A stretch of 56,620 bases of DNA from an uncultured Bacteroidota bacterium (GTDB taxonomy: Bacteria; Bacteroidota; Bacteroidia; Bacteroidales; P3). The notes under the pieces were generated by a model, which did not search any database, was not told the DNA's origin, and saw only the letters and a program-made list of their open reading frames with translations. Made by a program: the position numbers and the translations under genes. Below are positions 1-56,620 of the stretch, one piece after another. Numbering within the stretch: position 1 is the stretch's first letter; each line of letters begins with the position of its first letter. Location: NCBI GenBank assembly GCA_902776365.1, contig CACYPU010000011.1, forward strand, positions 1 through 56,620, in the 5' to 3' direction.

Positions 1-60
1 TGGGAATGAAAGCACTTGAACTACTCACCACCGAAACGGAAGAGTCTATTTTCTAAGAGT

Positions 61-216
61 GGATTGTGTTTTCTAGCATAGAACTCGCTCATGTGTACAC
101 AATGCCTCGCCTGCGTCCACTTCTGCCCGCAGCAGGCCGTGGAGCTCAACAGCAAAACCACCCCCCAAGCTCATCAATACCATCACCCGAAGGTGATGGT
201 CGCCGATATGTGTTGA
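61..216 (+). pseudogene. Remnant of a 4Fe-4S ferredoxin-type gene (3' end)
   Basis: From 91 the sequence reads MCTQCLACVHFCPQQAV, a canonical CxxCxxCxxxCP iron-sulfur cluster motif, followed by a short basic tail that includes YHHPKV and a stop at 214-216. This resembles the C terminus of EFR1-type (flavodoxin plus ferredoxin) proteins. Upstream in the same frame is a TAG at 79-81 where that family commonly has Trp before the cluster, and the first cluster is represented at most by a GLC fragment. I see no start codon giving a normal protein, so I call it a decayed or truncated gene. A 41-residue mini-ferredoxin starting at 91 is the alternative. The rest of the gene, if any, lies left of the window. 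Confidence 0.5.
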
Positions 217-246
217 TTTATTCATTTGGGATATGTCAAAATAAAT

Positions 247-277
247 TTTGCCATATCGCTTAACTTTTGTATCTTTG
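247..277 (+). promoter_or_regulatory. Bacteroidota sigma-ABfr promoter of pnp
   Basis: TTTG at 247-250 and TATCTTTG at 270-277 are separated by 19 bases, matching the Bacteroidota consensus TTTG-N19-TAnnTTTG. Transcription would start near 284, leaving a leader of about 120 bases before pnp. Confidence 0.85.
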
Positions 278-347
278 CACTTTCTTTTTGCCGGTCTTTA
301 GATGCCCGACGATGGAGATAGAACTTTGAATATTAACACTTTTATGG

Positions 348-370
348 GTCTTGGGGACGGTCCCCGAGGC
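348..370 (+). promoter_or_regulatory. Stem-loop in the pnp leader
   Basis: Bases 348-356 pair with 362-370 around a five-base loop (GGGG with CCCC at the core, flanked by mixed Watson-Crick and wobble pairs). No U-tract follows, so it is not a terminator. In enterobacteria pnp is autoregulated through a leader hairpin; a similar role here is only an inference. Confidence 0.4.
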
Positions 371-404
371 TGCGGTAAAGTAATAGAAAACAATAAAAAA
401 AAAC

Positions 405-2672
405 ATGAACGAACACATTATCACTAAGCGTTTCGATCTCGGCGACGGCCGCATGATCGAAATCGAGACCGGCAAGCTGGCCAAACAGGCCGACGGCGCT
501 GCCGTTGTCCGCATGAACGACACGATGCTTCTGGCCACCGTCTGCTCTAAGAAAGAGGTGGGAGAGAACGTCGACTTCATGCCACTCACCGTTGACTATC
601 AGGAAAAATATGCCGCCATGGGTCGCTTCCCCGGTGGTTTCTTCAAGCGCGAGGCCCGTCCCTCGGAGCATGAGATCCTCATCGCCCGTCTGGTCGACCG
701 TGCCCTGCGTCCCCTCTTCCCCGACAATTTCCACGCCGAGGTGCAGGTCAACATCACCCTCATCAGCGGCGACAAAGACACCATGCCCGACCAGCTGGCC
801 GCCCTGGCTGCCGCTTCGGCCCTCGCCGTCAGTGACATCCCCTTCAACGGCCCCGTCAGCGAGGTGCGCGTGAGCTACCTCGACGGCAAGTATGTCATCA
901 ACACCCCCATGGAGGATATCGAGCGCGCCGACCTCGACCTCATCGTGGCCGCCACCGCCGACAACATCATGATGGTGGAAGGCGAGATGAAGGAAGTGGG
1001 CGAGGAGGTGATGCTCAACGCCCTCAAGGCCGCCCACGAGGCCATCAAGATTCAGTGCCGCGTGCTCGACGAGCTGACCGTGGAGGCTGGCAAGACCGAG
1101 AAACGCGAATACTGCCACGAGGTGAACGACGAAGAGCTGCGCCAGCGTGTGCGCGACGCCGTCTACCAGAAGTGCTACGACTTCAGCAAGCAAGGCATCG
1201 CCAATAAGCACCAGCGCGAGGACGGCTTCGCCGCCATCAAGCAGGAGTTCATCGACGCCAACTATACCGAGGAGACCCTCACCGACGAGATCAAGTTCAT
1301 GATCGACCGCTACTATCATGACACCGAGCGTGAGGCCATGCGCGACATGGTGCTCAACGAGCGCACCCGTCTCGACGGCCGTCAGCTCGACGAGATCCGC
1401 CCCATCTGGTGCGAGACCGACTACCTGCCTTCGGCCCACGGTAGCGCCATCTTCACCCGCGGCGAGACCCAGTCCCTCTCCACCTGCACCCTCGGCACCA
1501 AGCTCGACGAGCAGAAGATCGACGGCGCGGTGATAGAGGGTATGCGTCGCTTCCTGCTGCACTACAACTTCCCCGGCTTCGCCACTGGCGAGGTGAAACG
1601 CAGTGGCAGCACCAGCCGCCGCGAGGTGGGTCACGGCCATCTGGCCTGGCGCGCCCTCAAGGAGGTCCTGCCCACCGAGGAGGAGTGCCCCTACACCATC
1701 CGTGTGGTCAGCGACATCCTCGAATCCAACGGCTCCAGCTCCATGGCCACCGTCTGCGCCGGCTGCATGGCGCTGATGGATGCCGGCGTCAAGCTGCGCA
1801 AGCCCGTGGCCGGTATCGCCATGGGTCTCATCTCGAAGGGTGACAAGTGGGCCGTGCTGAGCGACATCCTCGGCGACGAGGACCACCTCGGCGACATGGA
1901 CTTCAAGGTCTGCGGTACCCGCGACGGCATCACCGCCTGCCAGATGGACATCAAGGTCGATGGCCTCAGCTACGACGTGCTCGCCAAAGCCCTCGAGCAG
2001 GCCCGCCAGGGTCGTCTCTACATCCTCGACAAGATTCTCGAGACCATCCCCGAGCCCCGTGCCGACTACAAGGACTTCGTGCCCCGCATCGAGCAGATCA
2101 AGATTCCGAAGGACTTCATCGGTGCCGTCATCGGCAAGGGTGGCGAGGTCATCCAGAAGATTCAGGCCGAGACCAACACCATCATCAATATCGAAGAGGA
2201 AGGCGAGTTCGGCATCGTCGACGTCGCCTCGTCGAACAAGGAAGACATCGCCGCCGCCCTCAAGTGGATCAAGGACATCTGTACCGTTCCTGAAGTGGGC
2301 GACGTGTACATGGCCAAGGTCGTCAGCATCGTCGAATTCGGTGCCTTCCTTGAGTTCCTGCCTGGCAAGGAAGGCCTGATGCACATCAGCGAGTACGAGT
2401 GGGGTCATCCCGCCACTCTCGAAGGCCTCATCCAGGAGGGCGACGAGTTCCAGGTGAAGGTCATCGCCTTCGACGACAAGACCGGTAAGATTAAGCTCAG
2501 CCGCAAGGCTCTCCTCCCCAAGCCCGAAGGCTATGAGGAAGAGAAGCCCGCCCGCGGTCCGCGCCGCGACGGTGGCCGCCGTGAGGGTGGCGACCGTGGT
2601 CACGGCCGTCGCGAAGGCAATGACGGTGGCGAACGCCGCAGCTCCGGCAACGGCGGTGGCCGTCGCAGATAA
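405..2672 (+). CDS. pnp: Polynucleotide phosphorylase (PNPase)
   Basis: 3'-to-5' phosphorolytic exoribonuclease (RNA + Pi to nucleoside diphosphates), a core enzyme of mRNA decay. The 755 residues show two RNase PH folds. The second carries [13 protein letters not shown] around residue 490, with the acidic metal-binding residues expected there. A KH domain follows ([16 protein letters not shown], about residue 570), then an S1 domain ([18 protein letters not shown], about residue 630). The last 40 residues are an Arg/Gly/Asp-rich tail with RR and GG runs, typical of Bacteroidota PNPase and probably an RNA-contacting extension. The start follows an A-rich stretch. The gene has its own promoter and leader hairpin upstream and a strong terminator downstream, so it is monocistronic. 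Confidence 0.98.
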
Positions 2673-2693
2673 GCCTCAGCGTAATAACTCAGA

Positions 2694-2727
2694 AAAAGAG
2701 GACACACCCTAGCGAGTGTCCTCTTTT
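2694..2727 (+). terminator. Rho-independent terminator of pnp
   Basis: AAAAGAGGACAC (2694-2705) pairs perfectly with GTGTCCTCTTTT (2716-2727) around a ten-base loop. The A and T runs make it potentially bidirectional, which would also serve the minus-strand fragment just to its right. Confidence 0.9.
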
Positions 2728-2732
2728 CTTAA

Positions 2733-2834
2733 TTAACGGCATGACTCGATGGCGAGCATGGTGATGGCCTCGAAGACCACGAGGAAGCAGGCGGCTGAGA
2801 GCAGGCAGCGGCCGAACTTGTGAGTCCGGACGGG
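2733..2834 (-). pseudogene. C-terminal fragment of a lost minus-strand membrane protein
   Basis: Read on the minus strand toward a TAA at 2733-2735, this stretch encodes CLLSAACFLVVFEAITML followed by a short tail ending in ESCR. The segment is hydrophobic, with the GC-rich third positions of the neighbouring real genes, unlike the AT-rich intergenic DNA around it. The frame stays open for about ten more codons upstream but offers no start and no homologous domain I recognise. It ends just short of the pnp terminator, as a convergent gene would. I infer a gene remnant; chance coding appearance cannot be excluded. Confidence 0.35.
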
Positions 2835-2908
2835 AGACAAAAATAGGTGCCGACACAATAAAAATGAGAAGCTGGCGTTAATGGATTTGTCTATAAACTT
2901 GACTTTTA

Positions 2909-4462
2909 ATGGAGAGCATAGCTGAAACGTTTGCCAATATCATCGAGACCGTCAACGGCTGGGTGTGGAGTCCGGTCCTCGTGGGCATGTGCCTGCTGGC
3001 GGGATTCTATTTCAGCTTCCGCACGCGTTTCGTGCAGGTGCGTCGCTTCGGCGAGATGTTCAAGCTCCTCTTCGGCAGCGCGGGCAAGGACAAGAAATCC
3101 ACCGGCATCTCGTCGTTCCAGGCCTTCGCTATGGCTTTGTCGGGCCGTGTCGGCACGGGCAACATCGTGGGTGTGGCCACGGCCATCGGCTGGGGAGGCC
3201 CGGGTGCTATCGTCTGGATGTGGGTCATCGCCTTCTTCGGCGCCGGTAGTGCTTTCGTCGAAGCCACGCTGGCGCAGATCTACAAGGAGGACCATGGCGG
3301 TCAGTTCCGTGGTGGTCCGGCCTACTATATCGAGAAAGGTCTCCACAGCCCCTTCTTCGGCGCCCTCTTCGCCGTGCTTGCGGCGCTGGCGTGCGGCATC
3401 TTCCTGCCGCCGGTGCAGTGCAACGGCATCGCCCTGGGCTGCTCGGAGAGCTTCGGCGTCCCCGTGTGGACCGTCGGCCTCGTGGTGGCAGCGCTCATCG
3501 GGCTGGTCATCATCGGTGGCGTGAAGCGCATCTCCCATGTGGCGCAGGTCGTGGCTCCCGTCATGGCTGTCATCTATATCATCCTCTCCATCGTCGTCCT
3601 TGTCGTCCATTGGCAGATGGTGCCCGATGTCTTCATGCAGATGCTGCGGGGCGCCGTGGGCGTCAACGAAGTCACGGGAGCCCTGCTGGGCACCACCATC
3701 GCCTGGGGTGTGAAACGCGGCATCTACAGCAACGAAGCCGGCCAGGGCACCGGCGCCATCGTGGCCGCCGCCGCCAAGGTATCCCATCCCGTCAAGCAGG
3801 GCCTCGTCCAGGCCTTCTCAGTCTATATCGACACCCTCCTCGTCTGCACCGCCACAGCCATGATGATACTCGCCTGCAAGACCTACAACATCGTCGAGAG
3901 TGTCCAAAACGGCGAGGTGACCTATCTGCAGCATAACTTCACTGTCACCCAGGGCGACGAGCCTGGCCTCTTCTACACCACCGAGGCCCTCAACACCGTC
4001 ATGGGCGACAACGTGGGCGACCTCATCATCTCCATAGCCCTCCTGTTCTTCGCCTTCACCACCATCATGGCCTACTACTACTATGCCGAGACCAACCTCG
4101 TCTACCTCTTCAACCGCTGGCGCCGCCGCGTCTACAAGAAACATCCCGAGCGCCTTGACGAGCTGGAACGCGCCGACCTCCATTTCGGCGACGACCGCGG
4201 CGAGAAAATCGTCATCTGGATTCTCCGTTGCGGCACCATTGCTGCCGTCTTCTGCGGCTCCTTGGTGGGCAGTGGCGTCGTCTGGACCTTTGGCGACATC
4301 GGCGTCGGCGCTATGGCGTGGATCAACATCGTCTCCATCCTCCTCCTTTCCCCCAAGGCGCTGCGGAGCCTCAAGGACTACGAGCGCCAGCGCAAGCAAG
4401 GCCTCGACCCCGTCTTCAACCCCGAAGCCCTCGGCATCGACGACTGCTACGATTTCCGATAG
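2909..4462 (+). CDS. AGCS-family alanine/glycine:cation symporter
   Basis: Inner-membrane sodium- or proton-coupled amino acid importer of the alanine or glycine:cation symporter family (AgcS/AlsT/DagA type). The 517 residues carry roughly ten hydrophobic segments and the family signature SGRVGTGNIVGVATAI near residue 78, followed by GGPGAIVWMWV and GGPAYYIEKG. A second conserved block, WGVKRGIYSNEAGQGTGA, lies near residue 267. The C terminus after the last membrane span (YERQRKQGLDPVF) is cytoplasmic and basic, as usual for the family. Substrate (Ala, Gly or Gln) cannot be decided from sequence. No clear promoter of the Bacteroidota form is seen upstream. The next gene follows after 32 bases and may be cotranscribed. 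Confidence 0.95.
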   Translation: MESIAETFANIIETVNGWVWSPVLVGMCLLAGFYFSFRTRFVQVRRFGEMFKLLFGSAGKDKKSTGISSFQAFAMALSGRVGTGNIVGVATAIGWGGPGAIVWMWVIAFFGAGSAFVEATLAQIYKEDHGGQFRGGPAYYIEKGLHSPFFGALFAVLAALACGIFLPPVQCNGIALGCSESFGVPVWTVGLVVAALIGLVIIGGVKRISHVAQVVAPVMAVIYIILSIVVLVVHWQMVPDVFMQMLRGAVGVNEVTGALLGTTIAWGVKRGIYSNEAGQGTGAIVAAAAKVSHPVKQGLVQAFSVYIDTLLVCTATAMMILACKTYNIVESVQNGEVTYLQHNFTVTQGDEPGLFYTTEALNTVMGDNVGDLIISIALLFFAFTTIMAYYYYAETNLVYLFNRWRRRVYKKHPERLDELERADLHFGDDRGEKIVIWILRCGTIAAVFCGSLVGSGVVWTFGDIGVGAMAWINIVSILLLSPKALRSLKDYERQRKQGLDPVFNPEALGIDDCYDFR

Positions 4463-4494
4463 CAAATCATGAAAAACCCCAAATCGCCGTCCCG

Positions 4495-4977
4495 ATGAAA
4501 ATAAAAGAGTTTCTCCTAGCTGTGGTGCTGCTGCTGAACTGTGGCGCTGTGGCGGCGCAGAACGACAGCGTCGACCGCGAAAGCATGATTTTCTATCCAT
4601 TCGAGGTGGACCCCGAATTCCCCGGCGGCATCGACTCCCTCTATGACTACCTCTGTCGCAATGTGAGCTACCCCGCCGAGGCGCGCGAGCAAGGAATTTC
4701 GGGCAAGGTCTTTGTCAGTTTCGCAGTCGAGCGCGATGGCTCGGTCGCCGACGTGAAGATTCTGAAAGACATCGGTGGCGGCTGTGGCGAGGCCGTCGTC
4801 GAGGCGGTGAAGAACATGCCCCGCTGGACACCTGGCCGCCTAGGCGGGAAGCCCGCCCCTATGACATTCACCCTGCCGGTCTACTTCAACCTCGACGAGG
4901 ACGACGACCCGGCGACCAAGGACATGACCAGCGAGGAAAAATGCCTCTATCGCTACTCCAAGGCCATTTCCCGGTAA
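4495..4977 (+). CDS. Periplasmic TonB C-terminal domain protein
   Basis: A 160-residue exported protein: signal peptide at residues 1-22 (MKIKEFLLAVVLLLNCGAVAAQ), then a TonB C-terminal fold of about 100 residues. Diagnostic stretches are PEFPGG, NVSYPAEAREQGISGKV, FVSFAVERDGSV and a WTPGRLGGKP motif. TonB proper would have a membrane anchor and a proline-rich spacer; here the domain follows a cleavable signal directly. It is therefore a stand-alone TonB-C domain protein as is common in Bacteroidota, where such domains occur in many envelope proteins. Its role is unknown; a direct part in energising TonB receptors is doubtful. The start at 4495 is chosen because it gives a clean signal peptide; the frame is open further upstream inside the symporter gene. 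Confidence 0.85.
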   Translation: MKIKEFLLAVVLLLNCGAVAAQNDSVDRESMIFYPFEVDPEFPGGIDSLYDYLCRNVSYPAEAREQGISGKVFVSFAVERDGSVADVKILKDIGGGCGEAVVEAVKNMPRWTPGRLGGKPAPMTFTLPVYFNLDEDDDPATKDMTSEEKCLYRYSKAISR

Positions 4978-5008
4978 CCCCCTGTTGTCCTGTCGTCAAC
5001 CTGCTCCG

Positions 5009-5097
5009 TTGTACGTTATTTGTACGTTATTTGTCCGATACTTGTACGATAAATCATCGTACAAGTATCGGACAAGTATCGTACAACGAACGGACAA
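5009..5097. repeat. 11-base-period array forming a 20-bp hairpin
   Basis: Units of 11 bases lead in: TTGTACGTTAT twice (5009-5030), TTGTCCGATAC (5031-5041), then TTGTACGAT. After a five-base turn the complement follows: ATCGTACAA, GTATCGGACAA, GTATCGTACAA, CGAACGGACAA (5056-5097). The inner arms 5031-5050 and 5056-5075 are perfectly complementary over 20 bp. It sits between the TonB-C gene and the purM promoter. There is no T-tract, so it is not an ordinary terminator, though it may stop or protect transcripts. Confidence 0.9.
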
Positions 5098-5130
5098 ATG
5101 TTTAATTCAGAGGGTATTTGATAACTTTAT

Positions 5131-5161
5131 TTTGCCAGTTCGTAAAAAGTTCGTACTTTTG
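5131..5161 (+). promoter_or_regulatory. Promoter of purM
   Basis: TTTG at 5131-5134, a 19-base gap and TACTTTTG at 5154-5161 match the Bacteroidota consensus. The start of transcription would lie near 5168, immediately before the heptamer array. Confidence 0.88.
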
Positions 5162-5171
5162 CATTTCATGT

Positions 5172-5206
5172 AACGGTTAATGGTTAACGTTTAACGGTTA
5201 AAGATT
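5172..5206 (+). repeat. Heptamer array forming the purM 5' leader
   Basis: Five 7-base units in a row: AACGGTT, AATGGTT, AACGTTT, AACGGTT, AAAGATT. The array occupies nearly all of the predicted untranslated leader, ending eight bases before the purM start. Confidence 0.75.
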
Positions 5207-5214
5207 AAGGAATT

Positions 5215-6387
5215 ATGGATAAATATAACCAGCGCGGTGTTTCCGCTTCGAAGGAGGATGTCCACAACGCCATCAAGAACATCGACAAGGGTCTCTATCC
5301 CAATGCTTTCTGCAAGATTATCCCCGACCTGCTGGGGGGCGATAAAGACTATTGCAACATCATGCACGCCGACGGTGCCGGCACCAAGAGCAGCTTGGCC
5401 TACATGTACTGGAAGGAGACGGGCGACCTCAGCGTGTGGAAGGGTATCGCCATCGACGCCATTGTGATGAACACCGACGACCTGCTGTGCGTGGGTGCCC
5501 TCGATCATATCCTGCTGAGTTCCACCATCGGCCGCAACAAGCAGCTGGTGCCCGGCGAGGTCATCTCGGCGGTCATCAACGGCACCGAGGAGTTCTGCCA
5601 GACGATGCGTGACATGGGCATCGACATCGTGCTCACCGGCGGCGAGACGGCCGATGTGGGTGACCTGGTGCGCACCATCATCGTGGACAGCACGGTGACG
5701 GCCCGCATGCGCCGCGCCGACGTGATAGACAATGCCCGCATCAAGGCCGGCAACGTTATCGTGGCCCTTGCCAGCTACGGCCAGGCGACCTACGAGACGG
5801 CCTACAACGGCGGCATGGGCTCGAACGGCCTCACCTCGGCCCGCCACGATGTCTTCTCGCATGTATACGCTGAGAAATACCCCATGTGCTACGACCGCAA
5901 CCTGCCCGGCAACGTGGTGTTCTGCGGCTCGAAGCTGCTGACCGACCCCACCGAGGTGCCAGGCGTGGATGCCGGCCACATGGTGCTCTCGCCCACAAGG
6001 ACTTACGCCCCCATCATCCGTCGTGTGCTGGATGAATACCGACCCAAGATTGACGGCATGATTCACTGCTCGGGCGGCGCTCAGACGAAAGTGCTGCACT
6101 TCATCGGCGGCCGCGGCCTCCACGTGGTGAAGGACAACCTCTTCCCCGTGCCGCCGCTCTTCAAGATGATTCACGAGGAGAGCCACACCGACTGGCAGGA
6201 GATGTACAAGGTGTTCAACATGGGCCACCGCATGGAGCTCTACACCGACGAGGCGACGGCCCGCGGCATCATCGACATCGCGCGGAGTTTCAACGTCGAC
6301 GCCCAAATCATCGGGCGCGTCGAGGAGGCCCCGAAAGCCCAGGTGACGGTGAAGAGCGAGCATGGGCAATACGAATATTTTGCATAA
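5215..6387 (+). CDS. purM: Phosphoribosylformylglycinamidine cyclo-ligase (AIR synthase), divergent type
   Basis: PurM catalyses the ATP-dependent closure of FGAM to aminoimidazole ribonucleotide in de novo purine synthesis. The 390 residues belong to the PurM/ThiL/HypE ATP-binding superfamily: HADGAGTKSSLAY (substrate/Mg loop, near residue 51), a long segment with NTDDLLCVGA, and VLTGGETADV near residue 140, the last being the PurM hallmark. The C-terminal half has CSGGAQTKVL and FNMGHRMELY; the latter matches the FNMGxGM motif of canonical PurM with a substitution. It is some 40-50 residues longer than enterobacterial PurM and more divergent, as is usual for Bacteroidota. The gene has its own promoter and stands alone. 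Confidence 0.9.
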   Translation: MDKYNQRGVSASKEDVHNAIKNIDKGLYPNAFCKIIPDLLGGDKDYCNIMHADGAGTKSSLAYMYWKETGDLSVWKGIAIDAIVMNTDDLLCVGALDHILLSSTIGRNKQLVPGEVISAVINGTEEFCQTMRDMGIDIVLTGGETADVGDLVRTIIVDSTVTARMRRADVIDNARIKAGNVIVALASYGQATYETAYNGGMGSNGLTSARHDVFSHVYAEKYPMCYDRNLPGNVVFCGSKLLTDPTEVPGVDAGHMVLSPTRTYAPIIRRVLDEYRPKIDGMIHCSGGAQTKVLHFIGGRGLHVVKDNLFPVPPLFKMIHEESHTDWQEMYKVFNMGHRMELYTDEATARGIIDIARSFNVDAQIIGRVEEAPKAQVTVKSEHGQYEYFA

Positions 6388-6485
6388 TTTTTTTCATCGT
6401 TATGCAATAAAAAAAATGCACCTCCGTTTTTAGGATGCATAATGCGACTTCGTGGCCAGTTCACTCCATGTTGGTCGTGCACTAA

Positions 6486-6558
6486 GCGACAATAGCTCAG
6501 TTGGTAGAGCGGCGGCTTCCCAAGCCGCAGGTCGCGGGTTCGAGCCCCGTTTGTCGCT
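6486..6558 (+). tRNA. tRNA-Gly (anticodon CCC)
   Basis: Complete cloverleaf. The acceptor stem GCGACAA pairs with TTGTCGC (6551-6557), and T6558 is the discriminator base. The D arm is GCTC-AGTTGGTA-GAGC. The anticodon arm GCGGC-TTCCCAA-GCCGC gives anticodon CCC. The T arm has the GTTCGAG loop. CCA is not encoded. Confidence 0.96.
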
Positions 6559-6562
6559 CTTG

Positions 6563-6597
6563 GAAATTGAAAATTAAAAAATGGGAATTGAAATTAT
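6563..6597. repeat. A-rich heptamer array after tRNA-Gly
   Basis: Five degenerate 7-base units (GAAATTG, AAAATTA, AAAAATG, GGAATTG, AAATTAT) begin five bases after the tRNA. The units resemble those found inside folK (43741) in sequence as well as in period. Confidence 0.6.
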
Positions 6598-6608
6598 CAG
6601 GACTTTGT

Positions 6609-6639
6609 TTTGATAGTTTCTTTTTTTTTCGTAATTTTG
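6609..6639 (+). promoter_or_regulatory. Promoter of the yitT-glycosyltransferase operon
   Basis: TTTG at 6609-6612, 19 bases, TAATTTTG at 6632-6639. It is followed by a leader of about 45 A/T-rich bases to the start at 6692. Confidence 0.88.
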
Positions 6640-6691
6640 CAAATTTAAAGTATAATTATATATTTACTAAATAAAAAAAAATAAGAGAGTT

Positions 6692-7651
6692 ATGACGAAT
6701 ATTGACTCGAAAAGCAAGTTTAGACAAGAGGTAATATCGTATGTTCTGCTCATTGCAGGCAGCGCACTTTTCGCTGTCGGCGACGTGATGTTTGTGAATC
6801 CCTACCTGATGGCTCCCGGCGGCACCTATGGTCTTTCCAACGTCTTCAGCAGCCTTTGGGGCGGCAGGATTGCCCTCTACGCCATCTGCATGGATATCCC
6901 CCTGCTGCTTATCGGCACCTGGATTCTCGGCCCGAAGTTCGGCCTAAAGACCATCATCTCCACTTTCCTCATCTTCGGCTTCACCTATCTGCTCGAGTTG
7001 GTGTGGGGATATATCCCAGTGATACACGATGGCGCTGTGCTGACCTCTGCCCCCCAAAACCTGGACGGCTATGTGGCTTTGACGGAGCACAGCGTGTGGT
7101 TCAAGCCCGACTATATCCTCAACACTGTGGTTGCCGGCCTTATCTATGGCGTGGCCATCGGCGTCATCTTCCGCAGTGGCGCCACCAGCGGCGGCTCGGA
7201 CATCATCTCCATGATTCTCCACAAGTACACCAAGATTTCCCTCGGCACCCTCGTCATGATTGTCGACGGCATCATCACGCTGAGCACCTTCATCGCTTTC
7301 GGCGACATTCGTCTGCCCATCTACTCCATCATCATCATCTACATCGAGGGCAAGGTTATCGACCTGGTGGTCGACGGCATGAAGAGCTACAAGACCATGT
7401 TTATCGTCACCGACGAGATGGAGGCCGTGCGCGACTATATCCTCAACGACCTCAAGCGCGGCGGCACCTGCCTCACCGGCACGGGCCTTTATCAGGGCAA
7501 CGAGCGCAAGATGATTTATGTCACCCTCGACCGTGCCGATATGGTGAAACTCAAATCCAACCTCCACCTGATCGACCCCAAGGCCTTTGTGAACATTATG
7601 GATAGCAGCGAGATTCTGGGTCTCGGATTTAAAGCACTCCCGAAAGAATGA
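6692..7651 (+). CDS. YitT family membrane protein (DUF161 plus DUF2179)
   Basis: A 319-residue protein with five or six transmembrane segments in the first 225 residues (for example ALFAVGDVMFVNPYLMAPGG and GVAIGVIFRSGATSGGSDII, a signature of the family). A soluble C-terminal DUF2179 domain follows (from about residue 230, YKTMFIVTDEMEAVRDYI through MIYVTLDRADMVKLK). YitT proteins are widespread in Firmicutes and Bacteroidota, with no firmly established biochemical function. The GGSD motif in the membrane part is intact. It is the first gene of a run and overlaps the glycosyltransferase by four bases (ATGA), indicating translational coupling. Confidence 0.92.
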   Translation: MTNIDSKSKFRQEVISYVLLIAGSALFAVGDVMFVNPYLMAPGGTYGLSNVFSSLWGGRIALYAICMDIPLLLIGTWILGPKFGLKTIISTFLIFGFTYLLELVWGYIPVIHDGAVLTSAPQNLDGYVALTEHSVWFKPDYILNTVVAGLIYGVAIGVIFRSGATSGGSDIISMILHKYTKISLGTLVMIVDGIITLSTFIAFGDIRLPIYSIIIIYIEGKVIDLVVDGMKSYKTMFIVTDEMEAVRDYILNDLKRGGTCLTGTGLYQGNERKMIYVTLDRADMVKLKSNLHLIDPKAFVNIMDSSEILGLGFKALPKE

Positions 7652-8844
7652 AGATTCTCCAGCTCTGCAACAAGCCCCCCTATCCGCCGGTGGACGGCGG
7701 GACGATGGCGATGAACAGCATCACCAAGGGGCTGCTGTGTCAGGGCTGCGAGGTGAAGGTGCTGACGGTGGAGACCGACAAGCACCCTGTGCGCCGCGAA
7801 CGTATCCCCGACGAGTACCTCGCACAGACGGGGGTGGAGTCGGTGTATGTCGACCTCGGCGTGAAGCCCCTGCCTGCGGCAGGAGCCATGCTCTGCGGCG
7901 AATCCTATCATGTGAAGCGCTACGTCAGCGAGGCTTTCGCTGCCAAGCTGCGCGAGGTGCTGGAGAAGGAACGGTTCGACATCGTGCATGTGGAGAGTAT
8001 CTTCCTCACGCCCTATGTGCCGCTCATCAGGAAGCACTCCGACGCCAAGATTATCTTGCGGGCCCACAATGTGGAGCATCTCATCTGGAAACGTGTGGCG
8101 CAGAGCTGCAGGAATTCGCTGAAGCGGTGGTACCTGAAGCATTTGTCGCTGACGCTGAGGGCCTACGAGCTGGAGCATCTGAACGACTATGACGGCATTG
8201 TCTGCATCACGAAGAACGATGCCGACATGTTTCGGGAGGTAGGCTGTCGGAAGCCCATTGTGAGCATTCCGTTCGGCGTGGACCCCGGCGAGGTGCCGAG
8301 TGTCGACGTGGAGCCCGACTCGCTGTTCCACATCGGCGCTATGGATTGGCTGCCCAACCAGGAGAGCGTCCGCTGGCTGCTCGACGAGGTGTGGCCCGTG
8401 GTGCACCGCGAGGTGCCGCAGGCCAAGCTCTACCTGGCGGGACGCAAGATGCCGGCGCAGTGGATGAATGCCCAGATTGAGGGCGTCTCTGTCATTGGCG
8501 AGGTGCCGGACGCCATGTATTTCATCGGCAGCAAGAAAATCAATGTGGTGCCCTTGCTCAGCGGCAGCGGCATCAGGGTGAAGATTATCGAGGCGATGTC
8601 GATAGGCAAGACGGTGATTACCACTACCGTGGGTGCCCAGGGCATCGACTATACCGATGGCGAGAACATCCTCATTGCCGACACCCCCGAGCAGTTTGCG
8701 CAGCAAATCAAGCGCTGTCTGGAGGACGACGCATTCTGCAGCAGGGTGGGGGAGGCTGCGGCGCGGCTGGTGGCCGAGCAGTACAACGAGCAGAAGCTCG
8801 CCGAACAACTGATTGATTTTTATAACAAAAGATTGGAAATATGA
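7648..8844 (+). CDS. Glycosyltransferase, GT4-like (GT-B fold)
   Basis: A 398-residue soluble enzyme with two Rossmann-type lobes. The N-terminal lobe opens with KILQLCNKPPYPPVDGG, the usual start of family 4 transferases, and contains RFDIVHVES and ILRAHNVEHLIW (about residue 132). The C-terminal nucleotide-sugar lobe has SIPFGVDPGE, FHIGAMDWLPN and LLSGSGIRVKIIEAMS near residue 310, which holds the two conserved acidic positions of the E-x7-E region in partly changed form. The likely role is surface polysaccharide or glycoprotein synthesis; donor and acceptor are unknown. It overlaps both neighbours by ATGA. It is not surrounded by other polysaccharide genes. Confidence 0.88.
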   Translation: MKILQLCNKPPYPPVDGGTMAMNSITKGLLCQGCEVKVLTVETDKHPVRRERIPDEYLAQTGVESVYVDLGVKPLPAAGAMLCGESYHVKRYVSEAFAAKLREVLEKERFDIVHVESIFLTPYVPLIRKHSDAKIILRAHNVEHLIWKRVAQSCRNSLKRWYLKHLSLTLRAYELEHLNDYDGIVCITKNDADMFREVGCRKPIVSIPFGVDPGEVPSVDVEPDSLFHIGAMDWLPNQESVRWLLDEVWPVVHREVPQAKLYLAGRKMPAQWMNAQIEGVSVIGEVPDAMYFIGSKKINVVPLLSGSGIRVKIIEAMSIGKTVITTTVGAQGIDYTDGENILIADTPEQFAQQIKRCLEDDAFCSRVGEAAARLVAEQYNEQKLAEQLIDFYNKRLEI

Positions 8845-9365
8845 AAAAGATTTTTTTGATAGGTTTAATGGGTCTGATGGGCATGATGAGTCATTTTGCC
8901 CAGGCACAGTTGACCATTCCGGGGACCCAGGTAACCTACCGTCTCAACAATGAAGATTGGCGCTACCTACGCACTTTCTCGTTGAAAGAGGGTGGCGACA
9001 TCTACCTCTATTGCTACACGGGCGAGGTTATTGTCGACAGCCAGGGCGATACCGTGCTGCCGCAGCTGCGCATCTATGTGGTGAAGAACTACGACGGCGA
9101 CCTCTATGAGTTTGTGTATGACCGCTATGAGCGTCAGCCCTACCAGTCGCTCTGGGAATTCTCGGAGGGCGATGGCCTGCCGTCCTCGGGGGGACTCGGA
9201 TACATTGGCGCCTACACTAACCCCAACGACCAGAAAGACTACCAGTTCTATATGACCTATTTCAAGGACAAGAAAACATACATAGAATTCCGGCTCGAGA
9301 CCACCAAGGACACCTTTGAGCAGATGGACTTTGAATTCAAGGACATTCTGGGGTCGATAAAATAG
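8841..9365 (+). CDS. Exported protein of unknown function
   Basis: A 174-residue protein with a clear signal peptide (residues 1-22, ending AQA before QLTIPG). The mature part is about 150 residues, rich in Tyr, Asp and beta-strand-like alternation (DIYLYCYTGEVIVDS, LRIYVVKNYDGDLYEFVYDRYE). It has no Cys pair, lipobox, membrane span or T9SS sorting domain. I do not recognise a family. The start overlaps the glycosyltransferase stop by ATGA, and the downstream PD40 protein follows after five bases. It is therefore an operon member, and a small partner of that envelope protein is the obvious guess. Confidence 0.8.
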   Translation: MKKIFLIGLMGLMGMMSHFAQAQLTIPGTQVTYRLNNEDWRYLRTFSLKEGGDIYLYCYTGEVIVDSQGDTVLPQLRIYVVKNYDGDLYEFVYDRYERQPYQSLWEFSEGDGLPSSGGLGYIGAYTNPNDQKDYQFYMTYFKDKKTYIEFRLETTKDTFEQMDFEFKDILGSIK

Positions 9366-9370
9366 AGGAA

Positions 9371-12127
9371 ATGAAAAAGCTGTTGTTGACATTGGGCTGT
9401 TGTGTGGCGACTGTCGTCGCTGTGGCGCAGGAACACCTGTCGGCCACGGAGGAGGACTTTGACGTCCGCTTCACCCAGCTCAGCAAGGCTTTTGCCCAGA
9501 CCCCCGAGGATGTGGAGGTCTTGTACAACCTGTCGCAGTTCTATTTCAACAATGCCAACCCCATGCGCAATCTTCCCCTGGCCATGGAGTATATCATGCA
9601 TGGGGAAAAGCGCCTCATCTGGATGATTGAGAACGACAAGAATAGTGACTTGAGGCGGTTGCTGCGCAACAACATCACCATCAATACTGTCCGTCGGCTG
9701 AAGCAGTCTATCCACGAGGCTGCCCGCAATACCGTTGAGGCACGTCCCGACATGCCGAAGGAGGAAATCGACAGCTATCTCGCGGCTTTCAGTTTCGATG
9801 CCAATATTGTGAGTGTCCTCCGTCAGCAGCGCATGGACCGCATCTACGAGGAGGATTTGTCGAAAGGTACCGCCGAGTCGTACTACCACTATATCGCCCT
9901 CTATCCCGGCACCAGGGAGTCTGAAATCATGGAGAGCCGCCTGTCGAAGTTGGCTCCCGGCCTTTTCCGTGATGTCGTCTCCGACGCGGAGGCCGAGGCT
10001 GTGGCGGCCCGTTTCCCCCTGAGTCCGTCGGTGCAGCGTGCCATGCAGAACAAAAAGAGCAGCATGGCTTTTTCCGAAACCGACCGTCAGGGTACCATGG
10101 AGGCTTACGTGGAGTTCCTCGAGCGATACCCGTCCAGCAATGAGAGCCAGCAGGCTCGCGACAAAATAGACCGGATTCTCGAGGGCCGCTATTCCGAATG
10201 CAAGACCGCTATGGACTATGCCGTCTTTGCCAATACCTATCCCGACTTCTCGTTGGCCGACAAGGCTTTGGCACAGTCGCGCCGCCTTCTGTCCGAGCAA
10301 CACGACGTGGCCGCCGCCCGTTATTATCTGGAGAAATTCCAGCTTGACCCCTCTTATGGAGAAGTCCTTGGACGCTACTATTCCTGGCATGCCGCCGAGG
10401 GCAACGGGGAGCCTATCAGGCGCTTCGTGGCCGAGCACCCCGACTATCCCAACCAGGGTATCGTCGAAGACGACTTGCTGATGGCCTCTGCTGTCGACCA
10501 CATCAACCTTTTGAATAATTTTCTCGAAGCGGAATATGAGCGTTATGCCGACCATGTGCGTCAGATGACGGGCAAAAATATCGCCATCGTACCCTTGAAA
10601 CGCATGATTCAGGAAATGCTTGATGCTCACAACTACAAGGGCGCCATCGAGCGGGTTCGCAAGTTCGAACTCTCGTTCGAGAATGTTTCGGAATACCAGG
10701 AACTCCTGAACCTCCTCTCTGCCCCGCCGACGGGACAGAAAAGTGTGCTTGAGTTTGCCGAGACCTATAATGTTACGCATCCCGTCGTCAACGAGTCCGA
10801 CGGCCACCTTTACTACACTCGTGTAGTGGGCGACGGCTGCCGCATCTGCTATGCCGTCAAGGATGGCCACCAGTGGCTGCCTGTAGGCGAGGTGCCTTTC
10901 GACGGCCCTGTCGCCAACGACGGCCTCACGCTGTTCAGTTTCTATGACGGCGGTAAGCGCATGCTGCTGGGTGCCGACGGCAATGTCATGATGGCCGAGA
11001 GGGAAAATGGTGTCTGGTATGTGACCGATATTCCGCCGTATCCCGTCAACACCGATTATATCGAGACCGACGCCTATATGCTGCCCGACGGCAGTGGCCT
11101 GCTGCTGGCCTCCGACAGGCCGGGCGGACATAACCTCCAGACCTCCGGTGCCTATTTCCATGGCGACACCGCCTTGGCTACCGACCTTTATTTCGTTCCC
11201 TGCAAGGGTGGCAAGTGGGGTGCTGCGGTGAACCTTGGATTCACCGTCAACAGTCCATTCTCTGAGCGCTCTCCCATCCTCAGCCGTAACCTCCAGACCC
11301 TCTATTTCGTTACTGATGGCCGCGGCTTGGGGTTCGGCGACGTTTACATGGCCACTCGTACCAGCACCGCGGATTGGACGTCGTGGAGCACTCCGCAGAA
11401 TATTGGCAAGGAAATCAACTCGGGACACAACGAGACAGACCTCAGTTTCTCCCCCGATGAGACGCATATCTACATGGCTGTCAACTCCAATACGGGCATT
11501 TACGCCTGCTATAGCTTCCCCACTACCCACAACACCGTTGCCTCGGCTGCGACGTGCACTTTCGACCTTTTGGGTATGGAAAACGCCCTTTTGGGAGTGC
11601 GTGTGGCCGACATGGAGCAGCAGGCTGTGACGCAGGTGGTCGACTGCTCTGGCGAGGAAACGTCACTCTCGGTCAGTCTCCACAGAGGCAGACCGTATGC
11701 TGTTATGGGCGATGCTGGACTCTGCTTTGTCCCCGCCGTCGTCTTCGTCGCCGGGAGTCAGGAACGGAAAACCTTGAGGGGTTACTCGTTTACCGAGCTT
11801 GTGCGCATGGACAGACCGCTGCCCCTCGACGCCGTGGGTTTCGACACCCTTTCGGCCCTTACCCCTGTGGCGCAGATGCAGCTCTTGCAGCTTGCCCGCT
11901 TCCTTCAGCATCACCCTACGGCAGTCGTCGAGTTCTGCATCGATGTGGCTGGAAGGGACGACAAACAGTGCTACAACCGCTCTATTGAACAGGGCGACGA
12001 AATATTTGATTTTATGAACCGTAACGGCATCGATGCCTCCCGCATCATACTCTCGCCCTATGGCAACGTCAACGCCAAAAAGCAAGGAATTTCGGGGGTC
12101 TCGGTCCGTTTCAGAGAAAAGAGATAA
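9371..12127 (+). CDS. Exported TPR / PD40 propeller / OmpA-like protein, resembling PorE
   Basis: A 918-residue protein. The signal peptide is at 1-20 (ending VAVAQ). A long helical segment with TPR-like spacing follows (LSKAFAQTPEDVEVLYNLSQFY onward). Residues roughly 480-730 are beta-propeller-like with PD40 repeats (ERSPILSRNLQTLYF, ETDLSFSPDETHIYM). A small beta domain comes next, then an OmpA-like C terminus of about 100 residues (LLQLARFLQHHPTAVVEF). This order of TPR, PD40, beta domain and OmpA is that described for PorE, which ties the type IX secretion machine to peptidoglycan. That assignment is an inference. The OmpA part lacks the usual well-conserved NxxLSxxRA block, reading CYNRSIEQGDEIFDF instead, so peptidoglycan binding may be weakened. 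Confidence 0.75.
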   Translation: MKKLLLTLGCCVATVVAVAQEHLSATEEDFDVRFTQLSKAFAQTPEDVEVLYNLSQFYFNNANPMRNLPLAMEYIMHGEKRLIWMIENDKNSDLRRLLRNNITINTVRRLKQSIHEAARNTVEARPDMPKEEIDSYLAAFSFDANIVSVLRQQRMDRIYEEDLSKGTAESYYHYIALYPGTRESEIMESRLSKLAPGLFRDVVSDAEAEAVAARFPLSPSVQRAMQNKKSSMAFSETDRQGTMEAYVEFLERYPSSNESQQARDKIDRILEGRYSECKTAMDYAVFANTYPDFSLADKALAQSRRLLSEQHDVAAARYYLEKFQLDPSYGEVLGRYYSWHAAEGNGEPIRRFVAEHPDYPNQGIVEDDLLMASAVDHINLLNNFLEAEYERYADHVRQMTGKNIAIVPLKRMIQEMLDAHNYKGAIERVRKFELSFENVSEYQELLNLLSAPPTGQKSVLEFAETYNVTHPVVNESDGHLYYTRVVGDGCRICYAVKDGHQWLPVGEVPFDGPVANDGLTLFSFYDGGKRMLLGADGNVMMAERENGVWYVTDIPPYPVNTDYIETDAYMLPDGSGLLLASDRPGGHNLQTSGAYFHGDTALATDLYFVPCKGGKWGAAVNLGFTVNSPFSERSPILSRNLQTLYFVTDGRGLGFGDVYMATRTSTADWTSWSTPQNIGKEINSGHNETDLSFSPDETHIYMAVNSNTGIYACYSFPTTHNTVASAATCTFDLLGMENALLGVRVADMEQQAVTQVVDCSGEETSLSVSLHRGRPYAVMGDAGLCFVPAVVFVAGSQERKTLRGYSFTELVRMDRPLPLDAVGFDTLSALTPVAQMQLLQLARFLQHHPTAVVEFCIDVAGRDDKQCYNRSIEQGDEIFDFMNRNGIDASRIILSPYGNVNAKKQGISGVSVRFREKR

Positions 12128-12131
12128 GGAT

Positions 12132-12941
12132 ATGGAACAACACCGTACAATCATGGTCGACGGCCACATGGTACACTACCGTGACGAAGGCCGCAACAAC
12201 AAAAAAACCGTCGTGCTGCTTCACGGGTTCCTCCAGAATCTGGATGTCTGGAGTTCCTATGTTCTCAGCTATATGCATGACTTCCGTGTCGTTACCATCG
12301 ACTTGCCCGGTCATGGCCACACCGACTGTTTCGGCGAGGTTCACTCCATGGACCTCATGGCCCGGGTGGTGAAGACCATTCTCGACGAGGCTGGTGTCAA
12401 CCAATGCGTTATGATAGGCCATTCCATGGGAGGCTATGTGGCCCTCGCTTTCGCCGAGAAGTACCCCTATAGTCTTCGTGGTCTTGGGTTGGTCAACTCC
12501 CATGCCCTCTCCGACAGCGAGTCGCATCGCGACAGCCGTCAGGCTGTCTGCAGCCAAGTGCAGGAAAACCGTGCCTCCTATATTGTCAACTTTGTCCCCA
12601 CGCTCTTCGACGACCATAATCGTGCCGCCCTCTCGCAGGATATCAAAGACCTTCAGGACCAGTGTCTCGAGACCCGTGCCGAAGCCATCGTCGCAGCCCA
12701 GATGGGTATGATGAATAGACCGTCGCGCATCCCTGTCCTTCAGCAACTCGAGGTGCCTGTGCTCTTCATCTATGGCAAGAACGACAACCGCATACCCCTC
12801 GAGATAGCCATCTCGCAGGCCATGATTCCCCATCACTCCGAGATACTCCTCCTTGACAACGTCGGCCACATGTCCTTTATCGAGGAGCGCGAATACGTGA
12901 AACCCCGCATCAAGAACTTCGTTGATACCTGTTATTATTAA
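12132..12941 (+). CDS. Alpha/beta-fold hydrolase
   Basis: A 269-residue cytoplasmic hydrolase with a full catalytic triad. The nucleophile serine is in GHSMGG (about residue 98), an acid lies in YGKNDNRIP (about 217) and the histidine in NVGHMSF (about 246). The oxyanion motif LLHGFLQNLDVW is near residue 31. The closest class is the esterase/lactonase/haloperoxidase-like group; substrate is unknown. The start at 12132 follows the previous stop by four bases and gives MEQHRTIMVDGHMVHYRDEG, a natural beginning for this fold. Longer readings would run into the upstream gene. Confidence 0.92.
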   Translation: MEQHRTIMVDGHMVHYRDEGRNNKKTVVLLHGFLQNLDVWSSYVLSYMHDFRVVTIDLPGHGHTDCFGEVHSMDLMARVVKTILDEAGVNQCVMIGHSMGGYVALAFAEKYPYSLRGLGLVNSHALSDSESHRDSRQAVCSQVQENRASYIVNFVPTLFDDHNRAALSQDIKDLQDQCLETRAEAIVAAQMGMMNRPSRIPVLQQLEVPVLFIYGKNDNRIPLEIAISQAMIPHHSEILLLDNVGHMSFIEEREYVKPRIKNFVDTCYY

Positions 12942-12967
12942 ATTTATTAAAATTTTTTGTTAAAAAT

Positions 12968-12998
12968 TTTTTTATATTAAATTTTAATTGTACATTTG
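12968..12998 (+). promoter_or_regulatory. Promoter of gdhA
   Basis: TACATTTG at 12991-12998 is a perfect -7 element. The -33 slot 19 bases upstream (12968-12971) reads TTTT instead of TTTG. The region is very AT-rich. Confidence 0.7.
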
Positions 12999-13043
12999 CC
13001 AGACTGAAACAAATTTAATGTTTAACATAATTAATTCAATATC

Positions 13044-14387
13044 ATGAAAGTAAAAGAAATTATGGCTAACCTGGAAGCCAAACATCCGGGCGAAAACGAG
13101 TACTTGCAGGCTGTCCGCGAGGTTCTTGAGACCATCGAGGAAGAGTACAACAAACATCCTGAGTTTGAGAAAGCCAAGATCGTTGAGCGCATTGTTGAGC
13201 CCGACCGTATCTTCACTTTCCGCGTGACTTGGGTGAACGATAAAGGCGAGGTTTGCACCAACCTCGGCTACCGCGTGCAGTTCAACGCCGCCCTCGGTGC
13301 CTACAAGGGTGGTCTCCGCTTCCACAAAGCTGTGAACGTCTCCATGCTCAAATTCTTGGGCTTCGAGCAGATCTTCAAGAACAGCCTCACCATGCTGCCT
13401 CTCGGCGGTGGTAAGGGTGGTTCCGATTTCGACCCCGTTGGAAAGAGCGACGCCGAAATCATGCGTTTCTGCCAGGCCTTCATGTATGAGCTGTGGCGCA
13501 ACATCGGTCCCGATCAGGACAGCCCTGCTGGTGACGTGGGTGTCGGCGGTCGTGAGATCGGCTACATGTACGGCATGTACAAGAAACTGGCCCGCGAGCA
13601 CTCGACTGGTGCTCTGACCGGCAAGAGTTACGGCTGGGGTGGTTCCCTCATCCGTCCCGAGGCTACCGGCTTTGGCGCCATCTACTATGTGGAGCGCATG
13701 GTCAAACAGCAGAAGGACACCATGAAGGGCAAGAAGATTGCTCTCTCGGGCTTCGGTAACGTTGCTTGGGGTGCTGCCACCAAGGCTGTTGAGCTGGGTG
13801 CCAAGGTTGTCGCCATCAGCGGTCCCGACGGTGTCTGCGAGATTCCCGACGGTATCAACAAGAAGATGATTGACTATATGCTCGACATGCGCGCCAGCAA
13901 CCGCAACAAAGTTGAGGATATGGCCAAGAAGTTCCCGAAACTCTGCAAATTCACTGCTGGCAAGAAGAGCTGGAGCGTGAAGTGCGACATCGCTATGCCC
14001 TGCGCTTTCCAGAACGAGCTCGACGAGAAGGATGCCAAGATGCTTCTCAAGAACGGCGTGAAGTATGTTGCCGAGGTTTCGAACATGGGTTGCCAGCCCG
14101 CCGCTATCGCCGCCATCCAGAAGGCCAAAGTGCCCTTCGGTCCTGGTAAGGCCGTCAACGCCGGTGGTGTTGCCACCTCTGGCCTCGAGATCTGCCAGAA
14201 CGCTGAGCACCGCAACTGGACTGCCGAAGAGGTCGACAAGAACCTCCACACCATCATGAACAACATCTATGACATGTGCGTCGCACACGGCAAGGAAAAA
14301 GACGGTACCATCAACTATGTGAAGGGTGCCAACATTGCCGGCTTCATGCGCGTCGCCAACGCCATGGTTGCTCAGGGTATCATCTAA
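13044..14387 (+). CDS. gdhA: NADP-type glutamate dehydrogenase
   Basis: Reductive amination of 2-oxoglutarate with ammonium to glutamate, the main ammonium assimilation route at high ammonium. At 447 residues it has the length of the hexameric S50-I enzymes. The catalytic loop PLGGGKGGSDFDP near residue 115 carries the essential lysine, and the substrate-binding block YKGGLRFHKAVNVS lies just before it. The NADP-binding segment includes LSGFGNVAWGAATKAVELG near residue 233. RPEATGFGAIYY is the family motif at the domain junction. Codon use is strongly biased, with few rare codons, as expected for a highly expressed gene. It has its own promoter and terminator. Confidence 0.97.
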   Translation: MKVKEIMANLEAKHPGENEYLQAVREVLETIEEEYNKHPEFEKAKIVERIVEPDRIFTFRVTWVNDKGEVCTNLGYRVQFNAALGAYKGGLRFHKAVNVSMLKFLGFEQIFKNSLTMLPLGGGKGGSDFDPVGKSDAEIMRFCQAFMYELWRNIGPDQDSPAGDVGVGGREIGYMYGMYKKLAREHSTGALTGKSYGWGGSLIRPEATGFGAIYYVERMVKQQKDTMKGKKIALSGFGNVAWGAATKAVELGAKVVAISGPDGVCEIPDGINKKMIDYMLDMRASNRNKVEDMAKKFPKLCKFTAGKKSWSVKCDIAMPCAFQNELDEKDAKMLLKNGVKYVAEVSNMGCQPAAIAAIQKAKVPFGPGKAVNAGGVATSGLEICQNAEHRNWTAEEVDKNLHTIMNNIYDMCVAHGKEKDGTINYVKGANIAGFMRVANAMVAQGII

Positions 14388-14412
14388 TCTTGAGAAAAAA
14401 GCAATGCTTTTC

Positions 14413-14446
14413 GGAGAGCCGCCATCCTGCGGCTCTCCTCTTTTTT
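14413..14446 (+). terminator. Terminator of gdhA
   Basis: GGAGAGCCGC (14413-14422) pairs with GCGGCTCTCC (14429-14438) around a six-base loop, followed by TCTTTTTTCT. Confidence 0.93.
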
Positions 14447-14522
14447 CTGCCATCAGCACAATAATCTCCTTGTTGGCACGTTATTTGTGATAAAAAGATA
14501 GAAACCCCCAAATAATGATTCT

Positions 14523-15245
14523 ATGCTAAATTATATAATACCTGCCGTTGGTGGCGAGACAACTGGTTCTGCCCTCATGTGGGTGCTTTTCATCGCTCTG
14601 ACGCTTATCTCCATGCTGGCCAGCAGTAGTGTGAAACGCAAATTCAAGAAATACTCCACCATCCGCACCGAAGGAGGCCTTACAGGCCGTGAGGTGGCCG
14701 AGATGATGCTGCGCGACAACGACATCTGCGACGTGCAAATCAATATGGTCAAGGGAAACCTTACCGATCACTACAATCCTGCCAACCGTACCCTCAACCT
14801 CAGTCCCGAGGTCTACAACGGCACCTCTGTGGCCGCTGCCGCCGTCGCCGCCCATGAGTGCGGCCACGCCGTCCAGCACGCCGTGCATTATGCCCCTCTG
14901 GGCATGCGCTCTGCCCTCGTCCCCATAGTCTCCTTCAGTAGCAAGTGGGTCTCGTGGATTCTATTGGGTGGTCTGCTCCTCGTCAAGACCTTCCCGTCCC
15001 TGCTGCTGATAGGCATCTGCCTTTTTGGTCTCACCACGCTCTTCTCCCTCATCACCCTGCCGGTGGAAATTAACGCCTCGTCGCGTGCCCTGAAGTGGAT
15101 ACAGCACCGCGATATCACCTCCTCCGACACCCACCGCTATGCTGTGAGTGCTCTCCGCTCGGCAGCTTATACCTACGTCATGGCCGCCCTCACCTCGCTG
15201 GCTACCTTGGCCTACTACCTAATGATTTATCTCGGTAGAAAATGA
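14523..15245 (+). CDS. YugP-type zinc metallopeptidase (membrane)
   Basis: A 240-residue membrane protein of the YugP (neutral zinc metallopeptidase) family. An N-terminal span at residues 10-35 is followed by a soluble catalytic part with HECGHAVQH near residue 114, a zinc-binding HExxH-type motif. The NLSPEVYNGTSVAAAAVAAHE block precedes it. Two or three further spans cover residues 130-190, and LPVEINASSRALKWI supplies a candidate third zinc ligand. Family members are thought to be inner-membrane peptidases, but substrates are not established. It overlaps aroQ by four bases (ATGA), although the two have no obvious functional link. Confidence 0.9.
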   Translation: MLNYIIPAVGGETTGSALMWVLFIALTLISMLASSSVKRKFKKYSTIRTEGGLTGREVAEMMLRDNDICDVQINMVKGNLTDHYNPANRTLNLSPEVYNGTSVAAAAVAAHECGHAVQHAVHYAPLGMRSALVPIVSFSSKWVSWILLGGLLLVKTFPSLLLIGICLFGLTTLFSLITLPVEINASSRALKWIQHRDITSSDTHRYAVSALRSAAYTYVMAALTSLATLAYYLMIYLGRK

Positions 15246-15661
15246 AACGAATTGAGATTATCAACGGACCGAATCTGAACCTCACGGGACTGCGTGAACC
15301 CGAGGTTTACGGTACTTCGACCATGGAGGACTGCCTCGACGCCCTGCGCAAACAGTTCCCTGAAGTGGAAATCGGTTACTATCAAAGCAATGTCGAGGGA
15401 GAACTTATCGACCATATCCAGCAGGTGGGCTTTTCCGCCGACGGTCTGATTGTCAACCTGGGTGGCTACAGCCACACCTCCGTGGCCCTGCGCGACGCCC
15501 TTCTGGCAGTCACCGCCCCTGTCATCGAGGTCCATCTCTCCAACATCTTCGCCCGTGAGGACTATCGCCACCACTCCCTCATTACCTCGGCCTGTCGTGG
15601 TATGGTCTGCGGTCTCGGCCTTCGTGGCTACGAGTTGGCCCTACGGGATTTGATTTCTTAG
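15242..15661 (+). CDS. aroQ: 3-dehydroquinate dehydratase, type II
   Basis: Converts 3-dehydroquinate to 3-dehydroshikimate, step three of the shikimate pathway. The 139 residues are the normal size for the dodecameric type II enzyme. The start IEIINGPNLNLTGLREPEVYG contains the Arg and catalytic Tyr of the lid loop. NLGGYSHTSVALRDAL gives the substrate-binding His. EVHLSNIFAREDYRHHSLI carries the second catalytic His. It is coupled to the upstream peptidase gene through an ATGA overlap. The stop codon lies inside a 10-base-period repeat array. Other shikimate-pathway genes in the window (aroK, DAHP synthase) are distant. Confidence 0.97.
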   Translation: MKRIEIINGPNLNLTGLREPEVYGTSTMEDCLDALRKQFPEVEIGYYQSNVEGELIDHIQQVGFSADGLIVNLGGYSHTSVALRDALLAVTAPVIEVHLSNIFAREDYRHHSLITSACRGMVCGLGLRGYELALRDLIS

Positions 15662-15694
15662 GTTCTCCTAGGCTTTCCTAGGCTATCTTAGAAC
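15655..15694. repeat. 10-base-period array spanning two convergent stop codons
   Basis: Four 10-base units: TTCTTAGGTT, CTCCTAGGCT, TTCCTAGGCT, ATCTTAGAAC. The aroQ TAG (15659-15661) lies in the first unit and the panC stop (15688-15690) in the last, so the array covers both ends of a convergent gene pair. CCTAGG is palindromic. No T-tract is present. Confidence 0.75.
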
Positions 15695-16578
15695 TTTACG
15701 ATGTCTATCAGGCGGACGCCGTCGAGCCAGACGGCGATGCAGCCCACGGCGCCGTTCTTTTCTGCGTCGGCCCAGCTGGCAATGGGCTGGAGGGTGATGG
15801 CGTCGACAATCTCGAAGTATTCGGGTTCGAATTTCAGTCCGTTGGGCGAGTCGTTGATTTCGTGGTAGGAGCTGAGGGTGTCGAGGACCCATTCCTTGAC
15901 GTCGTCAACCTCTTCGTATTCGGCCATTTCGGCGGCTTGTTCGAGGGTGGCGTTGATGGCGGGGGCCATGGCGCGGGCCTCGGGGGAGAGGCGCATGTTG
16001 CGGCTGCTGAGAGCCAGGCCGTCGTCGGCGCGGACAATGGGGCAGGGGACGAGCTCGATGGGATATTTGATTTGTTCGAGCAGCGAGCGTATGACGGCAA
16101 TCTGCTGGTAGTCCTTTTCGCCGAAGTAGGCGCGGCGGGGCTGCGCCAGGTCGAAGAGGCGACGCACCACGACGGCGACGCCGGAGAAATGGCCAGGGCG
16201 ACGTGGTCCTTCCATTACCTCCTCCACGGGACCGAAGTGGTAAACATCCTTGGGTTCTCCCTGGGGATACATCTCGTCGACCGTCGGCGTGAACGCCAGG
16301 AGTTCTTTGGCGCGGGCCTGAGGCAGCGAGGCGATGAGTGCCAGGTCGGCTTCGATGGTGCGGGGATATTTCTCGAGGTCTTCCTTGTTGTTGAACTGGA
16401 TGGGGTTGACGAAGAGGGAGACGACGACGAGGTCGTTTTCCTTGAGGGCGCGCTCGATGAGGGAGAGGTGGCCCTGGTGGAGGGCTCCCATGGTGGGCAC
16501 GAGGCCTATCTCGAGTCCTTGTTTTTTTGCTTCTTCTATCGCTGCCGTGAGTTCGGCGGCTTTTACAATCTGCTTCAT
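15688..16578 (-). CDS. panC: Pantoate--beta-alanine ligase (pantothenate synthetase)
   Basis: ATP-dependent condensation of pantoate with beta-alanine, the last step of pantothenate synthesis. The 296 residues have the nucleotidyltransferase fold with an HIGH-like motif LVPTMGALHQGHLSLI at about residue 28 and a KMSKS-like loop ADDGLALSSRNMRLS near residue 190. FVNPIQFNNKEDLEKYPR and RRAYFGEKDYQQ are the pantoate- and ATP-contacting blocks. It is slightly longer than the E. coli enzyme, with an acidic stretch (AEYEEVDDVKEW) in the C-terminal domain. It is the third gene of a minus-strand group after tsaC and the holin-like gene. Neither panB nor panD is in the window. Confidence 0.96.
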   Translation of the reverse strand: MKQIVKAAELTAAIEEAKKQGLEIGLVPTMGALHQGHLSLIERALKENDLVVVSLFVNPIQFNNKEDLEKYPRTIEADLALIASLPQARAKELLAFTPTVDEMYPQGEPKDVYHFGPVEEVMEGPRRPGHFSGVAVVVRRLFDLAQPRRAYFGEKDYQQIAVIRSLLEQIKYPIELVPCPIVRADDGLALSSRNMRLSPEARAMAPAINATLEQAAEMAEYEEVDDVKEWVLDTLSSYHEINDSPNGLKFEPEYFEIVDAITLQPIASWADAEKNGAVGCIAVWLDGVRLIDIVKF

Positions 16579-16589
16579 ATCTTAATTAT

Positions 16590-16620
16590 CATTTTTCTTT
16601 TTCTCAATTTTCAATTTCCT
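16590..16620. repeat. Short heptamer array at the 3' end of the holin-like gene
   Basis: Two identical units TCAATTT (16604-16610, 16611-16617), with a T-rich, less exact stretch to their left. On the minus strand the repeat encodes the last residues of the holin-like protein and its stop, then runs into the space before panC. Confidence 0.45.
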
Positions 16621-17101
16621 CATAGGGAGTGAATCCTTCGTCATCGGTGTTGTCGTTGGAGTAGCTGGGAGATTGGGAGGCAGAGTTGTCGAGTGTCTTG
16701 CGGTTGAGGATACGGTTGGGGAGTTCGAGCAGGAAATTGACGGCCATGATGACGATGCTGAGGAGGGCGGCGGCGCCGATTCCGTCGACACTGAATCCGG
16801 AGACAAGTTCGGAGGCCAGGAGGATAATGAGAACATTGATGGCGAAGAGGAGGAGGTTGAGGATGACGGGGTTGGAGGGTAGGGCGATGACGATGAGGAT
16901 GGGTCGGAGGGTGTTGTTGAGGATGGAGATGACGATGGCTGTGAGGATGACGGCACCAGAGGTCTCGACGGCGATGCCGATGCCGAAGTGGGGCAGGAGC
17001 CAGGCTCCCACCATGACAGCGATGGAGAGCACGACGAGTCGTGTGAGACAGCCGCCCCGGCTGGTGTAGAAATGGCCTCCGTGGTTGAGGGTGACTTTCA
17101 T
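16604..17101 (-). CDS. Phage-holin-family (YvlD-like) small membrane protein
   Basis: A 165-residue protein with four hydrophobic segments (VLSIAVMVGAWLLPHFGI, GAVILTAIVISILNN, LNLLLFAINVLIILLASELV, GAALLSIVIMAVNFLLEL). It has the TLRPILIVIALP turn typical of the YvlD / mycobacterial-type four-span holin superfamily IV. These are chromosomal membrane proteins of unknown function rather than phage holins. The first 18 residues (MKVTLNHGGHFYTSRGGC) are not part of the fold. The ATG at 17101 overlaps the upstream stop as ATGA, which supports it. The hydrophilic tail (ASQSPSYSNDNTDDEGF) ends in the repeat array. Confidence 0.85.
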   Translation of the reverse strand: MKVTLNHGGHFYTSRGGCLTRLVVLSIAVMVGAWLLPHFGIGIAVETSGAVILTAIVISILNNTLRPILIVIALPSNPVILNLLLFAINVLIILLASELVSGFSVDGIGAAALLSIVIMAVNFLLELPNRILNRKTLDNSASQSPSYSNDNTDDEGFTPYEEIEN

Positions 17102-17715
17102 ATTTCGATTTCTCCTTTTCCTTGTCGGATGATTTCGATGCCGTCGGAGCAGTCGACGACGGTGGAGGGTGCAGGATCGGCGATGCCACCGTCGACGACG
17201 AGGTCGACGCGTGAGCCGAAACGGTCGTGGATGAGGTCGGGATCGGTGTAGTTCTCGGGTTCGTCTTCTTCACCGAGGGGACGTACGGAGGTGCAGATGA
17301 GCGGCAAGCCCACCTCAGAGATGATGGACAAGGTAATGTCGTTGTCAGGCACGCGGATGCCGATGGTCTTGTTTGCGTTTTGGTAGTTGCGGGGGAGGTT
17401 TCCGCTGGCCTCGAGGATGAAGGTGTAGGGACCGGGGAGGCAATCCTTGAGGAGGGCGAAGGTGTCTTTGTCCATGGCGCGGACATATTCCGAGGCCTGG
17501 CTGATGCTGTCGCAGAGCATTGAGTATTTGGCCTGCTTGAGGTTGAAGCCTTTAAGCTGAGCGATGACCTCGGCAGCCTTCTTGTGCTCCATGCTGCAGG
17601 CGAAACAATAGAGGGTGTCGGTGGGCAGAATGACGATGCCGCCGTTGCGCAAGATGTCGGCTACTCGTCTCACATCGCGCACGTTAGGATTTCCGTTGTA
17701 GAGTTTCAGTATCAT
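17098..17715 (-). CDS. Threonylcarbamoyl-AMP synthase (Sua5/YciO/YrdC family)
   Basis: Forms threonylcarbamoyl-AMP from Thr, bicarbonate and ATP for t6A37 modification of ANN-decoding tRNAs. With the start at 17715 the protein has 205 residues: GGIVILPTDTLYCFACSM (ATP/Thr pocket) near residue 23, KYSMLCDSISQASEYV, LLKDCLPGPYTFILEAS near residue 95, and TIGIRVPDN. The C terminus has STVVDCSDG. An in-frame ATG 33 bases upstream is rejected because the promoter's -7 element overlaps that position. The sequence is nearer the YciO branch in places, so whether it is the essential tRNA enzyme or a paralogue is not certain. It is first in the minus-strand group, coupled by ATGA to the next gene. Confidence 0.88.
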   Translation of the reverse strand: MILKLYNGNPNVRDVRRVADILRNGGIVILPTDTLYCFACSMEHKKAAEVIAQLKGFNLKQAKYSMLCDSISQASEYVRAMDKDTFALLKDCLPGPYTFILEASGNLPRNYQNANKTIGIRVPDNDITLSIISEVGLPLICTSVRPLGEEDEPENYTDPDLIHDRFGSRVDLVVDGGIADPAPSTVVDCSDGIEIIRQGKGEIEI

Positions 17716-17737
17716 AATCTCGACAAAAAAGAAAATG

Positions 17738-17745
17738 CAAAAGTA
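17738..17745 (-). promoter_or_regulatory. Minus-strand promoter -7 element for the tsaC-type gene
   Basis: On the minus strand this is TACTTTTG, a perfect -7 box, 22 bases upstream of the start codon at 17715. The -33 element is not a clear match. Its position excludes the longer reading of the gene that would start at 17748. Confidence 0.7.
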
Positions 17746-17808
17746 CAAAAAAAATTGAAAAAGATGTTACCTTTAAAATATTTTTTTTATTTGTTCGTTA
17801 ATAAAAAT

Positions 17809-19077
17809 ATGAGAAAAACGCTAATCAAAATTGTGGCGCTGATCGTTTTTGCGGTCGGCGGATGGTGGTCGGCGGCCAGCGGCCAGAATGCGCGGTTTGA
17901 CGACTGGTTCACCGGCGGGACGCTGCGGGTGGATTGTCTGAGGGAGGGGTCGGCGATGGGCGACACTGTCTGGGTGGAGAATTGGGTATACCGTCCAGGA
18001 GGATGGTTCGGTTCACGCACTCAGATGATTGACCCCTTCGATAACGGCGACTACCGAGTGGAGATGCGTGATGCTGCAACGGGTCGGGTGCTCTATTCGC
18101 GTGGCTATAGCAACCTCTTCCGCGAGTACAAGGACACGCCAGAAGGGAAGACGACGTCGAAACAATTCCAGGAGACACTGCTGCTGCCCAGACCCAAGGG
18201 CAAGGTGTTGATAGCCTTGCAGAAGCGTGACAAGGAGACCTTGAAGTTGTTTGACCAGACGGTTGCATCGTTCGACCCAGAGGTGGACGAGTTGGTGCCG
18301 TGTTTTATGATTACCACGGCAACTCCCGACGTGCCGGAGCCGGCTGTCGCCTACGAGATTCATGGCGATCCCAGTGTGAAACTCGACGTGGCTTTCGTGA
18401 TGCAGGGCTTCGACGACGACACACTGTACTATCAGAGCGTCTGTCGCCGCATGGCCGAAGGATTCTTCAAGAACGAGCCGTTCCGCAGCCATCGTAACGA
18501 TTTCAACCTCTACTTCATCCGGGGCAACGTGGGTGCGGAGTATAATACCTTCGGTTCCGACCGCTATTTGATGACGCTCAAGTTGTGGTCGCTGCATTGG
18601 TGGCTCTATGACACTCCCGCTGACCATATTATCATTGTGGTCAACAACAAGAAATATGGCGGTGGCGCTATCTATAACTTCTACTCTGTCACCTCGTTGG
18701 ACGAGATGGCTGAGTATGTTTTGCCGCACGAGCTGGGACATGGCATCGGCGGCTTGGCCGACGAATATGTTGACGAGGACCTCAGTTATGCCGATATCCA
18801 TCGCACCTCTTATGAGCCGTTGGAACCCAATATTACCAACCTTGTTGATTTCCAGAGCAAGTGGCAGTCGATGCTGCCTGAAGGCACACCGGTGCCTACG
18901 CCCGATATCGACGTGCCTCGAAAAGAGAATGGCCCTTTGGGTGTTTACGAGGGCGCTGGCTATTCGGCCAAAGGGGTGTATCGCCCGGTGATGCATTGTA
19001 TGATGAGAGATTATGCCCCCTTCTGTCCTGTCTGTCGGCAGCGATTGGAAGATATTTTTAAACTCTATACGCGATGA
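17809..19077 (+). CDS. Secreted M64-family (IgA peptidase-like) metallopeptidase
   Basis: A 422-residue exported zinc peptidase. The signal peptide is at residues 1-25 (MRKTLIKIVALIVFAVGG through ASGQ). An M64 N-terminal domain follows (about 30-160, beginning FDDWFTGGTLRVDC). The catalytic domain has VLPHELGHGIGGLADEYVDED near residue 305: HExxH plus the downstream metal-ligand region. It ends with a Cys-rich block (MHCMMRDYAPFCPVCRQRLE) typical of the family. M64 enzymes of Bacteroidota are secreted or surface proteins; the Clostridium relative cleaves IgA, but the substrate here is unknown. No lipobox or T9SS sorting domain is seen. The start is the only ATG giving a signal peptide. It is coupled to the next gene by ATGA. 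Confidence 0.92.
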   Translation: MRKTLIKIVALIVFAVGGWWSAASGQNARFDDWFTGGTLRVDCLREGSAMGDTVWVENWVYRPGGWFGSRTQMIDPFDNGDYRVEMRDAATGRVLYSRGYSNLFREYKDTPEGKTTSKQFQETLLLPRPKGKVLIALQKRDKETLKLFDQTVASFDPEVDELVPCFMITTATPDVPEPAVAYEIHGDPSVKLDVAFVMQGFDDDTLYYQSVCRRMAEGFFKNEPFRSHRNDFNLYFIRGNVGAEYNTFGSDRYLMTLKLWSLHWWLYDTPADHIIIVVNNKKYGGGAIYNFYSVTSLDEMAEYVLPHELGHGIGGLADEYVDEDLSYADIHRTSYEPLEPNITNLVDFQSKWQSMLPEGTPVPTPDIDVPRKENGPLGVYEGAGYSAKGVYRPVMHCMMRDYAPFCPVCRQRLEDIFKLYTR

Positions 19078-20384
19078 AACGGCTGATTTATATTGTTTTG
19101 TTGGCAATGCTGCCAGTGGCGTTTTGCTCGTGCGAGAGGGAGGGTTTTGTGCGTGATGACGGGGGCGTGATGCTCGAGTTCTCTGCTGACACCGTGGCCT
19201 TCGATACGGTGTTCACCACCGTGGGGACGGCGACGGAGCGGCTGACGGTGTACAACCGCAGCGACGAGAATCTGCTGCTGAGCAGTGTGACACTCGAGGG
19301 CGGCCGTGCCAGCCGCTTCCGGCTGAATGTCGACGGCGATACCTCGCTGGTGGCGCGTGACGTGGAGATAGAGGCGGGTGACAGTATCTTCATCTTCGTG
19401 CAAGCGAATATCAACCCCAACGACAACCAGCAGCCCTTCCTGGTGGAGGATGCCATTAGCTTTAGTAATGGCCAGCGCCTGCCGTTGACGGCCTGGGGAC
19501 GCAATGCGGTGTACCATCAGCCTACAGACACCTTATACTTCTCCAGTGGTTCCTATTTGGTGTGCAGCATTATCGACTGTGTCAATTGGGATCATGCGCG
19601 TCCGCATATCCTTATGGGTAACGCTGTGGTGCTCGATGGAAGCACACTTATTCTTCAAGCGGGTGAAGAACTCTATTTCGCCAACGAAGCCATCCTTATG
19701 TTCGACACCAATGCGCGTCTTGTCGCCAATGGCTCCGCGACGCAACCAGTCCTTTTCACTTCATTGCGGCACGATGGATGGTACAGCTTCCTGCCCGGCC
19801 AGTGGCAGTGTATACTTTTTACTGGCGGCAGCACGGGCAATATCATCAACCATGCTATTGTCGAAAACGGTACGGGCGGCCTGCGCAGCTACCCTAGGTC
19901 GCAACTGACGGTGACCAACAGCATCATCCGAAATATGAGCGACTGCGGCATCATCGGACAAGGTGCCACGATAACGGGACGCAACCTGCTGGTGTACGAC
20001 TGTCTGGCAGGCTTTACAGCTCTTGTGGGTGGCAGTTATGACTTCCGTCGCTGCACTTTTGCCAACTACTGGAGTTATAGTGGTCGTAAGATAGAAACTA
20101 TCGTGTTGAGTAACAATATGTACGTGGACGGAAGTGTGGTTGGGGGAAACTTGGAGAAGGCCGACTTCACGGACTGTATTATATGGGGCACCTATTATAG
20201 CGGCGAAGTGCTGCTGAGTGAGTTGGAGGGGTATTCGTTCAACCGTCGTTTCCTGCATAGTATTGTGAAGGGTGGCGAATGGGACGAGGACCCGCTGTTC
20301 ACCGCCCCGAGGGAGGATGACTACACGCTGCAGGAAGGCTCGCCGGCCATTGGTATCGGCTATCAGTTCTCGTCGGAAAAATAA
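19074..20384 (+). CDS. Surface or periplasmic lipoprotein, beta-helix-like
   Basis: A 436-residue lipoprotein: hydrophobic leader, then VAFCSCEREG, with Cys at 18 or 20 as the lipidation site. Residues 35-150 look like an immunoglobulin-type beta domain (FDTVFTTVGTATERLTVYN). From about 160 the sequence resembles a right-handed parallel beta-helix, with repeated short strands and turns (VVLDGSTLILQAGEELYF, LTVTNSIIRNMSDCGIIGQG). I recognise no enzyme motif. The ATGA overlap with the M64 peptidase gene suggests a joint role at the cell surface, for example as partner or anchor. That is inference. No T9SS sorting domain is present. Confidence 0.82.
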   Translation: MKRLIYIVLLAMLPVAFCSCEREGFVRDDGGVMLEFSADTVAFDTVFTTVGTATERLTVYNRSDENLLLSSVTLEGGRASRFRLNVDGDTSLVARDVEIEAGDSIFIFVQANINPNDNQQPFLVEDAISFSNGQRLPLTAWGRNAVYHQPTDTLYFSSGSYLVCSIIDCVNWDHARPHILMGNAVVLDGSTLILQAGEELYFANEAILMFDTNARLVANGSATQPVLFTSLRHDGWYSFLPGQWQCILFTGGSTGNIINHAIVENGTGGLRSYPRSQLTVTNSIIRNMSDCGIIGQGATITGRNLLVYDCLAGFTALVGGSYDFRRCTFANYWSYSGRKIETIVLSNNMYVDGSVVGGNLEKADFTDCIIWGTYYSGEVLLSELEGYSFNRRFLHSIVKGGEWDEDPLFTAPREDDYTLQEGSPAIGIGYQFSSEK

Positions 20385-20402
20385 GAAAAAACAATCGAAA
20401 AA

Positions 20403-21002
20403 ATGTACGAATATTTTGAAGGAAAACTGGCATCATTGGAACCTACGCAGGCAGTTGTAGACTGTGGTGGCGTAGGCTATCTGCTGGAGATTACACTGAA
20501 TACATACGAGGCATTGCGGAAAGGCGATGCTGCTCGAGTGAAGCTCTATGCCCACTTTGCGGTGCGCGAGGATGCGCAGCAGCTATATGGCTTCTATGAC
20601 ATGGCCGAGCGCGAGATGTTTCGTCTGCTGGTGGCAGTGAATGGTGTGGGCAACCAGACGGCCAGGGTGATGCTGTCGTCGCTGACAGTGGACGAGTTGC
20701 GGACTGCTATTCAGACACAGGATGTCAAGAAGGTGCAGCGAGTGAAAGGTATCGGTGCAAAGACGGCACAGCGGATTGTATTGGAACTCGCCGATAAGAT
20801 GGGAGTGATGAGTTCGGGGTTCGGAGTTCGGAGTTCGGCGACGAATACGCAGGCACGCGACGAGGCCATGACGGCGCTGACGATGCTGGGGTTCCCGAAG
20901 GCTGCGGTGGAGAAGCTGCTCACGGCGTCGGACTGGCGACATGAAGACGGTAGCGAGATGACAGTGGAAGAAATTGTGAAGGAAGGATTGAGGCGCCTAT
21001 GA
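20403..21002 (+). CDS. ruvA: Holliday junction helicase subunit RuvA
   Basis: RuvA binds Holliday junctions and loads the RuvB motor for branch migration. At 199 residues it has normal size. The OB-fold domain is at 1-63 (MYEYFEGKLASLEPTQAVV). The two helix-hairpin-helix motifs follow (LLVAVNGVGNQTARVMLS and RVKGIGAKTAQRIVLELADK). The C-terminal RuvB-binding three-helix domain begins near residue 152 (RDEAMTALTMLGFPKAAVEKLL). The flexible linker at residues 137-146 is made of a perfect four-unit heptamer repeat, so repeat DNA has become part of a conserved protein at its most tolerant site. sprA follows, and I recall this order in other Bacteroidota. Confidence 0.97.
   Translation: MYEYFEGKLASLEPTQAVVDCGGVGYLLEITLNTYEALRKGDAARVKLYAHFAVREDAQQLYGFYDMAEREMFRLLVAVNGVGNQTARVMLSSLTVDELRTAIQTQDVKKVQRVKGIGAKTAQRIVLELADKMGVMSSGFGVRSSATNTQARDEAMTALTMLGFPKAAVEKLLTASDWRHEDGSEMTVEEIVKEGLRRL
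20811..20838. repeat. Heptamer array inside ruvA
   Basis: Four 7-base units AGTTCGG, GGTTCGG, AGTTCGG, AGTTCGG in frame, encoding SSGFGVRSSA in the RuvA linker. Only one base deviates. Confidence 0.92.
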
Positions 21003-21064
21003 GAGACTGTATGAATGGGAAAAATCGTTAATCTGTTAGTTTTTTAGAAAAATTAATATATTTA

Positions 21065-21110
21065 GCGGTTCCAGGACGCAATATTTGTTCTGGAACTGCG
21101 TTTTTATATT
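21065..21110 (+). terminator. Hairpin with T-tract between ruvA and sprA
   Basis: GCGGTTCCAG (21065-21074) pairs with CTGGAACTGC (21090-21099) with one wobble, followed by GTTTTTATATTTT. It ends only about 14 bases before the sprA start. It therefore terminates the ruvA transcript or attenuates read-through into sprA. No consensus promoter fits between the hairpin and sprA, so attenuation is plausible. Confidence 0.75.
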
Positions 21111-21123
21111 TTAAAAGCAAGGT

Positions 21124-24100
21124 TTGAAGTACGCAGCGCGATATATAATACTGCTTCTGGCGATGGTCTGTCTGCATGCTACGGCATGGGGACAGACTGA
21201 TTCACTGGACTATACCCCGATGGGCGGCGGATATACCCCGTCATCGATAACGACGACGGTGGAGTATGATGCCGAAACGGGTTCTTACGTGAAGGTGACG
21301 AAATTGGGTGACATGGTGCTGGGAAGAGAGTATATGACTTTCGACGAGTATCAAGACTGGAAGATGGGCGACCTGATGCAGCAGTATTGGAACGAGAAGA
21401 AAGAGGGTACGGTGCTGGATAATACGGAAGGGGGCTTGCTGAGCAAGATACCCGGCTTCAGCCAGATTATGGAGAAGTTGGATTTGCTCAATGGGAAGCC
21501 TCTCATCGAAATCACCCCCAGCGGCAGTGCGGAGTTGACATTCCAGGTTGTGAACAACTACCGTGACGACCCACAGCGAGATGCCAGTGAACGCAGCGTG
21601 ACAACTTTTGACTTCGACGAAAACTTGCAGATTAACCTGAATGCAAAAATTGGCGATCTTATCAGTTTCGACATCAACCAGAATACCCATGCTACTTTTG
21701 ATTTTGAGAACCAGTTGAAGTTGAAGTATGAAGGCAAGGAGGATGATATCCTGCAACTCTTCGAGGCGGCAGATATCTCGTTTCCGCTGCAGACCACCCT
21801 CATCAAAGGTAGTCAGCAGTTGTTTGGTTTTCATACGAAGCTGAAGTTTGGCAAGTTGACCGTCGACGCTGTGCTGAGTGAAAAGGAGACAAGTACAGAG
21901 AATTTGCAGGTGAAAGGAGGGGCGAGCAGTCATGAGTTTGAAATCAGGGCTGACGAATATGAGGACAACCGCCATTATTTCATATCGCAGTATTTCTACG
22001 ACAACTACAACCGCGCCATGAGCACGTTGCCCGTGGTGAATTCGAATATTAAGATAATACGTATCGAGGTCTGGCGTACCAATGTGGGCGCTGCGGTGAC
22101 GCAGAACCGAAACATTGTGGCCCTGACTGACTTGGGAGAAGGTGTTCCGTCGAACGTGCGAGTGCATGGAAGTGGCCCGCAATTGCCTGGCAACAACGCC
22201 AACGACTTACTGCAGTTGGTGAACCCCGCCAGTATACGCAGTGTGAATTCGGTGACGAGCTATATGCAAGGGGTTGGTTTAACTGCAGGGACTGACTATG
22301 AGAAGGTGGAGAGTGCGCGACTGCTGAACAGCAATGAGTATACCTTCAACCGCGAATTGGGATTTATCTCGCTCAACCAACCGTTGGCCAATGACCAGGT
22401 GTTGGCAGTGGCCTTCCAGTATCAGGTGGTGGGAGACACTACGGTGTATCAGGTGGGTGAGTTGACAACAGATGGTGTGAACGACCCGAACACCCTTATT
22501 GTAAAACTTTTGAAAGGCACGACCGTGGACACACATCATCCGCTGTGGAAGTTGATGATGAAGAATGTCTATTTCCTGAAGAGTAGCCAGTTGAGTCGTG
22601 AGGGTTTTCGTCTGAATGTGCTGTATGAGAGTGCAGAAGGTGGTGTAGGAGTAGGCTTCTTCACAGAAGGCCCCCGACAGGGAGTTCCGCTGATTGAACT
22701 CTTTGGCATGGACCGTATGGATGCCAGTCAGAGTTATTACTATGCCGACGGTGTATTCGACTGGTTCGACTCGGCAGCCTATAAGGGCGGTCTCATTCAA
22801 GCCTCTACAGGTAGGATATTCTTCCCCTATGTGGAACCTTTCGGCAAAGATTTGAGAACAATACTGGGCGACGACGAGATGGCAAACCGCTACTGCTTCG
22901 ACTCGCTTTACACCATGACGCAGGCTTTGGCGCAGCAATATGCTGATCGCAACAGATTCTATCTGGAAGGCTATTATACCAGTACCGTGAGTGGTGAGAT
23001 TAGTCTGGGCTACAGTGTGACGCAGGGTAGCGTGACGGTGACGGCAGGAGGAATGCCATTGATAGAGAATGTGGACTATACCGTGGACTATACCATGGGA
23101 ACGGTGCGCATTATCAATGAAAGTATCCTCTCGTCGGGCACTCCTATCAGTGTAAGTTCGGAGAACAACTCATTCAGCATGACCACCAAGCGCATGCTTG
23201 GATTGCATTTGAACTATGAGATTGAACCCGACTTTAACATCGGCGCCACGGTGATGAACCTGCATGAGAAACCGCTGACACAGAAAAACAACTTTGGTGA
23301 CGAGCCGACGAGCAATACCATCTGGGGTGTGGACCTGAACTGGAGAGGTGAGGTGCCGTTGGTGACGAAGTTGATTGACATGTTGCCCGGTATCGACACT
23401 AAAGCGCCCAGCAACTTGACGCTGACTGCTGAGTTTGCCCATTTCATTCCCGGTATGTCGCAGACTGGTATGTCGGAAGGTAGCGTGAGTTATGTGGATG
23501 ACTTTGAGGGTGCGGAGAGCAGTATCAATCTTACGACGGTGAACTCGTGGTTCCTGGCGAGTACACCACAGGACTGGCAGCGGCCGATGGCGATGTTCCC
23601 CGAGACTGCTCCTGGAAGTGGACTGGCCTATGGATTCAATAGGGCCAAACTCGCATGGTATCGTATCAGCAATGATTTCTACAATAGTGGCACTCGTCCG
23701 TCGAACATCACTGCCGATGACCTATCACAACCCTATGCGAGAAGAATCTACGAACAGGAGGTGTTCCCCAACAAAGACCGTGTGGCAGGCCAGCCGACCT
23801 ATGTCTATGAGTTGAATCTCGCCTATTATCCTGAGGAGAAAGGCCCTTACAACTATGATGTCGCTCCCACAGCATTCAGTGCGGGTATCACCGACAGCGG
23901 CACGCTGGTTGATCCGAAGAGCCGCTGGGGCGGTATTATGAGGAAACTAGACTACACCGACTTTGAGACGCAAAACATTGAGACGATAGAGTTCTGGCTA
24001 ATGGATCCTTTCATAGAGAATCCCAACCATACGGGTGGTAAATTGTATATCAATTTGGGCGACGTTAGCGAGGATATTCTACGTGATGGACGGAAGGCTT

Positions 24101-27100
24101 TTGAGAATGGACTACCCACGAGTGCCCTGGTGGTCAATGTGGACACCACCATTTGGGGTCGGGTGCCCACCACGCAGCCTATCGTCAATGCTTTCGATAA
24201 TGATGCCCAGTCGAGGATGTACCAGGATATAGGCTATGACGGACTGGGAAGCACACATGGTCTGACTGACGAGCAGGCATTCTTCTCTGATTATCTGGAG
24301 GCTATCGCCCAGCGTTATGGGACGGCTTCGCTGGCTTACCAACGGGCGGCGGAAGACCCGTCGGGCGATGATTTCCGTTATTTTCGCAGTTCGTACTATG
24401 ATGCGAACGATGTGAAGATTACTGCCCGCTACAAACTATACAACAACCCCGAGGGCAACTCTCCAGTGGATGAGGACACTGACGAGGAATACATGACGAG
24501 CGCTAGCGCCTATCCGAATGTTGAGGACATCAACAAAGACAATACCTTAAGCGAAGCGGAGAATTACTACCAGTATGAGATAGACCTGCGACCCGACCGT
24601 ATGGTGATCGGTGAGAATCACATTGTTGACATACAAGAGGCTCGGAATGTCCAGTTGGCCAACGGTGAGACAACCACCTGCAGATGGTACCAGTTCCGCA
24701 TCCCCATTCGTGAGCCGGACCAGAAGGTAGGCAACATCAACGGCTTCCAGTCTATCAGGTTTATGAGAATGTTCCTCAACGATTTTGAAGAACCCGTGAT
24801 TCTTCGTTTTGCTACGCTGGACCTGCTCTATTCTACATGGAGAAAATACAGTGAAGACTTGATGCAACCGGGAGACTATGTGACAGGAACGACCGAGGAA
24901 ACGAGTTTCAACATCTCTACGGTGAATATTGAGGAAAATGGTAGCCGCCAGCCAGTGCCGTATGTCTTGCCTCCGGGAATTGAGCGTGAGGAGTGGTATT
25001 CTAGTGGCAATAGCTATACCCAACTCAATGAACAGTCTATGTCTTTGGATGTGGACCAGTTGTCCAGTGGCGATGCCAGGGCTATCTATCGCTCTACAAG
25101 TTATGATCTTCGTCAGTATGGCCACATGAAGATGTTTGTGCATGCTGAGAAGAAGTATGCCACCGACCAGATGAACGATGATGACTTGGTGCTCTTCGTA
25201 CGACTGGGAACGGACTATACGAGCAACTACTATGAGTACGAAATTCCCTTAAAATTCACCCCGTGGAACACGCCGAGCGATGATGCCTATGCTATTTGGC
25301 CACGTGAAAACAATGTGGACATCGATTTGCAGCGCATGACGGAGATTAAAACCAATCGTAACAGGCGAATCCGACAGGGCGAAAGTGGCTACTCTCCCAC
25401 GTTGCTCTATAGCGAAATGGTTGAAGGAAAGAAGTATACTGTGTTGGGAACTCCGAATCTCGGCAAGGTAAAGGTCATTATGGTGGGCGTTCGCAATCCC
25501 AAGAAAGAGAGCTTGACCGATGGAAACAATATGCTACCCAAGTCGGCGATAGTGTGGATCAATGAGCTGCGATTGAGCGATTATATGAACAAGGGCGGCT
25601 GGGCAGCCATGGCTTTAGCAAGGACGAATCTTGCCGACGTGGGTAACCTGTCGCTCTACGGTAGTTATACCACGGCGAATTTCGGCAACCTTGAAGACCC
25701 GCTCATCAAGGAAGAGTTGATGAATACCTTCACTTTTCAAACCACTTTCGACATGGAACTGGCTAAGTTCCTTCCCGAGGAATGGGGATTGCATATACCG
25801 TTCTATCTCGACTACAACCGAGAAATAGGCAGTCCGGAATATAATCCTTACAACCCCGATGTGTTGTTGAGCGAAGACCTTTCCACTTTCACCACCGGCG
25901 AAGAACGAGACAGTGTGCGGCACATGACGCAGCGACGTAAGTCAACGACCAACATCACACTGGCCAATGTGCGAAAAGACAGGGTAGGGAAGGAGTCTCT
26001 AAAACCTCATTTTTACGACATCGAAAACTTCTCTTTCTCTTATGCCTACAGTGGAGAACGTTCGAGCGACGAGGAGACTGAACACTACAGCAAGGACCAG
26101 CACCGAGGTGGTTTTACATACAGCTACAGTCTTCAGCCCCAGCCGGTGAAACCTTTCGAGAAGGTGAAACTCTTCAAGGGTAAGACGTGGAAGATTTTGA
26201 AGGAATTCAATTTCTATTACCTGCCTAAGAGTTTGAGTTTTTCGACAGAGATTTACCGTGATTTCGAGGAAACAATGCTTCGAAACAAGAGTGCTGCGCT
26301 TGTCATTATCAAACCCACCTATTTCAAACAGTTCACGTGGCAACGAAATTATGGCTTGCAGTATGACTTGATGCGGTCGTTCCGTATCCAGTATTCTGCC
26401 AATGCCAACGCCCGTATTGAAGAGCCCATAGGGCGTATCGAGAGTTCGTCGGCCAGCGATTCCATCTGGCGCTCGATAGCGCGGGGAGGTACCATGCAGA
26501 ATTTCCAGCAGAGCATTACCGCCAATTACGATTTGCCTATCGGCAAGCTGCCGTATATGGATTTCTTGAAGGTGCCATTGAGCTACCGAACGAACTTCAC
26601 CTACCAAGGTACCACCCAGGCGCTCCAGTCGTTAGGATCGGTGTTGCAAGGGTCTTCGACATTCCAAATGTCGGCCACGGCTAATTTGCAGAATCTATAC
26701 AACAAGATTCCGCTGTTGAAGGATGCCAATGCTCCATCAAGTTCCAACAAGAATCAGTCACAAAATAGAAATAAGAACAAGCAGAAGTTGTCGCCTCAGG
26801 ATTCGTTGGCCATGGCCGACAGTTTGCGACATGCGGAATTAATGGAGACATTGAAGCAGATAGGCTATTTTGGCTTACGATTGGTGACGGGCGTGAAAGA
26901 CTTTAGCTTGCAATACAATGTCACCAGCGGATCTCGTATTCCTGGCTATATGGGAGAACCTCGCTTCCTCGGGTTAGACCCAAGTCATGCATGGACTCCA
27001 GGTGTGGGCTATATCCTGGGTTACGACATGGATGTGGCAGAAGATTTGTTGCGTCGCGACTTACTTTCGAGTGACTCGTTGTTCAATCAGCCACATGAAC

Positions 27101-28242
27101 AGACGAGCAACCGTACACTGACACTACAGGCCAATCTTGAGCCGATACGAGACTTGAAGATAGTGGTCAATGCAACACAGAACTACACATCGCGAGATGA
27201 ATATTATTACAAGTATTTGACCGATCGCGGTTACGTTGACGGACCCCTTTCGGAGCGCATGATAGGAAGTTTCACTACCACAACATGGAGTTTCGCCACG
27301 GCATTCACCAATCCAGATGAACTTTTCGCCCAGTTCCTTGAGAACCGTTCCATTATCGCAGAGCGTTTGGCGGCAGCCAACCCTGATCCCTATAGCAATC
27401 AGATGGTGCTTGACACTATGAACGGACAGTATTATCCTGCGGGATACAGCGCCAACTCGCAGACCGTGTTGCTGACGGCCTTTTTGGCCACCTACCTCGG
27501 CAACGACCCCGCCACTCAGTCCTTCTCCCCATTCCTCCGTTTCCCGTTGCCCAACTGGAATATCAACTACAATGGTTTGAACAAGGTGCAGTTCCTCAAG
27601 AAGTGGTTCACCAACATCACCATTTCGCACCGCTATACCTCGACCTACAGCATCGGCAATTTCTATACCGATGCCACCATCTCGGGACTGGATGACTATG
27701 ATTATGGCAGGGAGACGCAGATAAATAGCATGGGCGACTATGTGCCGCCCGTAAGCATGGAGGGCGTGCAGATAACGGAACAGTTCAATCCGTTGGTCCG
27801 CATCTCGGTCAACATGGTCAATAGTTTCCAGTTCAACTTCTCGCTACAGAAGAATCGTACCTTGATGCTTTCGTTCTCGAACAACCAGTTGACTGAGACA
27901 ACCCGAAGTGGCTTCACTGTTGGCGCCGGCTATCGTTTCAAGGATATTGCATTCAATGTACGCTTTGCCGATAAGGTTCATAAACTGAAGAGTGACCTTG
28001 TAGTGCAGCTCAACTTGACGTATAATAGCAATATGACCAATATCAGGAAGATTAACCAAAACCTCAGTCAGATTTCGTCAGGCAGTTCGGTATGGATGGC
28101 CGAGTTGAGTGGTGAGTATGAATTGACGAAAAATCTCACACTGAAGGCTTTCTTCCAAACCAATATCAATACTCCCTATATATCCAATTCCTACCCCAAC
28201 TCCACCACAAAAGGTGGTTTGACAGTTAGATTCTCGTTTTAG
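21124..28242 (+). CDS. sprA: SprA/Sov, outer-membrane translocon of the type IX secretion system
   Basis: A 2372-residue giant beta-barrel protein through which T9SS cargo crosses the outer membrane; it is also required for gliding in motile Bacteroidota. A signal peptide at about 1-23 (LLLAMVCLHATAWGQ) begins with a TTG start preceded by AAGCAAGG. Recognisable SprA stretches include TFDFDENLQINLNAKIGDLI near residue 162, FEAADISFPLQTTLIKGSQQ near residue 210, GSVSYVDDFEGAESSINL near residue 785, VWINELRLSDYMNKGGWAA near residue 1480 and a final strand GGLTVRFSF. The length and the very Tyr/Asn/Ser-rich strands fit the 36-strand barrel of SprA. A charged Lys/Asn/Gln stretch near residue 1875 is likely a loop. 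The next gene starts directly after the stop. Confidence 0.95.
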   Translation: MKYAARYIILLLAMVCLHATAWGQTDSLDYTPMGGGYTPSSITTTVEYDAETGSYVKVTKLGDMVLGREYMTFDEYQDWKMGDLMQQYWNEKKEGTVLDNTEGGLLSKIPGFSQIMEKLDLLNGKPLIEITPSGSAELTFQVVNNYRDDPQRDASERSVTTFDFDENLQINLNAKIGDLISFDINQNTHATFDFENQLKLKYEGKEDDILQLFEAADISFPLQTTLIKGSQQLFGFHTKLKFGKLTVDAVLSEKETSTENLQVKGGASSHEFEIRADEYEDNRHYFISQYFYDNYNRAMSTLPVVNSNIKIIRIEVWRTNVGAAVTQNRNIVALTDLGEGVPSNVRVHGSGPQLPGNNANDLLQLVNPASIRSVNSVTSYMQGVGLTAGTDYEKVESARLLNSNEYTFNRELGFISLNQPLANDQVLAVAFQYQVVGDTTVYQVGELTTDGVNDPNTLIVKLLKGTTVDTHHPLWKLMMKNVYFLKSSQLSREGFRLNVLYESAEGGVGVGFFTEGPRQGVPLIELFGMDRMDASQSYYYADGVFDWFDSAAYKGGLIQASTGRIFFPYVEPFGKDLRTILGDDEMANRYCFDSLYTMTQALAQQYADRNRFYLEGYYTSTVSGEISLGYSVTQGSVTVTAGGMPLIENVDYTVDYTMGTVRIINESILSSGTPISVSSENNSFSMTTKRMLGLHLNYEIEPDFNIGATVMNLHEKPLTQKNNFGDEPTSNTIWGVDLNWRGEVPLVTKLIDMLPGIDTKAPSNLTLTAEFAHFIPGMSQTGMSEGSVSYVDDFEGAESSINLTTVNSWFLASTPQDWQRPMAMFPETAPGSGLAYGFNRAKLAWYRISNDFYNSGTRPSNITADDLSQPYARRIYEQEVFPNKDRVAGQPTYVYELNLAYYPEEKGPYNYDVAPTAFSAGITDSGTLVDPKSRWGGIMRKLDYTDFETQNIETIEFWLMDPFIENPNHTGGKLYINLGDVSEDILRDGRKAFENGLPTSALVVNVDTTIWGRVPTTQPIVNAFDNDAQSRMYQDIGYDGLGSTHGLTDEQAFFSDYLEAIAQRYGTASLAYQRAAEDPSGDDFRYFRSSYYDANDVKITARYKLYNNPEGNSPVDEDTDEEYMTSASAYPNVEDINKDNTLSEAENYYQYEIDLRPDRMVIGENHIVDIQEARNVQLANGETTTCRWYQFRIPIREPDQKVGNINGFQSIRFMRMFLNDFEEPVILRFATLDLLYSTWRKYSEDLMQPGDYVTGTTEETSFNISTVNIEENGSRQPVPYVLPPGIEREEWYSSGNSYTQLNEQSMSLDVDQLSSGDARAIYRSTSYDLRQYGHMKMFVHAEKKYATDQMNDDDLVLFVRLGTDYTSNYYEYEIPLKFTPWNTPSDDAYAIWPRENNVDIDLQRMTEIKTNRNRRIRQGESGYSPTLLYSEMVEGKKYTVLGTPNLGKVKVIMVGVRNPKKESLTDGNNMLPKSAIVWINELRLSDYMNKGGWAAMALARTNLADVGNLSLYGSYTTANFGNLEDPLIKEELMNTFTFQTTFDMELAKFLPEEWGLHIPFYLDYNREIGSPEYNPYNPDVLLSEDLSTFTTGEERDSVRHMTQRRKSTTNITLANVRKDRVGKESLKPHFYDIENFSFSYAYSGERSSDEETEHYSKDQHRGGFTYSYSLQPQPVKPFEKVKLFKGKTWKILKEFNFYYLPKSLSFSTEIYRDFEETMLRNKSAALVIIKPTYFKQFTWQRNYGLQYDLMRSFRIQYSANANARIEEPIGRIESSSASDSIWRSIARGGTMQNFQQSITANYDLPIGKLPYMDFLKVPLSYRTNFTYQGTTQALQSLGSVLQGSSTFQMSATANLQNLYNKIPLLKDANAPSSSNKNQSQNRNKNKQKLSPQDSLAMADSLRHAELMETLKQIGYFGLRLVTGVKDFSLQYNVTSGSRIPGYMGEPRFLGLDPSHAWTPGVGYILGYDMDVAEDLLRRDLLSSDSLFNQPHEQTSNRTLTLQANLEPIRDLKIVVNATQNYTSRDEYYYKYLTDRGYVDGPLSERMIGSFTTTTWSFATAFTNPDELFAQFLENRSIIAERLAAANPDPYSNQMVLDTMNGQYYPAGYSANSQTVLLTAFLATYLGNDPATQSFSPFLRFPLPNWNINYNGLNKVQFLKKWFTNITISHRYTSTYSIGNFYTDATISGLDDYDYGRETQINSMGDYVPPVSMEGVQITEQFNPLVRISVNMVNSFQFNFSLQKNRTLMLSFSNNQLTETTRSGFTVGAGYRFKDIAFNVRFADKVHKLKSDLVVQLNLTYNSNMTNIRKINQNLSQISSGSSVWMAELSGEYELTKNLTLKAFFQTNINTPYISNSYPNSTTKGGLTVRFSF

Positions 28243-29664
28243 ATGAAAAAAGATAGATTTAAAAATTTCGACGATGAAGTGCGCGAGCTGGTGCTCGACT
28301 TCGAGAACACTGTTCTTCGAGGCGAGAGCCAGTTCTTTGATGTCGACGAGTTGGAAATCATCATCGACTACTATTTTGAGGTGAATGACCCGAAACCTCT
28401 TGAACGTGCGGTGCAATATGCAGAACAACTCTATCCAAACAATACTTCCGTGCGTCTGCGCAGAGCACACTTGATGATTTCTCGTGAGGAATATAGGAAA
28501 GCCCTCTTTGTACTCAACAAGATGCGAGAAGAGGAGCCCGAAAATACGGATGTGGCCTATTCACTCGGTGTCGCCAATGGAGCCGTGGGCGAATCAAAAA
28601 AAGCCATTGCCTACTTCAAGGAAGCTGCCACCGACGGCTGGATGCTGGGCCGTATCTATGCCAACATGGCGGAGGAATACTACAAACTGAGAGAGTTCGA
28701 CGCTGCGCTGGATTATTATCGCAAGGCTATGGAGAGCGATTCGTGCGACGATTATGTCATCTACAACTACTATGATGTCTGCTTCGAGGCTGGTCGCGTC
28801 GAGGAGGCTGTCAACTACCTGAAGAATTTTGTGGGCGAGAATCCTTACAACAAGGAGGCTTGGTATTGCCTAGGCTGTGCCTATCGCGATATCGCTCTTT
28901 ATGAGAAGGCTGTCGATGCTTTTGAGTTTGCCATTGCCATCGATAAGGGCTATGTCGATGCTTATGTCGCCCTCTCACAGACACAAGATTTTCTGGGTCA
29001 CACTAGCGAGGCAGTGACCACCATGCTGCGGGTGCTTGACCATAGTGACGACCGTTCTAGAGTCTACCGCACCATAGGCTCCATCTATGCCCGTGAGGCC
29101 AACTACGATACTGCCGTGGCTTATTTTAGAAAAGCCATTGAAGAGAATCCCACCGATGCCGAGGCCTATGCCTCGATGGCGGTCTGCTATATCGAGACGG
29201 GCGATGTGACGACGGCAATCTCTCAAGTAGATAAGGCTCTGCATATTATGGAAATCCATCCCTCCGAGTTCTTCCCCGACGGCAATCCCGATGTGCTGTG
29301 CTCCGCAGGCATGGTGTACGATGCCATCGGAGACTTCGAGAAGGCTTCCGAATACTTCGAGCAGATGATTGTCACAGGTTACTATACCGAACCCCAATGT
29401 CAACTCTACACCCAGTTTCTTTTCAACCACAAAGTTTACGAGGTGATGGAACAGTTCGCTGAGGAGTCGCTCGAGGTCTACCCCCATAGTCCTTTCTATT
29501 GCACCTACCTCGCCGCCGCTTATTTCTATACCAACCGCTACAACCGTGCCCGCAAGATGCTGCCCGATGTGTCGCCGGCTTTGCTCGCCGAGATATGTCC
29601 TGATATCATCAGTCATCCTCTGCTGGGCCCCCTTGTCCCAACTGACAACAATACACAGATATGA
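28243..29664 (+). CDS. Cytoplasmic tetratricopeptide repeat protein
   Basis: A 473-residue protein made almost entirely of TPR helices, with the A-x3-Y/F-x8-P pattern repeated about ten times (for example GRIYANMAEEYYKLREFDAALDYYRKAMESD and EAWYCLGCAYRDIALYEKAVDAFEFAI, both read in parts). No signal peptide or membrane span is present; the start MKKDRFKNFDDEVREL is charged. TPR arrays are protein-binding scaffolds, and the partner is unknown. It begins at the base after the sprA stop and overlaps the DedA gene by ATGA, so it is translated with sprA. A role in T9SS assembly or in regulating SprA is possible but unproven. Confidence 0.9.
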   Translation: MKKDRFKNFDDEVRELVLDFENTVLRGESQFFDVDELEIIIDYYFEVNDPKPLERAVQYAEQLYPNNTSVRLRRAHLMISREEYRKALFVLNKMREEEPENTDVAYSLGVANGAVGESKKAIAYFKEAATDGWMLGRIYANMAEEYYKLREFDAALDYYRKAMESDSCDDYVIYNYYDVCFEAGRVEEAVNYLKNFVGENPYNKEAWYCLGCAYRDIALYEKAVDAFEFAIAIDKGYVDAYVALSQTQDFLGHTSEAVTTMLRVLDHSDDRSRVYRTIGSIYAREANYDTAVAYFRKAIEENPTDAEAYASMAVCYIETGDVTTAISQVDKALHIMEIHPSEFFPDGNPDVLCSAGMVYDAIGDFEKASEYFEQMIVTGYYTEPQCQLYTQFLFNHKVYEVMEQFAEESLEVYPHSPFYCTYLAAAYFYTNRYNRARKMLPDVSPALLAEICPDIISHPLLGPLVPTDNNTQI

Positions 29665-30428
29665 ATATGAAACGTTTTTTGCCGATAATGATGCTTTTGG
29701 CGATGCTTTTTGTCGCCAGTCCTGCTTATGCACAGGATTCCGTTACCCAAGCACAAGAACCTGTGGCTACGGCTGTCAGTGCCGATAGTTCCCATTCTGG
29801 CTGGGTGATGTGGCTTGTGGACCTCTACAAGAACCACATGAACTATTGGACCACAGGAGCCTTCATGGCCATTGAGAGTTCCTTTATTCCGTTTCCTTCC
29901 GAGGTGGTTGTTCCGCCGGCAGTCTTCTTCTCGCTCGAAGAAAAGAATGAAATAGACATGGTGTGGTGGATCATTATCTTGGTGGGTACATTGGGTGCCC
30001 TCATAGGTGCTTATATCAACTACTTCCTCTCCATGTGGCTAGGGCGCCCGATTATCTACAAGTTCGCTAACAGTAAGGTGGGACATCTACTGCGTCTCTC
30101 GCAGATGAAGGTGGAACGCGCTGAGCAGTATTTCAACGAGCATGGTGCCATGTCAACGCTCGTGGGCCGTTTTATTCCTGTTGTTCGACAACTCATTTCT
30201 ATCCCTGCAGGTCTATCGCGCATGAACCTGGGCTCTTTCACGCTGTTTACGACTATCGGTGCTTTTATTTGGAACTGCATTTTGGCTCTCCTCGGCTATC
30301 TTGCCCATCAAGTGGGGAATGAAGATATGATTAAAGAATATAGTGATGAAATCAGCATCGTTATCATTGCTCTTCTTGCCGTCGTCATACTCTTCTTCGT
30401 TATACGTTATTTCATAAAGAAGCGCTAA
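29661..30428 (+). CDS. DedA family membrane protein with N-terminal signal-like extension
   Basis: A 255-residue inner-membrane protein of the DedA/SNARE-associated family, now linked to lipid-carrier (undecaprenyl phosphate) flipping in some members. Conserved blocks are IPFPSEVVVPPAVFF near residue 75, GALIGAYINYFLSMWLGRP near residue 113 and VGRFIPVVRQLISIPAGLSRMN near residue 168, the last two carrying the family's Gly and Arg residues. Unusually, the protein starts with what looks like a signal peptide (MKRFLPIMMLLAMLFVASPAYAQ) and about 25 soluble residues before the DedA core. The start overlaps the upstream stop by ATGA. MNMKRF or MKRF are equivalent choices. Confidence 0.92.
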   Translation: MNMKRFLPIMMLLAMLFVASPAYAQDSVTQAQEPVATAVSADSSHSGWVMWLVDLYKNHMNYWTTGAFMAIESSFIPFPSEVVVPPAVFFSLEEKNEIDMVWWIIILVGTLGALIGAYINYFLSMWLGRPIIYKFANSKVGHLLRLSQMKVERAEQYFNEHGAMSTLVGRFIPVVRQLISIPAGLSRMNLGSFTLFTTIGAFIWNCILALLGYLAHQVGNEDMIKEYSDEISIVIIALLAVVILFFVIRYFIKKR

Positions 30429-30439
30429 TAAACACAGAA

Positions 30440-31633
30440 ATGAACCTTCGTTCGCAATTTCCAATCCTCAACACTCAGGTGCATGGTCATCCGCTGGTCT
30501 ACCTCGACAATGCGGCCACTACGCAGAAGCCGCTGCGTGTAATCGAGGCGCTAGACAGCTACTACCGCACCCTTAACAGCAATATACACCGCGGAGCCCA
30601 TCACCTCGCCGCTGAAGCCACTGAGCGTTATGAGGACGTGCGCCGTCAGGTGCAGTCTTTCATCAATGCTCGCCACAGTCACGAGATTGTCTTCACCCGC
30701 GGTACCACTGAGAGTATCAACCTCGTGGCATCCTCGTTCTCTAAGCGTTACTTTACCGGCGACGACGAAGTCATTGTTTCTGGCATGGAACATCACTCCG
30801 ACATCGTTCCTTGGCAACTCACTGGTGCCACGTTACGTCCCATTCCTTTCAGCGACGAGGGTGTCCTTGACCTTGAGGCCTACGAGCGACTTTTCTCCCC
30901 GAAGACCCGCATCGTAGCTGTCAATCATGTCTCCAACACACTCGGTACCGTCAATCCCGTGGTCGACATTGTCCGCATTGCCCATGCCCACGGTGTCCCT
31001 GTGCTCATCGATGGTGCGCAGTCGGTGTCACACCTCAAGGTTGACGTGCAGGCAATCGGATGCGATTTCTATTGCTTCTCGGGACATAAGATGTATGGAC
31101 CGATGGGCGTAGGCATCATGTATGGCCGTGAGGAACTCCTCAACGAACTGCCTCCTTATCAAGGTGGGGGAGAGATGATTGAGAATGTCACTTTCGAGCG
31201 CACCACCTACAACCAATTGCCCTTCAAGTTCGAGGCTGGCACACCTTCTGTGGGCGATGTTATTGGCCTTGGCGAGGCTGTCAATTTCATGCAGGAGGTG
31301 GGAGTTGACAACATCGCTGCCCATGAGGATGACCTGCTGCGTTTTGCCACCGATGGGCTTTCCCGTATTCCAGGAGCCCGCATCTTCGGCACCGCACCCC
31401 ACAAGACCACTGTGCTTTCCTTCCTCATCGGCGACGCCCATCCATACGACGTGGGAACCTTGCTCGACCAACTCGGTATCGCCGTCCGTACCGGTCACCA
31501 CTGCACCCAGCCCATCATGGATCGCTATGGCATCCCGGGCACCGTCCGCGCCTCTTTCGCCGTCTACAACACCCGCGAGGAGGTGGAGACCTTCCTCGCC
31601 GCCCTTGAACGAATAATGCCTATGTTGCAATAG
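30440..31633 (+). CDS. sufS: Cysteine desulfurase, SufS type
   Basis: PLP enzyme that moves sulfur from cysteine to the SUF scaffold for Fe-S cluster assembly. The 397 residues carry YLDNAATTQKP near residue 20, NSNIHRGAHHLAAEATE, FTRGTTESINLVA, the PLP lysine in CFSGHKMYGPMG (about residue 216) and the catalytic cysteine in RTGHHCTQPIMDRYG (about residue 356). The group II (SufS/CsdA) pattern is clear. No other suf gene adjoins it; sufBCD and sufE/U must lie elsewhere. It starts 11 bases after the DedA stop and may belong to the same transcript. Confidence 0.96.
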   Translation: MNLRSQFPILNTQVHGHPLVYLDNAATTQKPLRVIEALDSYYRTLNSNIHRGAHHLAAEATERYEDVRRQVQSFINARHSHEIVFTRGTTESINLVASSFSKRYFTGDDEVIVSGMEHHSDIVPWQLTGATLRPIPFSDEGVLDLEAYERLFSPKTRIVAVNHVSNTLGTVNPVVDIVRIAHAHGVPVLIDGAQSVSHLKVDVQAIGCDFYCFSGHKMYGPMGVGIMYGREELLNELPPYQGGGEMIENVTFERTTYNQLPFKFEAGTPSVGDVIGLGEAVNFMQEVGVDNIAAHEDDLLRFATDGLSRIPGARIFGTAPHKTTVLSFLIGDAHPYDVGTLLDQLGIAVRTGHHCTQPIMDRYGIPGTVRASFAVYNTREEVETFLAALERIMPMLQ

Positions 31634-31635
31634 TT

Positions 31636-33321
31636 ATGCTGACAAACTTACATATTGAAAACTATGCGTTAATCCGCGAAACTGATGTCTCTTTTGGACC
31701 GGGATTCGTGGCCATCACGGGCGAGACGGGCGCCGGCAAAAGCATCATGCTTGGAGCTCTCGGCCTGCTGCTGGGACAGCGTGCCGATACCGCCGTGCTG
31801 GCCGACAAAGGGCGCAAATGCGTCGTCGAAGCCCGCTTTGATATCTTGGGTTTAGGCCTGCAGCCTCTCTTTGAAGAGGCTGATGTCGACTACGACGACC
31901 TCCTCATCCTCCGCCGCGAAATCCTCCCTGCAGGTAAGAGCCGTGCATTCGCCAACGATACCCCCGTGCAACTGCCTTTCCTCAAGGCGTTGGCTCCGCG
32001 CATCATCGATATACATTCCCAGCACCAGACCCTCACTCTTGCCGACAGTCATTTTCGCCTCTCCCTCCTCGACACACTAAACACTAAACCCGTAACACTA
32101 AACACTTATCGAGACACTTATCAAGAATATACAGCCCTCAAGCGCGAGTTGGAGGAACTGACTTCCACCGAAGCCCGGAACCGTCGCGATGCCGACTACC
32201 TGCAGTTTCAGTACGACGAACTCGTCAATGCCCAGTTGGGCGTAGCCGTCGGCACCGCCGACGGGCAACCCGACGAGCAGACCCTCCTTGAGCAAGAATC
32301 GCAACTCCTGGCACATGCCGAAGCGGTACGCGATGGCCTTTCCGAGGCGGCGACACTGATGGACGACGAAGCGGGACAAGCCGTTCTGCCGCGTCTGCGC
32401 CAGGCCAAAACATCGCTGTCGCACATCGCCGCCTACCATCCCGACGCCGAGGTACTCCTGGCTCGCATCGACTCCTCCCTCATCGAACTTGACGACATCT
32501 GTGACGAGTTGCAGCATACTGCCGCCGGCGTGACCTACAGCCCCGAGCGGCAGCAGCAAGTCGACGAGCGTCTGGCTCTCCTTTACCGTCTCGAGAAGAA
32601 ACACGGTGTCGACAACCTCGCGGCGCTCATCGCCGTACGCGACGCACTTGATGCCCGCCTGCAGTCCATCTCTTCACTAGATGAGCGTATACAGAGCCTT
32701 ATGGAGCAGGTCGACAGTGCTTTCGCTAAACTGCAGACCGCTGCCGACGCCCTCACCGCCTCGCGCCGTAAGGCTGCCAAGTTGTTCTCCGACGGCATCC
32801 TGCCCACGCTGCACGACCTCGGCATGCCCGAAGCACGATTCAGTGTCGAGCTCACTCCCACCGCCACCTATGGCCCCTCAGGCCACGACTCCGCCGCATT
32901 CCTCTTTAATGCCAACCGCGGTGCTGAGTTGCGCGACATCGCCAAGGTGGCCTCTGGCGGCGAACTTTCGCGTCTCATGCTTGCCATCAAGAGCATGCTC
33001 ACCAGCCACTCGCTGCTGCCCACCATTATCTTCGACGAAATCGACACTGGTGTCAGCGGCGACATCAGTGTGGCCGTGGGTACCATAATGAAGCGCATGG
33101 CCGAAAATATGCAGGTCATCGCCATCACCCACCTGCCGCAGATAGCAGCCAAGGCAGCGCAGCATATGAAAGTCTACAAAGAGACCGAAGTTGACCATAC
33201 CGTCTCGCTTATCCGCCAGCTTACTCCCGACGAGCGCATCACCGAAGTCGCCACCATGCTCTCATCCGAGCCTCCGACCGCTGCCGCCCTCCAAACCGCC
33301 AAAGAACTGATGGGAAAATGA
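31636..33321 (+). CDS. recN: DNA repair protein RecN
   Basis: SMC-like ATPase of recombinational double-strand break repair. The 561 residues have the Walker A GETGAGKSIMLGALGLLLGQ at about residue 29, a coiled-coil middle (about 165-380), the ABC signature VASGGELSRLMLAIK near residue 437 and Walker B TIIFDEIDTGVSGDIS near residue 466. HSQHQTLTLADSHFR is the conserved head block near residue 130. Residues 147-158, between head and coiled coil, are encoded by a heptamer repeat (NTKPVTLNT). Going by remembered family lengths, the array replaces rather than lengthens this linker. The gene follows sufS by two bases and overlaps aroK by ATGA. Confidence 0.97.
   Translation: MLTNLHIENYALIRETDVSFGPGFVAITGETGAGKSIMLGALGLLLGQRADTAVLADKGRKCVVEARFDILGLGLQPLFEEADVDYDDLLILRREILPAGKSRAFANDTPVQLPFLKALAPRIIDIHSQHQTLTLADSHFRLSLLDTLNTKPVTLNTYRDTYQEYTALKRELEELTSTEARNRRDADYLQFQYDELVNAQLGVAVGTADGQPDEQTLLEQESQLLAHAEAVRDGLSEAATLMDDEAGQAVLPRLRQAKTSLSHIAAYHPDAEVLLARIDSSLIELDDICDELQHTAAGVTYSPERQQQVDERLALLYRLEKKHGVDNLAALIAVRDALDARLQSISSLDERIQSLMEQVDSAFAKLQTAADALTASRRKAAKLFSDGILPTLHDLGMPEARFSVELTPTATYGPSGHDSAAFLFNANRGAELRDIAKVASGGELSRLMLAIKSMLTSHSLLPTIIFDEIDTGVSGDISVAVGTIMKRMAENMQVIAITHLPQIAAKAAQHMKVYKETEVDHTVSLIRQLTPDERITEVATMLSSEPPTAAALQTAKELMGK
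32074..32108. repeat. Heptamer array inside recN
   Basis: Five 7-base units ACACTAA, ACACTAA, ACCCGTA, ACACTAA, ACACTTA in the recN coding sequence, encoding the TLNTKPVTLNTY linker. The array is AT-richer than the surrounding gene. Confidence 0.82.
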
Positions 33322-33827
33322 AGTACTACCTTGTCGGATACATGTATTGTGGCAAGACCACTTTCGGCCGAAAACTGGCAGAGGAGAAAGGGATGGATTT
33401 CCTCGACCTCGACCGCGCCTTCGAGGCTCGCTATCATTACACCGTGCCGCATTTCTTCAAGACTTTCGGCGAGGAGGCTTTCCGCAAGCTTGAGAACGGC
33501 ATGCTGCGCTCCACAGCCGACCTCGACAATGTCGTCGTCTCCTGCGGTGGTGGGACCCCCTGCCACTCGGACAACATGGATTTTATTCTCGCCCATGGCA
33601 CCGCCATCTACCTGAAGATGCCTGTCGATGCCCTCGTCGCCCGCGCTCTCCGTAGCCGCAACCCGCGCCCCAAGCTCCACGGTCTTCCCGAGGAGGATAT
33701 GCGCCGTCAGATAGCCGCCGGACTAAAAGAACGGGAGCCTTTCTATCTCAAGGCCCCCGTTATCTTGGATGGTTTGAATCCAAATATCAATATTCAAACG
33801 CACTCCCCCCAAGGAATTCCCTCATAA
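33318..33827 (+). CDS. aroK: Shikimate kinase
   Basis: Phosphorylates shikimate at O3 with ATP, step five of the shikimate pathway. The 169 residues begin with LVGYMYCGKTTFGRKLA, a P-loop of the form GxxxxGKT; the Tyr-Met-Tyr-Cys run inside it is less usual than the textbook GxxGSGKS. The shikimate-binding DLDRAFE follows at about residue 31, then FRKLENGML and VVSCGGGTPC (Walker B-like Gly triplet) near residue 76. RPKLHGLPEE and KEREPFY form the lid region. The last 13 codons overlap the 3' end of the convergent nucleoside kinase gene by 41 bases. It is coupled to recN by ATGA. Confidence 0.94.
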   Translation: MKYYLVGYMYCGKTTFGRKLAEEKGMDFLDLDRAFEARYHYTVPHFFKTFGEEAFRKLENGMLRSTADLDNVVVSCGGGTPCHSDNMDFILAHGTAIYLKMPVDALVARALRSRNPRPKLHGLPEEDMRRQIAAGLKEREPFYLKAPVILDGLNPNINIQTHSPQGIPS

Positions 33828-35481
33828 TGGAATTGTAGGGGATGAATTTGTCGTCTATCGGCAGCAGAAGTTCCGAGAATCCCAGCAGCTGTTGGGCGAT
33901 AGAATATTCCTCGCAGTCTTCAGGCACCTGTTTCAGCAGCGGTTCCGCATAGAGTTTCAGCACGCCCAGTTCGTAGAGCAACGCCGAGTTGAACATCACG
34001 TTGGCGTTCTCCTGATAGGGGAAGATATGTCTCCGCTCACCACGCACCACTTCCGGCCAACGTCGCAGTGTCTCGTGGGCGTTCCATCCGCGGAAGTTGT
34101 TGTCCCTCACAATGCGGCGCACCAGTCGGTTGTCTGTGCCGTGGATGATGTTCTGGTCGTCGATGGAGAGCTGCGTCAGTGCACTCACGTACACTTTGAA
34201 CTTCAGGTCTTCGGCAATCTCTGCCGTCAGTTTGGGATTCAGGGCATGGATGCCCTCCACCACGAGGATGCTCCTCGGCCCCAGCTTTAGTTTCTTGCCA
34301 CCAAAGAAGGGTTCCCCTTTAACGAAGTCGAAGGTCGGAATCTCCACCTCCTCCCCATGGAAGAGACGGTTCATGTGCTCGTTAAGCAACGGGATGTCCA
34401 ACGCATCAACGCTCTCGAAGTCGTATTCCCCGTTGGGGAGTTTGGGTGTCCGCTCGCGACACATAAAATAGTCGTCCAGCGACAGCTGGTTCACGTCGTA
34501 TCCCAGCACGCTCAACTGCACGCTCAGGCGTCGGCACGACGTTGTTTTTCCCGAACTCGACGGACCTGCCAGCAGCACCATCTTGGCACCGCTCTGACGC
34601 ACCTGCGCGGCAATCTCGGCATACTTCTTCTCGTGCAACGCTTCGGCCAGCAGAATCAGGTCCTGTCCGCCGCCGTTATACACGATGCGGTTGTAGTCGC
34701 TCACTGTCGACATGTGCATCAGTTCCGTCCAGTGGTAGTGCTCTCGGAAGATGGCGAAGAGCTTAGGAGTCTCTGTGTACAGCGACAGCTTGTCCGGATG
34801 CTCGGGGTCGGCGCACTGCAGCATATAGCCATCCTCGCTATATTGCCGGAAGTCCCATGTTGTCAAGCATCCCGTGCTGGGTGCCAGTTTGCCGTTGATT
34901 TTGTGTACCGTCTCGCCCAGGAAGTTCATCTCTATATAGAGTTGCTTCAGGTGCTCCAGAGTGTAGAGTGTTTTCGGCATGTGGCGCGGACGGATCATCT
35001 CTATGGCATCCTTCAACAGCATCGTCTTCGCCTCAAAGGGTATGTCGGCCTCCTGCAATGCTATCATCCGTTCTCTCACCGTGCGGCATACCTCGTCGTT
35101 GGGAGGCAGCTGGAAGTCTTCGACAGCACTCGTAATCCTGCAGTAGAAGCCGTTCTGCAGCGAGTGGTCAATGCTCAGCACAGCCTTGGGGTAACAGTCG
35201 TGCACCGCAGTGTATAGCATCATCGTCAGCGCGTTTCGGTACATCCGGAAGCCTTGACGGCTCGTTATATCTAGCAACTGGATGGTCTTGGGGTTGTAGA
35301 TGCGGTATTGCAGCGGCTCCACACGGTTGTTCACCAGTGCCCCGAGGATGGGCCATGGGGCCTTCCCGTCGGCAGCAGTCTTCTGTTTTACGTACTCGGC
35401 TGCAAGTTCCGCAACTTGTGTCCCAGGCTCAATCCATTTCCGCTCGCCGGTATTGGCGAGCACAATTTCTACTTTGTTCAT
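33787..35481 (-). CDS. TGS-domain nucleoside kinase (uridine kinase-like)
   Basis: A 564-residue fusion. Residues 1-60 are a TGS domain (EIVLANTGERKWIEPGTQVAELA). About 60-240 resemble the threonyl-tRNA synthetase N2/second additional domain (SIDHSLQNGFYCRI, HIGH-less). From about 285 there is a P-loop kinase of the uridine kinase/phosphoribulokinase family: LLAGPSSSGKTTSCRRLS, then SLDDYFMCRERTPK near residue 335 and VVEGIHALNP near residue 405. Such fusions are common in Bacteroidota and Firmicutes and are annotated as nucleoside kinases. The substrate is presumably uridine or cytidine, unproven. It overlaps the aroK end by 41 bases (convergent) and is coupled to the upstream peptidase gene by ATGA. 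Confidence 0.92.
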   Translation of the reverse strand: MNKVEIVLANTGERKWIEPGTQVAELAAEYVKQKTAADGKAPWPILGALVNNRVEPLQYRIYNPKTIQLLDITSRQGFRMYRNALTMMLYTAVHDCYPKAVLSIDHSLQNGFYCRITSAVEDFQLPPNDEVCRTVRERMIALQEADIPFEAKTMLLKDAIEMIRPRHMPKTLYTLEHLKQLYIEMNFLGETVHKINGKLAPSTGCLTTWDFRQYSEDGYMLQCADPEHPDKLSLYTETPKLFAIFREHYHWTELMHMSTVSDYNRIVYNGGGQDLILLAEALHEKKYAEIAAQVRQSGAKMVLLAGPSSSGKTTSCRRLSVQLSVLGYDVNQLSLDDYFMCRERTPKLPNGEYDFESVDALDIPLLNEHMNRLFHGEEVEIPTFDFVKGEPFFGGKKLKLGPRSILVVEGIHALNPKLTAEIAEDLKFKVYVSALTQLSIDDQNIIHGTDNRLVRRIVRDNNFRGWNAHETLRRWPEVVRGERRHIFPYQENANVMFNSALLYELGVLKLYAEPLLKQVPEDCEEYSIAQQLLGFSELLLPIDDKFIPYNSIMREFLGGSAFEY

Positions 35482-36854
35482 GACGCCATCGTTTCTTCGA
35501 TTTCCTTGACGGTCTTGGGGATGGGTTTGCCGAGGACGCGGCAGCCTGTCTTCGTCACCAGGATGTCATCCTCGATGCGGATGCCGCCGAAGTCTTTCCA
35601 CTTCTCCAGCTCGCGGTAGTTGATGAACTCTTTGCACTTTCCTTCGGCCTTCCACTTGTCGATGAGGGCGGGGATGAAGTAGCATCCGGGTTCGTCGGTA
35701 ATCACGAAGCCCGGCTGCAGACGACGACCGCAGCGCAGGCTGCCCAGGCCGAACTGTTCGCTGGGACGTGTCTCCTTGTCGTAACCCACGTTGATTTGAC
35801 CGTAGTTCTCCATGTCGTGCACATCAAGACCCATCATGTGACCCAGACCGTGGGGCATCAGCAGGCTGTGGGCACCGGCCTCGACGATGTCGTCCACCTT
35901 GCCCTTGAGGATGCCGAGACCCTTGTAGCCCTCGGCAAGCTTACGGCTAGCGGCCTGGTGCACCTCCTTATAGGTGATGCCGGGCTTGGTGACACGGATG
36001 GCTTCCATATTGGCACCTAGAACAATCTCGTAGATGGCTTTCTGACGGCTGTCGAACTTGCCACCCACAGGCACCGAGCGGGTGATGTCGGAACAGTAGT
36101 TCATGGCCGTCTCGGCGCCGGCGTCCATCACCAGCATGCGGCCTTTCGTGAGTTTATTGTTGTGGCCGTGGTTGTGAAGCGTCTCGCCATGCACCGTCAT
36201 GATGACGGGGAAACTCACAGGGCCGTTGCCCTTCCAAGCCTCGCCTTCCATGAATCCAGCCAGCTCGTACTCGTAGCGGCCGGGCATGGCCAACTTCATG
36301 GCGCCCACATGCATATTGTAGGCCGTCTCGATGGCTTTCTCGATTTCCTTGATTTCCTCAGCGCTCTTGATGCTACGCTGCTTCACGCAAGCCAAGGTGA
36401 GCTCCATCGAGGCGAAACGTTTCACGGCGTCGTATTTGATGCCCAGCAATTCGCTCAACTGACGGGTGATGTCGGCGCGATAGGGGGCGATGTAATGGAA
36501 GTCCTTCACGCCGGCGAGCTTTTTCTGCAGAGCCTTCAAGTTGCCACTATTGGTCACTCCCACGCTGGCGGCCAGCTCTTTCACCGAGGGCAGCGGGCCC
36601 GTCCAGATGATGTCGTCGATGTTGTAGTCGTTGGCGAAGAGGTAGTCCTTGCCATTGTCGCAGTCGATGACGCCCACGAGGTCTTCCCTCTGCAGACCGA
36701 AGAAATAGAGGAACGTGCTGTCCTGACGGAACCAGTAGGTGTTGTCCGTGTAGTTGCAGGGGGCTTCGTGGTTGCCCGGGAGGACGATGATGCCGTGGCC
36801 TACATCCTTGCGGAGTTGCTCGCGGCGGGCGATGTAAGTCTCTTTCTTGAACAT
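35478..36854 (-). CDS. pepP: Xaa-Pro aminopeptidase (aminopeptidase P, M24B)
   Basis: Removes N-terminal residues preceding proline. The 458 residues form an N-terminal aminopeptidase-P domain (1-150; LPGNHEAPCNYTDNTYWFRQD) and a pita-bread metal-binding domain with all five ligands. The two Asp lie in VMDAGAETAMNYCSDITRSV (about residue 242), the His in MPHGLGHMMGLDVHD (about residue 335), and the two Glu in VITDEPGCYF and GGIRIEDDILVT. The metals are probably two manganese. Length and order match E. coli PepP. It is first of a two-gene minus-strand operon, with the 432-base divergent intergenic region upstream. Confidence 0.96.
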   Translation of the reverse strand: MFKKETYIARREQLRKDVGHGIIVLPGNHEAPCNYTDNTYWFRQDSTFLYFFGLQREDLVGVIDCDNGKDYLFANDYNIDDIIWTGPLPSVKELAASVGVTNSGNLKALQKKLAGVKDFHYIAPYRADITRQLSELLGIKYDAVKRFASMELTLACVKQRSIKSAEEIKEIEKAIETAYNMHVGAMKLAMPGRYEYELAGFMEGEAWKGNGPVSFPVIMTVHGETLHNHGHNNKLTKGRMLVMDAGAETAMNYCSDITRSVPVGGKFDSRQKAIYEIVLGANMEAIRVTKPGITYKEVHQAASRKLAEGYKGLGILKGKVDDIVEAGAHSLLMPHGLGHMMGLDVHDMENYGQINVGYDKETRPSEQFGLGSLRCGRRLQPGFVITDEPGCYFIPALIDKWKAEGKCKEFINYRELEKWKDFGGIRIEDDILVTKTGCRVLGKPIPKTVKEIEETMAS

Positions 36855-36954
36855 GATTATGCTGTTTTAAGATTTTTTTCGATAATTATTGTTAACGTCG
36901 CACAAGGGAAAATATTGTGTATGACGATTCTTTTTTGTTTCCGTTCGCCTAGTC

Positions 36955-37020
36955 AAATCTTACCCAAGTAAGGGTTAAGTAAGAGAGGGGTAAGAGAAAA
37001 GTAAGAGTTGAGTAAGAGTT
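36955..37020. repeat. Six-unit 11-base-period array
   Basis: Exactly 66 bases = 6 x 11. The first unit AAATCTTACCC (36955-36965) is in inverted orientation, and five direct units follow: AAGTAAGGGTT, AAGTAAGAGAG, GGGTAAGAGAA, AAGTAAGAGTT, GAGTAAGAGTT. It lies between divergent genes, about 100 bases from the pepP start and 170 bases upstream of the adhesin promoter. Confidence 0.88.
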
Positions 37021-37191
37021 GGTGTCTTTTAGGTGTTGATTTACAGTGTTTTATGTAAAAAGTATGTTAAAAAGCATAAAGCACTGATTGCGAGTATGTT
37101 GTGTTTTTATGTCGTGTAATTTTAACAATTTTTTAACAATTTTTGCGGGAAGAGAATGATGGAATAGTGAATAGTAAAAAATGTTAAAGTG

Positions 37192-37222
37192 TTTGGGGTG
37201 TCGGAGAAAAAATGTACCTTTG
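37192..37222 (+). promoter_or_regulatory. Promoter of the adhesin gene
   Basis: TTTG at 37192-37195, 19 bases, TACCTTTG at 37215-37222. A leader of about 58 bases follows, with a purine-rich stretch before the start. Confidence 0.9.
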
Positions 37223-37286
37223 CATTTTAAATAAAAAGAGAAAAGAAGATTAATTCACATAGTATAAACCAATTAAAACAAACAAC

Positions 37287-40200
37287 ATGAAGAAGTTTCT
37301 ACAAACTTTGATGCTTGCGGCGGCCATGCTGCTGCCGTTTGTATCCCAGGCGCAGAATACGTTGACCTTCGATTTCGAAGACGGCCTAATTCCCAGCGAC
37401 TGGACCAACAACTCCACCAACCCTTGGGTGGTGACAAGCACTTCTCAGAACAGTGGACATCAAGGCACTTACTGCATTATGAGCGGTAACGCCGGCGTTT
37501 CCAGTTCCCAGTCGTCTATCTCGGCGACCTTTACCTTCGCCGGCGACGGTTCCATCAGTTTCCTTGCTGGTATCTTCGGCGAGGGTACCTCCTCTGTTTG
37601 GGACCATTGCACCTTCAAGATTGACGGGCAAGTGATGTTTGACTATGGTGCCCGTGGCACCTGGGAGGTCTACTCCTTCGAGTTGGAAGCCGGCACCCAC
37701 TCCTTCGAGTGGTTCTACGACAAGGACGGTTCCGTGAACCCCACTGGCGATGCTTTCTATCTCGACAGCATCGTTGTTGACCTCGGTACCGCTTCGGGTT
37801 GTCCCCGTCCTAGTGTCATCACTGTCAGCAATGTCACTGGTACCACTGCTACCATCAGCTGGACTGCCGGTGGCACTGAGACCTCCTGGAATGTCTATCG
37901 CGACAGCGTGTTGGAGGCTAACGTCTCCACTCCTTCCTATTCCTTCACCGGCCTTTCCGGCGAGACCACTTACAATGTGGCCGTCGAGGCCGACTGCGGC
38001 AGCGAACAGTCCAACTGGCGCACTACCACCTTCACTACCGGTATCACTTGTCCTGCTCCCACAGGCCTTGCCGCCGTGCTTACCCCCGGCGACGGCACTG
38101 TGGCTACGCTGAACTGGCATGAGACCGGTACCGCCACTGCTTGGCAGATTTGGTTCAGTGGCGACACCACCAACTATATCGATGTCTATGACACCACCTA
38201 CACCTTCACCACCCTCACCCCCGAGACCGCTTACACCGCCAAGGTCCGCGCCATCTGCGATGTCGACGACCTGAGCGCTTGGAGCAGCACCATCACCTTC
38301 ACCCCGACCAACGCCTATCTGATTACCGTGAACGATGGCACCACCACCAACGGCTATGTGCCGATTTATGGTTTCTATTGTGACGATATCACCAAGAGCC
38401 AGTTTATCATTCCTGCCGCCGACCTCACAGCTTTGGTGGGTGGCACGATTACCAAGCTCACCTTCTACGCCAGTCAGGCCAGCGTTAACTGGGGTGCTGC
38501 CGAGTTCAACGTCTATCTGACCACCACCAGCGAGACTGGTGTTGCTACCCTTGCCGATTATACCACGATGACCCAGGTGTATGCCGGCAGCCTCTCCATC
38601 AGCGAAAACAAGATGGAAGTCAACATGACCACTCCTTTCGTCTATGCGGGTGGCAACCTGATGGTTGGTTTCAAGCAGACCGTCGAAGGTTCCTATGTTT
38701 CCAGCAGCTGGTATGGCGTCACTGCCGAGGGTGCTTCCATGGGCGGTTATGGCAGTTCCATCAGCCAGCGTAACTTCTTGCCCAAGACCACCTTCAATTT
38801 CGTTCCCGCCGGTACCGATGTTTGTATGCCTGTGGCTAACCTGACCGTCAGTAACATCACCGTCGATGGTGCTACCTTGAGCTGGACAGGCACTGCCAGC
38901 AGCTACACCATCTACGACCTCTCCGACACGACGACTGTGGCCACCGTTTCCGACACCTCCTACACCTTCACCAACCTTGATGCTATGACCCTGTACAACT
39001 TCGGCGTGGTTGCCAACTGTTCTGGTGACCAGAGCATCATGATGACTGTGTCCTTCAGCACCCCCTGTGTTGCCGCGACATTGCCCTTCACCGAGACCTT
39101 CGAGGCCACCAGCAGCACACTGGCTTGCTGGACCACCGATGGCCCTGGTAACTGGACCGTTGGCACTGGCGACTACAGCACCTCTACCGGTGCCTTCGAA
39201 GGTAGCACCAACGCCCAAATCAACCATAGCTCGACCGGTAACGCTACCAAACTCATTTCGCCCGTTCTTGATGGCGTTGTGAATGGCATGACTCTCGACT
39301 TCGCTCACATCCAGCGCGCTTGGAGTGGCGACCAGGATGAACTCCGTGTTTACTATCGTGCCGATGCCGACAGCGCATGGATCCAGGTTGCCGAATATTC
39401 CAACGAAGTGTCTACTTGGACGGTTGAAAATATTGTTATTCCCGGTACTGTCTATCAGGTTGCCTTCGAGATGACTGACGGCTACGGCTACGGTGTCGCT
39501 ATCGACAGCGTTGTGTTTACCGAAATGGGCGACAGCTACTGTTACACTGTTACTGACTTGGCCGTCGACAGCGTCACCAGCAGTAGCATTTTCCTCTCTT
39601 GGAACGACAACAACAACACTGGTGCCACCTATAGCATTTATGGTGCCGATGGTTCGGTTATTGCCTCAGGCATCTCCACCACCAACTATGAAGTAACTGG
39701 TCTGTTAGCCAGCACCAGCTACACCTTCGGCGTGGTCGCCAACTGCTCGGCTACCGATGCCTCCAACGTTGTCACTGTCAGTGCCTCCACTACCATCGAG
39801 TGCGCCGGCGGCAGCTGCTTCGTTGAACTCAACGGCGCCGACTCCTACGGCGACGGTTGGAACGGCAATGCCATCAACGTGATGCAGAATGGTAATCTGA
39901 TCGAAACCTTCACCCTCACCGAGGGCGACATCAATAACGCGCATATTACCGTCTGCAGCGGTGCTCCTGTGGTCTTCACCTGGGTTGCCGGCAGCTATCC
40001 CGACGAGGCCAGCTTCGAAATCAAGAATGGCGCCGGCATGGTTGTCTACACTGGTGTTGGTAGCACCAGCATGGCCACTGGCGACACCCTCTTCGTTCTC
40101 AACAACGCTTGCCCGACCTGTCTGCCCGTCACCAACATGACTGTCACCGATGCCACCGAGACCAGCGTGACCATCAGCTGGGCCGGCACCGCCGCCAGCT

Positions 40201-41939
40201 ATAATGTTTACAACGGCACCGCCTTTGTGGCCAACGTCAACACCAACAGCTACACCTTCACCGGCCTCACCACCTCCACCAACTATACCTTCGGTGTCAT
40301 GGCCATCTGCTCGGCTACCGATAGTGCTGATATGGTCACCATTACGACGACGACCTCCTGCAGCAGTGTTGCCATCAATCTGCCCTTCACCGAGACATTT
40401 AATGCCACCAGTGGCAGCCGCAACTGCTGGACTACCGTTGACGGCGATGGCGACGGCTTTGGTTGGAGCACATTATTCAATGGCCTGGATCAGGAAATGA
40501 TGCTCTCCTTCTCCTACGACAACGACAGCTACACAGCCCTCACCCCCAACAACTGGCTTATCAGCCCGATACTGCATTCGACTGCCGGCAGCAATGTGAC
40601 AATGCAATGGAGCGTGGCCGCAGGCGATGATAGTTACTATGCCGAGCATTACGGTGTCTATATCTCCACCACCACCAATGACACCTCCGCCTTCACCCTG
40701 CTACAGGATTGGACGCTGACAAGTGACGCTGATCAGATCATGAACCTTGACCTTTCGGCCTATGCTGGTCAGGACTTCTATGTGGCCTTCCGCCACTTTA
40801 ACTGCACCAACCAGTTTGTGCTGATTCTTGACGATGTACAGATCTACGAAGGTGTCTATGTGCCCGATACGCTCACCGTCACCTTCGCCACCGCTAATGC
40901 CACCATGGGTACCACTATTCCTGCCCCTGGCACCTACCATTACATCTCTGGCGACACGGTGTCGTTCAGCGCTGTTTCTAATGCCGGTTACCGCTTCATC
41001 GGCTGGGGCTGGGATGTCGACGGTGATGTGGACACTTTGGATGCCAGCTATATCTCTGCATCCTTCTCTGCCAACACCTTCATGAGCTATGGTAGCATGA
41101 CCTTCACCGCCCTCTTCGAGGCTGGCAATCCCGACAGCACCACCATCACCTACGCTGTCAACAACCCCGCCATGGGCACCACCACTCCTGCCCCCGGCAC
41201 CTACACCATCTATGTTGGCAGCACCATTGAGGCCTCTGCCACCGCCAATGCCGGCTACTACCTCGATGCTTGGGTCTTGGAGATTGTTCTTGATGGCGAC
41301 GTCTACAGCTCCGACACCCTCTACTCTGACGATCCCGAATTCGAGAATCCCATTAACTTCGGCACCTTGCCGCAGAGCTTCGCCGACTATGGCGCTTCCC
41401 TCGTCATCACCGCTATCTTCGCTGCTGACACTACCGGCCCGGTCGATCCCGATTATATCAATATGACCTTCGCCGTCAACGATGCCACCATGGGCATCAT
41501 TACGCCCAATGGCACTCAGCGTTTGCAGGTGGGTACCGAGTTCACCGTCATTGCCACTCCCGCAGCAGACTGCTACCTTGAGAGCTGGACGCTGACATTG
41601 CCCGATGGTATTTCGGTGACCCTCGACGAGGATGTTCCTCTCTACTTCACCGACACCGTGACGGTCGATATGAACGGTAGTACCCTTACCGCCAACTTCG
41701 CCCGCAACCAGGGTATCGATGATGTCGAGACTGGCGACTTCTCGGTCTACACTCAGAACGACAGAATCTTTGTGAAGGGTGTTGAGAATCTCTCCGTCAA
41801 TGTCTACGACGTCACTGGCCGCTGCGTGAAGAACGTTGCCAAGGCTACTGAGACCGTCGAAGTCACCGTGCCCGCCGCCGGTGTCTACATGGTCAAAGCC
41901 GGCAACTTCGCCGCCAAGCGTGTCGTCGTGCTCCGTTAA
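37287..41939 (+). CDS. Giant secreted adhesin with T9SS C-terminal sorting domain
   Basis: A 1550-residue surface protein. The signal peptide is at 1-22 (ending VSQAQ). Three cleaved-adhesin/MAM-like beta-sandwiches lie near 30-165, 595-750 and 1025-1190 (LPFTETFEATSSTLACW and LPFTETFNATSGSRNCW start two of them; DDVQIYEG ends one). At least five fibronectin type III domains recur with SYTFTGL and TSYTFGVVANCSAT. Three copies of an InlB-B-like repeat follow from 1192 (TFATANATMGTTIPAPGTY, TYAVNNPAMGTTTPAPGTY, TFAVNDATMGIITPNGTQ). The end (1476-1550) is a type A T9SS sorting domain: VNVYDVTGRCVKN, then VPAAGVYMVKAG and KRVVVLR. It resembles the haemagglutinin-adhesin regions of Porphyromonas gingipains without a protease. 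It is probably exported by SprA. Confidence 0.93.
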   Translation: MKKFLQTLMLAAAMLLPFVSQAQNTLTFDFEDGLIPSDWTNNSTNPWVVTSTSQNSGHQGTYCIMSGNAGVSSSQSSISATFTFAGDGSISFLAGIFGEGTSSVWDHCTFKIDGQVMFDYGARGTWEVYSFELEAGTHSFEWFYDKDGSVNPTGDAFYLDSIVVDLGTASGCPRPSVITVSNVTGTTATISWTAGGTETSWNVYRDSVLEANVSTPSYSFTGLSGETTYNVAVEADCGSEQSNWRTTTFTTGITCPAPTGLAAVLTPGDGTVATLNWHETGTATAWQIWFSGDTTNYIDVYDTTYTFTTLTPETAYTAKVRAICDVDDLSAWSSTITFTPTNAYLITVNDGTTTNGYVPIYGFYCDDITKSQFIIPAADLTALVGGTITKLTFYASQASVNWGAAEFNVYLTTTSETGVATLADYTTMTQVYAGSLSISENKMEVNMTTPFVYAGGNLMVGFKQTVEGSYVSSSWYGVTAEGASMGGYGSSISQRNFLPKTTFNFVPAGTDVCMPVANLTVSNITVDGATLSWTGTASSYTIYDLSDTTTVATVSDTSYTFTNLDAMTLYNFGVVANCSGDQSIMMTVSFSTPCVAATLPFTETFEATSSTLACWTTDGPGNWTVGTGDYSTSTGAFEGSTNAQINHSSTGNATKLISPVLDGVVNGMTLDFAHIQRAWSGDQDELRVYYRADADSAWIQVAEYSNEVSTWTVENIVIPGTVYQVAFEMTDGYGYGVAIDSVVFTEMGDSYCYTVTDLAVDSVTSSSIFLSWNDNNNTGATYSIYGADGSVIASGISTTNYEVTGLLASTSYTFGVVANCSATDASNVVTVSASTTIECAGGSCFVELNGADSYGDGWNGNAINVMQNGNLIETFTLTEGDINNAHITVCSGAPVVFTWVAGSYPDEASFEIKNGAGMVVYTGVGSTSMATGDTLFVLNNACPTCLPVTNMTVTDATETSVTISWAGTAASYNVYNGTAFVANVNTNSYTFTGLTTSTNYTFGVMAICSATDSADMVTITTTTSCSSVAINLPFTETFNATSGSRNCWTTVDGDGDGFGWSTLFNGLDQEMMLSFSYDNDSYTALTPNNWLISPILHSTAGSNVTMQWSVAAGDDSYYAEHYGVYISTTTNDTSAFTLLQDWTLTSDADQIMNLDLSAYAGQDFYVAFRHFNCTNQFVLILDDVQIYEGVYVPDTLTVTFATANATMGTTIPAPGTYHYISGDTVSFSAVSNAGYRFIGWGWDVDGDVDTLDASYISASFSANTFMSYGSMTFTALFEAGNPDSTTITYAVNNPAMGTTTPAPGTYTIYVGSTIEASATANAGYYLDAWVLEIVLDGDVYSSDTLYSDDPEFENPINFGTLPQSFADYGASLVITAIFAADTTGPVDPDYINMTFAVNDATMGIITPNGTQRLQVGTEFTVIATPAADCYLESWTLTLPDGISVTLDEDVPLYFTDTVTVDMNGSTLTANFARNQGIDDVETGDFSVYTQNDRIFVKGVENLSVNVYDVTGRCVKNVAKATETVEVTVPAAGVYMVKAGNFAAKRVVVLR

Positions 41940-41962
41940 TGGTTTAACCATTGACACTCACC

Positions 41963-42001
41963 AAAGGGTTCCCCTCAATGGGGAGCCCTTTTTCATTCTT
42001 T
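41963..42001 (+). terminator. Terminator of the adhesin gene
   Basis: AAAGGGTTCCCC (41963-41974) pairs with GGGGAGCCCTTT (41980-41991) with one wobble around loop TCAAT, followed by TTCATTCTTT. Confidence 0.9.
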
Positions 42002-42046
42002 GAGCCTCGCGGAAAGTTTTTTTTATATTTCATACAATAAAAAGAC

Positions 42047-42054
42047 AATCTTTG
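42047..42054 (+). promoter_or_regulatory. Probable -7 element of glnA
   Basis: AATCTTTG differs from TAnnTTTG at one base, and no convincing -33 element lies 19 bases upstream. It is placed suitably, about 38 bases before the glnA start. Confidence 0.4.
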
Positions 42055-42091
42055 CGTTACCATAGGACTTTTTTAACAAATATATATAGTC

Positions 42092-43597
42092 ATGACACAA
42101 GAACAACTCAAGTTCAATCCCAACCCCCTGGTGACGTTTCTGGAGAAACCCATGACAGAGTTCACCAAGGCCGATATCCTCAAGGTCATCGAGGAATTCC
42201 AAATCGAGATGATCAACTTCCGCTACATGGCGGATGACGGCAAGCTGCATACGCTTAACTTCGTCATTCAGTCGTTGGCGCACGCCGACGAGGTGCTCAC
42301 TTGTGGCGAGCGCGTCGACGGCTCGAGCCTCTTCCCCTACATAGAGGCCGGCAACAGCGACCTTTACGTCATCCCGCGTTTCCGCACAGCCTTCCTCGAC
42401 CCCTTCACCGAGGTGCCGACGCTCGACCTGCTCTGCTCGTTCTACACCAAGGATGGCGAGCCCTTCGCCATGGCCCCCGAGTACACGCTCCAGAAGGCCG
42501 ACCGCGCCTTCCGCGAGGCCACCGGCGGCATGGAGTTCGAGGTGATGGGTGAGCTTGAATACTACGCCATCGCCCCCAAGGAGGAGGACTATATGCCCGA
42601 GGACCAGCACGGCTACCACGTCTCGATGCCCTACTGCAAGTTCGAGGAATTCCGCACCGAAGCCATGCGTATGATTGCCGCCGCTGGCGGTGAGATTAAG
42701 TACGGCCACTCGGAGGTGGGCAACTTTACCCATGGCGACCTAATGTACGAGCAGAACGAGATAGAATTCCTGCCCACGCACCTCGAGCAGGCTGCCGACC
42801 AGTTGGTCATCGCCAAATGGATGATGCGTGAGTTGGGCTACAAGTACGGCATTACCGTAACCTTTGCCCCCAAGATTACCGTCGGCAAGGCTGGCAGCGG
42901 AATGCATGTACATACCCGTGTTTCGTTTAATGGCAAAAATATGTATGTCGATGAGAACGGTCTGAGCACCGTGGCCATGAAGACCATGGCTGGCATCTTG
43001 TCGCTGGCAGGCTCGCTCACCGCCTTCGGCAACACCAACCCCACCTCATACTTCCGTCTGGTGCCCCACCAGGAGGCTCCGACTAACATCTGCTGGGGCG
43101 ACCGCAACCGCAGCGCCATGGTGCGTGTGCCGCTGGGATGGAGTCGCAGCGCCGGCAACATGATGGCTGCCGCCAACCCCTTGGAGAAGAACGACAAGGT
43201 GGACTTTACCCACAAACAGACCATCGAGCTGCGCACGCCCGACGGCTCGGCCAACGTGTACCTGCTACTGGCAGGCATGGCCGTCGCCGCCCGCCACGGC
43301 TTCGAGATGCAGGACGCCGTGCAGTATGCCAAGGACCGCTATGTCAGCGTCAATATCTTCGAGCACGAGGATGTGCTGGCCAAACTCGACGTGCTGCCCG
43401 ACAGCTGCGCCGCCAGTGCCGACCTGCTGGAAAAAGACCGCGCCCTCTACGAGCAGGACGGCATCTTTGCTCCGCAACTCATCGACGGCATCATCAAGGA
43501 ACTCCGCGCCTTCGACGACCGCACCCTCCGCGCCGATATCGGCAAGGATAGCGAGAAGACGCTGGCTCTCGTGGAGAGATTTATCCACTGTGGCTGA
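42092..43597 (+). CDS. glnA: Glutamine synthetase, type I-like
   Basis: ATP-dependent formation of glutamine from glutamate and ammonium. The 501 residues are close to type I length and far shorter than the type III enzyme (about 730) also found in Bacteroidales. The catalytic barrel shows MGELEYYAIAPKEEDYMP (first Glu ligands, about residue 152), YEQNEIEFLPTHLEQAAD near residue 220, GKAGSGMHVHTRVSF near residue 268 (metal His), and FRLVPHQEAPTNICWGDRNRS near residue 325. IELRTPDGSANVYLLLAG supplies the late Arg/Glu block. I do not see the classical adenylylation loop Tyr, so control is probably different from enterobacteria. folK starts one base inside the stop. Confidence 0.93.
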   Translation: MTQEQLKFNPNPLVTFLEKPMTEFTKADILKVIEEFQIEMINFRYMADDGKLHTLNFVIQSLAHADEVLTCGERVDGSSLFPYIEAGNSDLYVIPRFRTAFLDPFTEVPTLDLLCSFYTKDGEPFAMAPEYTLQKADRAFREATGGMEFEVMGELEYYAIAPKEEDYMPEDQHGYHVSMPYCKFEEFRTEAMRMIAAAGGEIKYGHSEVGNFTHGDLMYEQNEIEFLPTHLEQAADQLVIAKWMMRELGYKYGITVTFAPKITVGKAGSGMHVHTRVSFNGKNMYVDENGLSTVAMKTMAGILSLAGSLTAFGNTNPTSYFRLVPHQEAPTNICWGDRNRSAMVRVPLGWSRSAGNMMAAANPLEKNDKVDFTHKQTIELRTPDGSANVYLLLAGMAVAARHGFEMQDAVQYAKDRYVSVNIFEHEDVLAKLDVLPDSCAASADLLEKDRALYEQDGIFAPQLIDGIIKELRAFDDRTLRADIGKDSEKTLALVERFIHCG

Positions 43598-44103
43598 TGA
43601 ACAGAGTGACTCTTCTTATCGGCGGCAACGAGGGCGACCGCGCGCTGCTGATAGATCAGGCGACAGAGCAGATACGGCAACGTATCGGCTCTGTCGTTGC
43701 TTTGTCGAGTGTCTACGAGACCGAACCCTGGGGCAATTTTGAAATTGAAAATTCAAAATTCAAAATTGAAAACTTCCTGAACCGCGCCCTGCTGGTGGAG
43801 ACCACGCTCTCCCCCTGGCAGGTGCTGCGCACCGCGCTGGCAATAGAAAAAGACCTCGGTCGTGTGCGTCCCCACCTTTCACCTTTCACATTTCACCTTT
43901 CATCTCGATTTTATCACTCCCGTCCGATGGACATCGACATCATCTTCTACGACGACCTTGTCCTCGACACCCCCGAACTGACCCTGCCTCACCCCCGGAT
44001 GCACCTGCGACAATTCGTCCTCGAACCCCTGGCGGAAATCATGCCGGATTATGTGCATCCCACCCTCCAAAAATCCATTACACAACTGTTGCATGAGATA
44101 TAA
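43597..44103 (+). CDS. folK: 2-amino-4-hydroxy-6-hydroxymethyldihydropteridine pyrophosphokinase (HPPK)
   Basis: Transfers pyrophosphate from ATP to the pterin alcohol in folate synthesis. The 168 residues keep the family core: LLIGGNEGDR at the N terminus, LSSVYETEPWG near residue 38, FLNRALLVETTLSPWQVL, EKDLGRVRPH near residue 88, RPMDIDIIFYDDLVLDTPEL with the two metal-binding Asp near residue 110, and LPHPRMHLRQFVLEPLAEI. Two loops are built from heptamer repeats: EIENSKFKIENF (residues 49-60) and HLSPFTFHLSS (residues 93-103). The second lies in the mobile loop before the metal site. It overlaps the TonB receptor gene by 11 bases. Confidence 0.95.
   Translation: MNRVTLLIGGNEGDRALLIDQATEQIRQRIGSVVALSSVYETEPWGNFEIENSKFKIENFLNRALLVETTLSPWQVLRTALAIEKDLGRVRPHLSPFTFHLSSRFYHSRPMDIDIIFYDDLVLDTPELTLPHPRMHLRQFVLEPLAEIMPDYVHPTLQKSITQLLHEI
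43741..43775. repeat. Heptamer array 1 inside folK
   Basis: Five 7-base units GAAATTG, AAAATTC, AAAATTC, AAAATTG, AAAACTT in frame within folK, encoding EIENSKFKIENF. It is sharply AT-rich within a GC-rich gene. Confidence 0.9.
43874..43901. repeat. Heptamer array 2 inside folK
   Basis: Four 7-base units ACCTTTC, ACCTTTC, ACATTTC, ACCTTTC in frame, encoding most of HLSPFTFHLSS. It is the second array in the same short gene. Confidence 0.9.
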
Positions 44104-46534
44104 ACTTAAACTGCTATTAATCCTCTTTTTGTTGCCTCTGTCGGCAGTGGCGCAAAACTACACCGTCAGCGGCACCATCACCGATGCCAAGAGTGGTGAG
44201 ACACTGATTGGCGCCACGGTGGTGGACACGCGCAGCGGCAAGGGCGTGGTCACCAACATCTACGGCCATTATTCGCTGACACTGAGGAGCGATTCGGTGA
44301 GCCTCAAGGTGAGTTTCGTGGGGTATGAACCCCAGTTGTTCGACTTCAGGCTCGACAAGAACCGCGAAATCAACATCAAGATGTCGTCGAGCGTCACCCT
44401 CGATGAGGTGACCATCACTGCCGAGCGTACAGGCGACACGCGGTCGTCGCAGATGAGTGCCGTGGTGATGCCCGTGGAGAAGTTGAAGTCGGTGCCTGTG
44501 ATGTTCGGCGAGGCCGACCTCATCAAGGCCTTGCAGCTGATGCCCGGCGTGCAGAGTGGCTCGGAGGGCAACAGCGGCATGTATGTGCGTGGCGGCGGAC
44601 CCGACGAGAACCTGTTCCTGCTCGACGGTGTGCCGCTCTACAATGTGAGCCACATGGGAGGATTCTTCTCGGCCTTCAACACCGACGCCATCAAGAACGT
44701 GACGCTCTACAAGGGCTCGTTTCCCGCGCGCTTTGGTGGACGCCTGAGCGCTGTGCTCGACGTGACGCAGAACAACGGAAACGACAAGGAGATTCACGGC
44801 AATGCTTCGATAGGTCTCATCTCGGCGAAGTTCAGCCTCGAGGGGCCCATCGTCAAGGAGAAGACAACCTTCAGTATCTCGGCGCGCCGCACCTATGCCG
44901 AACTCTTCGTCATTCCCGCCATCATGTGGCTCAATGAGGCAACGTCGGAAGAGGAGGTGGAGGGTCCTACGGTGGCACAGAATGCGAAATTCGACGCCGG
45001 ATACTACTTCTATGACATTAACGCGAAGGTTACACATAAATTCAGCGACAAGAGTCGCCTGTATGCCTCATTTTACATGGGCGACGACAACATTCACGGG
45101 AAGGTGAAGACTGTTACCTCTCTGAACGAAAACATCTACCTGGGATTCGAAAATGGATGGGGCAACATGGTGGGTGCGCTGCGGTGGAACTATGAGTTGA
45201 CACCGAAACTCTTCATGAATCTCTCGGCCAACTACACGCAGTATGACAACAGCATCGTCGGCAGTGTGGAGAAGCTGGCGACTCCCGGCGACCCTAACCC
45301 GTCGACCATGGAGGGCGACTACCGCTCGGGCATCAAGGAGGCTACACTGCGGGCCGACTTCGACTTCTCGCCCATCCCGGAGCACAACGCCAAGTTCGGC
45401 GCCCTCTTCACGCGGCATTGGTTCACGCCCGAGGTGGCCAGCGGCAGCGTGAACTACTATGACTCGATTCAGATGAACCAGGCCTTGCGCATCGATTCGG
45501 CCATCTTCAGTGGCACGGTGCCGGCCAACGAGATGACGGCCTATGTGGAGGATGACTGGGCCATCACGGAGGCCCTGAAGGTGAACTATGGATTGCATCT
45601 CAGCGCCTTCAAGGTGCAGAACTCCTTCTATTCGTCGCTGCAGCCGCGCCTGTCGGGACGCATGATGCTCAGCGACGATCTCTCGGTGAAGGTGGGCTAC
45701 GCAAGGATGCGGCAGTATGTGCATCTGCTGAGCACCACCAGTGTGACGCTGCCCACAGACCTCTGGGTGCCTGTGACCGACAAGGTGCCTCCAATGACCT
45801 CCGACCAGATTGCCGGCGGCATCAGCTACAGCCGCAGCGGCATCGCCGACTTCAGTATCGAGGCCTACTACAAGAAGATGGACAACCTCATCGAGTACAA
45901 GGATGGCGCCACCTTCTTCGGCTCGTCGGAGAATTGGGAGAATCTGGTGTATACCGGCGAAGGCTGGAGCTATGGCGTAGAATTCTTGGTGCAACGCGAG
46001 GTGGGCAACCTCACGGGATGGATAGGCTATACATGGAGCCGCACGATGCACCTCTTCGACCGCCCGGGACAGGTGCTCAACGACGGCAAAGCCTTCCCGG
46101 CGAAATACGACCGTCGTCACGATTTGTCCATCGTGCTCAACTACAAGATTAGCGACCGTGTGGACATCAGCGCCACATGGGTATTCTCCACGGGCAACGC
46201 CGCTTCGTTGGCCACACAGCGCTATCCAGTGGCGCAGGTGGACCCCGATAACTATGAGGGCAACGGATATGGCCAGTCGGTGAACTATATCGAGGGCCGC
46301 AACAACTACCGCATGCCCAACTACCACCGTCTCGACATCGGCGCCAATTTCCATCGCAAATTCAAGCATGCCCGCCGCACCATCAGTGTGAGTATATATA
46401 ATGTATATAATAGGCAGAACCCCTATATGCTCTATCGCTCCAGGAACGAATCGTATCAAGGGTATCCTTCGGCGTTGGTGCAGTTGAGCATCTTCCCGAT
46501 ACTGCCGAGTGTGGGATATACGCTGTATTTTTAA
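44093..46534 (+). CDS. TonB-dependent outer-membrane receptor with carboxypeptidase-like N domain
   Basis: An 813-residue receptor. The signal peptide is at 1-20 (LLLILFLLPLSAVAQ). A carboxypeptidase-regulatory-like domain follows (about 22-105; YTVSGTITDAKSGETLIGA). The plug is at about 115-225 with LMPGVQSGSEGNSGMYVRGG and FLLDGVPLYNVSHMGGFFSAF, then GSFPARFGGRLSAVLDV. The beta-barrel reaches the end (PSVGYTLYF). It is not SusC: it lacks the SusD partner and is shorter. Its partner here is the DUF4249 lipoprotein 13 bases downstream, a pairing I recall in many Bacteroidota. The ligand is unknown, perhaps a metal chelate or oligopeptide. The start at 44093 is chosen for its signal peptide and overlaps folK by 11 bases. 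Confidence 0.93.
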   Translation: MRYKLKLLLILFLLPLSAVAQNYTVSGTITDAKSGETLIGATVVDTRSGKGVVTNIYGHYSLTLRSDSVSLKVSFVGYEPQLFDFRLDKNREINIKMSSSVTLDEVTITAERTGDTRSSQMSAVVMPVEKLKSVPVMFGEADLIKALQLMPGVQSGSEGNSGMYVRGGGPDENLFLLDGVPLYNVSHMGGFFSAFNTDAIKNVTLYKGSFPARFGGRLSAVLDVTQNNGNDKEIHGNASIGLISAKFSLEGPIVKEKTTFSISARRTYAELFVIPAIMWLNEATSEEEVEGPTVAQNAKFDAGYYFYDINAKVTHKFSDKSRLYASFYMGDDNIHGKVKTVTSLNENIYLGFENGWGNMVGALRWNYELTPKLFMNLSANYTQYDNSIVGSVEKLATPGDPNPSTMEGDYRSGIKEATLRADFDFSPIPEHNAKFGALFTRHWFTPEVASGSVNYYDSIQMNQALRIDSAIFSGTVPANEMTAYVEDDWAITEALKVNYGLHLSAFKVQNSFYSSLQPRLSGRMMLSDDLSVKVGYARMRQYVHLLSTTSVTLPTDLWVPVTDKVPPMTSDQIAGGISYSRSGIADFSIEAYYKKMDNLIEYKDGATFFGSSENWENLVYTGEGWSYGVEFLVQREVGNLTGWIGYTWSRTMHLFDRPGQVLNDGKAFPAKYDRRHDLSIVLNYKISDRVDISATWVFSTGNAASLATQRYPVAQVDPDNYEGNGYGQSVNYIEGRNNYRMPNYHRLDIGANFHRKFKHARRTISVSIYNVYNRQNPYMLYRSRNESYQGYPSALVQLSIFPILPSVGYTLYF

Positions 46535-46547
46535 TAGGTTATAGATT

Positions 46548-47552
46548 ATGAAAAAAGTTGCACATATTGTTTTTTTATTTTTCATTTTTCTTTTTTCGTT
46601 ATTCATTTCTTCCTGCGAGAAAATAATTGATATCGAGAACGACCCATCGAAGGCACAGCTGGTGCTCAACGCGGTGCCGACGGTGGATAAGCAGGCGTTC
46701 GTCTATTTCGCCTACACAAGTTTCTTCCTCGATACGTCGAACAATCAGCCGGTATCCGATGTCAGCATGACGCTCACCGTGAATGGCGTCCCGTATTCGA
46801 CGCCCGACTCGGTGGTCAAATGCAATTATTTCTTCCCCTACACCTATGCCGAGGGCGACAGCCTGACGATAGATGTCAACGCTGGTGGTCGCTCCGTTCA
46901 CGCGCACACCTACGTGCCCTTCCTGCCGACCCTCAGCAACCTGCAGTTGCTCAACAACGAGTATGGCTCCACGTTCCGCTACTACTTGGCCGACTTCGAC
47001 TTTCAGGACCATGCCGGTCAGGAGGAATACTATAACCTCGCCCTCACAGTGCGCGACAGCGGTGTCCGCTTCAACGAGTGGAATCAGAAATTCGACACCG
47101 TGGACACAGTGCATACCTCCTATTTCATGCTCCGCACCAATCCCGAGATTACGGGCAACGCCTCCAACTCCGTCCCCATGTTGGGCTACCTCTACACACG
47201 CAACCTCTTCCGCGATTCCGAAATCGACGGACAGAACTACCATGTGAGCATGCGTATCCTGCACTTGGTGGACACCAACGAGGTGCAACCCTTCAAACAC
47301 GAATACACGGTGACGCTGGAATCGGTGACGCCGGCACGTTACCGCTACATTATCGATGTGTCGCGACAGAACTCGTCGGGCGGCTTCTTCAGTGAGCAAG
47401 GGCAGGTGAGGGGCAACGTCGAGGGCGCCCTGGGTATTTTCGCAGGCAGCGCCAAGTGCGAATTTACCTTCTGGCCCGACACGCTGACAATGGCCCCAAT
47501 GTCCTCCCCAGCACCCCCCAGCACTCCCTCTGTATTGTCTCGCACTCCCTAG
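46548..47552 (+). CDS. DUF4249 lipoprotein, partner of the TonB receptor
   Basis: A 334-residue lipoprotein: hydrophobic leader, then FISSCEKIIDIE, with the lipidated Cys near residue 23. The mature part has the DUF4249 pattern (LVLNAVPTVDKQAFVYF, then a Thr/Val/Asn beta domain VSMTLTVNGVPYSTPD, and AHTYVPFLPTLSNLQLL). Such proteins sit beside TonB receptors and probably cap or assist them, much as SusD does. Two repeat arrays touch it. A T-rich heptamer array encodes the hydrophobic core of the signal peptide. The final 16 or so residues (SSPAPPSTPSVLSRTP) are read from the first half of a 10-base array, so its natural C terminus may have been replaced. Confidence 0.88.
   Translation: MKKVAHIVFLFFIFLFSLFISSCEKIIDIENDPSKAQLVLNAVPTVDKQAFVYFAYTSFFLDTSNNQPVSDVSMTLTVNGVPYSTPDSVVKCNYFFPYTYAEGDSLTIDVNAGGRSVHAHTYVPFLPTLSNLQLLNNEYGSTFRYYLADFDFQDHAGQEEYYNLALTVRDSGVRFNEWNQKFDTVDTVHTSYFMLRTNPEITGNASNSVPMLGYLYTRNLFRDSEIDGQNYHVSMRILHLVDTNEVQPFKHEYTVTLESVTPARYRYIIDVSRQNSSGGFFSEQGQVRGNVEGALGIFAGSAKCEFTFWPDTLTMAPMSSPAPPSTPSVLSRTP
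46577..46611. repeat. T-rich heptamer array in a signal-peptide coding region
   Basis: Five degenerate units: ATTTTTC, ATTTTTC, TTTTTTC, GTTATTC, ATTTCTT. They encode Phe/Leu/Ile-rich residues of the DUF4249 leader. Because hydrophobic leaders are T-rich anyway, the periodicity is less certain than in other arrays. Confidence 0.55.
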
Positions 47553-47600
47553 CACTCCCCAGCACTCCCTCGCACTCCCTCGCACTCCCTCGCACTCCCT
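47501..47600. repeat. 10-base-period array at the DUF4249 gene end
   Basis: About ten 10-base units over 100 bases. The clearest run is CGCACTCCCT, AGCACTCCCC, AGCACTCCCT, then CGCACTCCCT three times (47541-47600). Degenerate units (GTCCTCCCCA, GCACCCCCCA, GCACTCCCTC) precede it. The first half is translated as the end of the DUF4249 protein, and the stop at 47550-47552 falls inside the array. One unit (TGTATTGTCT, 47531-47540) is unlike the others. Confidence 0.9.
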
Positions 47601-47632
47601 AGAGTCTTCTCATGAAGAAAATGAAAAAATAT

Positions 47633-47663
47633 TTTGCCAGTTAAAAAAATGTTCGTATCTTTG
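47633..47663 (+). promoter_or_regulatory. Promoter of rplU-rpmA
   Basis: TTTG at 47633-47636, 19 bases, TATCTTTG at 47656-47663, followed by a leader of about 62 bases. It is a consensus match, as expected for ribosomal protein genes. Confidence 0.92.
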
Positions 47664-47731
47664 CAGTCCGAAATCGAGGGGTGAAAACCCTCGAAAATGA
47701 GTGAAAGTAATTAAAAAACAAACAGTTAAAA

Positions 47732-48040
47732 ATGTACGCAATCGTAGAAATCGCAGGCAAGCAATTCAAGGTCGCCCAAGATCAGAAGATTTTCGTCAAC
47801 CGTCTGAAGAACGACGAGGGTAGCGAAGTGTCTTTTGACACCGTGATGCTTAAAGACAATGATGGCAACGTCGAGGTTGGCAAACCTTACATTGCTGGTG
47901 CTAATGTAAAGGCTACCGTCCTCCGCCACCTTAAGGGCGATAAGGTTTTGGTGTTCAAGAAAATCCGTCGTAAAGGCTATCAGAAGATGAACGGCCACCG
48001 CGACTATCTGACCCAAATCAAAATCGATAGCATCAACTAA
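47732..48040 (+). CDS. rplU: 50S ribosomal protein L21
   Basis: Large-subunit protein contacting 23S rRNA domain II. The 102 residues begin MYAIVEIAGKQFKVAQDQKI and contain VGKPYIAGANVKATVL and the basic FKKIRRKGYQKMNGHRDYLT, the L21 signature that binds RNA. Length is normal. It stands in the usual pair with rpmA, 33 bases apart, downstream of a consensus promoter. Low use of rare codons fits high expression. Confidence 0.99.
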   Translation: MYAIVEIAGKQFKVAQDQKIFVNRLKNDEGSEVSFDTVMLKDNDGNVEVGKPYIAGANVKATVLRHLKGDKVLVFKKIRRKGYQKMNGHRDYLTQIKIDSIN

Positions 48041-48073
48041 TCCAAGTGTCTAACCTTTTAAAAACAGTATAGT

Positions 48074-48334
48074 ATGGCTCATAAAAAAGGTGTCGGTAGT
48101 TCCAGCAATGGTCGTGAATCCGAAAGCAAACGCTTAGGCGTGAAAATCTTTGGTGGTCAGAAATGCGTCGCCGGCAACATCATCGTTCGCCAGCGCGGCA
48201 CCGCCCACAACCCTGGCCAGAATGTTGGCATGGGTAAAGACCACACCCTCTTTGCACTTATCGACGGCGTCGTTAAGTTCCACAAAGGCCGCGAAGACCG
48301 TAGTTACGTCTCCGTACTTCCCGTTGAAGAGTAA
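48074..48334 (+). CDS. rpmA: 50S ribosomal protein L27
   Basis: Large-subunit protein whose N-terminal tail reaches the peptidyl transferase centre. The 86 residues start [18 protein letters not shown] with no cleavable N-terminal extension of the Firmicutes kind, then [23 protein letters not shown] and [20 protein letters not shown]. It is cotranscribed with rplU and followed by a terminator. Confidence 0.99.
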
Positions 48335-48355
48335 TTTTTTCATAGTTTTGCGATG

Positions 48356-48387
48356 CCCCTGCTCTGTCTTGGAGCGGGGGTTTTTAT
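48356..48387 (+). terminator. Terminator of rplU-rpmA
   Basis: CCCCTGCTC (48356-48364) pairs with GAGCGGGGG (48372-48380) with one wobble around a seven-base loop, followed by TTTTTATTATT. Confidence 0.92.
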
Positions 48388-48400
48388 TATTCTCAGTTGA

Positions 48401-48462
48401 TTGTTTAACCATTGTTTAACCATTTTTGATGGTTAAACAATGGTTAAACAATGGTTAAACAG
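48401..48462. repeat. 11-base-period inverted array
   Basis: TTGTTTAACCA twice (48401-48422), a seven-base spacer TTTTTGA, then the exact complement TGGTTAAACAA twice (48430-48451) and a third copy ending in G (48452-48462). The inner arms form a perfect 22-bp hairpin. It lies between the rpmA terminator and the end of the convergent DAHP synthase gene. Confidence 0.93.
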
Positions 48463-48489
48463 AGGTTGAAAATGCAGAGATAGAGGCGG

Positions 48490-49548
48490 TTAGTCCATCT
48501 GGATACGGATGCTCTCGCCGTGGATTTTCTCGAGTAGCTCCTCGACGAAGGCGGGGCTGAGGCCCAGCTCGGCGGCCAGCTGCAGGCGGTCGTGCATCAC
48601 CTCCTCCCAGCGCTTGGCCTGATAGACGGTGAGTTGCTGCTCGCGCTTGATGTGGGCTATCTGGCGCGAGAGGTTCATGCGACGGCTGAGGAGGCCGAGG
48701 AGTTCGTGGTCGATGTCGTCGATTTGCTTGCGCAGGGGCTCCAGGCTTGCGGGGTTGCCGTGACCCGAGGTGTAGGGCAGGGTGGAGAGGAGTGTGGACA
48801 GTTCGGCAGGGGTGAGCTGCTGAGCACCGTCGGTGAGGGCGTCGGCAGGGGAGGGGTGCACCTCGAGCATCAGCCCGTCGTAGTCGAGCTGCACGGCGGC
48901 CAGAGCGAGCGGCGCCACGAGGCGGCTGTTGCCGCCGATATGGCTGGGGTCGCAGATGACAGGGATGTCGGGCCGCTGGCGGCGCAGCTCCAAAGCCACC
49001 TCCCAGAGGGGGTCGTTGCGGTAGACCTGCTGGGCGTTGCGCCAGTGGTAGATGCTGAAACCGCGGTGGACGGCGGCGACATGATGGATGCCGGCTTGCT
49101 GCATGCGCTCGATGGCGCCGAGCCAGAGCCTGAGGTCGGGACTCACGGGGTTCTTCACCATCACCTGCATACCGCTGCCGCGCAGCGCCTCGCTGATTTC
49201 CTCCACCATGAAGGGGTTGGACGCGGTGCGGGCACCAATCCACACGGTTTGGATGCCGTATTGCAGGCAGAGCTCCGCATGTTCCGGACGTGCTACCTCG
49301 CAGCAGAAGCGCACAGGGCTGCCGTCGGTCATGCGTAGTGCGCTGTCGGCGATTTCTTTCATCCACCGCAGGGCGGGTTCACCGAGGCCTTCGAAGCCTC
49401 CCGGGCGGGTGCGGGGCTTCCACACACCGCCGCGAATCATCCGCACACGCGGCATGCGACACAAGGCCTCGCTGACGGCCAGCAACTGTTCGCGGCTCTC
49501 GACGCTGCAGGGGCCGGCGATGATAAAGGGTCTGTCGTTCTGTTCCAT
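48490..49548 (-). CDS. Bifunctional DAHP synthase / chorismate mutase
   Basis: A 352-residue fusion. Residues 1-260 are a type I, KDOPS-like DAHP synthase (IIAGPCSVESREQL near residue 9; GGVWKPRTRPGGFEGLG; VICDPSHIGGNSRLV near residue 200; EVHPSPADALTDGAQQL). It condenses PEP with erythrose 4-phosphate to open the shikimate pathway. Residues about 270-352 are an AroQ-class chorismate mutase (LRKQIDDIDHELLGLLSRRMNLSRQIA), which starts the Phe/Tyr branch. This order is typical of Bacteroidota, where the mutase domain may confer feedback control. The start at 49548 is chosen because the reading frame further upstream crosses the promoter and the divergent gene. Confidence 0.95.
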   Translation of the reverse strand: MEQNDRPFIIAGPCSVESREQLLAVSEALCRMPRVRMIRGGVWKPRTRPGGFEGLGEPALRWMKEIADSALRMTDGSPVRFCCEVARPEHAELCLQYGIQTVWIGARTASNPFMVEEISEALRGSGMQVMVKNPVSPDLRLWLGAIERMQQAGIHHVAAVHRGFSIYHWRNAQQVYRNDPLWEVALELRRQRPDIPVICDPSHIGGNSRLVAPLALAAVQLDYDGLMLEVHPSPADALTDGAQQLTPAELSTLLSTLPYTSGHGNPASLEPLRKQIDDIDHELLGLLSRRMNLSRQIAHIKREQQLTVYQAKRWEEVMHDRLQLAAELGLSPAFVEELLEKIHGESIRIQMD

Positions 49549-49560
49549 AAAATGATTTTG

Positions 49561-49568
49561 CAAAAGTA
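49561..49568 (-). promoter_or_regulatory. Minus-strand promoter -7 element of the DAHP synthase gene
   Basis: Minus-strand TACTTTTG, perfect for the -7 consensus, 12 bases upstream of the start codon. The transcript would have a leader of only five or six bases, close to leaderless. No clear -33 match lies 19 bases away. Confidence 0.65.
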
Positions 49569-49602
49569 CACAATTTTTTTGACATAGCGACGTTATTCTT
49601 AC

Positions 49603-50148
49603 ATGAAAATAAAATATCTTAAACTGAAAAACTGGTTGCTCGTTTCCGTGATGGGCGCTTTGGGGTTGTCGGCCTGCCATTGCCACAAGGAGGCGACGAA
49701 GACCGATGTCAAGGAAACTCCCGAAGTGAACCCTCGCGAGGAGATTCGCCTGATGTATGGCGTTCCGACCATGAATTTCATGATTCGCGGTCAGGTGAAG
49801 GATGCCGACGGACGCCCGGTGAAGGATATCCGCGTCAATATGCTGGAACGCAACATGGAGGTGAAGGACGGCGAGTTGCAGGGCGACCCCGAGCGTGTGC
49901 AGCAGTGGCTCGACGGAACGGCAGTGACCACCGACGTGGAGGGCCGTTTCGAAATCAACAACAGTGGTCTCCCGCAGGAAGAAGTGAAATTGATGGTCCG
50001 CGATGTCGATGGCTCGGAGAACGGCGAGTACAAGAACCAGGTGCTGGAGATGAAGGTGCAGCAATCCGATGTGGACCGCACCAATGCCGGCGGCTGGAAC
50101 CAGGGAACCTTCAAAAAAGAAGTACAGGTTCAACTTGAAAACAAATAG
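49603..50148 (+). CDS. Lipoprotein of a radical SAM/lipoprotein system
   Basis: A 181-residue lipoprotein: basic start MKIKYLKLKNWLLVSVMG, lipobox LSAC with Cys25, and a second Cys at 27. A linker carries MYGVPT at residues 51-56. A carboxypeptidase-regulatory-like beta domain follows (FMIRGQVKDADGRPVKDIRV to VKLMVRDVDG). This matches the lipoprotein partner that I recall being paired with a dedicated radical SAM enzyme in Bacteroidetes (the rSAM/lipoprotein system, TIGR04134-like). Its role is unknown. The small lipoprotein gene starts three bases after its stop and the radical SAM gene follows, so the three genes form a cassette. It is divergent from the DAHP synthase gene, and no consensus promoter is visible. 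Confidence 0.85.
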   Translation: MKIKYLKLKNWLLVSVMGALGLSACHCHKEATKTDVKETPEVNPREEIRLMYGVPTMNFMIRGQVKDADGRPVKDIRVNMLERNMEVKDGELQGDPERVQQWLDGTAVTTDVEGRFEINNSGLPQEEVKLMVRDVDGSENGEYKNQVLEMKVQQSDVDRTNAGGWNQGTFKKEVQVQLENK

Positions 50149-50151
50149 GTT

Positions 50152-50310
50152 ATGAAAATTAGATTTTTGAAAGCAAAGAACTGGCTCATTGTGGCATTTT
50201 TGGGTCTGATGGGCGTCAGCGTCTGCTCCTGCGAGAAATATGGAACGCAGGAAGAAGATATGTATGGCTGCCCGACGACCGAGTATAACGATTCTATATT
50301 GAATCAGTAA
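50152..50310 (+). CDS. 52-residue mini-lipoprotein of the radical SAM cassette
   Basis: A small gene in the same frame style as its neighbour. It starts MKIRFLKAKNWLIVAFLGLMG, broken here at the G21/V22 position, and continues VSVCSCEKYG with Cys25 and Cys27 at exactly the same positions as in the 181-residue partner. It ends EDMYGCPTTEYNDSILNQ. It keeps the leader, lipobox and MYGxPT motif of the larger protein but lacks the beta domain, so it is either a degenerate duplicate or a dedicated short substrate of the radical SAM enzyme. An extra Cys40 lies inside the motif (MYGCPT). The stop overlaps the radical SAM start by one base (TAATG), so the pair is translationally coupled. Confidence 0.85.
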   Translation: MKIRFLKAKNWLIVAFLGLMGVSVCSCEKYGTQEEDMYGCPTTEYNDSILNQ

Positions 50311-51380
50311 TGGAACTCTCCCTCAAACAGCGAGTCGGCCTTGAATTGCAGCGTTCTCTGCGTAAAACCAACGAGCAGTTGCATCCGTTGCGTACCCTCT
50401 TCTGGGAGTGTACGCTGCGGTGCAATATGAGTTGCCGCCACTGTGGCAGCGACTGCAAGATACAGCCTTCCGTGAAGGACATGCCCGCTGAGGATTTCCT
50501 CCGCGTCATCGACACCATCACCCCCCACGTCGACCCTCATAAGACTTTCATCATCTTCACCGGCGGCGAGGCCCTGCTGCGCGACGACCTCGAAGAGGTG
50601 GGCCTCGAACTCTACCGACGCGAATACCCCTGGGGATTGGTCACCAATGGTTTCCTTCTAGATGAGAAACGTCTCAATTCTTTGATGGCCAGCGGTATGC
50701 ATTCCATTACCGTCAGCCTCGACGGCTTTGAGGAGCAGCACAACTGGATTCGTCGCCACCCGCAGTCGTTTGCGAAAGCCGTGGAGGCCATCAAGTTGCT
50801 GGTCAAGCGGAAAGACCTGCTGTGGGACATCGTCACCTGCGTCAATCCACAGAGCTATCCCCACCTGCACGAGTTCAAGGATTTCCTCGTTTCGCTTGGC
50901 GTCCCCGCCTGGCGCTTGTTCAGCATTTTCCCCATGGGCCGTGCCGCCAACGATGCTGACCTGCAGCTTTCCGACGAGCAATATCGTGGCATCCTGAATT
51001 TCATCCGTGAATGTCGCGAAAAAGAAAATCGCATTCATGTGAGCTACTCTTGCGAGGGCTTCCTCGGCCCCTATGAGCAGCGTGTCCGCGACCATTTCTT
51101 CTACTGCCGCAGCGGCGTCGAGGTGGCTTCGGTACGTTGCGACGGTGCTATCAGCGGCTGCACCTCGGTGCGCAGCCATATGGATCAGGGCAATATCTAC
51201 AAGGACGACTTCTGGGACGTCTGGCAGAACCGCTTCCAGGTGATGCGTGACCGAAGTTGGGCCAAAAAGGACCAATGCAAGGATTGCAAGGTCTGGCGCT
51301 ACTGCGAAGGTTCCGGCCTCCACCTCTACGATGACAATGGCGACCTACTGGTCTGCCACTATCATCGCTTGCAAAAATAA
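50310..51380 (+). CDS. Radical SAM/SPASM enzyme of the lipoprotein cassette
   Basis: A 356-residue radical SAM enzyme. The [4Fe-4S]-SAM motif CNMSCRHC (C38, C42, C45) follows the block PLRTLFWECTLR. GGEALLRDD is the GGE SAM-binding loop near residue 91. VSLDGFEEQHNWIR is typical of peptide-modifying members. The C-terminal SPASM region has seven cysteines (FYCRSG, CDGAISGC, then CKDCKVWRYC and CHYH), enough for auxiliary clusters. Comparable enzymes modify ribosomally made peptides or maturate sulfatases. With two lipoproteins immediately upstream and overlap with one, a lipoprotein is the likely target. It matches what I recall as TIGR04133 (rSAM/lipoprotein system). The reaction is unknown. 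Confidence 0.92.
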   Translation: MELSLKQRVGLELQRSLRKTNEQLHPLRTLFWECTLRCNMSCRHCGSDCKIQPSVKDMPAEDFLRVIDTITPHVDPHKTFIIFTGGEALLRDDLEEVGLELYRREYPWGLVTNGFLLDEKRLNSLMASGMHSITVSLDGFEEQHNWIRRHPQSFAKAVEAIKLLVKRKDLLWDIVTCVNPQSYPHLHEFKDFLVSLGVPAWRLFSIFPMGRAANDADLQLSDEQYRGILNFIRECREKENRIHVSYSCEGFLGPYEQRVRDHFFYCRSGVEVASVRCDGAISGCTSVRSHMDQGNIYKDDFWDVWQNRFQVMRDRSWAKKDQCKDCKVWRYCEGSGLHLYDDNGDLLVCHYHRLQK

Positions 51381-51391
51381 TTTTTTTTTTT

Positions 51392-51412
51392 ACCTTTCAA
51401 TTTTCATTTTTT
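51392..51412. repeat. Possible short heptamer array upstream of metK
   Basis: Three 7-base units, ACCTTTC, AATTTTC, ATTTTTT, just upstream of the metK -7 element. The number of units is too small and the composition too simple to be sure. Confidence 0.35.
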
Positions 51413-51415
51413 TCG

Positions 51416-51423
51416 TATCTTTG
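51416..51423 (+). promoter_or_regulatory. Promoter -7 element of metK
   Basis: TATCTTTG is a perfect -7 box. The -33 slot about 19 bases upstream is T/C-rich but not TTTG. The transcript would start near 51430, exactly before the riboswitch. Confidence 0.75.
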
Positions 51424-51432
51424 CATCCGCAA

Positions 51433-51484
51433 TGTGGATAGATTTGTAATGATTGCAACCACTTGAAAAAATGCTAAAGCACTA
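51433..51484 (+). promoter_or_regulatory. SAM-II riboswitch upstream of metK
   Basis: The leader contains the conserved SAM-II elements in order: P1 strand GTGG (51434-51437), GATTTG (51441-51446), TTGCA (51453-51457), P1 complement CCAC (51459-51462), an A-rich segment, and GCTAAAG (51473-51479). The published SAM-II consensus has GTGG, GATTTG, TTGCA, CCAC, a TAAA-type segment and GCTAAA in the same order and spacing. Binding of S-adenosylmethionine would repress metK, the SAM-producing gene. A separate hairpin, ACTGTTAA/TTAACAGT (51515-51522 with 51532-51539), lies between the aptamer and the start codon and may be the expression platform. Confidence 0.85.
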
Positions 51485-51555
51485 ATTCAACGGCAATTTC
51501 AGTACAATCTTTTCACTGTTAAAACAAAGTATTAACAGTTAAAAGTAATGTAATT

Positions 51556-52815
51556 ATGAGTTATTTTTTCACTTCAGAAAGTGTTTCAGAGGGCCATCCC
51601 GACAAAGTGGCCGACCAAATCAGCGATGCGCTGCTTGACGAATTCCTCCGCCGCGACCCCGAGAGCCACGTGGCTTGCGAGACGCTGGTGACCACTGGCC
51701 TCGCCGTCGTCAGCGGCGAGGTGACCTGCAACGGCTGGGTCGACATCCAAGAGACCGTCCGCGATGTCATCAAGGAGATTGGCTACACCAAGGGCGAGTA
51801 CAAGTTCGAGTCGGAGTCCTGCGCCGTGCTCTCTACCATTCACGGCCAGAGCGGCGACATCAATCAGGGCGTCAGCCGCAAGAAAGAAGAGGAGCAGGGT
51901 GCCGGCGACCAAGGCATGATGTTCGGCTATGCCTGCAACGAGACGCGCGAGTACATGCCGCTGCCCATCACGCTGGCCCATATCTTCCTTATGGAGCTTA
52001 CCAAGATACGCAAGGAGGGCAAGGTGATGACCTACCTGCGTCCCGACGCTAAGAGTCAGATTACCATCGAATACAGCGACGACAACAAGCCGCTGCGTGT
52101 TGACACCATCGTGCTCTCGACCCAGCACGACGAGTTCGACAGCGAGCGCAAGATGCTGAAACAGATAGAGAAGGACGTGCGTGACATACTCATCCCGCGT
52201 GTGCTCAAACGTATCAACGCCAAGAATCGTGCCCTCTTCGCCAAGAAGGACTACAAACTCTTCGTTAACCCCACAGGCAAGTTCGTCATTGGTGGTCCCC
52301 ATGGTGACACCGGCCTCACGGGCCGCAAGATTATCGTCGACACCTACGGTGGTCGCGGTGCCCACGGTGGTGGTGCCTTCAGTGGGAAAGACCCCTCGAA
52401 GGTCGACCGCTCGGCGGCTTATGCTACGCGTCATATCGCCAAAAATATGGTCGCCGCCGGTCTCTGCGACGAGGTGCTCGTGCAGGTGGCTTACGCCATC
52501 GGTGTGGCCGAGCCTGTTGGATTCTATGTGAATACTTATGGCACGGCTAAAGTGAAAATAACCGATGGCGAGATAGCAAAGAGGGTGGAAAAACTTTTCG
52601 ACATGCGTCCTTTCGCCATCACCCAGCGTTTCGGCCTCAAGAATCCCATCTACCGTCGCACCGCCGCCTACGGCCACATGGGTCGTGACCCCAAGGAGGA
52701 GACCGTCATCCTCTATGACGCCGAAGGCCGCAAGCACACCAAGAAGGTCCAGCTTTTCGGCTGGGAGAAACTCGACATGGTCGACGCAATAAAGAAAGAA
52801 TTCAAACTGAAATAG
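51556..52815 (+). CDS. metK: S-adenosylmethionine synthetase
   Basis: Makes SAM from methionine and ATP. The 419 residues are slightly longer than the E. coli enzyme. The N terminus has [20 protein letters not shown] (ATP/methionine site His). [14 protein letters not shown] is the flexible-loop motif near residue 117. [20 protein letters not shown] lies near residue 257 and [19 protein letters not shown] near residue 272, both conserved catalytic blocks. The gene is preceded by a SAM-II riboswitch, consistent with feedback control. pdxJ starts two bases after its stop. Confidence 0.98.
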
Positions 52816-52816
52816 A

Positions 52817-53551
52817 ATGACTAAGTTAAGTGTCAATATCAACAAGGTTGCCACCATTCGCAATGCTCGTGGTGGCAACACTCCTAATGTCAAGCAGTTC
52901 GCTATTGATTGTGAGCGCTTCGGCGCCCAGGGCATCACAGTGCATCCGCGTCCCGACGAGCGCCACATCCGCTACGCCGACGTCTATGACATCAAGCCCA
53001 TCATTACCACGGAGTTCAACATTGAGGGAAATCCTAAGGGTGTCTCCAAAAGTAAACCCTATGGATTCATCGACCTCGTCAAGGAAATCCGCCCCACCCA
53101 GGTGACTCTCGTGCCTGACGCCGAAGGTGTTCTTACCTCCAACGCCGGCTGGGATACCGTTACACATCAGGACTATCTGAAGGACATTGTCAAGGAGTTC
53201 CAGGCTTGTGGTATCCGTGTCAGCATTTTCATCGATGCGAACCCACAGATGATACAGATGGCCGCTCGTACCGGCACCGATCGTGTGGAACTCTACACCG
53301 AGAGCTATGCCAGCCGTTACGCTGATGGCCGTGAGGCAGCAATCAAGCCCTTCGTCGAGGCTGCCCGTGTGGCTCGCGACTGCGGTCTCGGGCTCAACGC
53401 CGGTCACGACCTCAGTCTGGAAAACCTCACCTACTTTCATCAGCAGATTCCTTGGGTAGACGAAGTGAGCATTGGTCATGCCCTCATCTCCGACGCCCTC
53501 TACCTAGGCATAGAAGAGACCATCCACCGCTATCTAGACTGCCTGAAATGA
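52817..53551 (+). CDS. pdxJ: Pyridoxine 5'-phosphate synthase
   Basis: Condenses 1-deoxyxylulose 5-phosphate with 3-amino-1-hydroxyacetone phosphate to give pyridoxine phosphate in the DXP-dependent vitamin B6 route. The 244 residues form a TIM barrel with [18 protein letters not shown] at the start, [18 protein letters not shown] near residue 35 (catalytic His), FNIEGNP (catalytic Glu), [19 protein letters not shown] near residue 95 and [11 protein letters not shown] near residue 193 (catalytic His). The length is normal. It is cotranscribed with metK and coupled by ATGA to the hexosaminidase gene. Confidence 0.97.
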
Positions 53552-56127
53552 AACGTATAGTAGTTGTGTTGCTGCTGGCACTGGGTGTGTCGGCGATGGC
53601 GCAGGAGAACATTAACCTCGGCGTGATACCCACGCCGCAGCGGGTGGAAATGCGCCATTCATCGCCATGCCACCCCAGAAAGTTTAGGGAGATGAAGGTC
53701 GATGCCCTGCCGGTGGATGCCAATATGGAGCAAGCCTACCAGCTGATCATCGAGCCGAAAGGCATCACCCTGAAATACACTTCGGAGCATGGCCTGCAAT
53801 ACGGAAGGCTGACGCTGCAACAGCTTAGAACTATCTATGGGAACGAACTGCCCTGTTGCACCATCACCGACTGGCCGGCCTACCGCTATCGTGGCTGGAT
53901 GGACGACCAGAGTCGCGGCCCCGTGCCGCACGCCGCCTACCGCCAGAAGCAATGGGAGACGCTGCATGCGTTGAAGTTCAACTTCTGCAACTACTACACC
54001 GAGCATACCCTATACCAGCCGGAGTTCCCCGACCTGGCGCCCGCTTACCTCGCCGACTGCAAGCCGCATCTCGACGAGGTCATCAACCTCCAGCTCTTCG
54101 CACATGCTGAGAAGACGCTTTGTGTGCCGTATTATCAATATATGATGGACAGCAAGGCTAACTTTAATCCCGACAACGAAGCTACCTACGACTTCTTGCG
54201 CAAGCGTATAGCCGCTGCGTATGAACGCATTCCCACCTCGCCATTCTTCATCATCAACTGCGACGAAACAGAACAACTGGGTACTGGTAGAGCGAAGAAT
54301 TTGGTGGATTCATTGGGTGCTGACCAGGTGTATGTCAACCACATCAACCGCTGCTACGACATTATTAGAGAAGTGGGTAGTGGACAGTGGGTAGTGGATA
54401 GCACACGTGGCCAAATGCTACCAACTACCCACTACCAACTACCCACTCGAATCGTCATGTGGGGCGACATCGTGGCCAAGAATCCGGAGATGATGAAGCA
54501 ACTCCCGCAGGAAATGACCTATATCATGTGGGCCTACGAACCTCTCGACAGCTACGACCACCTGATAAAACCCTTCAAGGACAACGGCACGCCCTTCTGG
54601 GTGGCACCGTCGCTGTCGCATAGCAGCAATATGATTCCTAACCCCTACCGCTACATGAAGAACATCGCCAATCTCGCTCGCGACGGCTGGCGTAATGGTG
54701 CCGAGGGCTTGATGAACACCTGCTGGGACGACAACGGGGAAGCTCTGTTTGACAACTGCTGGCATGGACTCTTCTGGAGTGCCGAGATGGCCTGGAACCC
54801 CATCAAGACCGACGACCCCGAGGAGTTTGCCCGTCGCGAAAAGCAGTTCAACGAGAACTTTGCTCGACTCTTCTATGGGGACAAGAATAGGGTCAATGTC
54901 AATAGCCTATATGAGATGGGTGCCCTCGAAAGCGATCCGCTAATTGGCGACTGGTACACTTCGGCCGCCTTGATGGAGCCCCTCCTCAACATCAATCCCG
55001 ACAACACTGGTGAGGAAATGCAGCAAAGGATAGACCATGTGATGCATCTGGTGGATACTTTCTATGTCGACTCTGCTGCCAATCCGCATGTCCATTATGC
55101 TTTGATGCGTCTGAAGGCCACTGCCGAGAAGTGTGCCCTTCGCAAGGATATCCCTTGGCAGCTTCGGGGAGGTGTTGTCTACCCTGACGTGAAAGGCGAC
55201 TGCCAACTTTACCTGAAGACCCTCTTTAACCTCAAGCGAGAGTACCTCCGCCTCTGGGATCAGGAAAACGGCGACTATGAGCGTTATATAATATTAAATA
55301 GATACGACGCGCTCGCGCGTGAAGTGCTGGAGCTTGACAGACATGTCTTTATGCCAGTAGGGATGCAGCGTGTTGCGTCCGCTATCGCGGAGGTGTTTGT
55401 GGACACAGCATGCCGTGTCCCTATTGTAGCGCTGCGGACGATATATGATGACCGGGATATCTACTACACCCTCGATGGCTCCGAGCCCACCGCCTCCTCC
55501 ACCCTCTATGAGGGTCCCTTCCCACTGGAACGTTCCGCCACCATCCGTGCCATCACCTATAACGACTACGGCGAAGGTGTCATCAGCGAACAGTACCTCC
55601 TCTCTCATCTCGGCATGGGTGCCAAAATCAAACTTAACACCCCCTTCTCCACTTACAAGGCTATTTACAGTGGTGGCGGCGCGAATGCCCTCATCGATGG
55701 GCAGTTGGGCTCTAATACCACCTACGCCGATGGTCACTGGCAAGGATACTGGGGCGACAGTATCGACGCGATTATTGACTTCGGTATGCCCAAGACTGTG
55801 CATGAGGTGAGCATGCGTTTCATGCAGAACACCTTCGACTGGATTCTGGCACCGAAATGGATTAAGGTTTATGTATCGGACAACGGTAAAGACTGGAAAC
55901 TAATGAATCAAATGCACTACGATATGGATCCCCGCGAGACGGGAATGCGGCTAAGACATTATAATGTGGAACTGGGCATTTTAGACATTACCAACCAAAT
56001 TTATGTGGACCAACCCACCACCCGTTACCTCCGTGTTGTTGTTCCCAATCCCGGACCGCTGCCAGAGTGGCATCCCGCTCCCGGACAACCCTCTTACCTC
56101 TTCACCGACGAAATCGTTGTCCACTAG
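53548..56127 (+). CDS. GH20-type beta-N-acetylhexosaminidase with C-terminal accessory domains
   Basis: An 859-residue exported glycosidase. The signal peptide is at 1-18 ([13 protein letters not shown]). A GH20 N-terminal alpha/beta domain covers 20-110 ([12 protein letters not shown]). A TIM-barrel catalytic domain from about 118 opens with [19 protein letters not shown]. The acidic pair lies in [12 protein letters not shown] near residue 238, in place of the usual DE in [16 protein letters not shown] and [12 protein letters not shown] follow. Residues about 630-690 form a chitobiase/FN3-type domain ([19 protein letters not shown]) and 700-859 an F5/8-type (discoidin) carbohydrate-binding domain. 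A heptamer inverted repeat lies inside the barrel at residues 275-300. The predicted substrates are GlcNAc- or GalNAc-terminated glycans, such as mucin or peptidoglycan sugars. It is coupled to pdxJ by ATGA. Confidence 0.87.
54372..54447. repeat. Heptamer inverted repeat inside the hexosaminidase gene
   Basis: The left arm has AGTGGGT, AGTGGAC, AGTGGGT, AGTGGAT (54372-54399). A 20-base spacer follows, then the right arm ACCAACT, ACCCACT, ACCAACT, ACCCACT (54420-54447). The arms are complementary over about 28 bases with a few mismatches. Both arms and the loop are translated ([13 protein letters not shown], then [10 protein letters not shown]), giving a probable in-frame insertion of about 20 residues before the MWGDI strand of the GH20 barrel. 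Confidence 0.93.
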
Positions 56128-56182
56128 CCACCAAAAAGTTTATTTGGGGTTGTATTAATTCTATAAGAAATATATTGTTGAT

Positions 56183-56213
56183 AAGCCACCTTTATATAGG
56201 GTGGTTTTTCTTT
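56183..56213 (+). terminator. Terminator after the hexosaminidase gene
   Basis: AAGCCACC (56183-56190) pairs with GGTGGTTT (56200-56207) around a loop of about nine bases, followed by TTCTTTG. It lies about 55 bases past the stop codon. Confidence 0.75.
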
Positions 56214-56419
56214 GTTTATATAATGATAATCATACTGTTATATTGTTTTTATGGTGTTTTGGGCTGTTTTTACAGAAAAGTTATATAATTTTTTCTTTTT
56301 CTTATCGTTTATCGGTGTTTTTTGCTGGTGAAACTGGTTAGAAGTATAAAATTTTATATTCATAAATCATTGATATACAGATTATAGATAATGATTGATG
56401 ACTTTTTTTGAAAAAATAT
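56214..56419. other. AT-rich intergenic DNA without a recognisable gene
   Basis: Very AT-rich, with no open frame of coding character on either strand and no repeat array of the 7- or 10/11-base type. It lies between the hexosaminidase terminator and the promoter at 56420. Confidence 0.6.
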
Positions 56420-56450
56420 TTTGGTAGTTTGAAAAAAGGTTGTATTTTTG
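56420..56450 (+). promoter_or_regulatory. Promoter of the next gene, cut by the window edge
   Basis: TTTG at 56420-56423, 19 bases, TATTTTTG at 56443-56450. It is a full consensus match. The transcript starts near 56457 and has a leader of about 158 bases before the ATG at 56615. Confidence 0.9.
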
Positions 56451-56456
56451 CATCCG

Positions 56457-56614
56457 CTTTCGCCAAAAAACAGGGGTTGTTGAAAACTCCTCAAAAAGGA
56501 AGCAAGAGTAATTTGAAATTAATGAGAAGATAGAGATAGCGTGTGTCACTCCTTATACTAAGGTATGGGGGGACACGAAGACGAGTCAAAAGGTAAAAAC
56601 GAACAATTCTTACA
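56457..56614 (+). promoter_or_regulatory. Structured 158-base leader
   Basis: A long leader with a compound hairpin: GTGTC (56543-56547) pairs with GACAC (56572-56576), enclosing CCTTA (56551-56555) paired with TAAGG (56559-56563). I do not recognise a known riboswitch. The purine-rich stretches on either side resemble leaders of highly expressed envelope genes, but the gene itself is outside the window. Confidence 0.4.
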
Positions 56615-56620
56615 ATGAAG
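56615..56620 (+). CDS. Start of a downstream gene (two codons only)
   Basis: ATGAAG at the last six bases fits the common MK start of an exported protein and follows a promoter and leader. Nothing more can be said. Confidence 0.4.

Follow-up and report, generated by a model that had tools for sequence, protein, structure and literature searches.

The 56,620-nt stretch of DNA analysed here (the window; contig CACYPU010000011.1 of an uncultured Bacteroidales genome) carries many short tandem arrays with units of 7, 10 or 11 nt. The best explanation, to which we assign a probability of about 0.45, is that they belong to dispersed short-unit families of the LSSR5-11 and STRR kind, which would turn over by inter-locus block copying and slippage and be filtered by selection. 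The distribution of the arrays, the sharing of their units, their copy number, their genic and intergenic placement, and their presence, absence or change of unit at orthologous sites are matters of observation. The same places often hold other words in related species, so that something appears to keep rewriting the arrays.

A first-pass annotation of the window had listed 15 array positions, and TRF at a minimum score of 30 recovered an array of the given period at 14 of them (54372/54420 counted as one); the sole exception was 51392, where no array of the period class was detected at this score. A second detector, an in-house script (match +1, mismatch -2, threshold score of at least 12), found six period-7, six period-11 and one period-10 arrays in the window, and ten dinucleotide-preserving shuffles of the window gave 0.0 for each of periods 7, 10 and 11. 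Two weak 7-mer cases fell below this threshold, one after a tRNA-Gly gene (6560–6593; TRF score 33 only) and one with the unit AATTTTC (16584–16618; TRF score 31). A weak 10-mer array of the CCTAGG type, in the gap where a DHquinase_II gene and the next gene converge (15654–15691), scored 11; it looks like a decayed real array, because the orthologous gap of the relative G117 contains a clear 10-mer array with the same CCTAGG unit.

Between tandem genes lies an 11-mer hairpin element, (TTGTACGNTAN)4-AATC-inverted (about 4) (5009–5097), whose family comprises nine loci in an 857-kb sample, and a TTAACGG 7-mer array (5171–5208, + strand) ends 7 nt upstream of the start of an AIRS-domain gene. 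One divergent gap holds a GTAAGAG 11-mer array (36955–37021), which visibly starts with one inverted unit, as had been annotated, and an 11-mer TTTTAACAATT array (37120–37144), which had been overlooked. A TTTTTCA 7-mer array (46571–46608, +) occupies the 5' end of a DUF4249 gene or lies just upstream of it, depending on the start codon chosen, and a 10-mer GCACTCCCTN array (47504–47602, +) overlaps the 3' end of the same DUF4249 gene. The 11-mer ATGGTTAAACA hairpin array (48400–48474) sits in a convergent gap and adjoins a terminator-like sequence with a hairpin and a T-run. The annotated fold-backs at 5009 and 48400 were recovered by a hairpin scan with stem scores of 27 and 24.

Within genes, a GAGTTCG 7-mer array in ruvA (20810–20838, +) encodes residues 137–146, between the HHH_5 (73–131) and RuvA_C (151–199) domains. 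The ACACTAA 7-mer array in recN (32074–32106, +) has a diverged middle unit; it stays below a score of 12 because its third unit has diverged. Two sites in folK carry 7-mer arrays, ATTGAAA x4 (site 1, 43742–43772, +) and CACCTTT x4 (site 2, 43873–43902, +). An inverted pair of ACCCACT-family 7-mer arrays (54372–54398 and 54418–54447, +; 54372–54447 overall) lies in frame inside a Glyco_hydro_20b/Fn3_assoc gene; its fold-back is visible in the sequence and was beyond the reach of the hairpin scan because of its loop of about 19 nt.

The window's own genome, that of a bacterium described as gut-type, was sampled over 856,620 bases. Genome stretches came from contigs of known sufficient length and are no random sample, several of those from relatives being chosen around folK, and the genic and intergenic counts rest on gene calls by an in-house hexamer method in place of standard annotation software. 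The sample contained 319 arrays of periods 7–11, or about 830 per genome by extrapolation, against 6 arrays over all periods in three shuffles, which extends the period excess proposed from the window to the whole sample; the shuffle controls for window and sample rule out a chance origin. With tandem units of 5–11 nt and lengths greater than expected for the genome, the arrays fit the description of LSSR5-11. Heptamers were the dominant period (187 arrays of period 7/14). Whatever the period, an array held about four units; 106 of the 187 heptamer arrays were 29–33 nt long and only 6 reached at least 48 nt. Periods of 6 or less made up 4 of 372 real arrays, a near-absence that would fit working mismatch repair. 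Loss of mismatch repair was rejected as a cause: each of the 24 genomes searched gave a MutS match, which exceeded the cut-off in 23 and fell below it in G021.

It had been supposed that each locus has its own unit sequence; instead, unit families recur across the genome. The heptamers AAAGGTG, AAAATTG, ACCCACT and AAGAATT are each spread over many loci, and an exact search of the genome for AAATTGA x3 gave 24 overlapping hits, spread over 17 places, against 0 for the reversed control. Units common to loci of one genome are expected from spread or inter-locus copying and not from a purely local generator. Independent local slippage, in which each array would have grown in place from a short seed with 7 nt as the length favoured by the polymerase, is thus unlikely. 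According to PMC4692102 and PMC4679880, Mrazek (2007) proposed that 7 nt is the DNA segment held by the polymerase, an idea akin to the templated slippage tied to a protein footprint that the first-pass annotation had suggested, and heptamers dominate here as in the other bacteria described there. Slippage would also accommodate the 32 of 56 heptamer words found only once in the sample and FolK site 2 of the relative G097, which has 1.7 CACCTTT units against about 4.3 in the own allele, a 21-nt step, but it predicts neither the recurrence of words at unrelated loci nor a copy number near four with no steady fall-off.

The 11-mers argue further against growth from local seeds. Outside arrays, seven of eight 10- and 11-mer words had 0 copies in 457 kb and the eighth had 1; TTGTACGATAC, ATGAAAGAACA and AGTAAGAGTTG had 0 copies. 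ACCCACT had 45 copies outside arrays against 45.9 expected in all, and two shorter words exceeded expectation there (GCACTCCC, 24 against 9.7; AATTGAAAATT, 4 against 0.3). The 11-mer units were strongly genome-specific, with 76 of 90 like pairs within one genome (15.7 expected; maximum 31 in 2000 label shuffles). The genome specificity of heptamer units is weak and only partial: 56 of 145 exact like pairs were within-genome (27.4 expected; maximum 55 in 2000 shuffles) with the own genome limited to 40 arrays per class to avoid dominance, a limit that affected heptamers only, and with one mismatch allowed the 117 of 516 within-genome pairs were not significant (96.8 expected; maximum 144). The other 89 exact pairs join different genomes, as local slippage would allow. 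The reversed-pattern control was high in several genomes in the cross-genome word counts; it cannot serve as a null there, since the genus uses the reversed sequences as heptamer words too.

In agreement with the first-pass annotation, arrays occur in coding as well as intergenic DNA, 90 of the 187 heptamer arrays being genic. Arrays of periods 7–10 occur within genes, in loops of FolK, RuvA and RecN, and in many cases a short way upstream of a start codon. The 7-mers and 11-mers, which had been treated as one family, are distinct in where they lie, in their hairpins and in how species-specific they are. Period 11 forms a class of its own, strictly intergenic and often hairpin-forming, with 0 of 35 loci in genes and 16 of 35 having a stem score of at least 14. 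Members of its GTACG hairpin family have loop and edge letters in common. A rival reading is that the arrays are selected binding sites or RNA leader signals, the 7–9-mers acting in 5' leaders and the 11-mers as transcript ends or nucleoid sites. Intergenic arrays were indeed concentrated within 40 nt upstream of starts (42/97 of 7-mers, 9/16 of 8-mers and 13/21 of 9-mers; random 0.15), 8 of the 12 loci of the ACAATG 11-mer family fell into convergent gaps, which make up 29 of 344 gaps (p 2.4e-6; C2:164581, which carries ACAATG words, was binned as 'other' and is not among the 12), and the TAAGAG family lay in divergent gaps at 4 of 6 loci (p 0.013). Tandem placement of the GTACG family was not significant (p 0.46), and genes contain about half of the heptamer arrays. 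Moreover, the own 48400 hairpin was missing in all 7 relatives aligned there, and several relatives (L128, L129, L130 and L132) kept the terminator-like sequence beside it. Signal function is an unlikely account, and a role of convergent 11-mers as terminators only was rejected, since at 48400 a terminator-like sequence already adjoins the array.

The claim that period is conserved and units change held between species at the same site and failed within a genome, where loci share units. In relatives, the sites in FolK, the GH20-type gene, RuvA and RecN were empty or held other units; orthologs were found for 8 of 78 array-bearing genes, and the aligned comparison covered the 46571 site in part. 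One FolK loop was compared over 32 alleles; 12 were exactly 33 nt long, and 9 of those were clearly heptameric with differing units, a count over alleles collected by a regular expression, which leaves orthologs lacking the motif uncounted. Mean identity over the 12 site-1 alleles was 0.65 between units of one array, barely above the 0.61 between species. Compared with the common alleles that lack an array, site 1 was different by 15 or 12 nt, not by whole heptamers, and the GH20-type site of G002 differed from the empty site by 18 nt, likewise not by whole heptamers. Lengths of 39 and 60 nt at FolK site 2 (+21) and of 43 (empty), 64 and 106 nt at the GH20-type site (+21 or +63) correspond to whole in-frame heptamer steps. 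None of the 7 relatives aligned at the 47504 array had its GCACTCCCTN unit in that stretch. Clean nucleotide-level empty sites were beyond demonstration because the closest relative is only about 80% identical, and in these comparisons no donor–recipient copying event was caught.

Between the own genome and G117, the unit of FolK site 1 changed in all four copies with length unchanged, as would be expected if a dedicated protein with an RNA template, such as a telomerase-like or other reverse transcriptase, laid down about four template-defined copies and the template varied by species. Such trans-acting machinery, writing four-copy blocks of a genome-specific word and rewriting hundreds of loci together when the word changes from one species to another, is very unlikely; words of 7, 8, 9, 10 and 11 letters would then be separate templates or footprints, and the arrays would follow their template as telomere repeats do. 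The narrow copy number, the genome-favoured words and a non-random start and end phase in three families (ACCCACT, p 4e-8 and 5e-8, n = 23; AAAATTG, p 5e-7 and 3e-4, n = 23; AAAGGTG, p 2e-4 and 0.02, n = 34) are consistent with it; phase was not significant for AAGAATT (0.28 and 0.11, n = 28), AAAAATG (0.12 and 0.12, n = 12) or AAACTTT (0.45 and 0.45, n = 9). Since a single genome contains many different units side by side, many templates would be needed. A UG24-class reverse transcriptase is present in the own genome, but RVT_1 was matched only there and in 9 of 24 genus genomes (in 8 of them above the cut-off), with no match in the array-bearing G001, G002, G004, G008, G009, G015, G022 and G023, some genomes being incomplete, and a reverse transcriptase was rejected as the general cause.

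Loss of the SbcCD nuclease, releasing repeat and hairpin instability, is the least probable of these accounts: among 16 genus genomes, counting the own one, SbcD (TIGR00619) had no match in 9 and a sub-threshold match in 4. Array density was 22.5 per 100 kb (118 arrays in 525 kb) in eight relatives without a match, 12.0 (30 in 249 kb) in the four whose match was weak and 8.1 (26 in 319 kb) in the positive G016, G018 and G021, but this only loose correlation is confounded by phylogeny and small samples, SbcD-positive members still carry arrays, and other families without SbcD over the cut-off are almost array-free (G039, 0; G026, 1.0; G031, 0; G032, 1.2 per 100 kb; samples of 12–100 kb, mostly of lower G+C).

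Under the preferred reading of dispersed families that turn over by block copying, a block of about four units may be copied to another place or over another array, possibly through template switching driven by microhomology, either in replication or in repair synthesis. Whole-unit slippage would add or remove copies, point mutation would create new unit variants, and repeated copying would make the loci of one genome alike and diverged from those of relatives. Selection would set where arrays survive, namely in flexible protein loops (in frame, in a stop-free orientation), 5' leaders and gene gaps, and we infer that the arrays are otherwise nearly neutral. The 11-mers would form a second class, made up of intergenic and often hairpin-forming elements that reach about 90 bp and spread in their entirety, and those between convergent genes may contribute to transcript ending. 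The recurrence of unit families, the scarcity of 10- and 11-mer words outside arrays, the narrow array length, the non-random phase of three families, the loop and edge letters common to the GTACG hairpins, the within-genome pairing of 11-mer units and the changes at orthologous sites, several of them in whole-heptamer steps, favour this reading. The weak genome specificity of heptamers, the three families without significant phase, the FolK site-1 identities, the length differences that are not whole heptamers and the two shorter words in excess outside arrays speak against it, and the copy model alone does not explain the four-unit preference.

The nearest known class is LSSR5-11 and the cyanobacterial heptamer repeats. 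STRR heptamers are intergenic repeats; the first-pass annotation had named them as nearest, which stands, and had set them apart as sharing units, which does not, since units common to many loci occur here too. The intergenic location is not found here, with nearly half of the heptamer arrays in genes. REP and BIME elements are dispersed intergenic palindromes mobilised by a REP-associated Y1 transposase. The 11-mer hairpins are likewise dispersed, intergenic and palindromic, up to about 90 bp, but they are built of tandem 11-mers and also occur in genomes without a Y1_Tnp match: Y1_Tnp gave one partial match in the own genome and was matched in 17 of 24 genus genomes, with no match in G008, G009 and G016 (completeness 88, 95 and 100%), all of which have 11-mer arrays, and a REP-type transposase was rejected as the cause. 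Neisseria DNA uptake sequences have dialects and form terminators as inverted pairs. Genome-favoured words, inverted pairs in convergent gaps and tolerance in reading frames resemble them, but single copies of the 11-mer words show no enrichment outside arrays, and the uptake reading was rejected.

As reported in PMC4679880 and PMC4692102, the LSSR5-11 of Mrazek (2007) are long simple sequence repeats of 5–11-nt units with heptamers most abundant and an excess over random expectation, as here, and the ten richest hosts listed are Burkholderia, Cyanobacteria, Actinobacteria and Xanthomonas. Compared with that description, the present arrays differ in that the copy number stays close to four for all periods, that arrays lie in frame within housekeeping genes, that unit families are common to loci while orthologous sites hold different units, and that the 11-mers include a separate hairpin class. 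The Xanthomonas and Nostoc heptamers GGGNATC and GGGGA(C/T)T (Rehm 2015, PMC4692102) are described as genome-wide, with a clear four-unit preference and extensive variation between relatives at the same gap, all of which recurs here. They are also described as G-rich, linked to G-quadruplex formation and strongly biased to non-coding DNA. In this genome only 3 of 56 heptamer words have a GGG/CCC run (the common ACCCACT, as well as AACCCCG and AAATGGG) and about half of the heptamer arrays are genic, so quadruplexes fail to explain four units for the remaining words. TAACTGA direct repeats, described from Beggiatoaceae, Cyanobacteria and five Bacteroidetes (MacGregor 2015, PMC4679880), are likewise heptamers often just upstream of start codons; the canonical TAACTGA was not among the unit words of the 856,620-base sample, which has many coexisting units and genic arrays instead. 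Apart from these repeats, no description of such arrays in Bacteroidales was found in the literature searched, a body in which subscription papers are mostly outside coverage.

The preference of bacterial microsatellites for 7 nt has been noted since 2007, and according to the 2015 paper no detailed work on heptamers existed (PMC4692102). This genus offers a dense case, with the extrapolated 830 arrays in the own genome and 120 genus genomes (own included) for comparison. It has orthologous sites at which the unit changes while length and period stay, the four-unit preference is seen for words unable to form G-quadruplexes, and a genic and leader class (7–10) is now set apart from a strictly intergenic, often hairpin-forming class (11). 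Should block copying or templated writing be confirmed, short words would have a route for spreading through the reading frames of housekeeping genes.

Tandem arrays, mostly of about four units of 7-11 nt, are a strong and real feature of this genome (18 contigs, 2,230,681 bases; the window covers bases 1-56620 of its contig 11), whose RecN shares 69-77% identity with those of 19 uncultured Bacteroidales MAGs (L051-L069), many carrying a rumen or reticulum label. TRF recovered 14 of the 15 positions listed in the first-pass annotation, and a stricter detector yielded 13 arrays in the window with a period of 7, 10 or 11 and a score of at least 12, with none of those periods in 10 shuffles. Across 856,620 sampled bases (38% of the genome), 372 arrays reached score 13, against 6 in three shuffles together; they comprised 167 of period 7, 26 of period 8, 31 of period 9, 18 of period 10 and 49 of period 11, as well as 10 of period 12, 20 of period 14, 7 of period 16, 4 of period 6 or less and 40 others. 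Periods 7-11 with the multiples 14, 16, 20 and 22 accounted for 319 arrays or 1.29% of the sample, extrapolating to about 831 per genome.

Copy number was concentrated near four. Among heptamer arrays, 106 of 187 measured 29-33 nt (4.1 to 4.7 units) and only 6 of 187 reached at least 48 nt, while lengths peaked at 31 nt for 8-mers, 40 for 9-mers, 41 for 10-mers, and 34 and 42-43 for 11-mers; the detection threshold shapes the lower side of these distributions, not the thin upper tail. At a lower threshold, genic arrays kept the peak (67/97 at 28-34 nt), and that of intergenic arrays was broader (56/121). The available text on Xanthomonas and Nostoc ties their four-unit preference to G-quadruplexes (PMC4692102); unlike those heptamers, 53 of the 56 heptamer words of this genome lack a run of three G or C.

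Each locus had been said to carry its own unit sequence, which is incorrect within one genome, because AAATTGA and other unit families recur at many loci, yet 32 of 56 heptamer words were seen once. Three consecutive AAATTGA units occurred at 17 places (24 overlapping exact matches; reversed word, 0), and recurrent families included the heptamers AAAGGTG, AAAATTG, ACCCACT and AAGAATT, the 8-mers AACGCATT/AACACATT, the 9-mer AAACCCTTT, the 10-mer AAGGGAGTGC and 11-mers of the AAAGAACAATG, AAACAATGGTT, TTGTACGATAC and GTAAGAG types. Outside arrays (457 kb), seven of eight longer words (six 11-mers and two 10-mers) had no copy and one had a single copy; two shorter words exceeded expectation there.

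Placement separated the 11-mers from the other periods. Genic shares were 90/187 for 7-mers, 17/33 for 8-mers, 10/31 for 9-mers, 10/18 for 10-mers and 0/50 for 11-mers, and intergenic arrays lay at most 40 nt upstream of a start codon in 42/97, 9/16, 13/21, 1/8 and 0/50 cases, respectively (random expectation, 0.15). Stem scores of at least 14 were found at 16/35 loci of 11-mers, compared with 5/171, 0/29, 0/34 and 1/17 for 7- to 10-mers. The ACAATG 11-mer family occupied convergent gaps at 8/12 loci versus 29/344 of all gaps (p 2.4e-6), and TAAGAG divergent gaps at 4/6 (p 0.013); tandem placement of the GTACG family (8/9) was not significant (p 0.46). The GTACG members examined have outer letters, loop and 3' edge in common, which suggests copying of a single element some 90 bp long. 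A large protein (window 37287-41936) that matches fibronectin type III and Cleaved_Adhesin and, weakly, a Por secretion tail sits downstream of the divergent 11-mer arrays.

Within genes, 14 of 18 ACCCACT arrays encoded LPTTHYPLPT variants in one register, with two in another register and two on the other strand. Most of the genic strand bias arises because AGTGGGT and AAAATTG repeats carry stop codons in every register and their complements carry none; AAGAATT arrays were intergenic in 28/28 cases. The RuvA array (20810..20838) falls between the HHH_5 domain and RuvA_C, and the two FolK arrays (site 1, 43742..43772; site 2, 43873..43902) probably correspond to the mobile loops of the HPPK structure.

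Different units at the same places came to light when relatives were compared, among them G117, G096 and G002, which are collinear and 79-80.5% identical where they align. At FolK site 1, 61 nt between anchors held four ATTGAAA units here, four GAGGAAA units in G117, and ACGGAGA-, ATTGAGA- and GTGGAGA-like units in G080, G047 and G098, respectively; arrays were absent from G096 and G009 (46 nt), G097 (49 nt) and G022 (67 nt), and G002 carried a different insertion (172 nt). Site 2 (60 nt) held CACCTTT here and ACACCTT in G117, three heptamers fewer in G097 (39 nt) and a 9-mer array inside a 93-nt segment in G002. The GH20-type gene had an inverted ACCCACT pair here (54372..54447; 106 nt), AAAGTGG in G117 (64 nt), CTCTCCA in G002 (61 nt), a different insertion in G022 (118 nt) and no array in G009 and G008 (43 nt each). 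GAGTTCG was found at the RuvA site here and in G022, AGTGGAG in G002 and a 9-mer in G096, with no clear heptamer in others. At the RecN site (32074..32106), this genome had ACACTAA and G004 had GCGAGCG, the only heptamer array among nine relatives compared site by site; a separate comparison gave GGAGGTC in L062 and a 9-mer in L066.

The FolK site 1 units of this genome and G117 agreed at 19/33 positions by hand count despite shift-7 self-similarities of 0.85 and 0.77, which means that the four copies differ between the two genomes in the same way. Over 32 distinct allele pairs, site 1 lengths were 18 nt (n=7), 21 (n=9), 24 (n=1), 27 (n=2), 33 (n=12) and 144 (n=1). The twelve 33-nt alleles averaged 0.65 identity at shift 7 (nine of them at least 0.6); the corresponding values were 0.26-0.39 for other shifts and 0.25 in the flanks, and identity between species was 0.61. 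Seven 42-nt alleles of site 2 gave 0.60 at shift 7 and 0.56 between species. The parallel signal is weak on average over all FolK alleles, and decayed alleles are common.

In-frame insertions other than arrays, partly G+C-rich palindromes and reminiscent of Rickettsia palindromic elements, occupied the same protein loops in folK site 1 of G002 (L050), the GH20-type gene of G022 (L101) and folK site 2 of G096. In G010 (L134), an array of about 165 bases of the 9-mer AAACCCATT type lies downstream of a DAHP synthase-chorismate mutase gene, at the position of the 11-mer hairpin of this genome (48400..48474, in a convergent gap), where most of the relatives listed lack an array.

Pairs of 11-mer units alike to within one mismatch fell inside one genome in 76/90 cases (expected 15.7; maximum 31 in 2000 label shuffles), and pairs of exact heptamers in 56/145 (expected 27.4; shuffle maximum 55); heptamers with one mismatch allowed showed no significant excess (117/516; expected 96.8; maximum 144). 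Every one of the 21 genus genomes searched contained triple CACTNNC (from 1 to 140 matches each) and triple TTTCANN (from 4 to 146), and none of three genomes from other families contained either. Among the matches listed (for G117, for example, 5 of 91), favourites differed: CACTTTC in G047 (20/40 pure), CACTCTC in G007 (23/51 pure), CACTGCC in G010 (6/16), CACTCTC and CACTAAC in G002, and mixtures of CACTATC, CACTGAC and CACTAAC in G023. Array density (periods 7-11) was 37.2 per 100 kb here, 15.7 across 19 relatives in the genus (182 arrays in some 1,161 kb, with single genomes ranging from 5 to 35) and 1.8 across nine genomes, mostly of lower G+C, that belong to other Bacteroidales families (7 arrays in 387 kb), values that carry noise from small samples.

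As to causes, MutS loss was ruled out by the presence of MutS, and neither RVT_1 (reverse transcriptase) nor Y1_Tnp is required. Most array-rich genus members lacked SbcD and three array-poorer ones had it, but other families without SbcD had almost no arrays; its absence is a lead. Across the genus, 13 of the 16 genomes searched gave no SbcD match or one below the cut-off, which makes SbcD a candidate for lineage-specific loss. A candidate defence reverse transcriptase of the UG24 class (1126 aa; L190:11526-14906, minus strand; contig C3 of this genome, about 51.5-54.9 kb) contains a 156-aa stretch matching PADLOC RT_UG24 (E 2.5e-58). In three genus genomes (G001:C17:20970-21302, G004:C5:127839-128171 and G007:C41:28549-28881), a Y1_Tnp match of REP-associated size lies some 140-150 bases away from folK.

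Three other origins were weighed. Local slippage at each site is unlikely, arrays as selected sites in themselves are somewhat less probable still, and templated writing is improbable. The arrays belong to the LSSR5-11 (long simple sequence repeats of 5-11 nt units) and STRR (cyanobacterial heptamer repeats) kind. As far as the available source text describes those cases, the present arrays differ from them in preferring four units across all periods, in occurring in frame within housekeeping genes, in having other units where orthologous sites are compared, and in including a distinct 11-mer class that often forms hairpins and whose words are genome-specific. The best fit combines block copying with slippage and selection: array blocks would be copied from locus to locus, slippage would add to this copying, and selection would act on the arrays so made.
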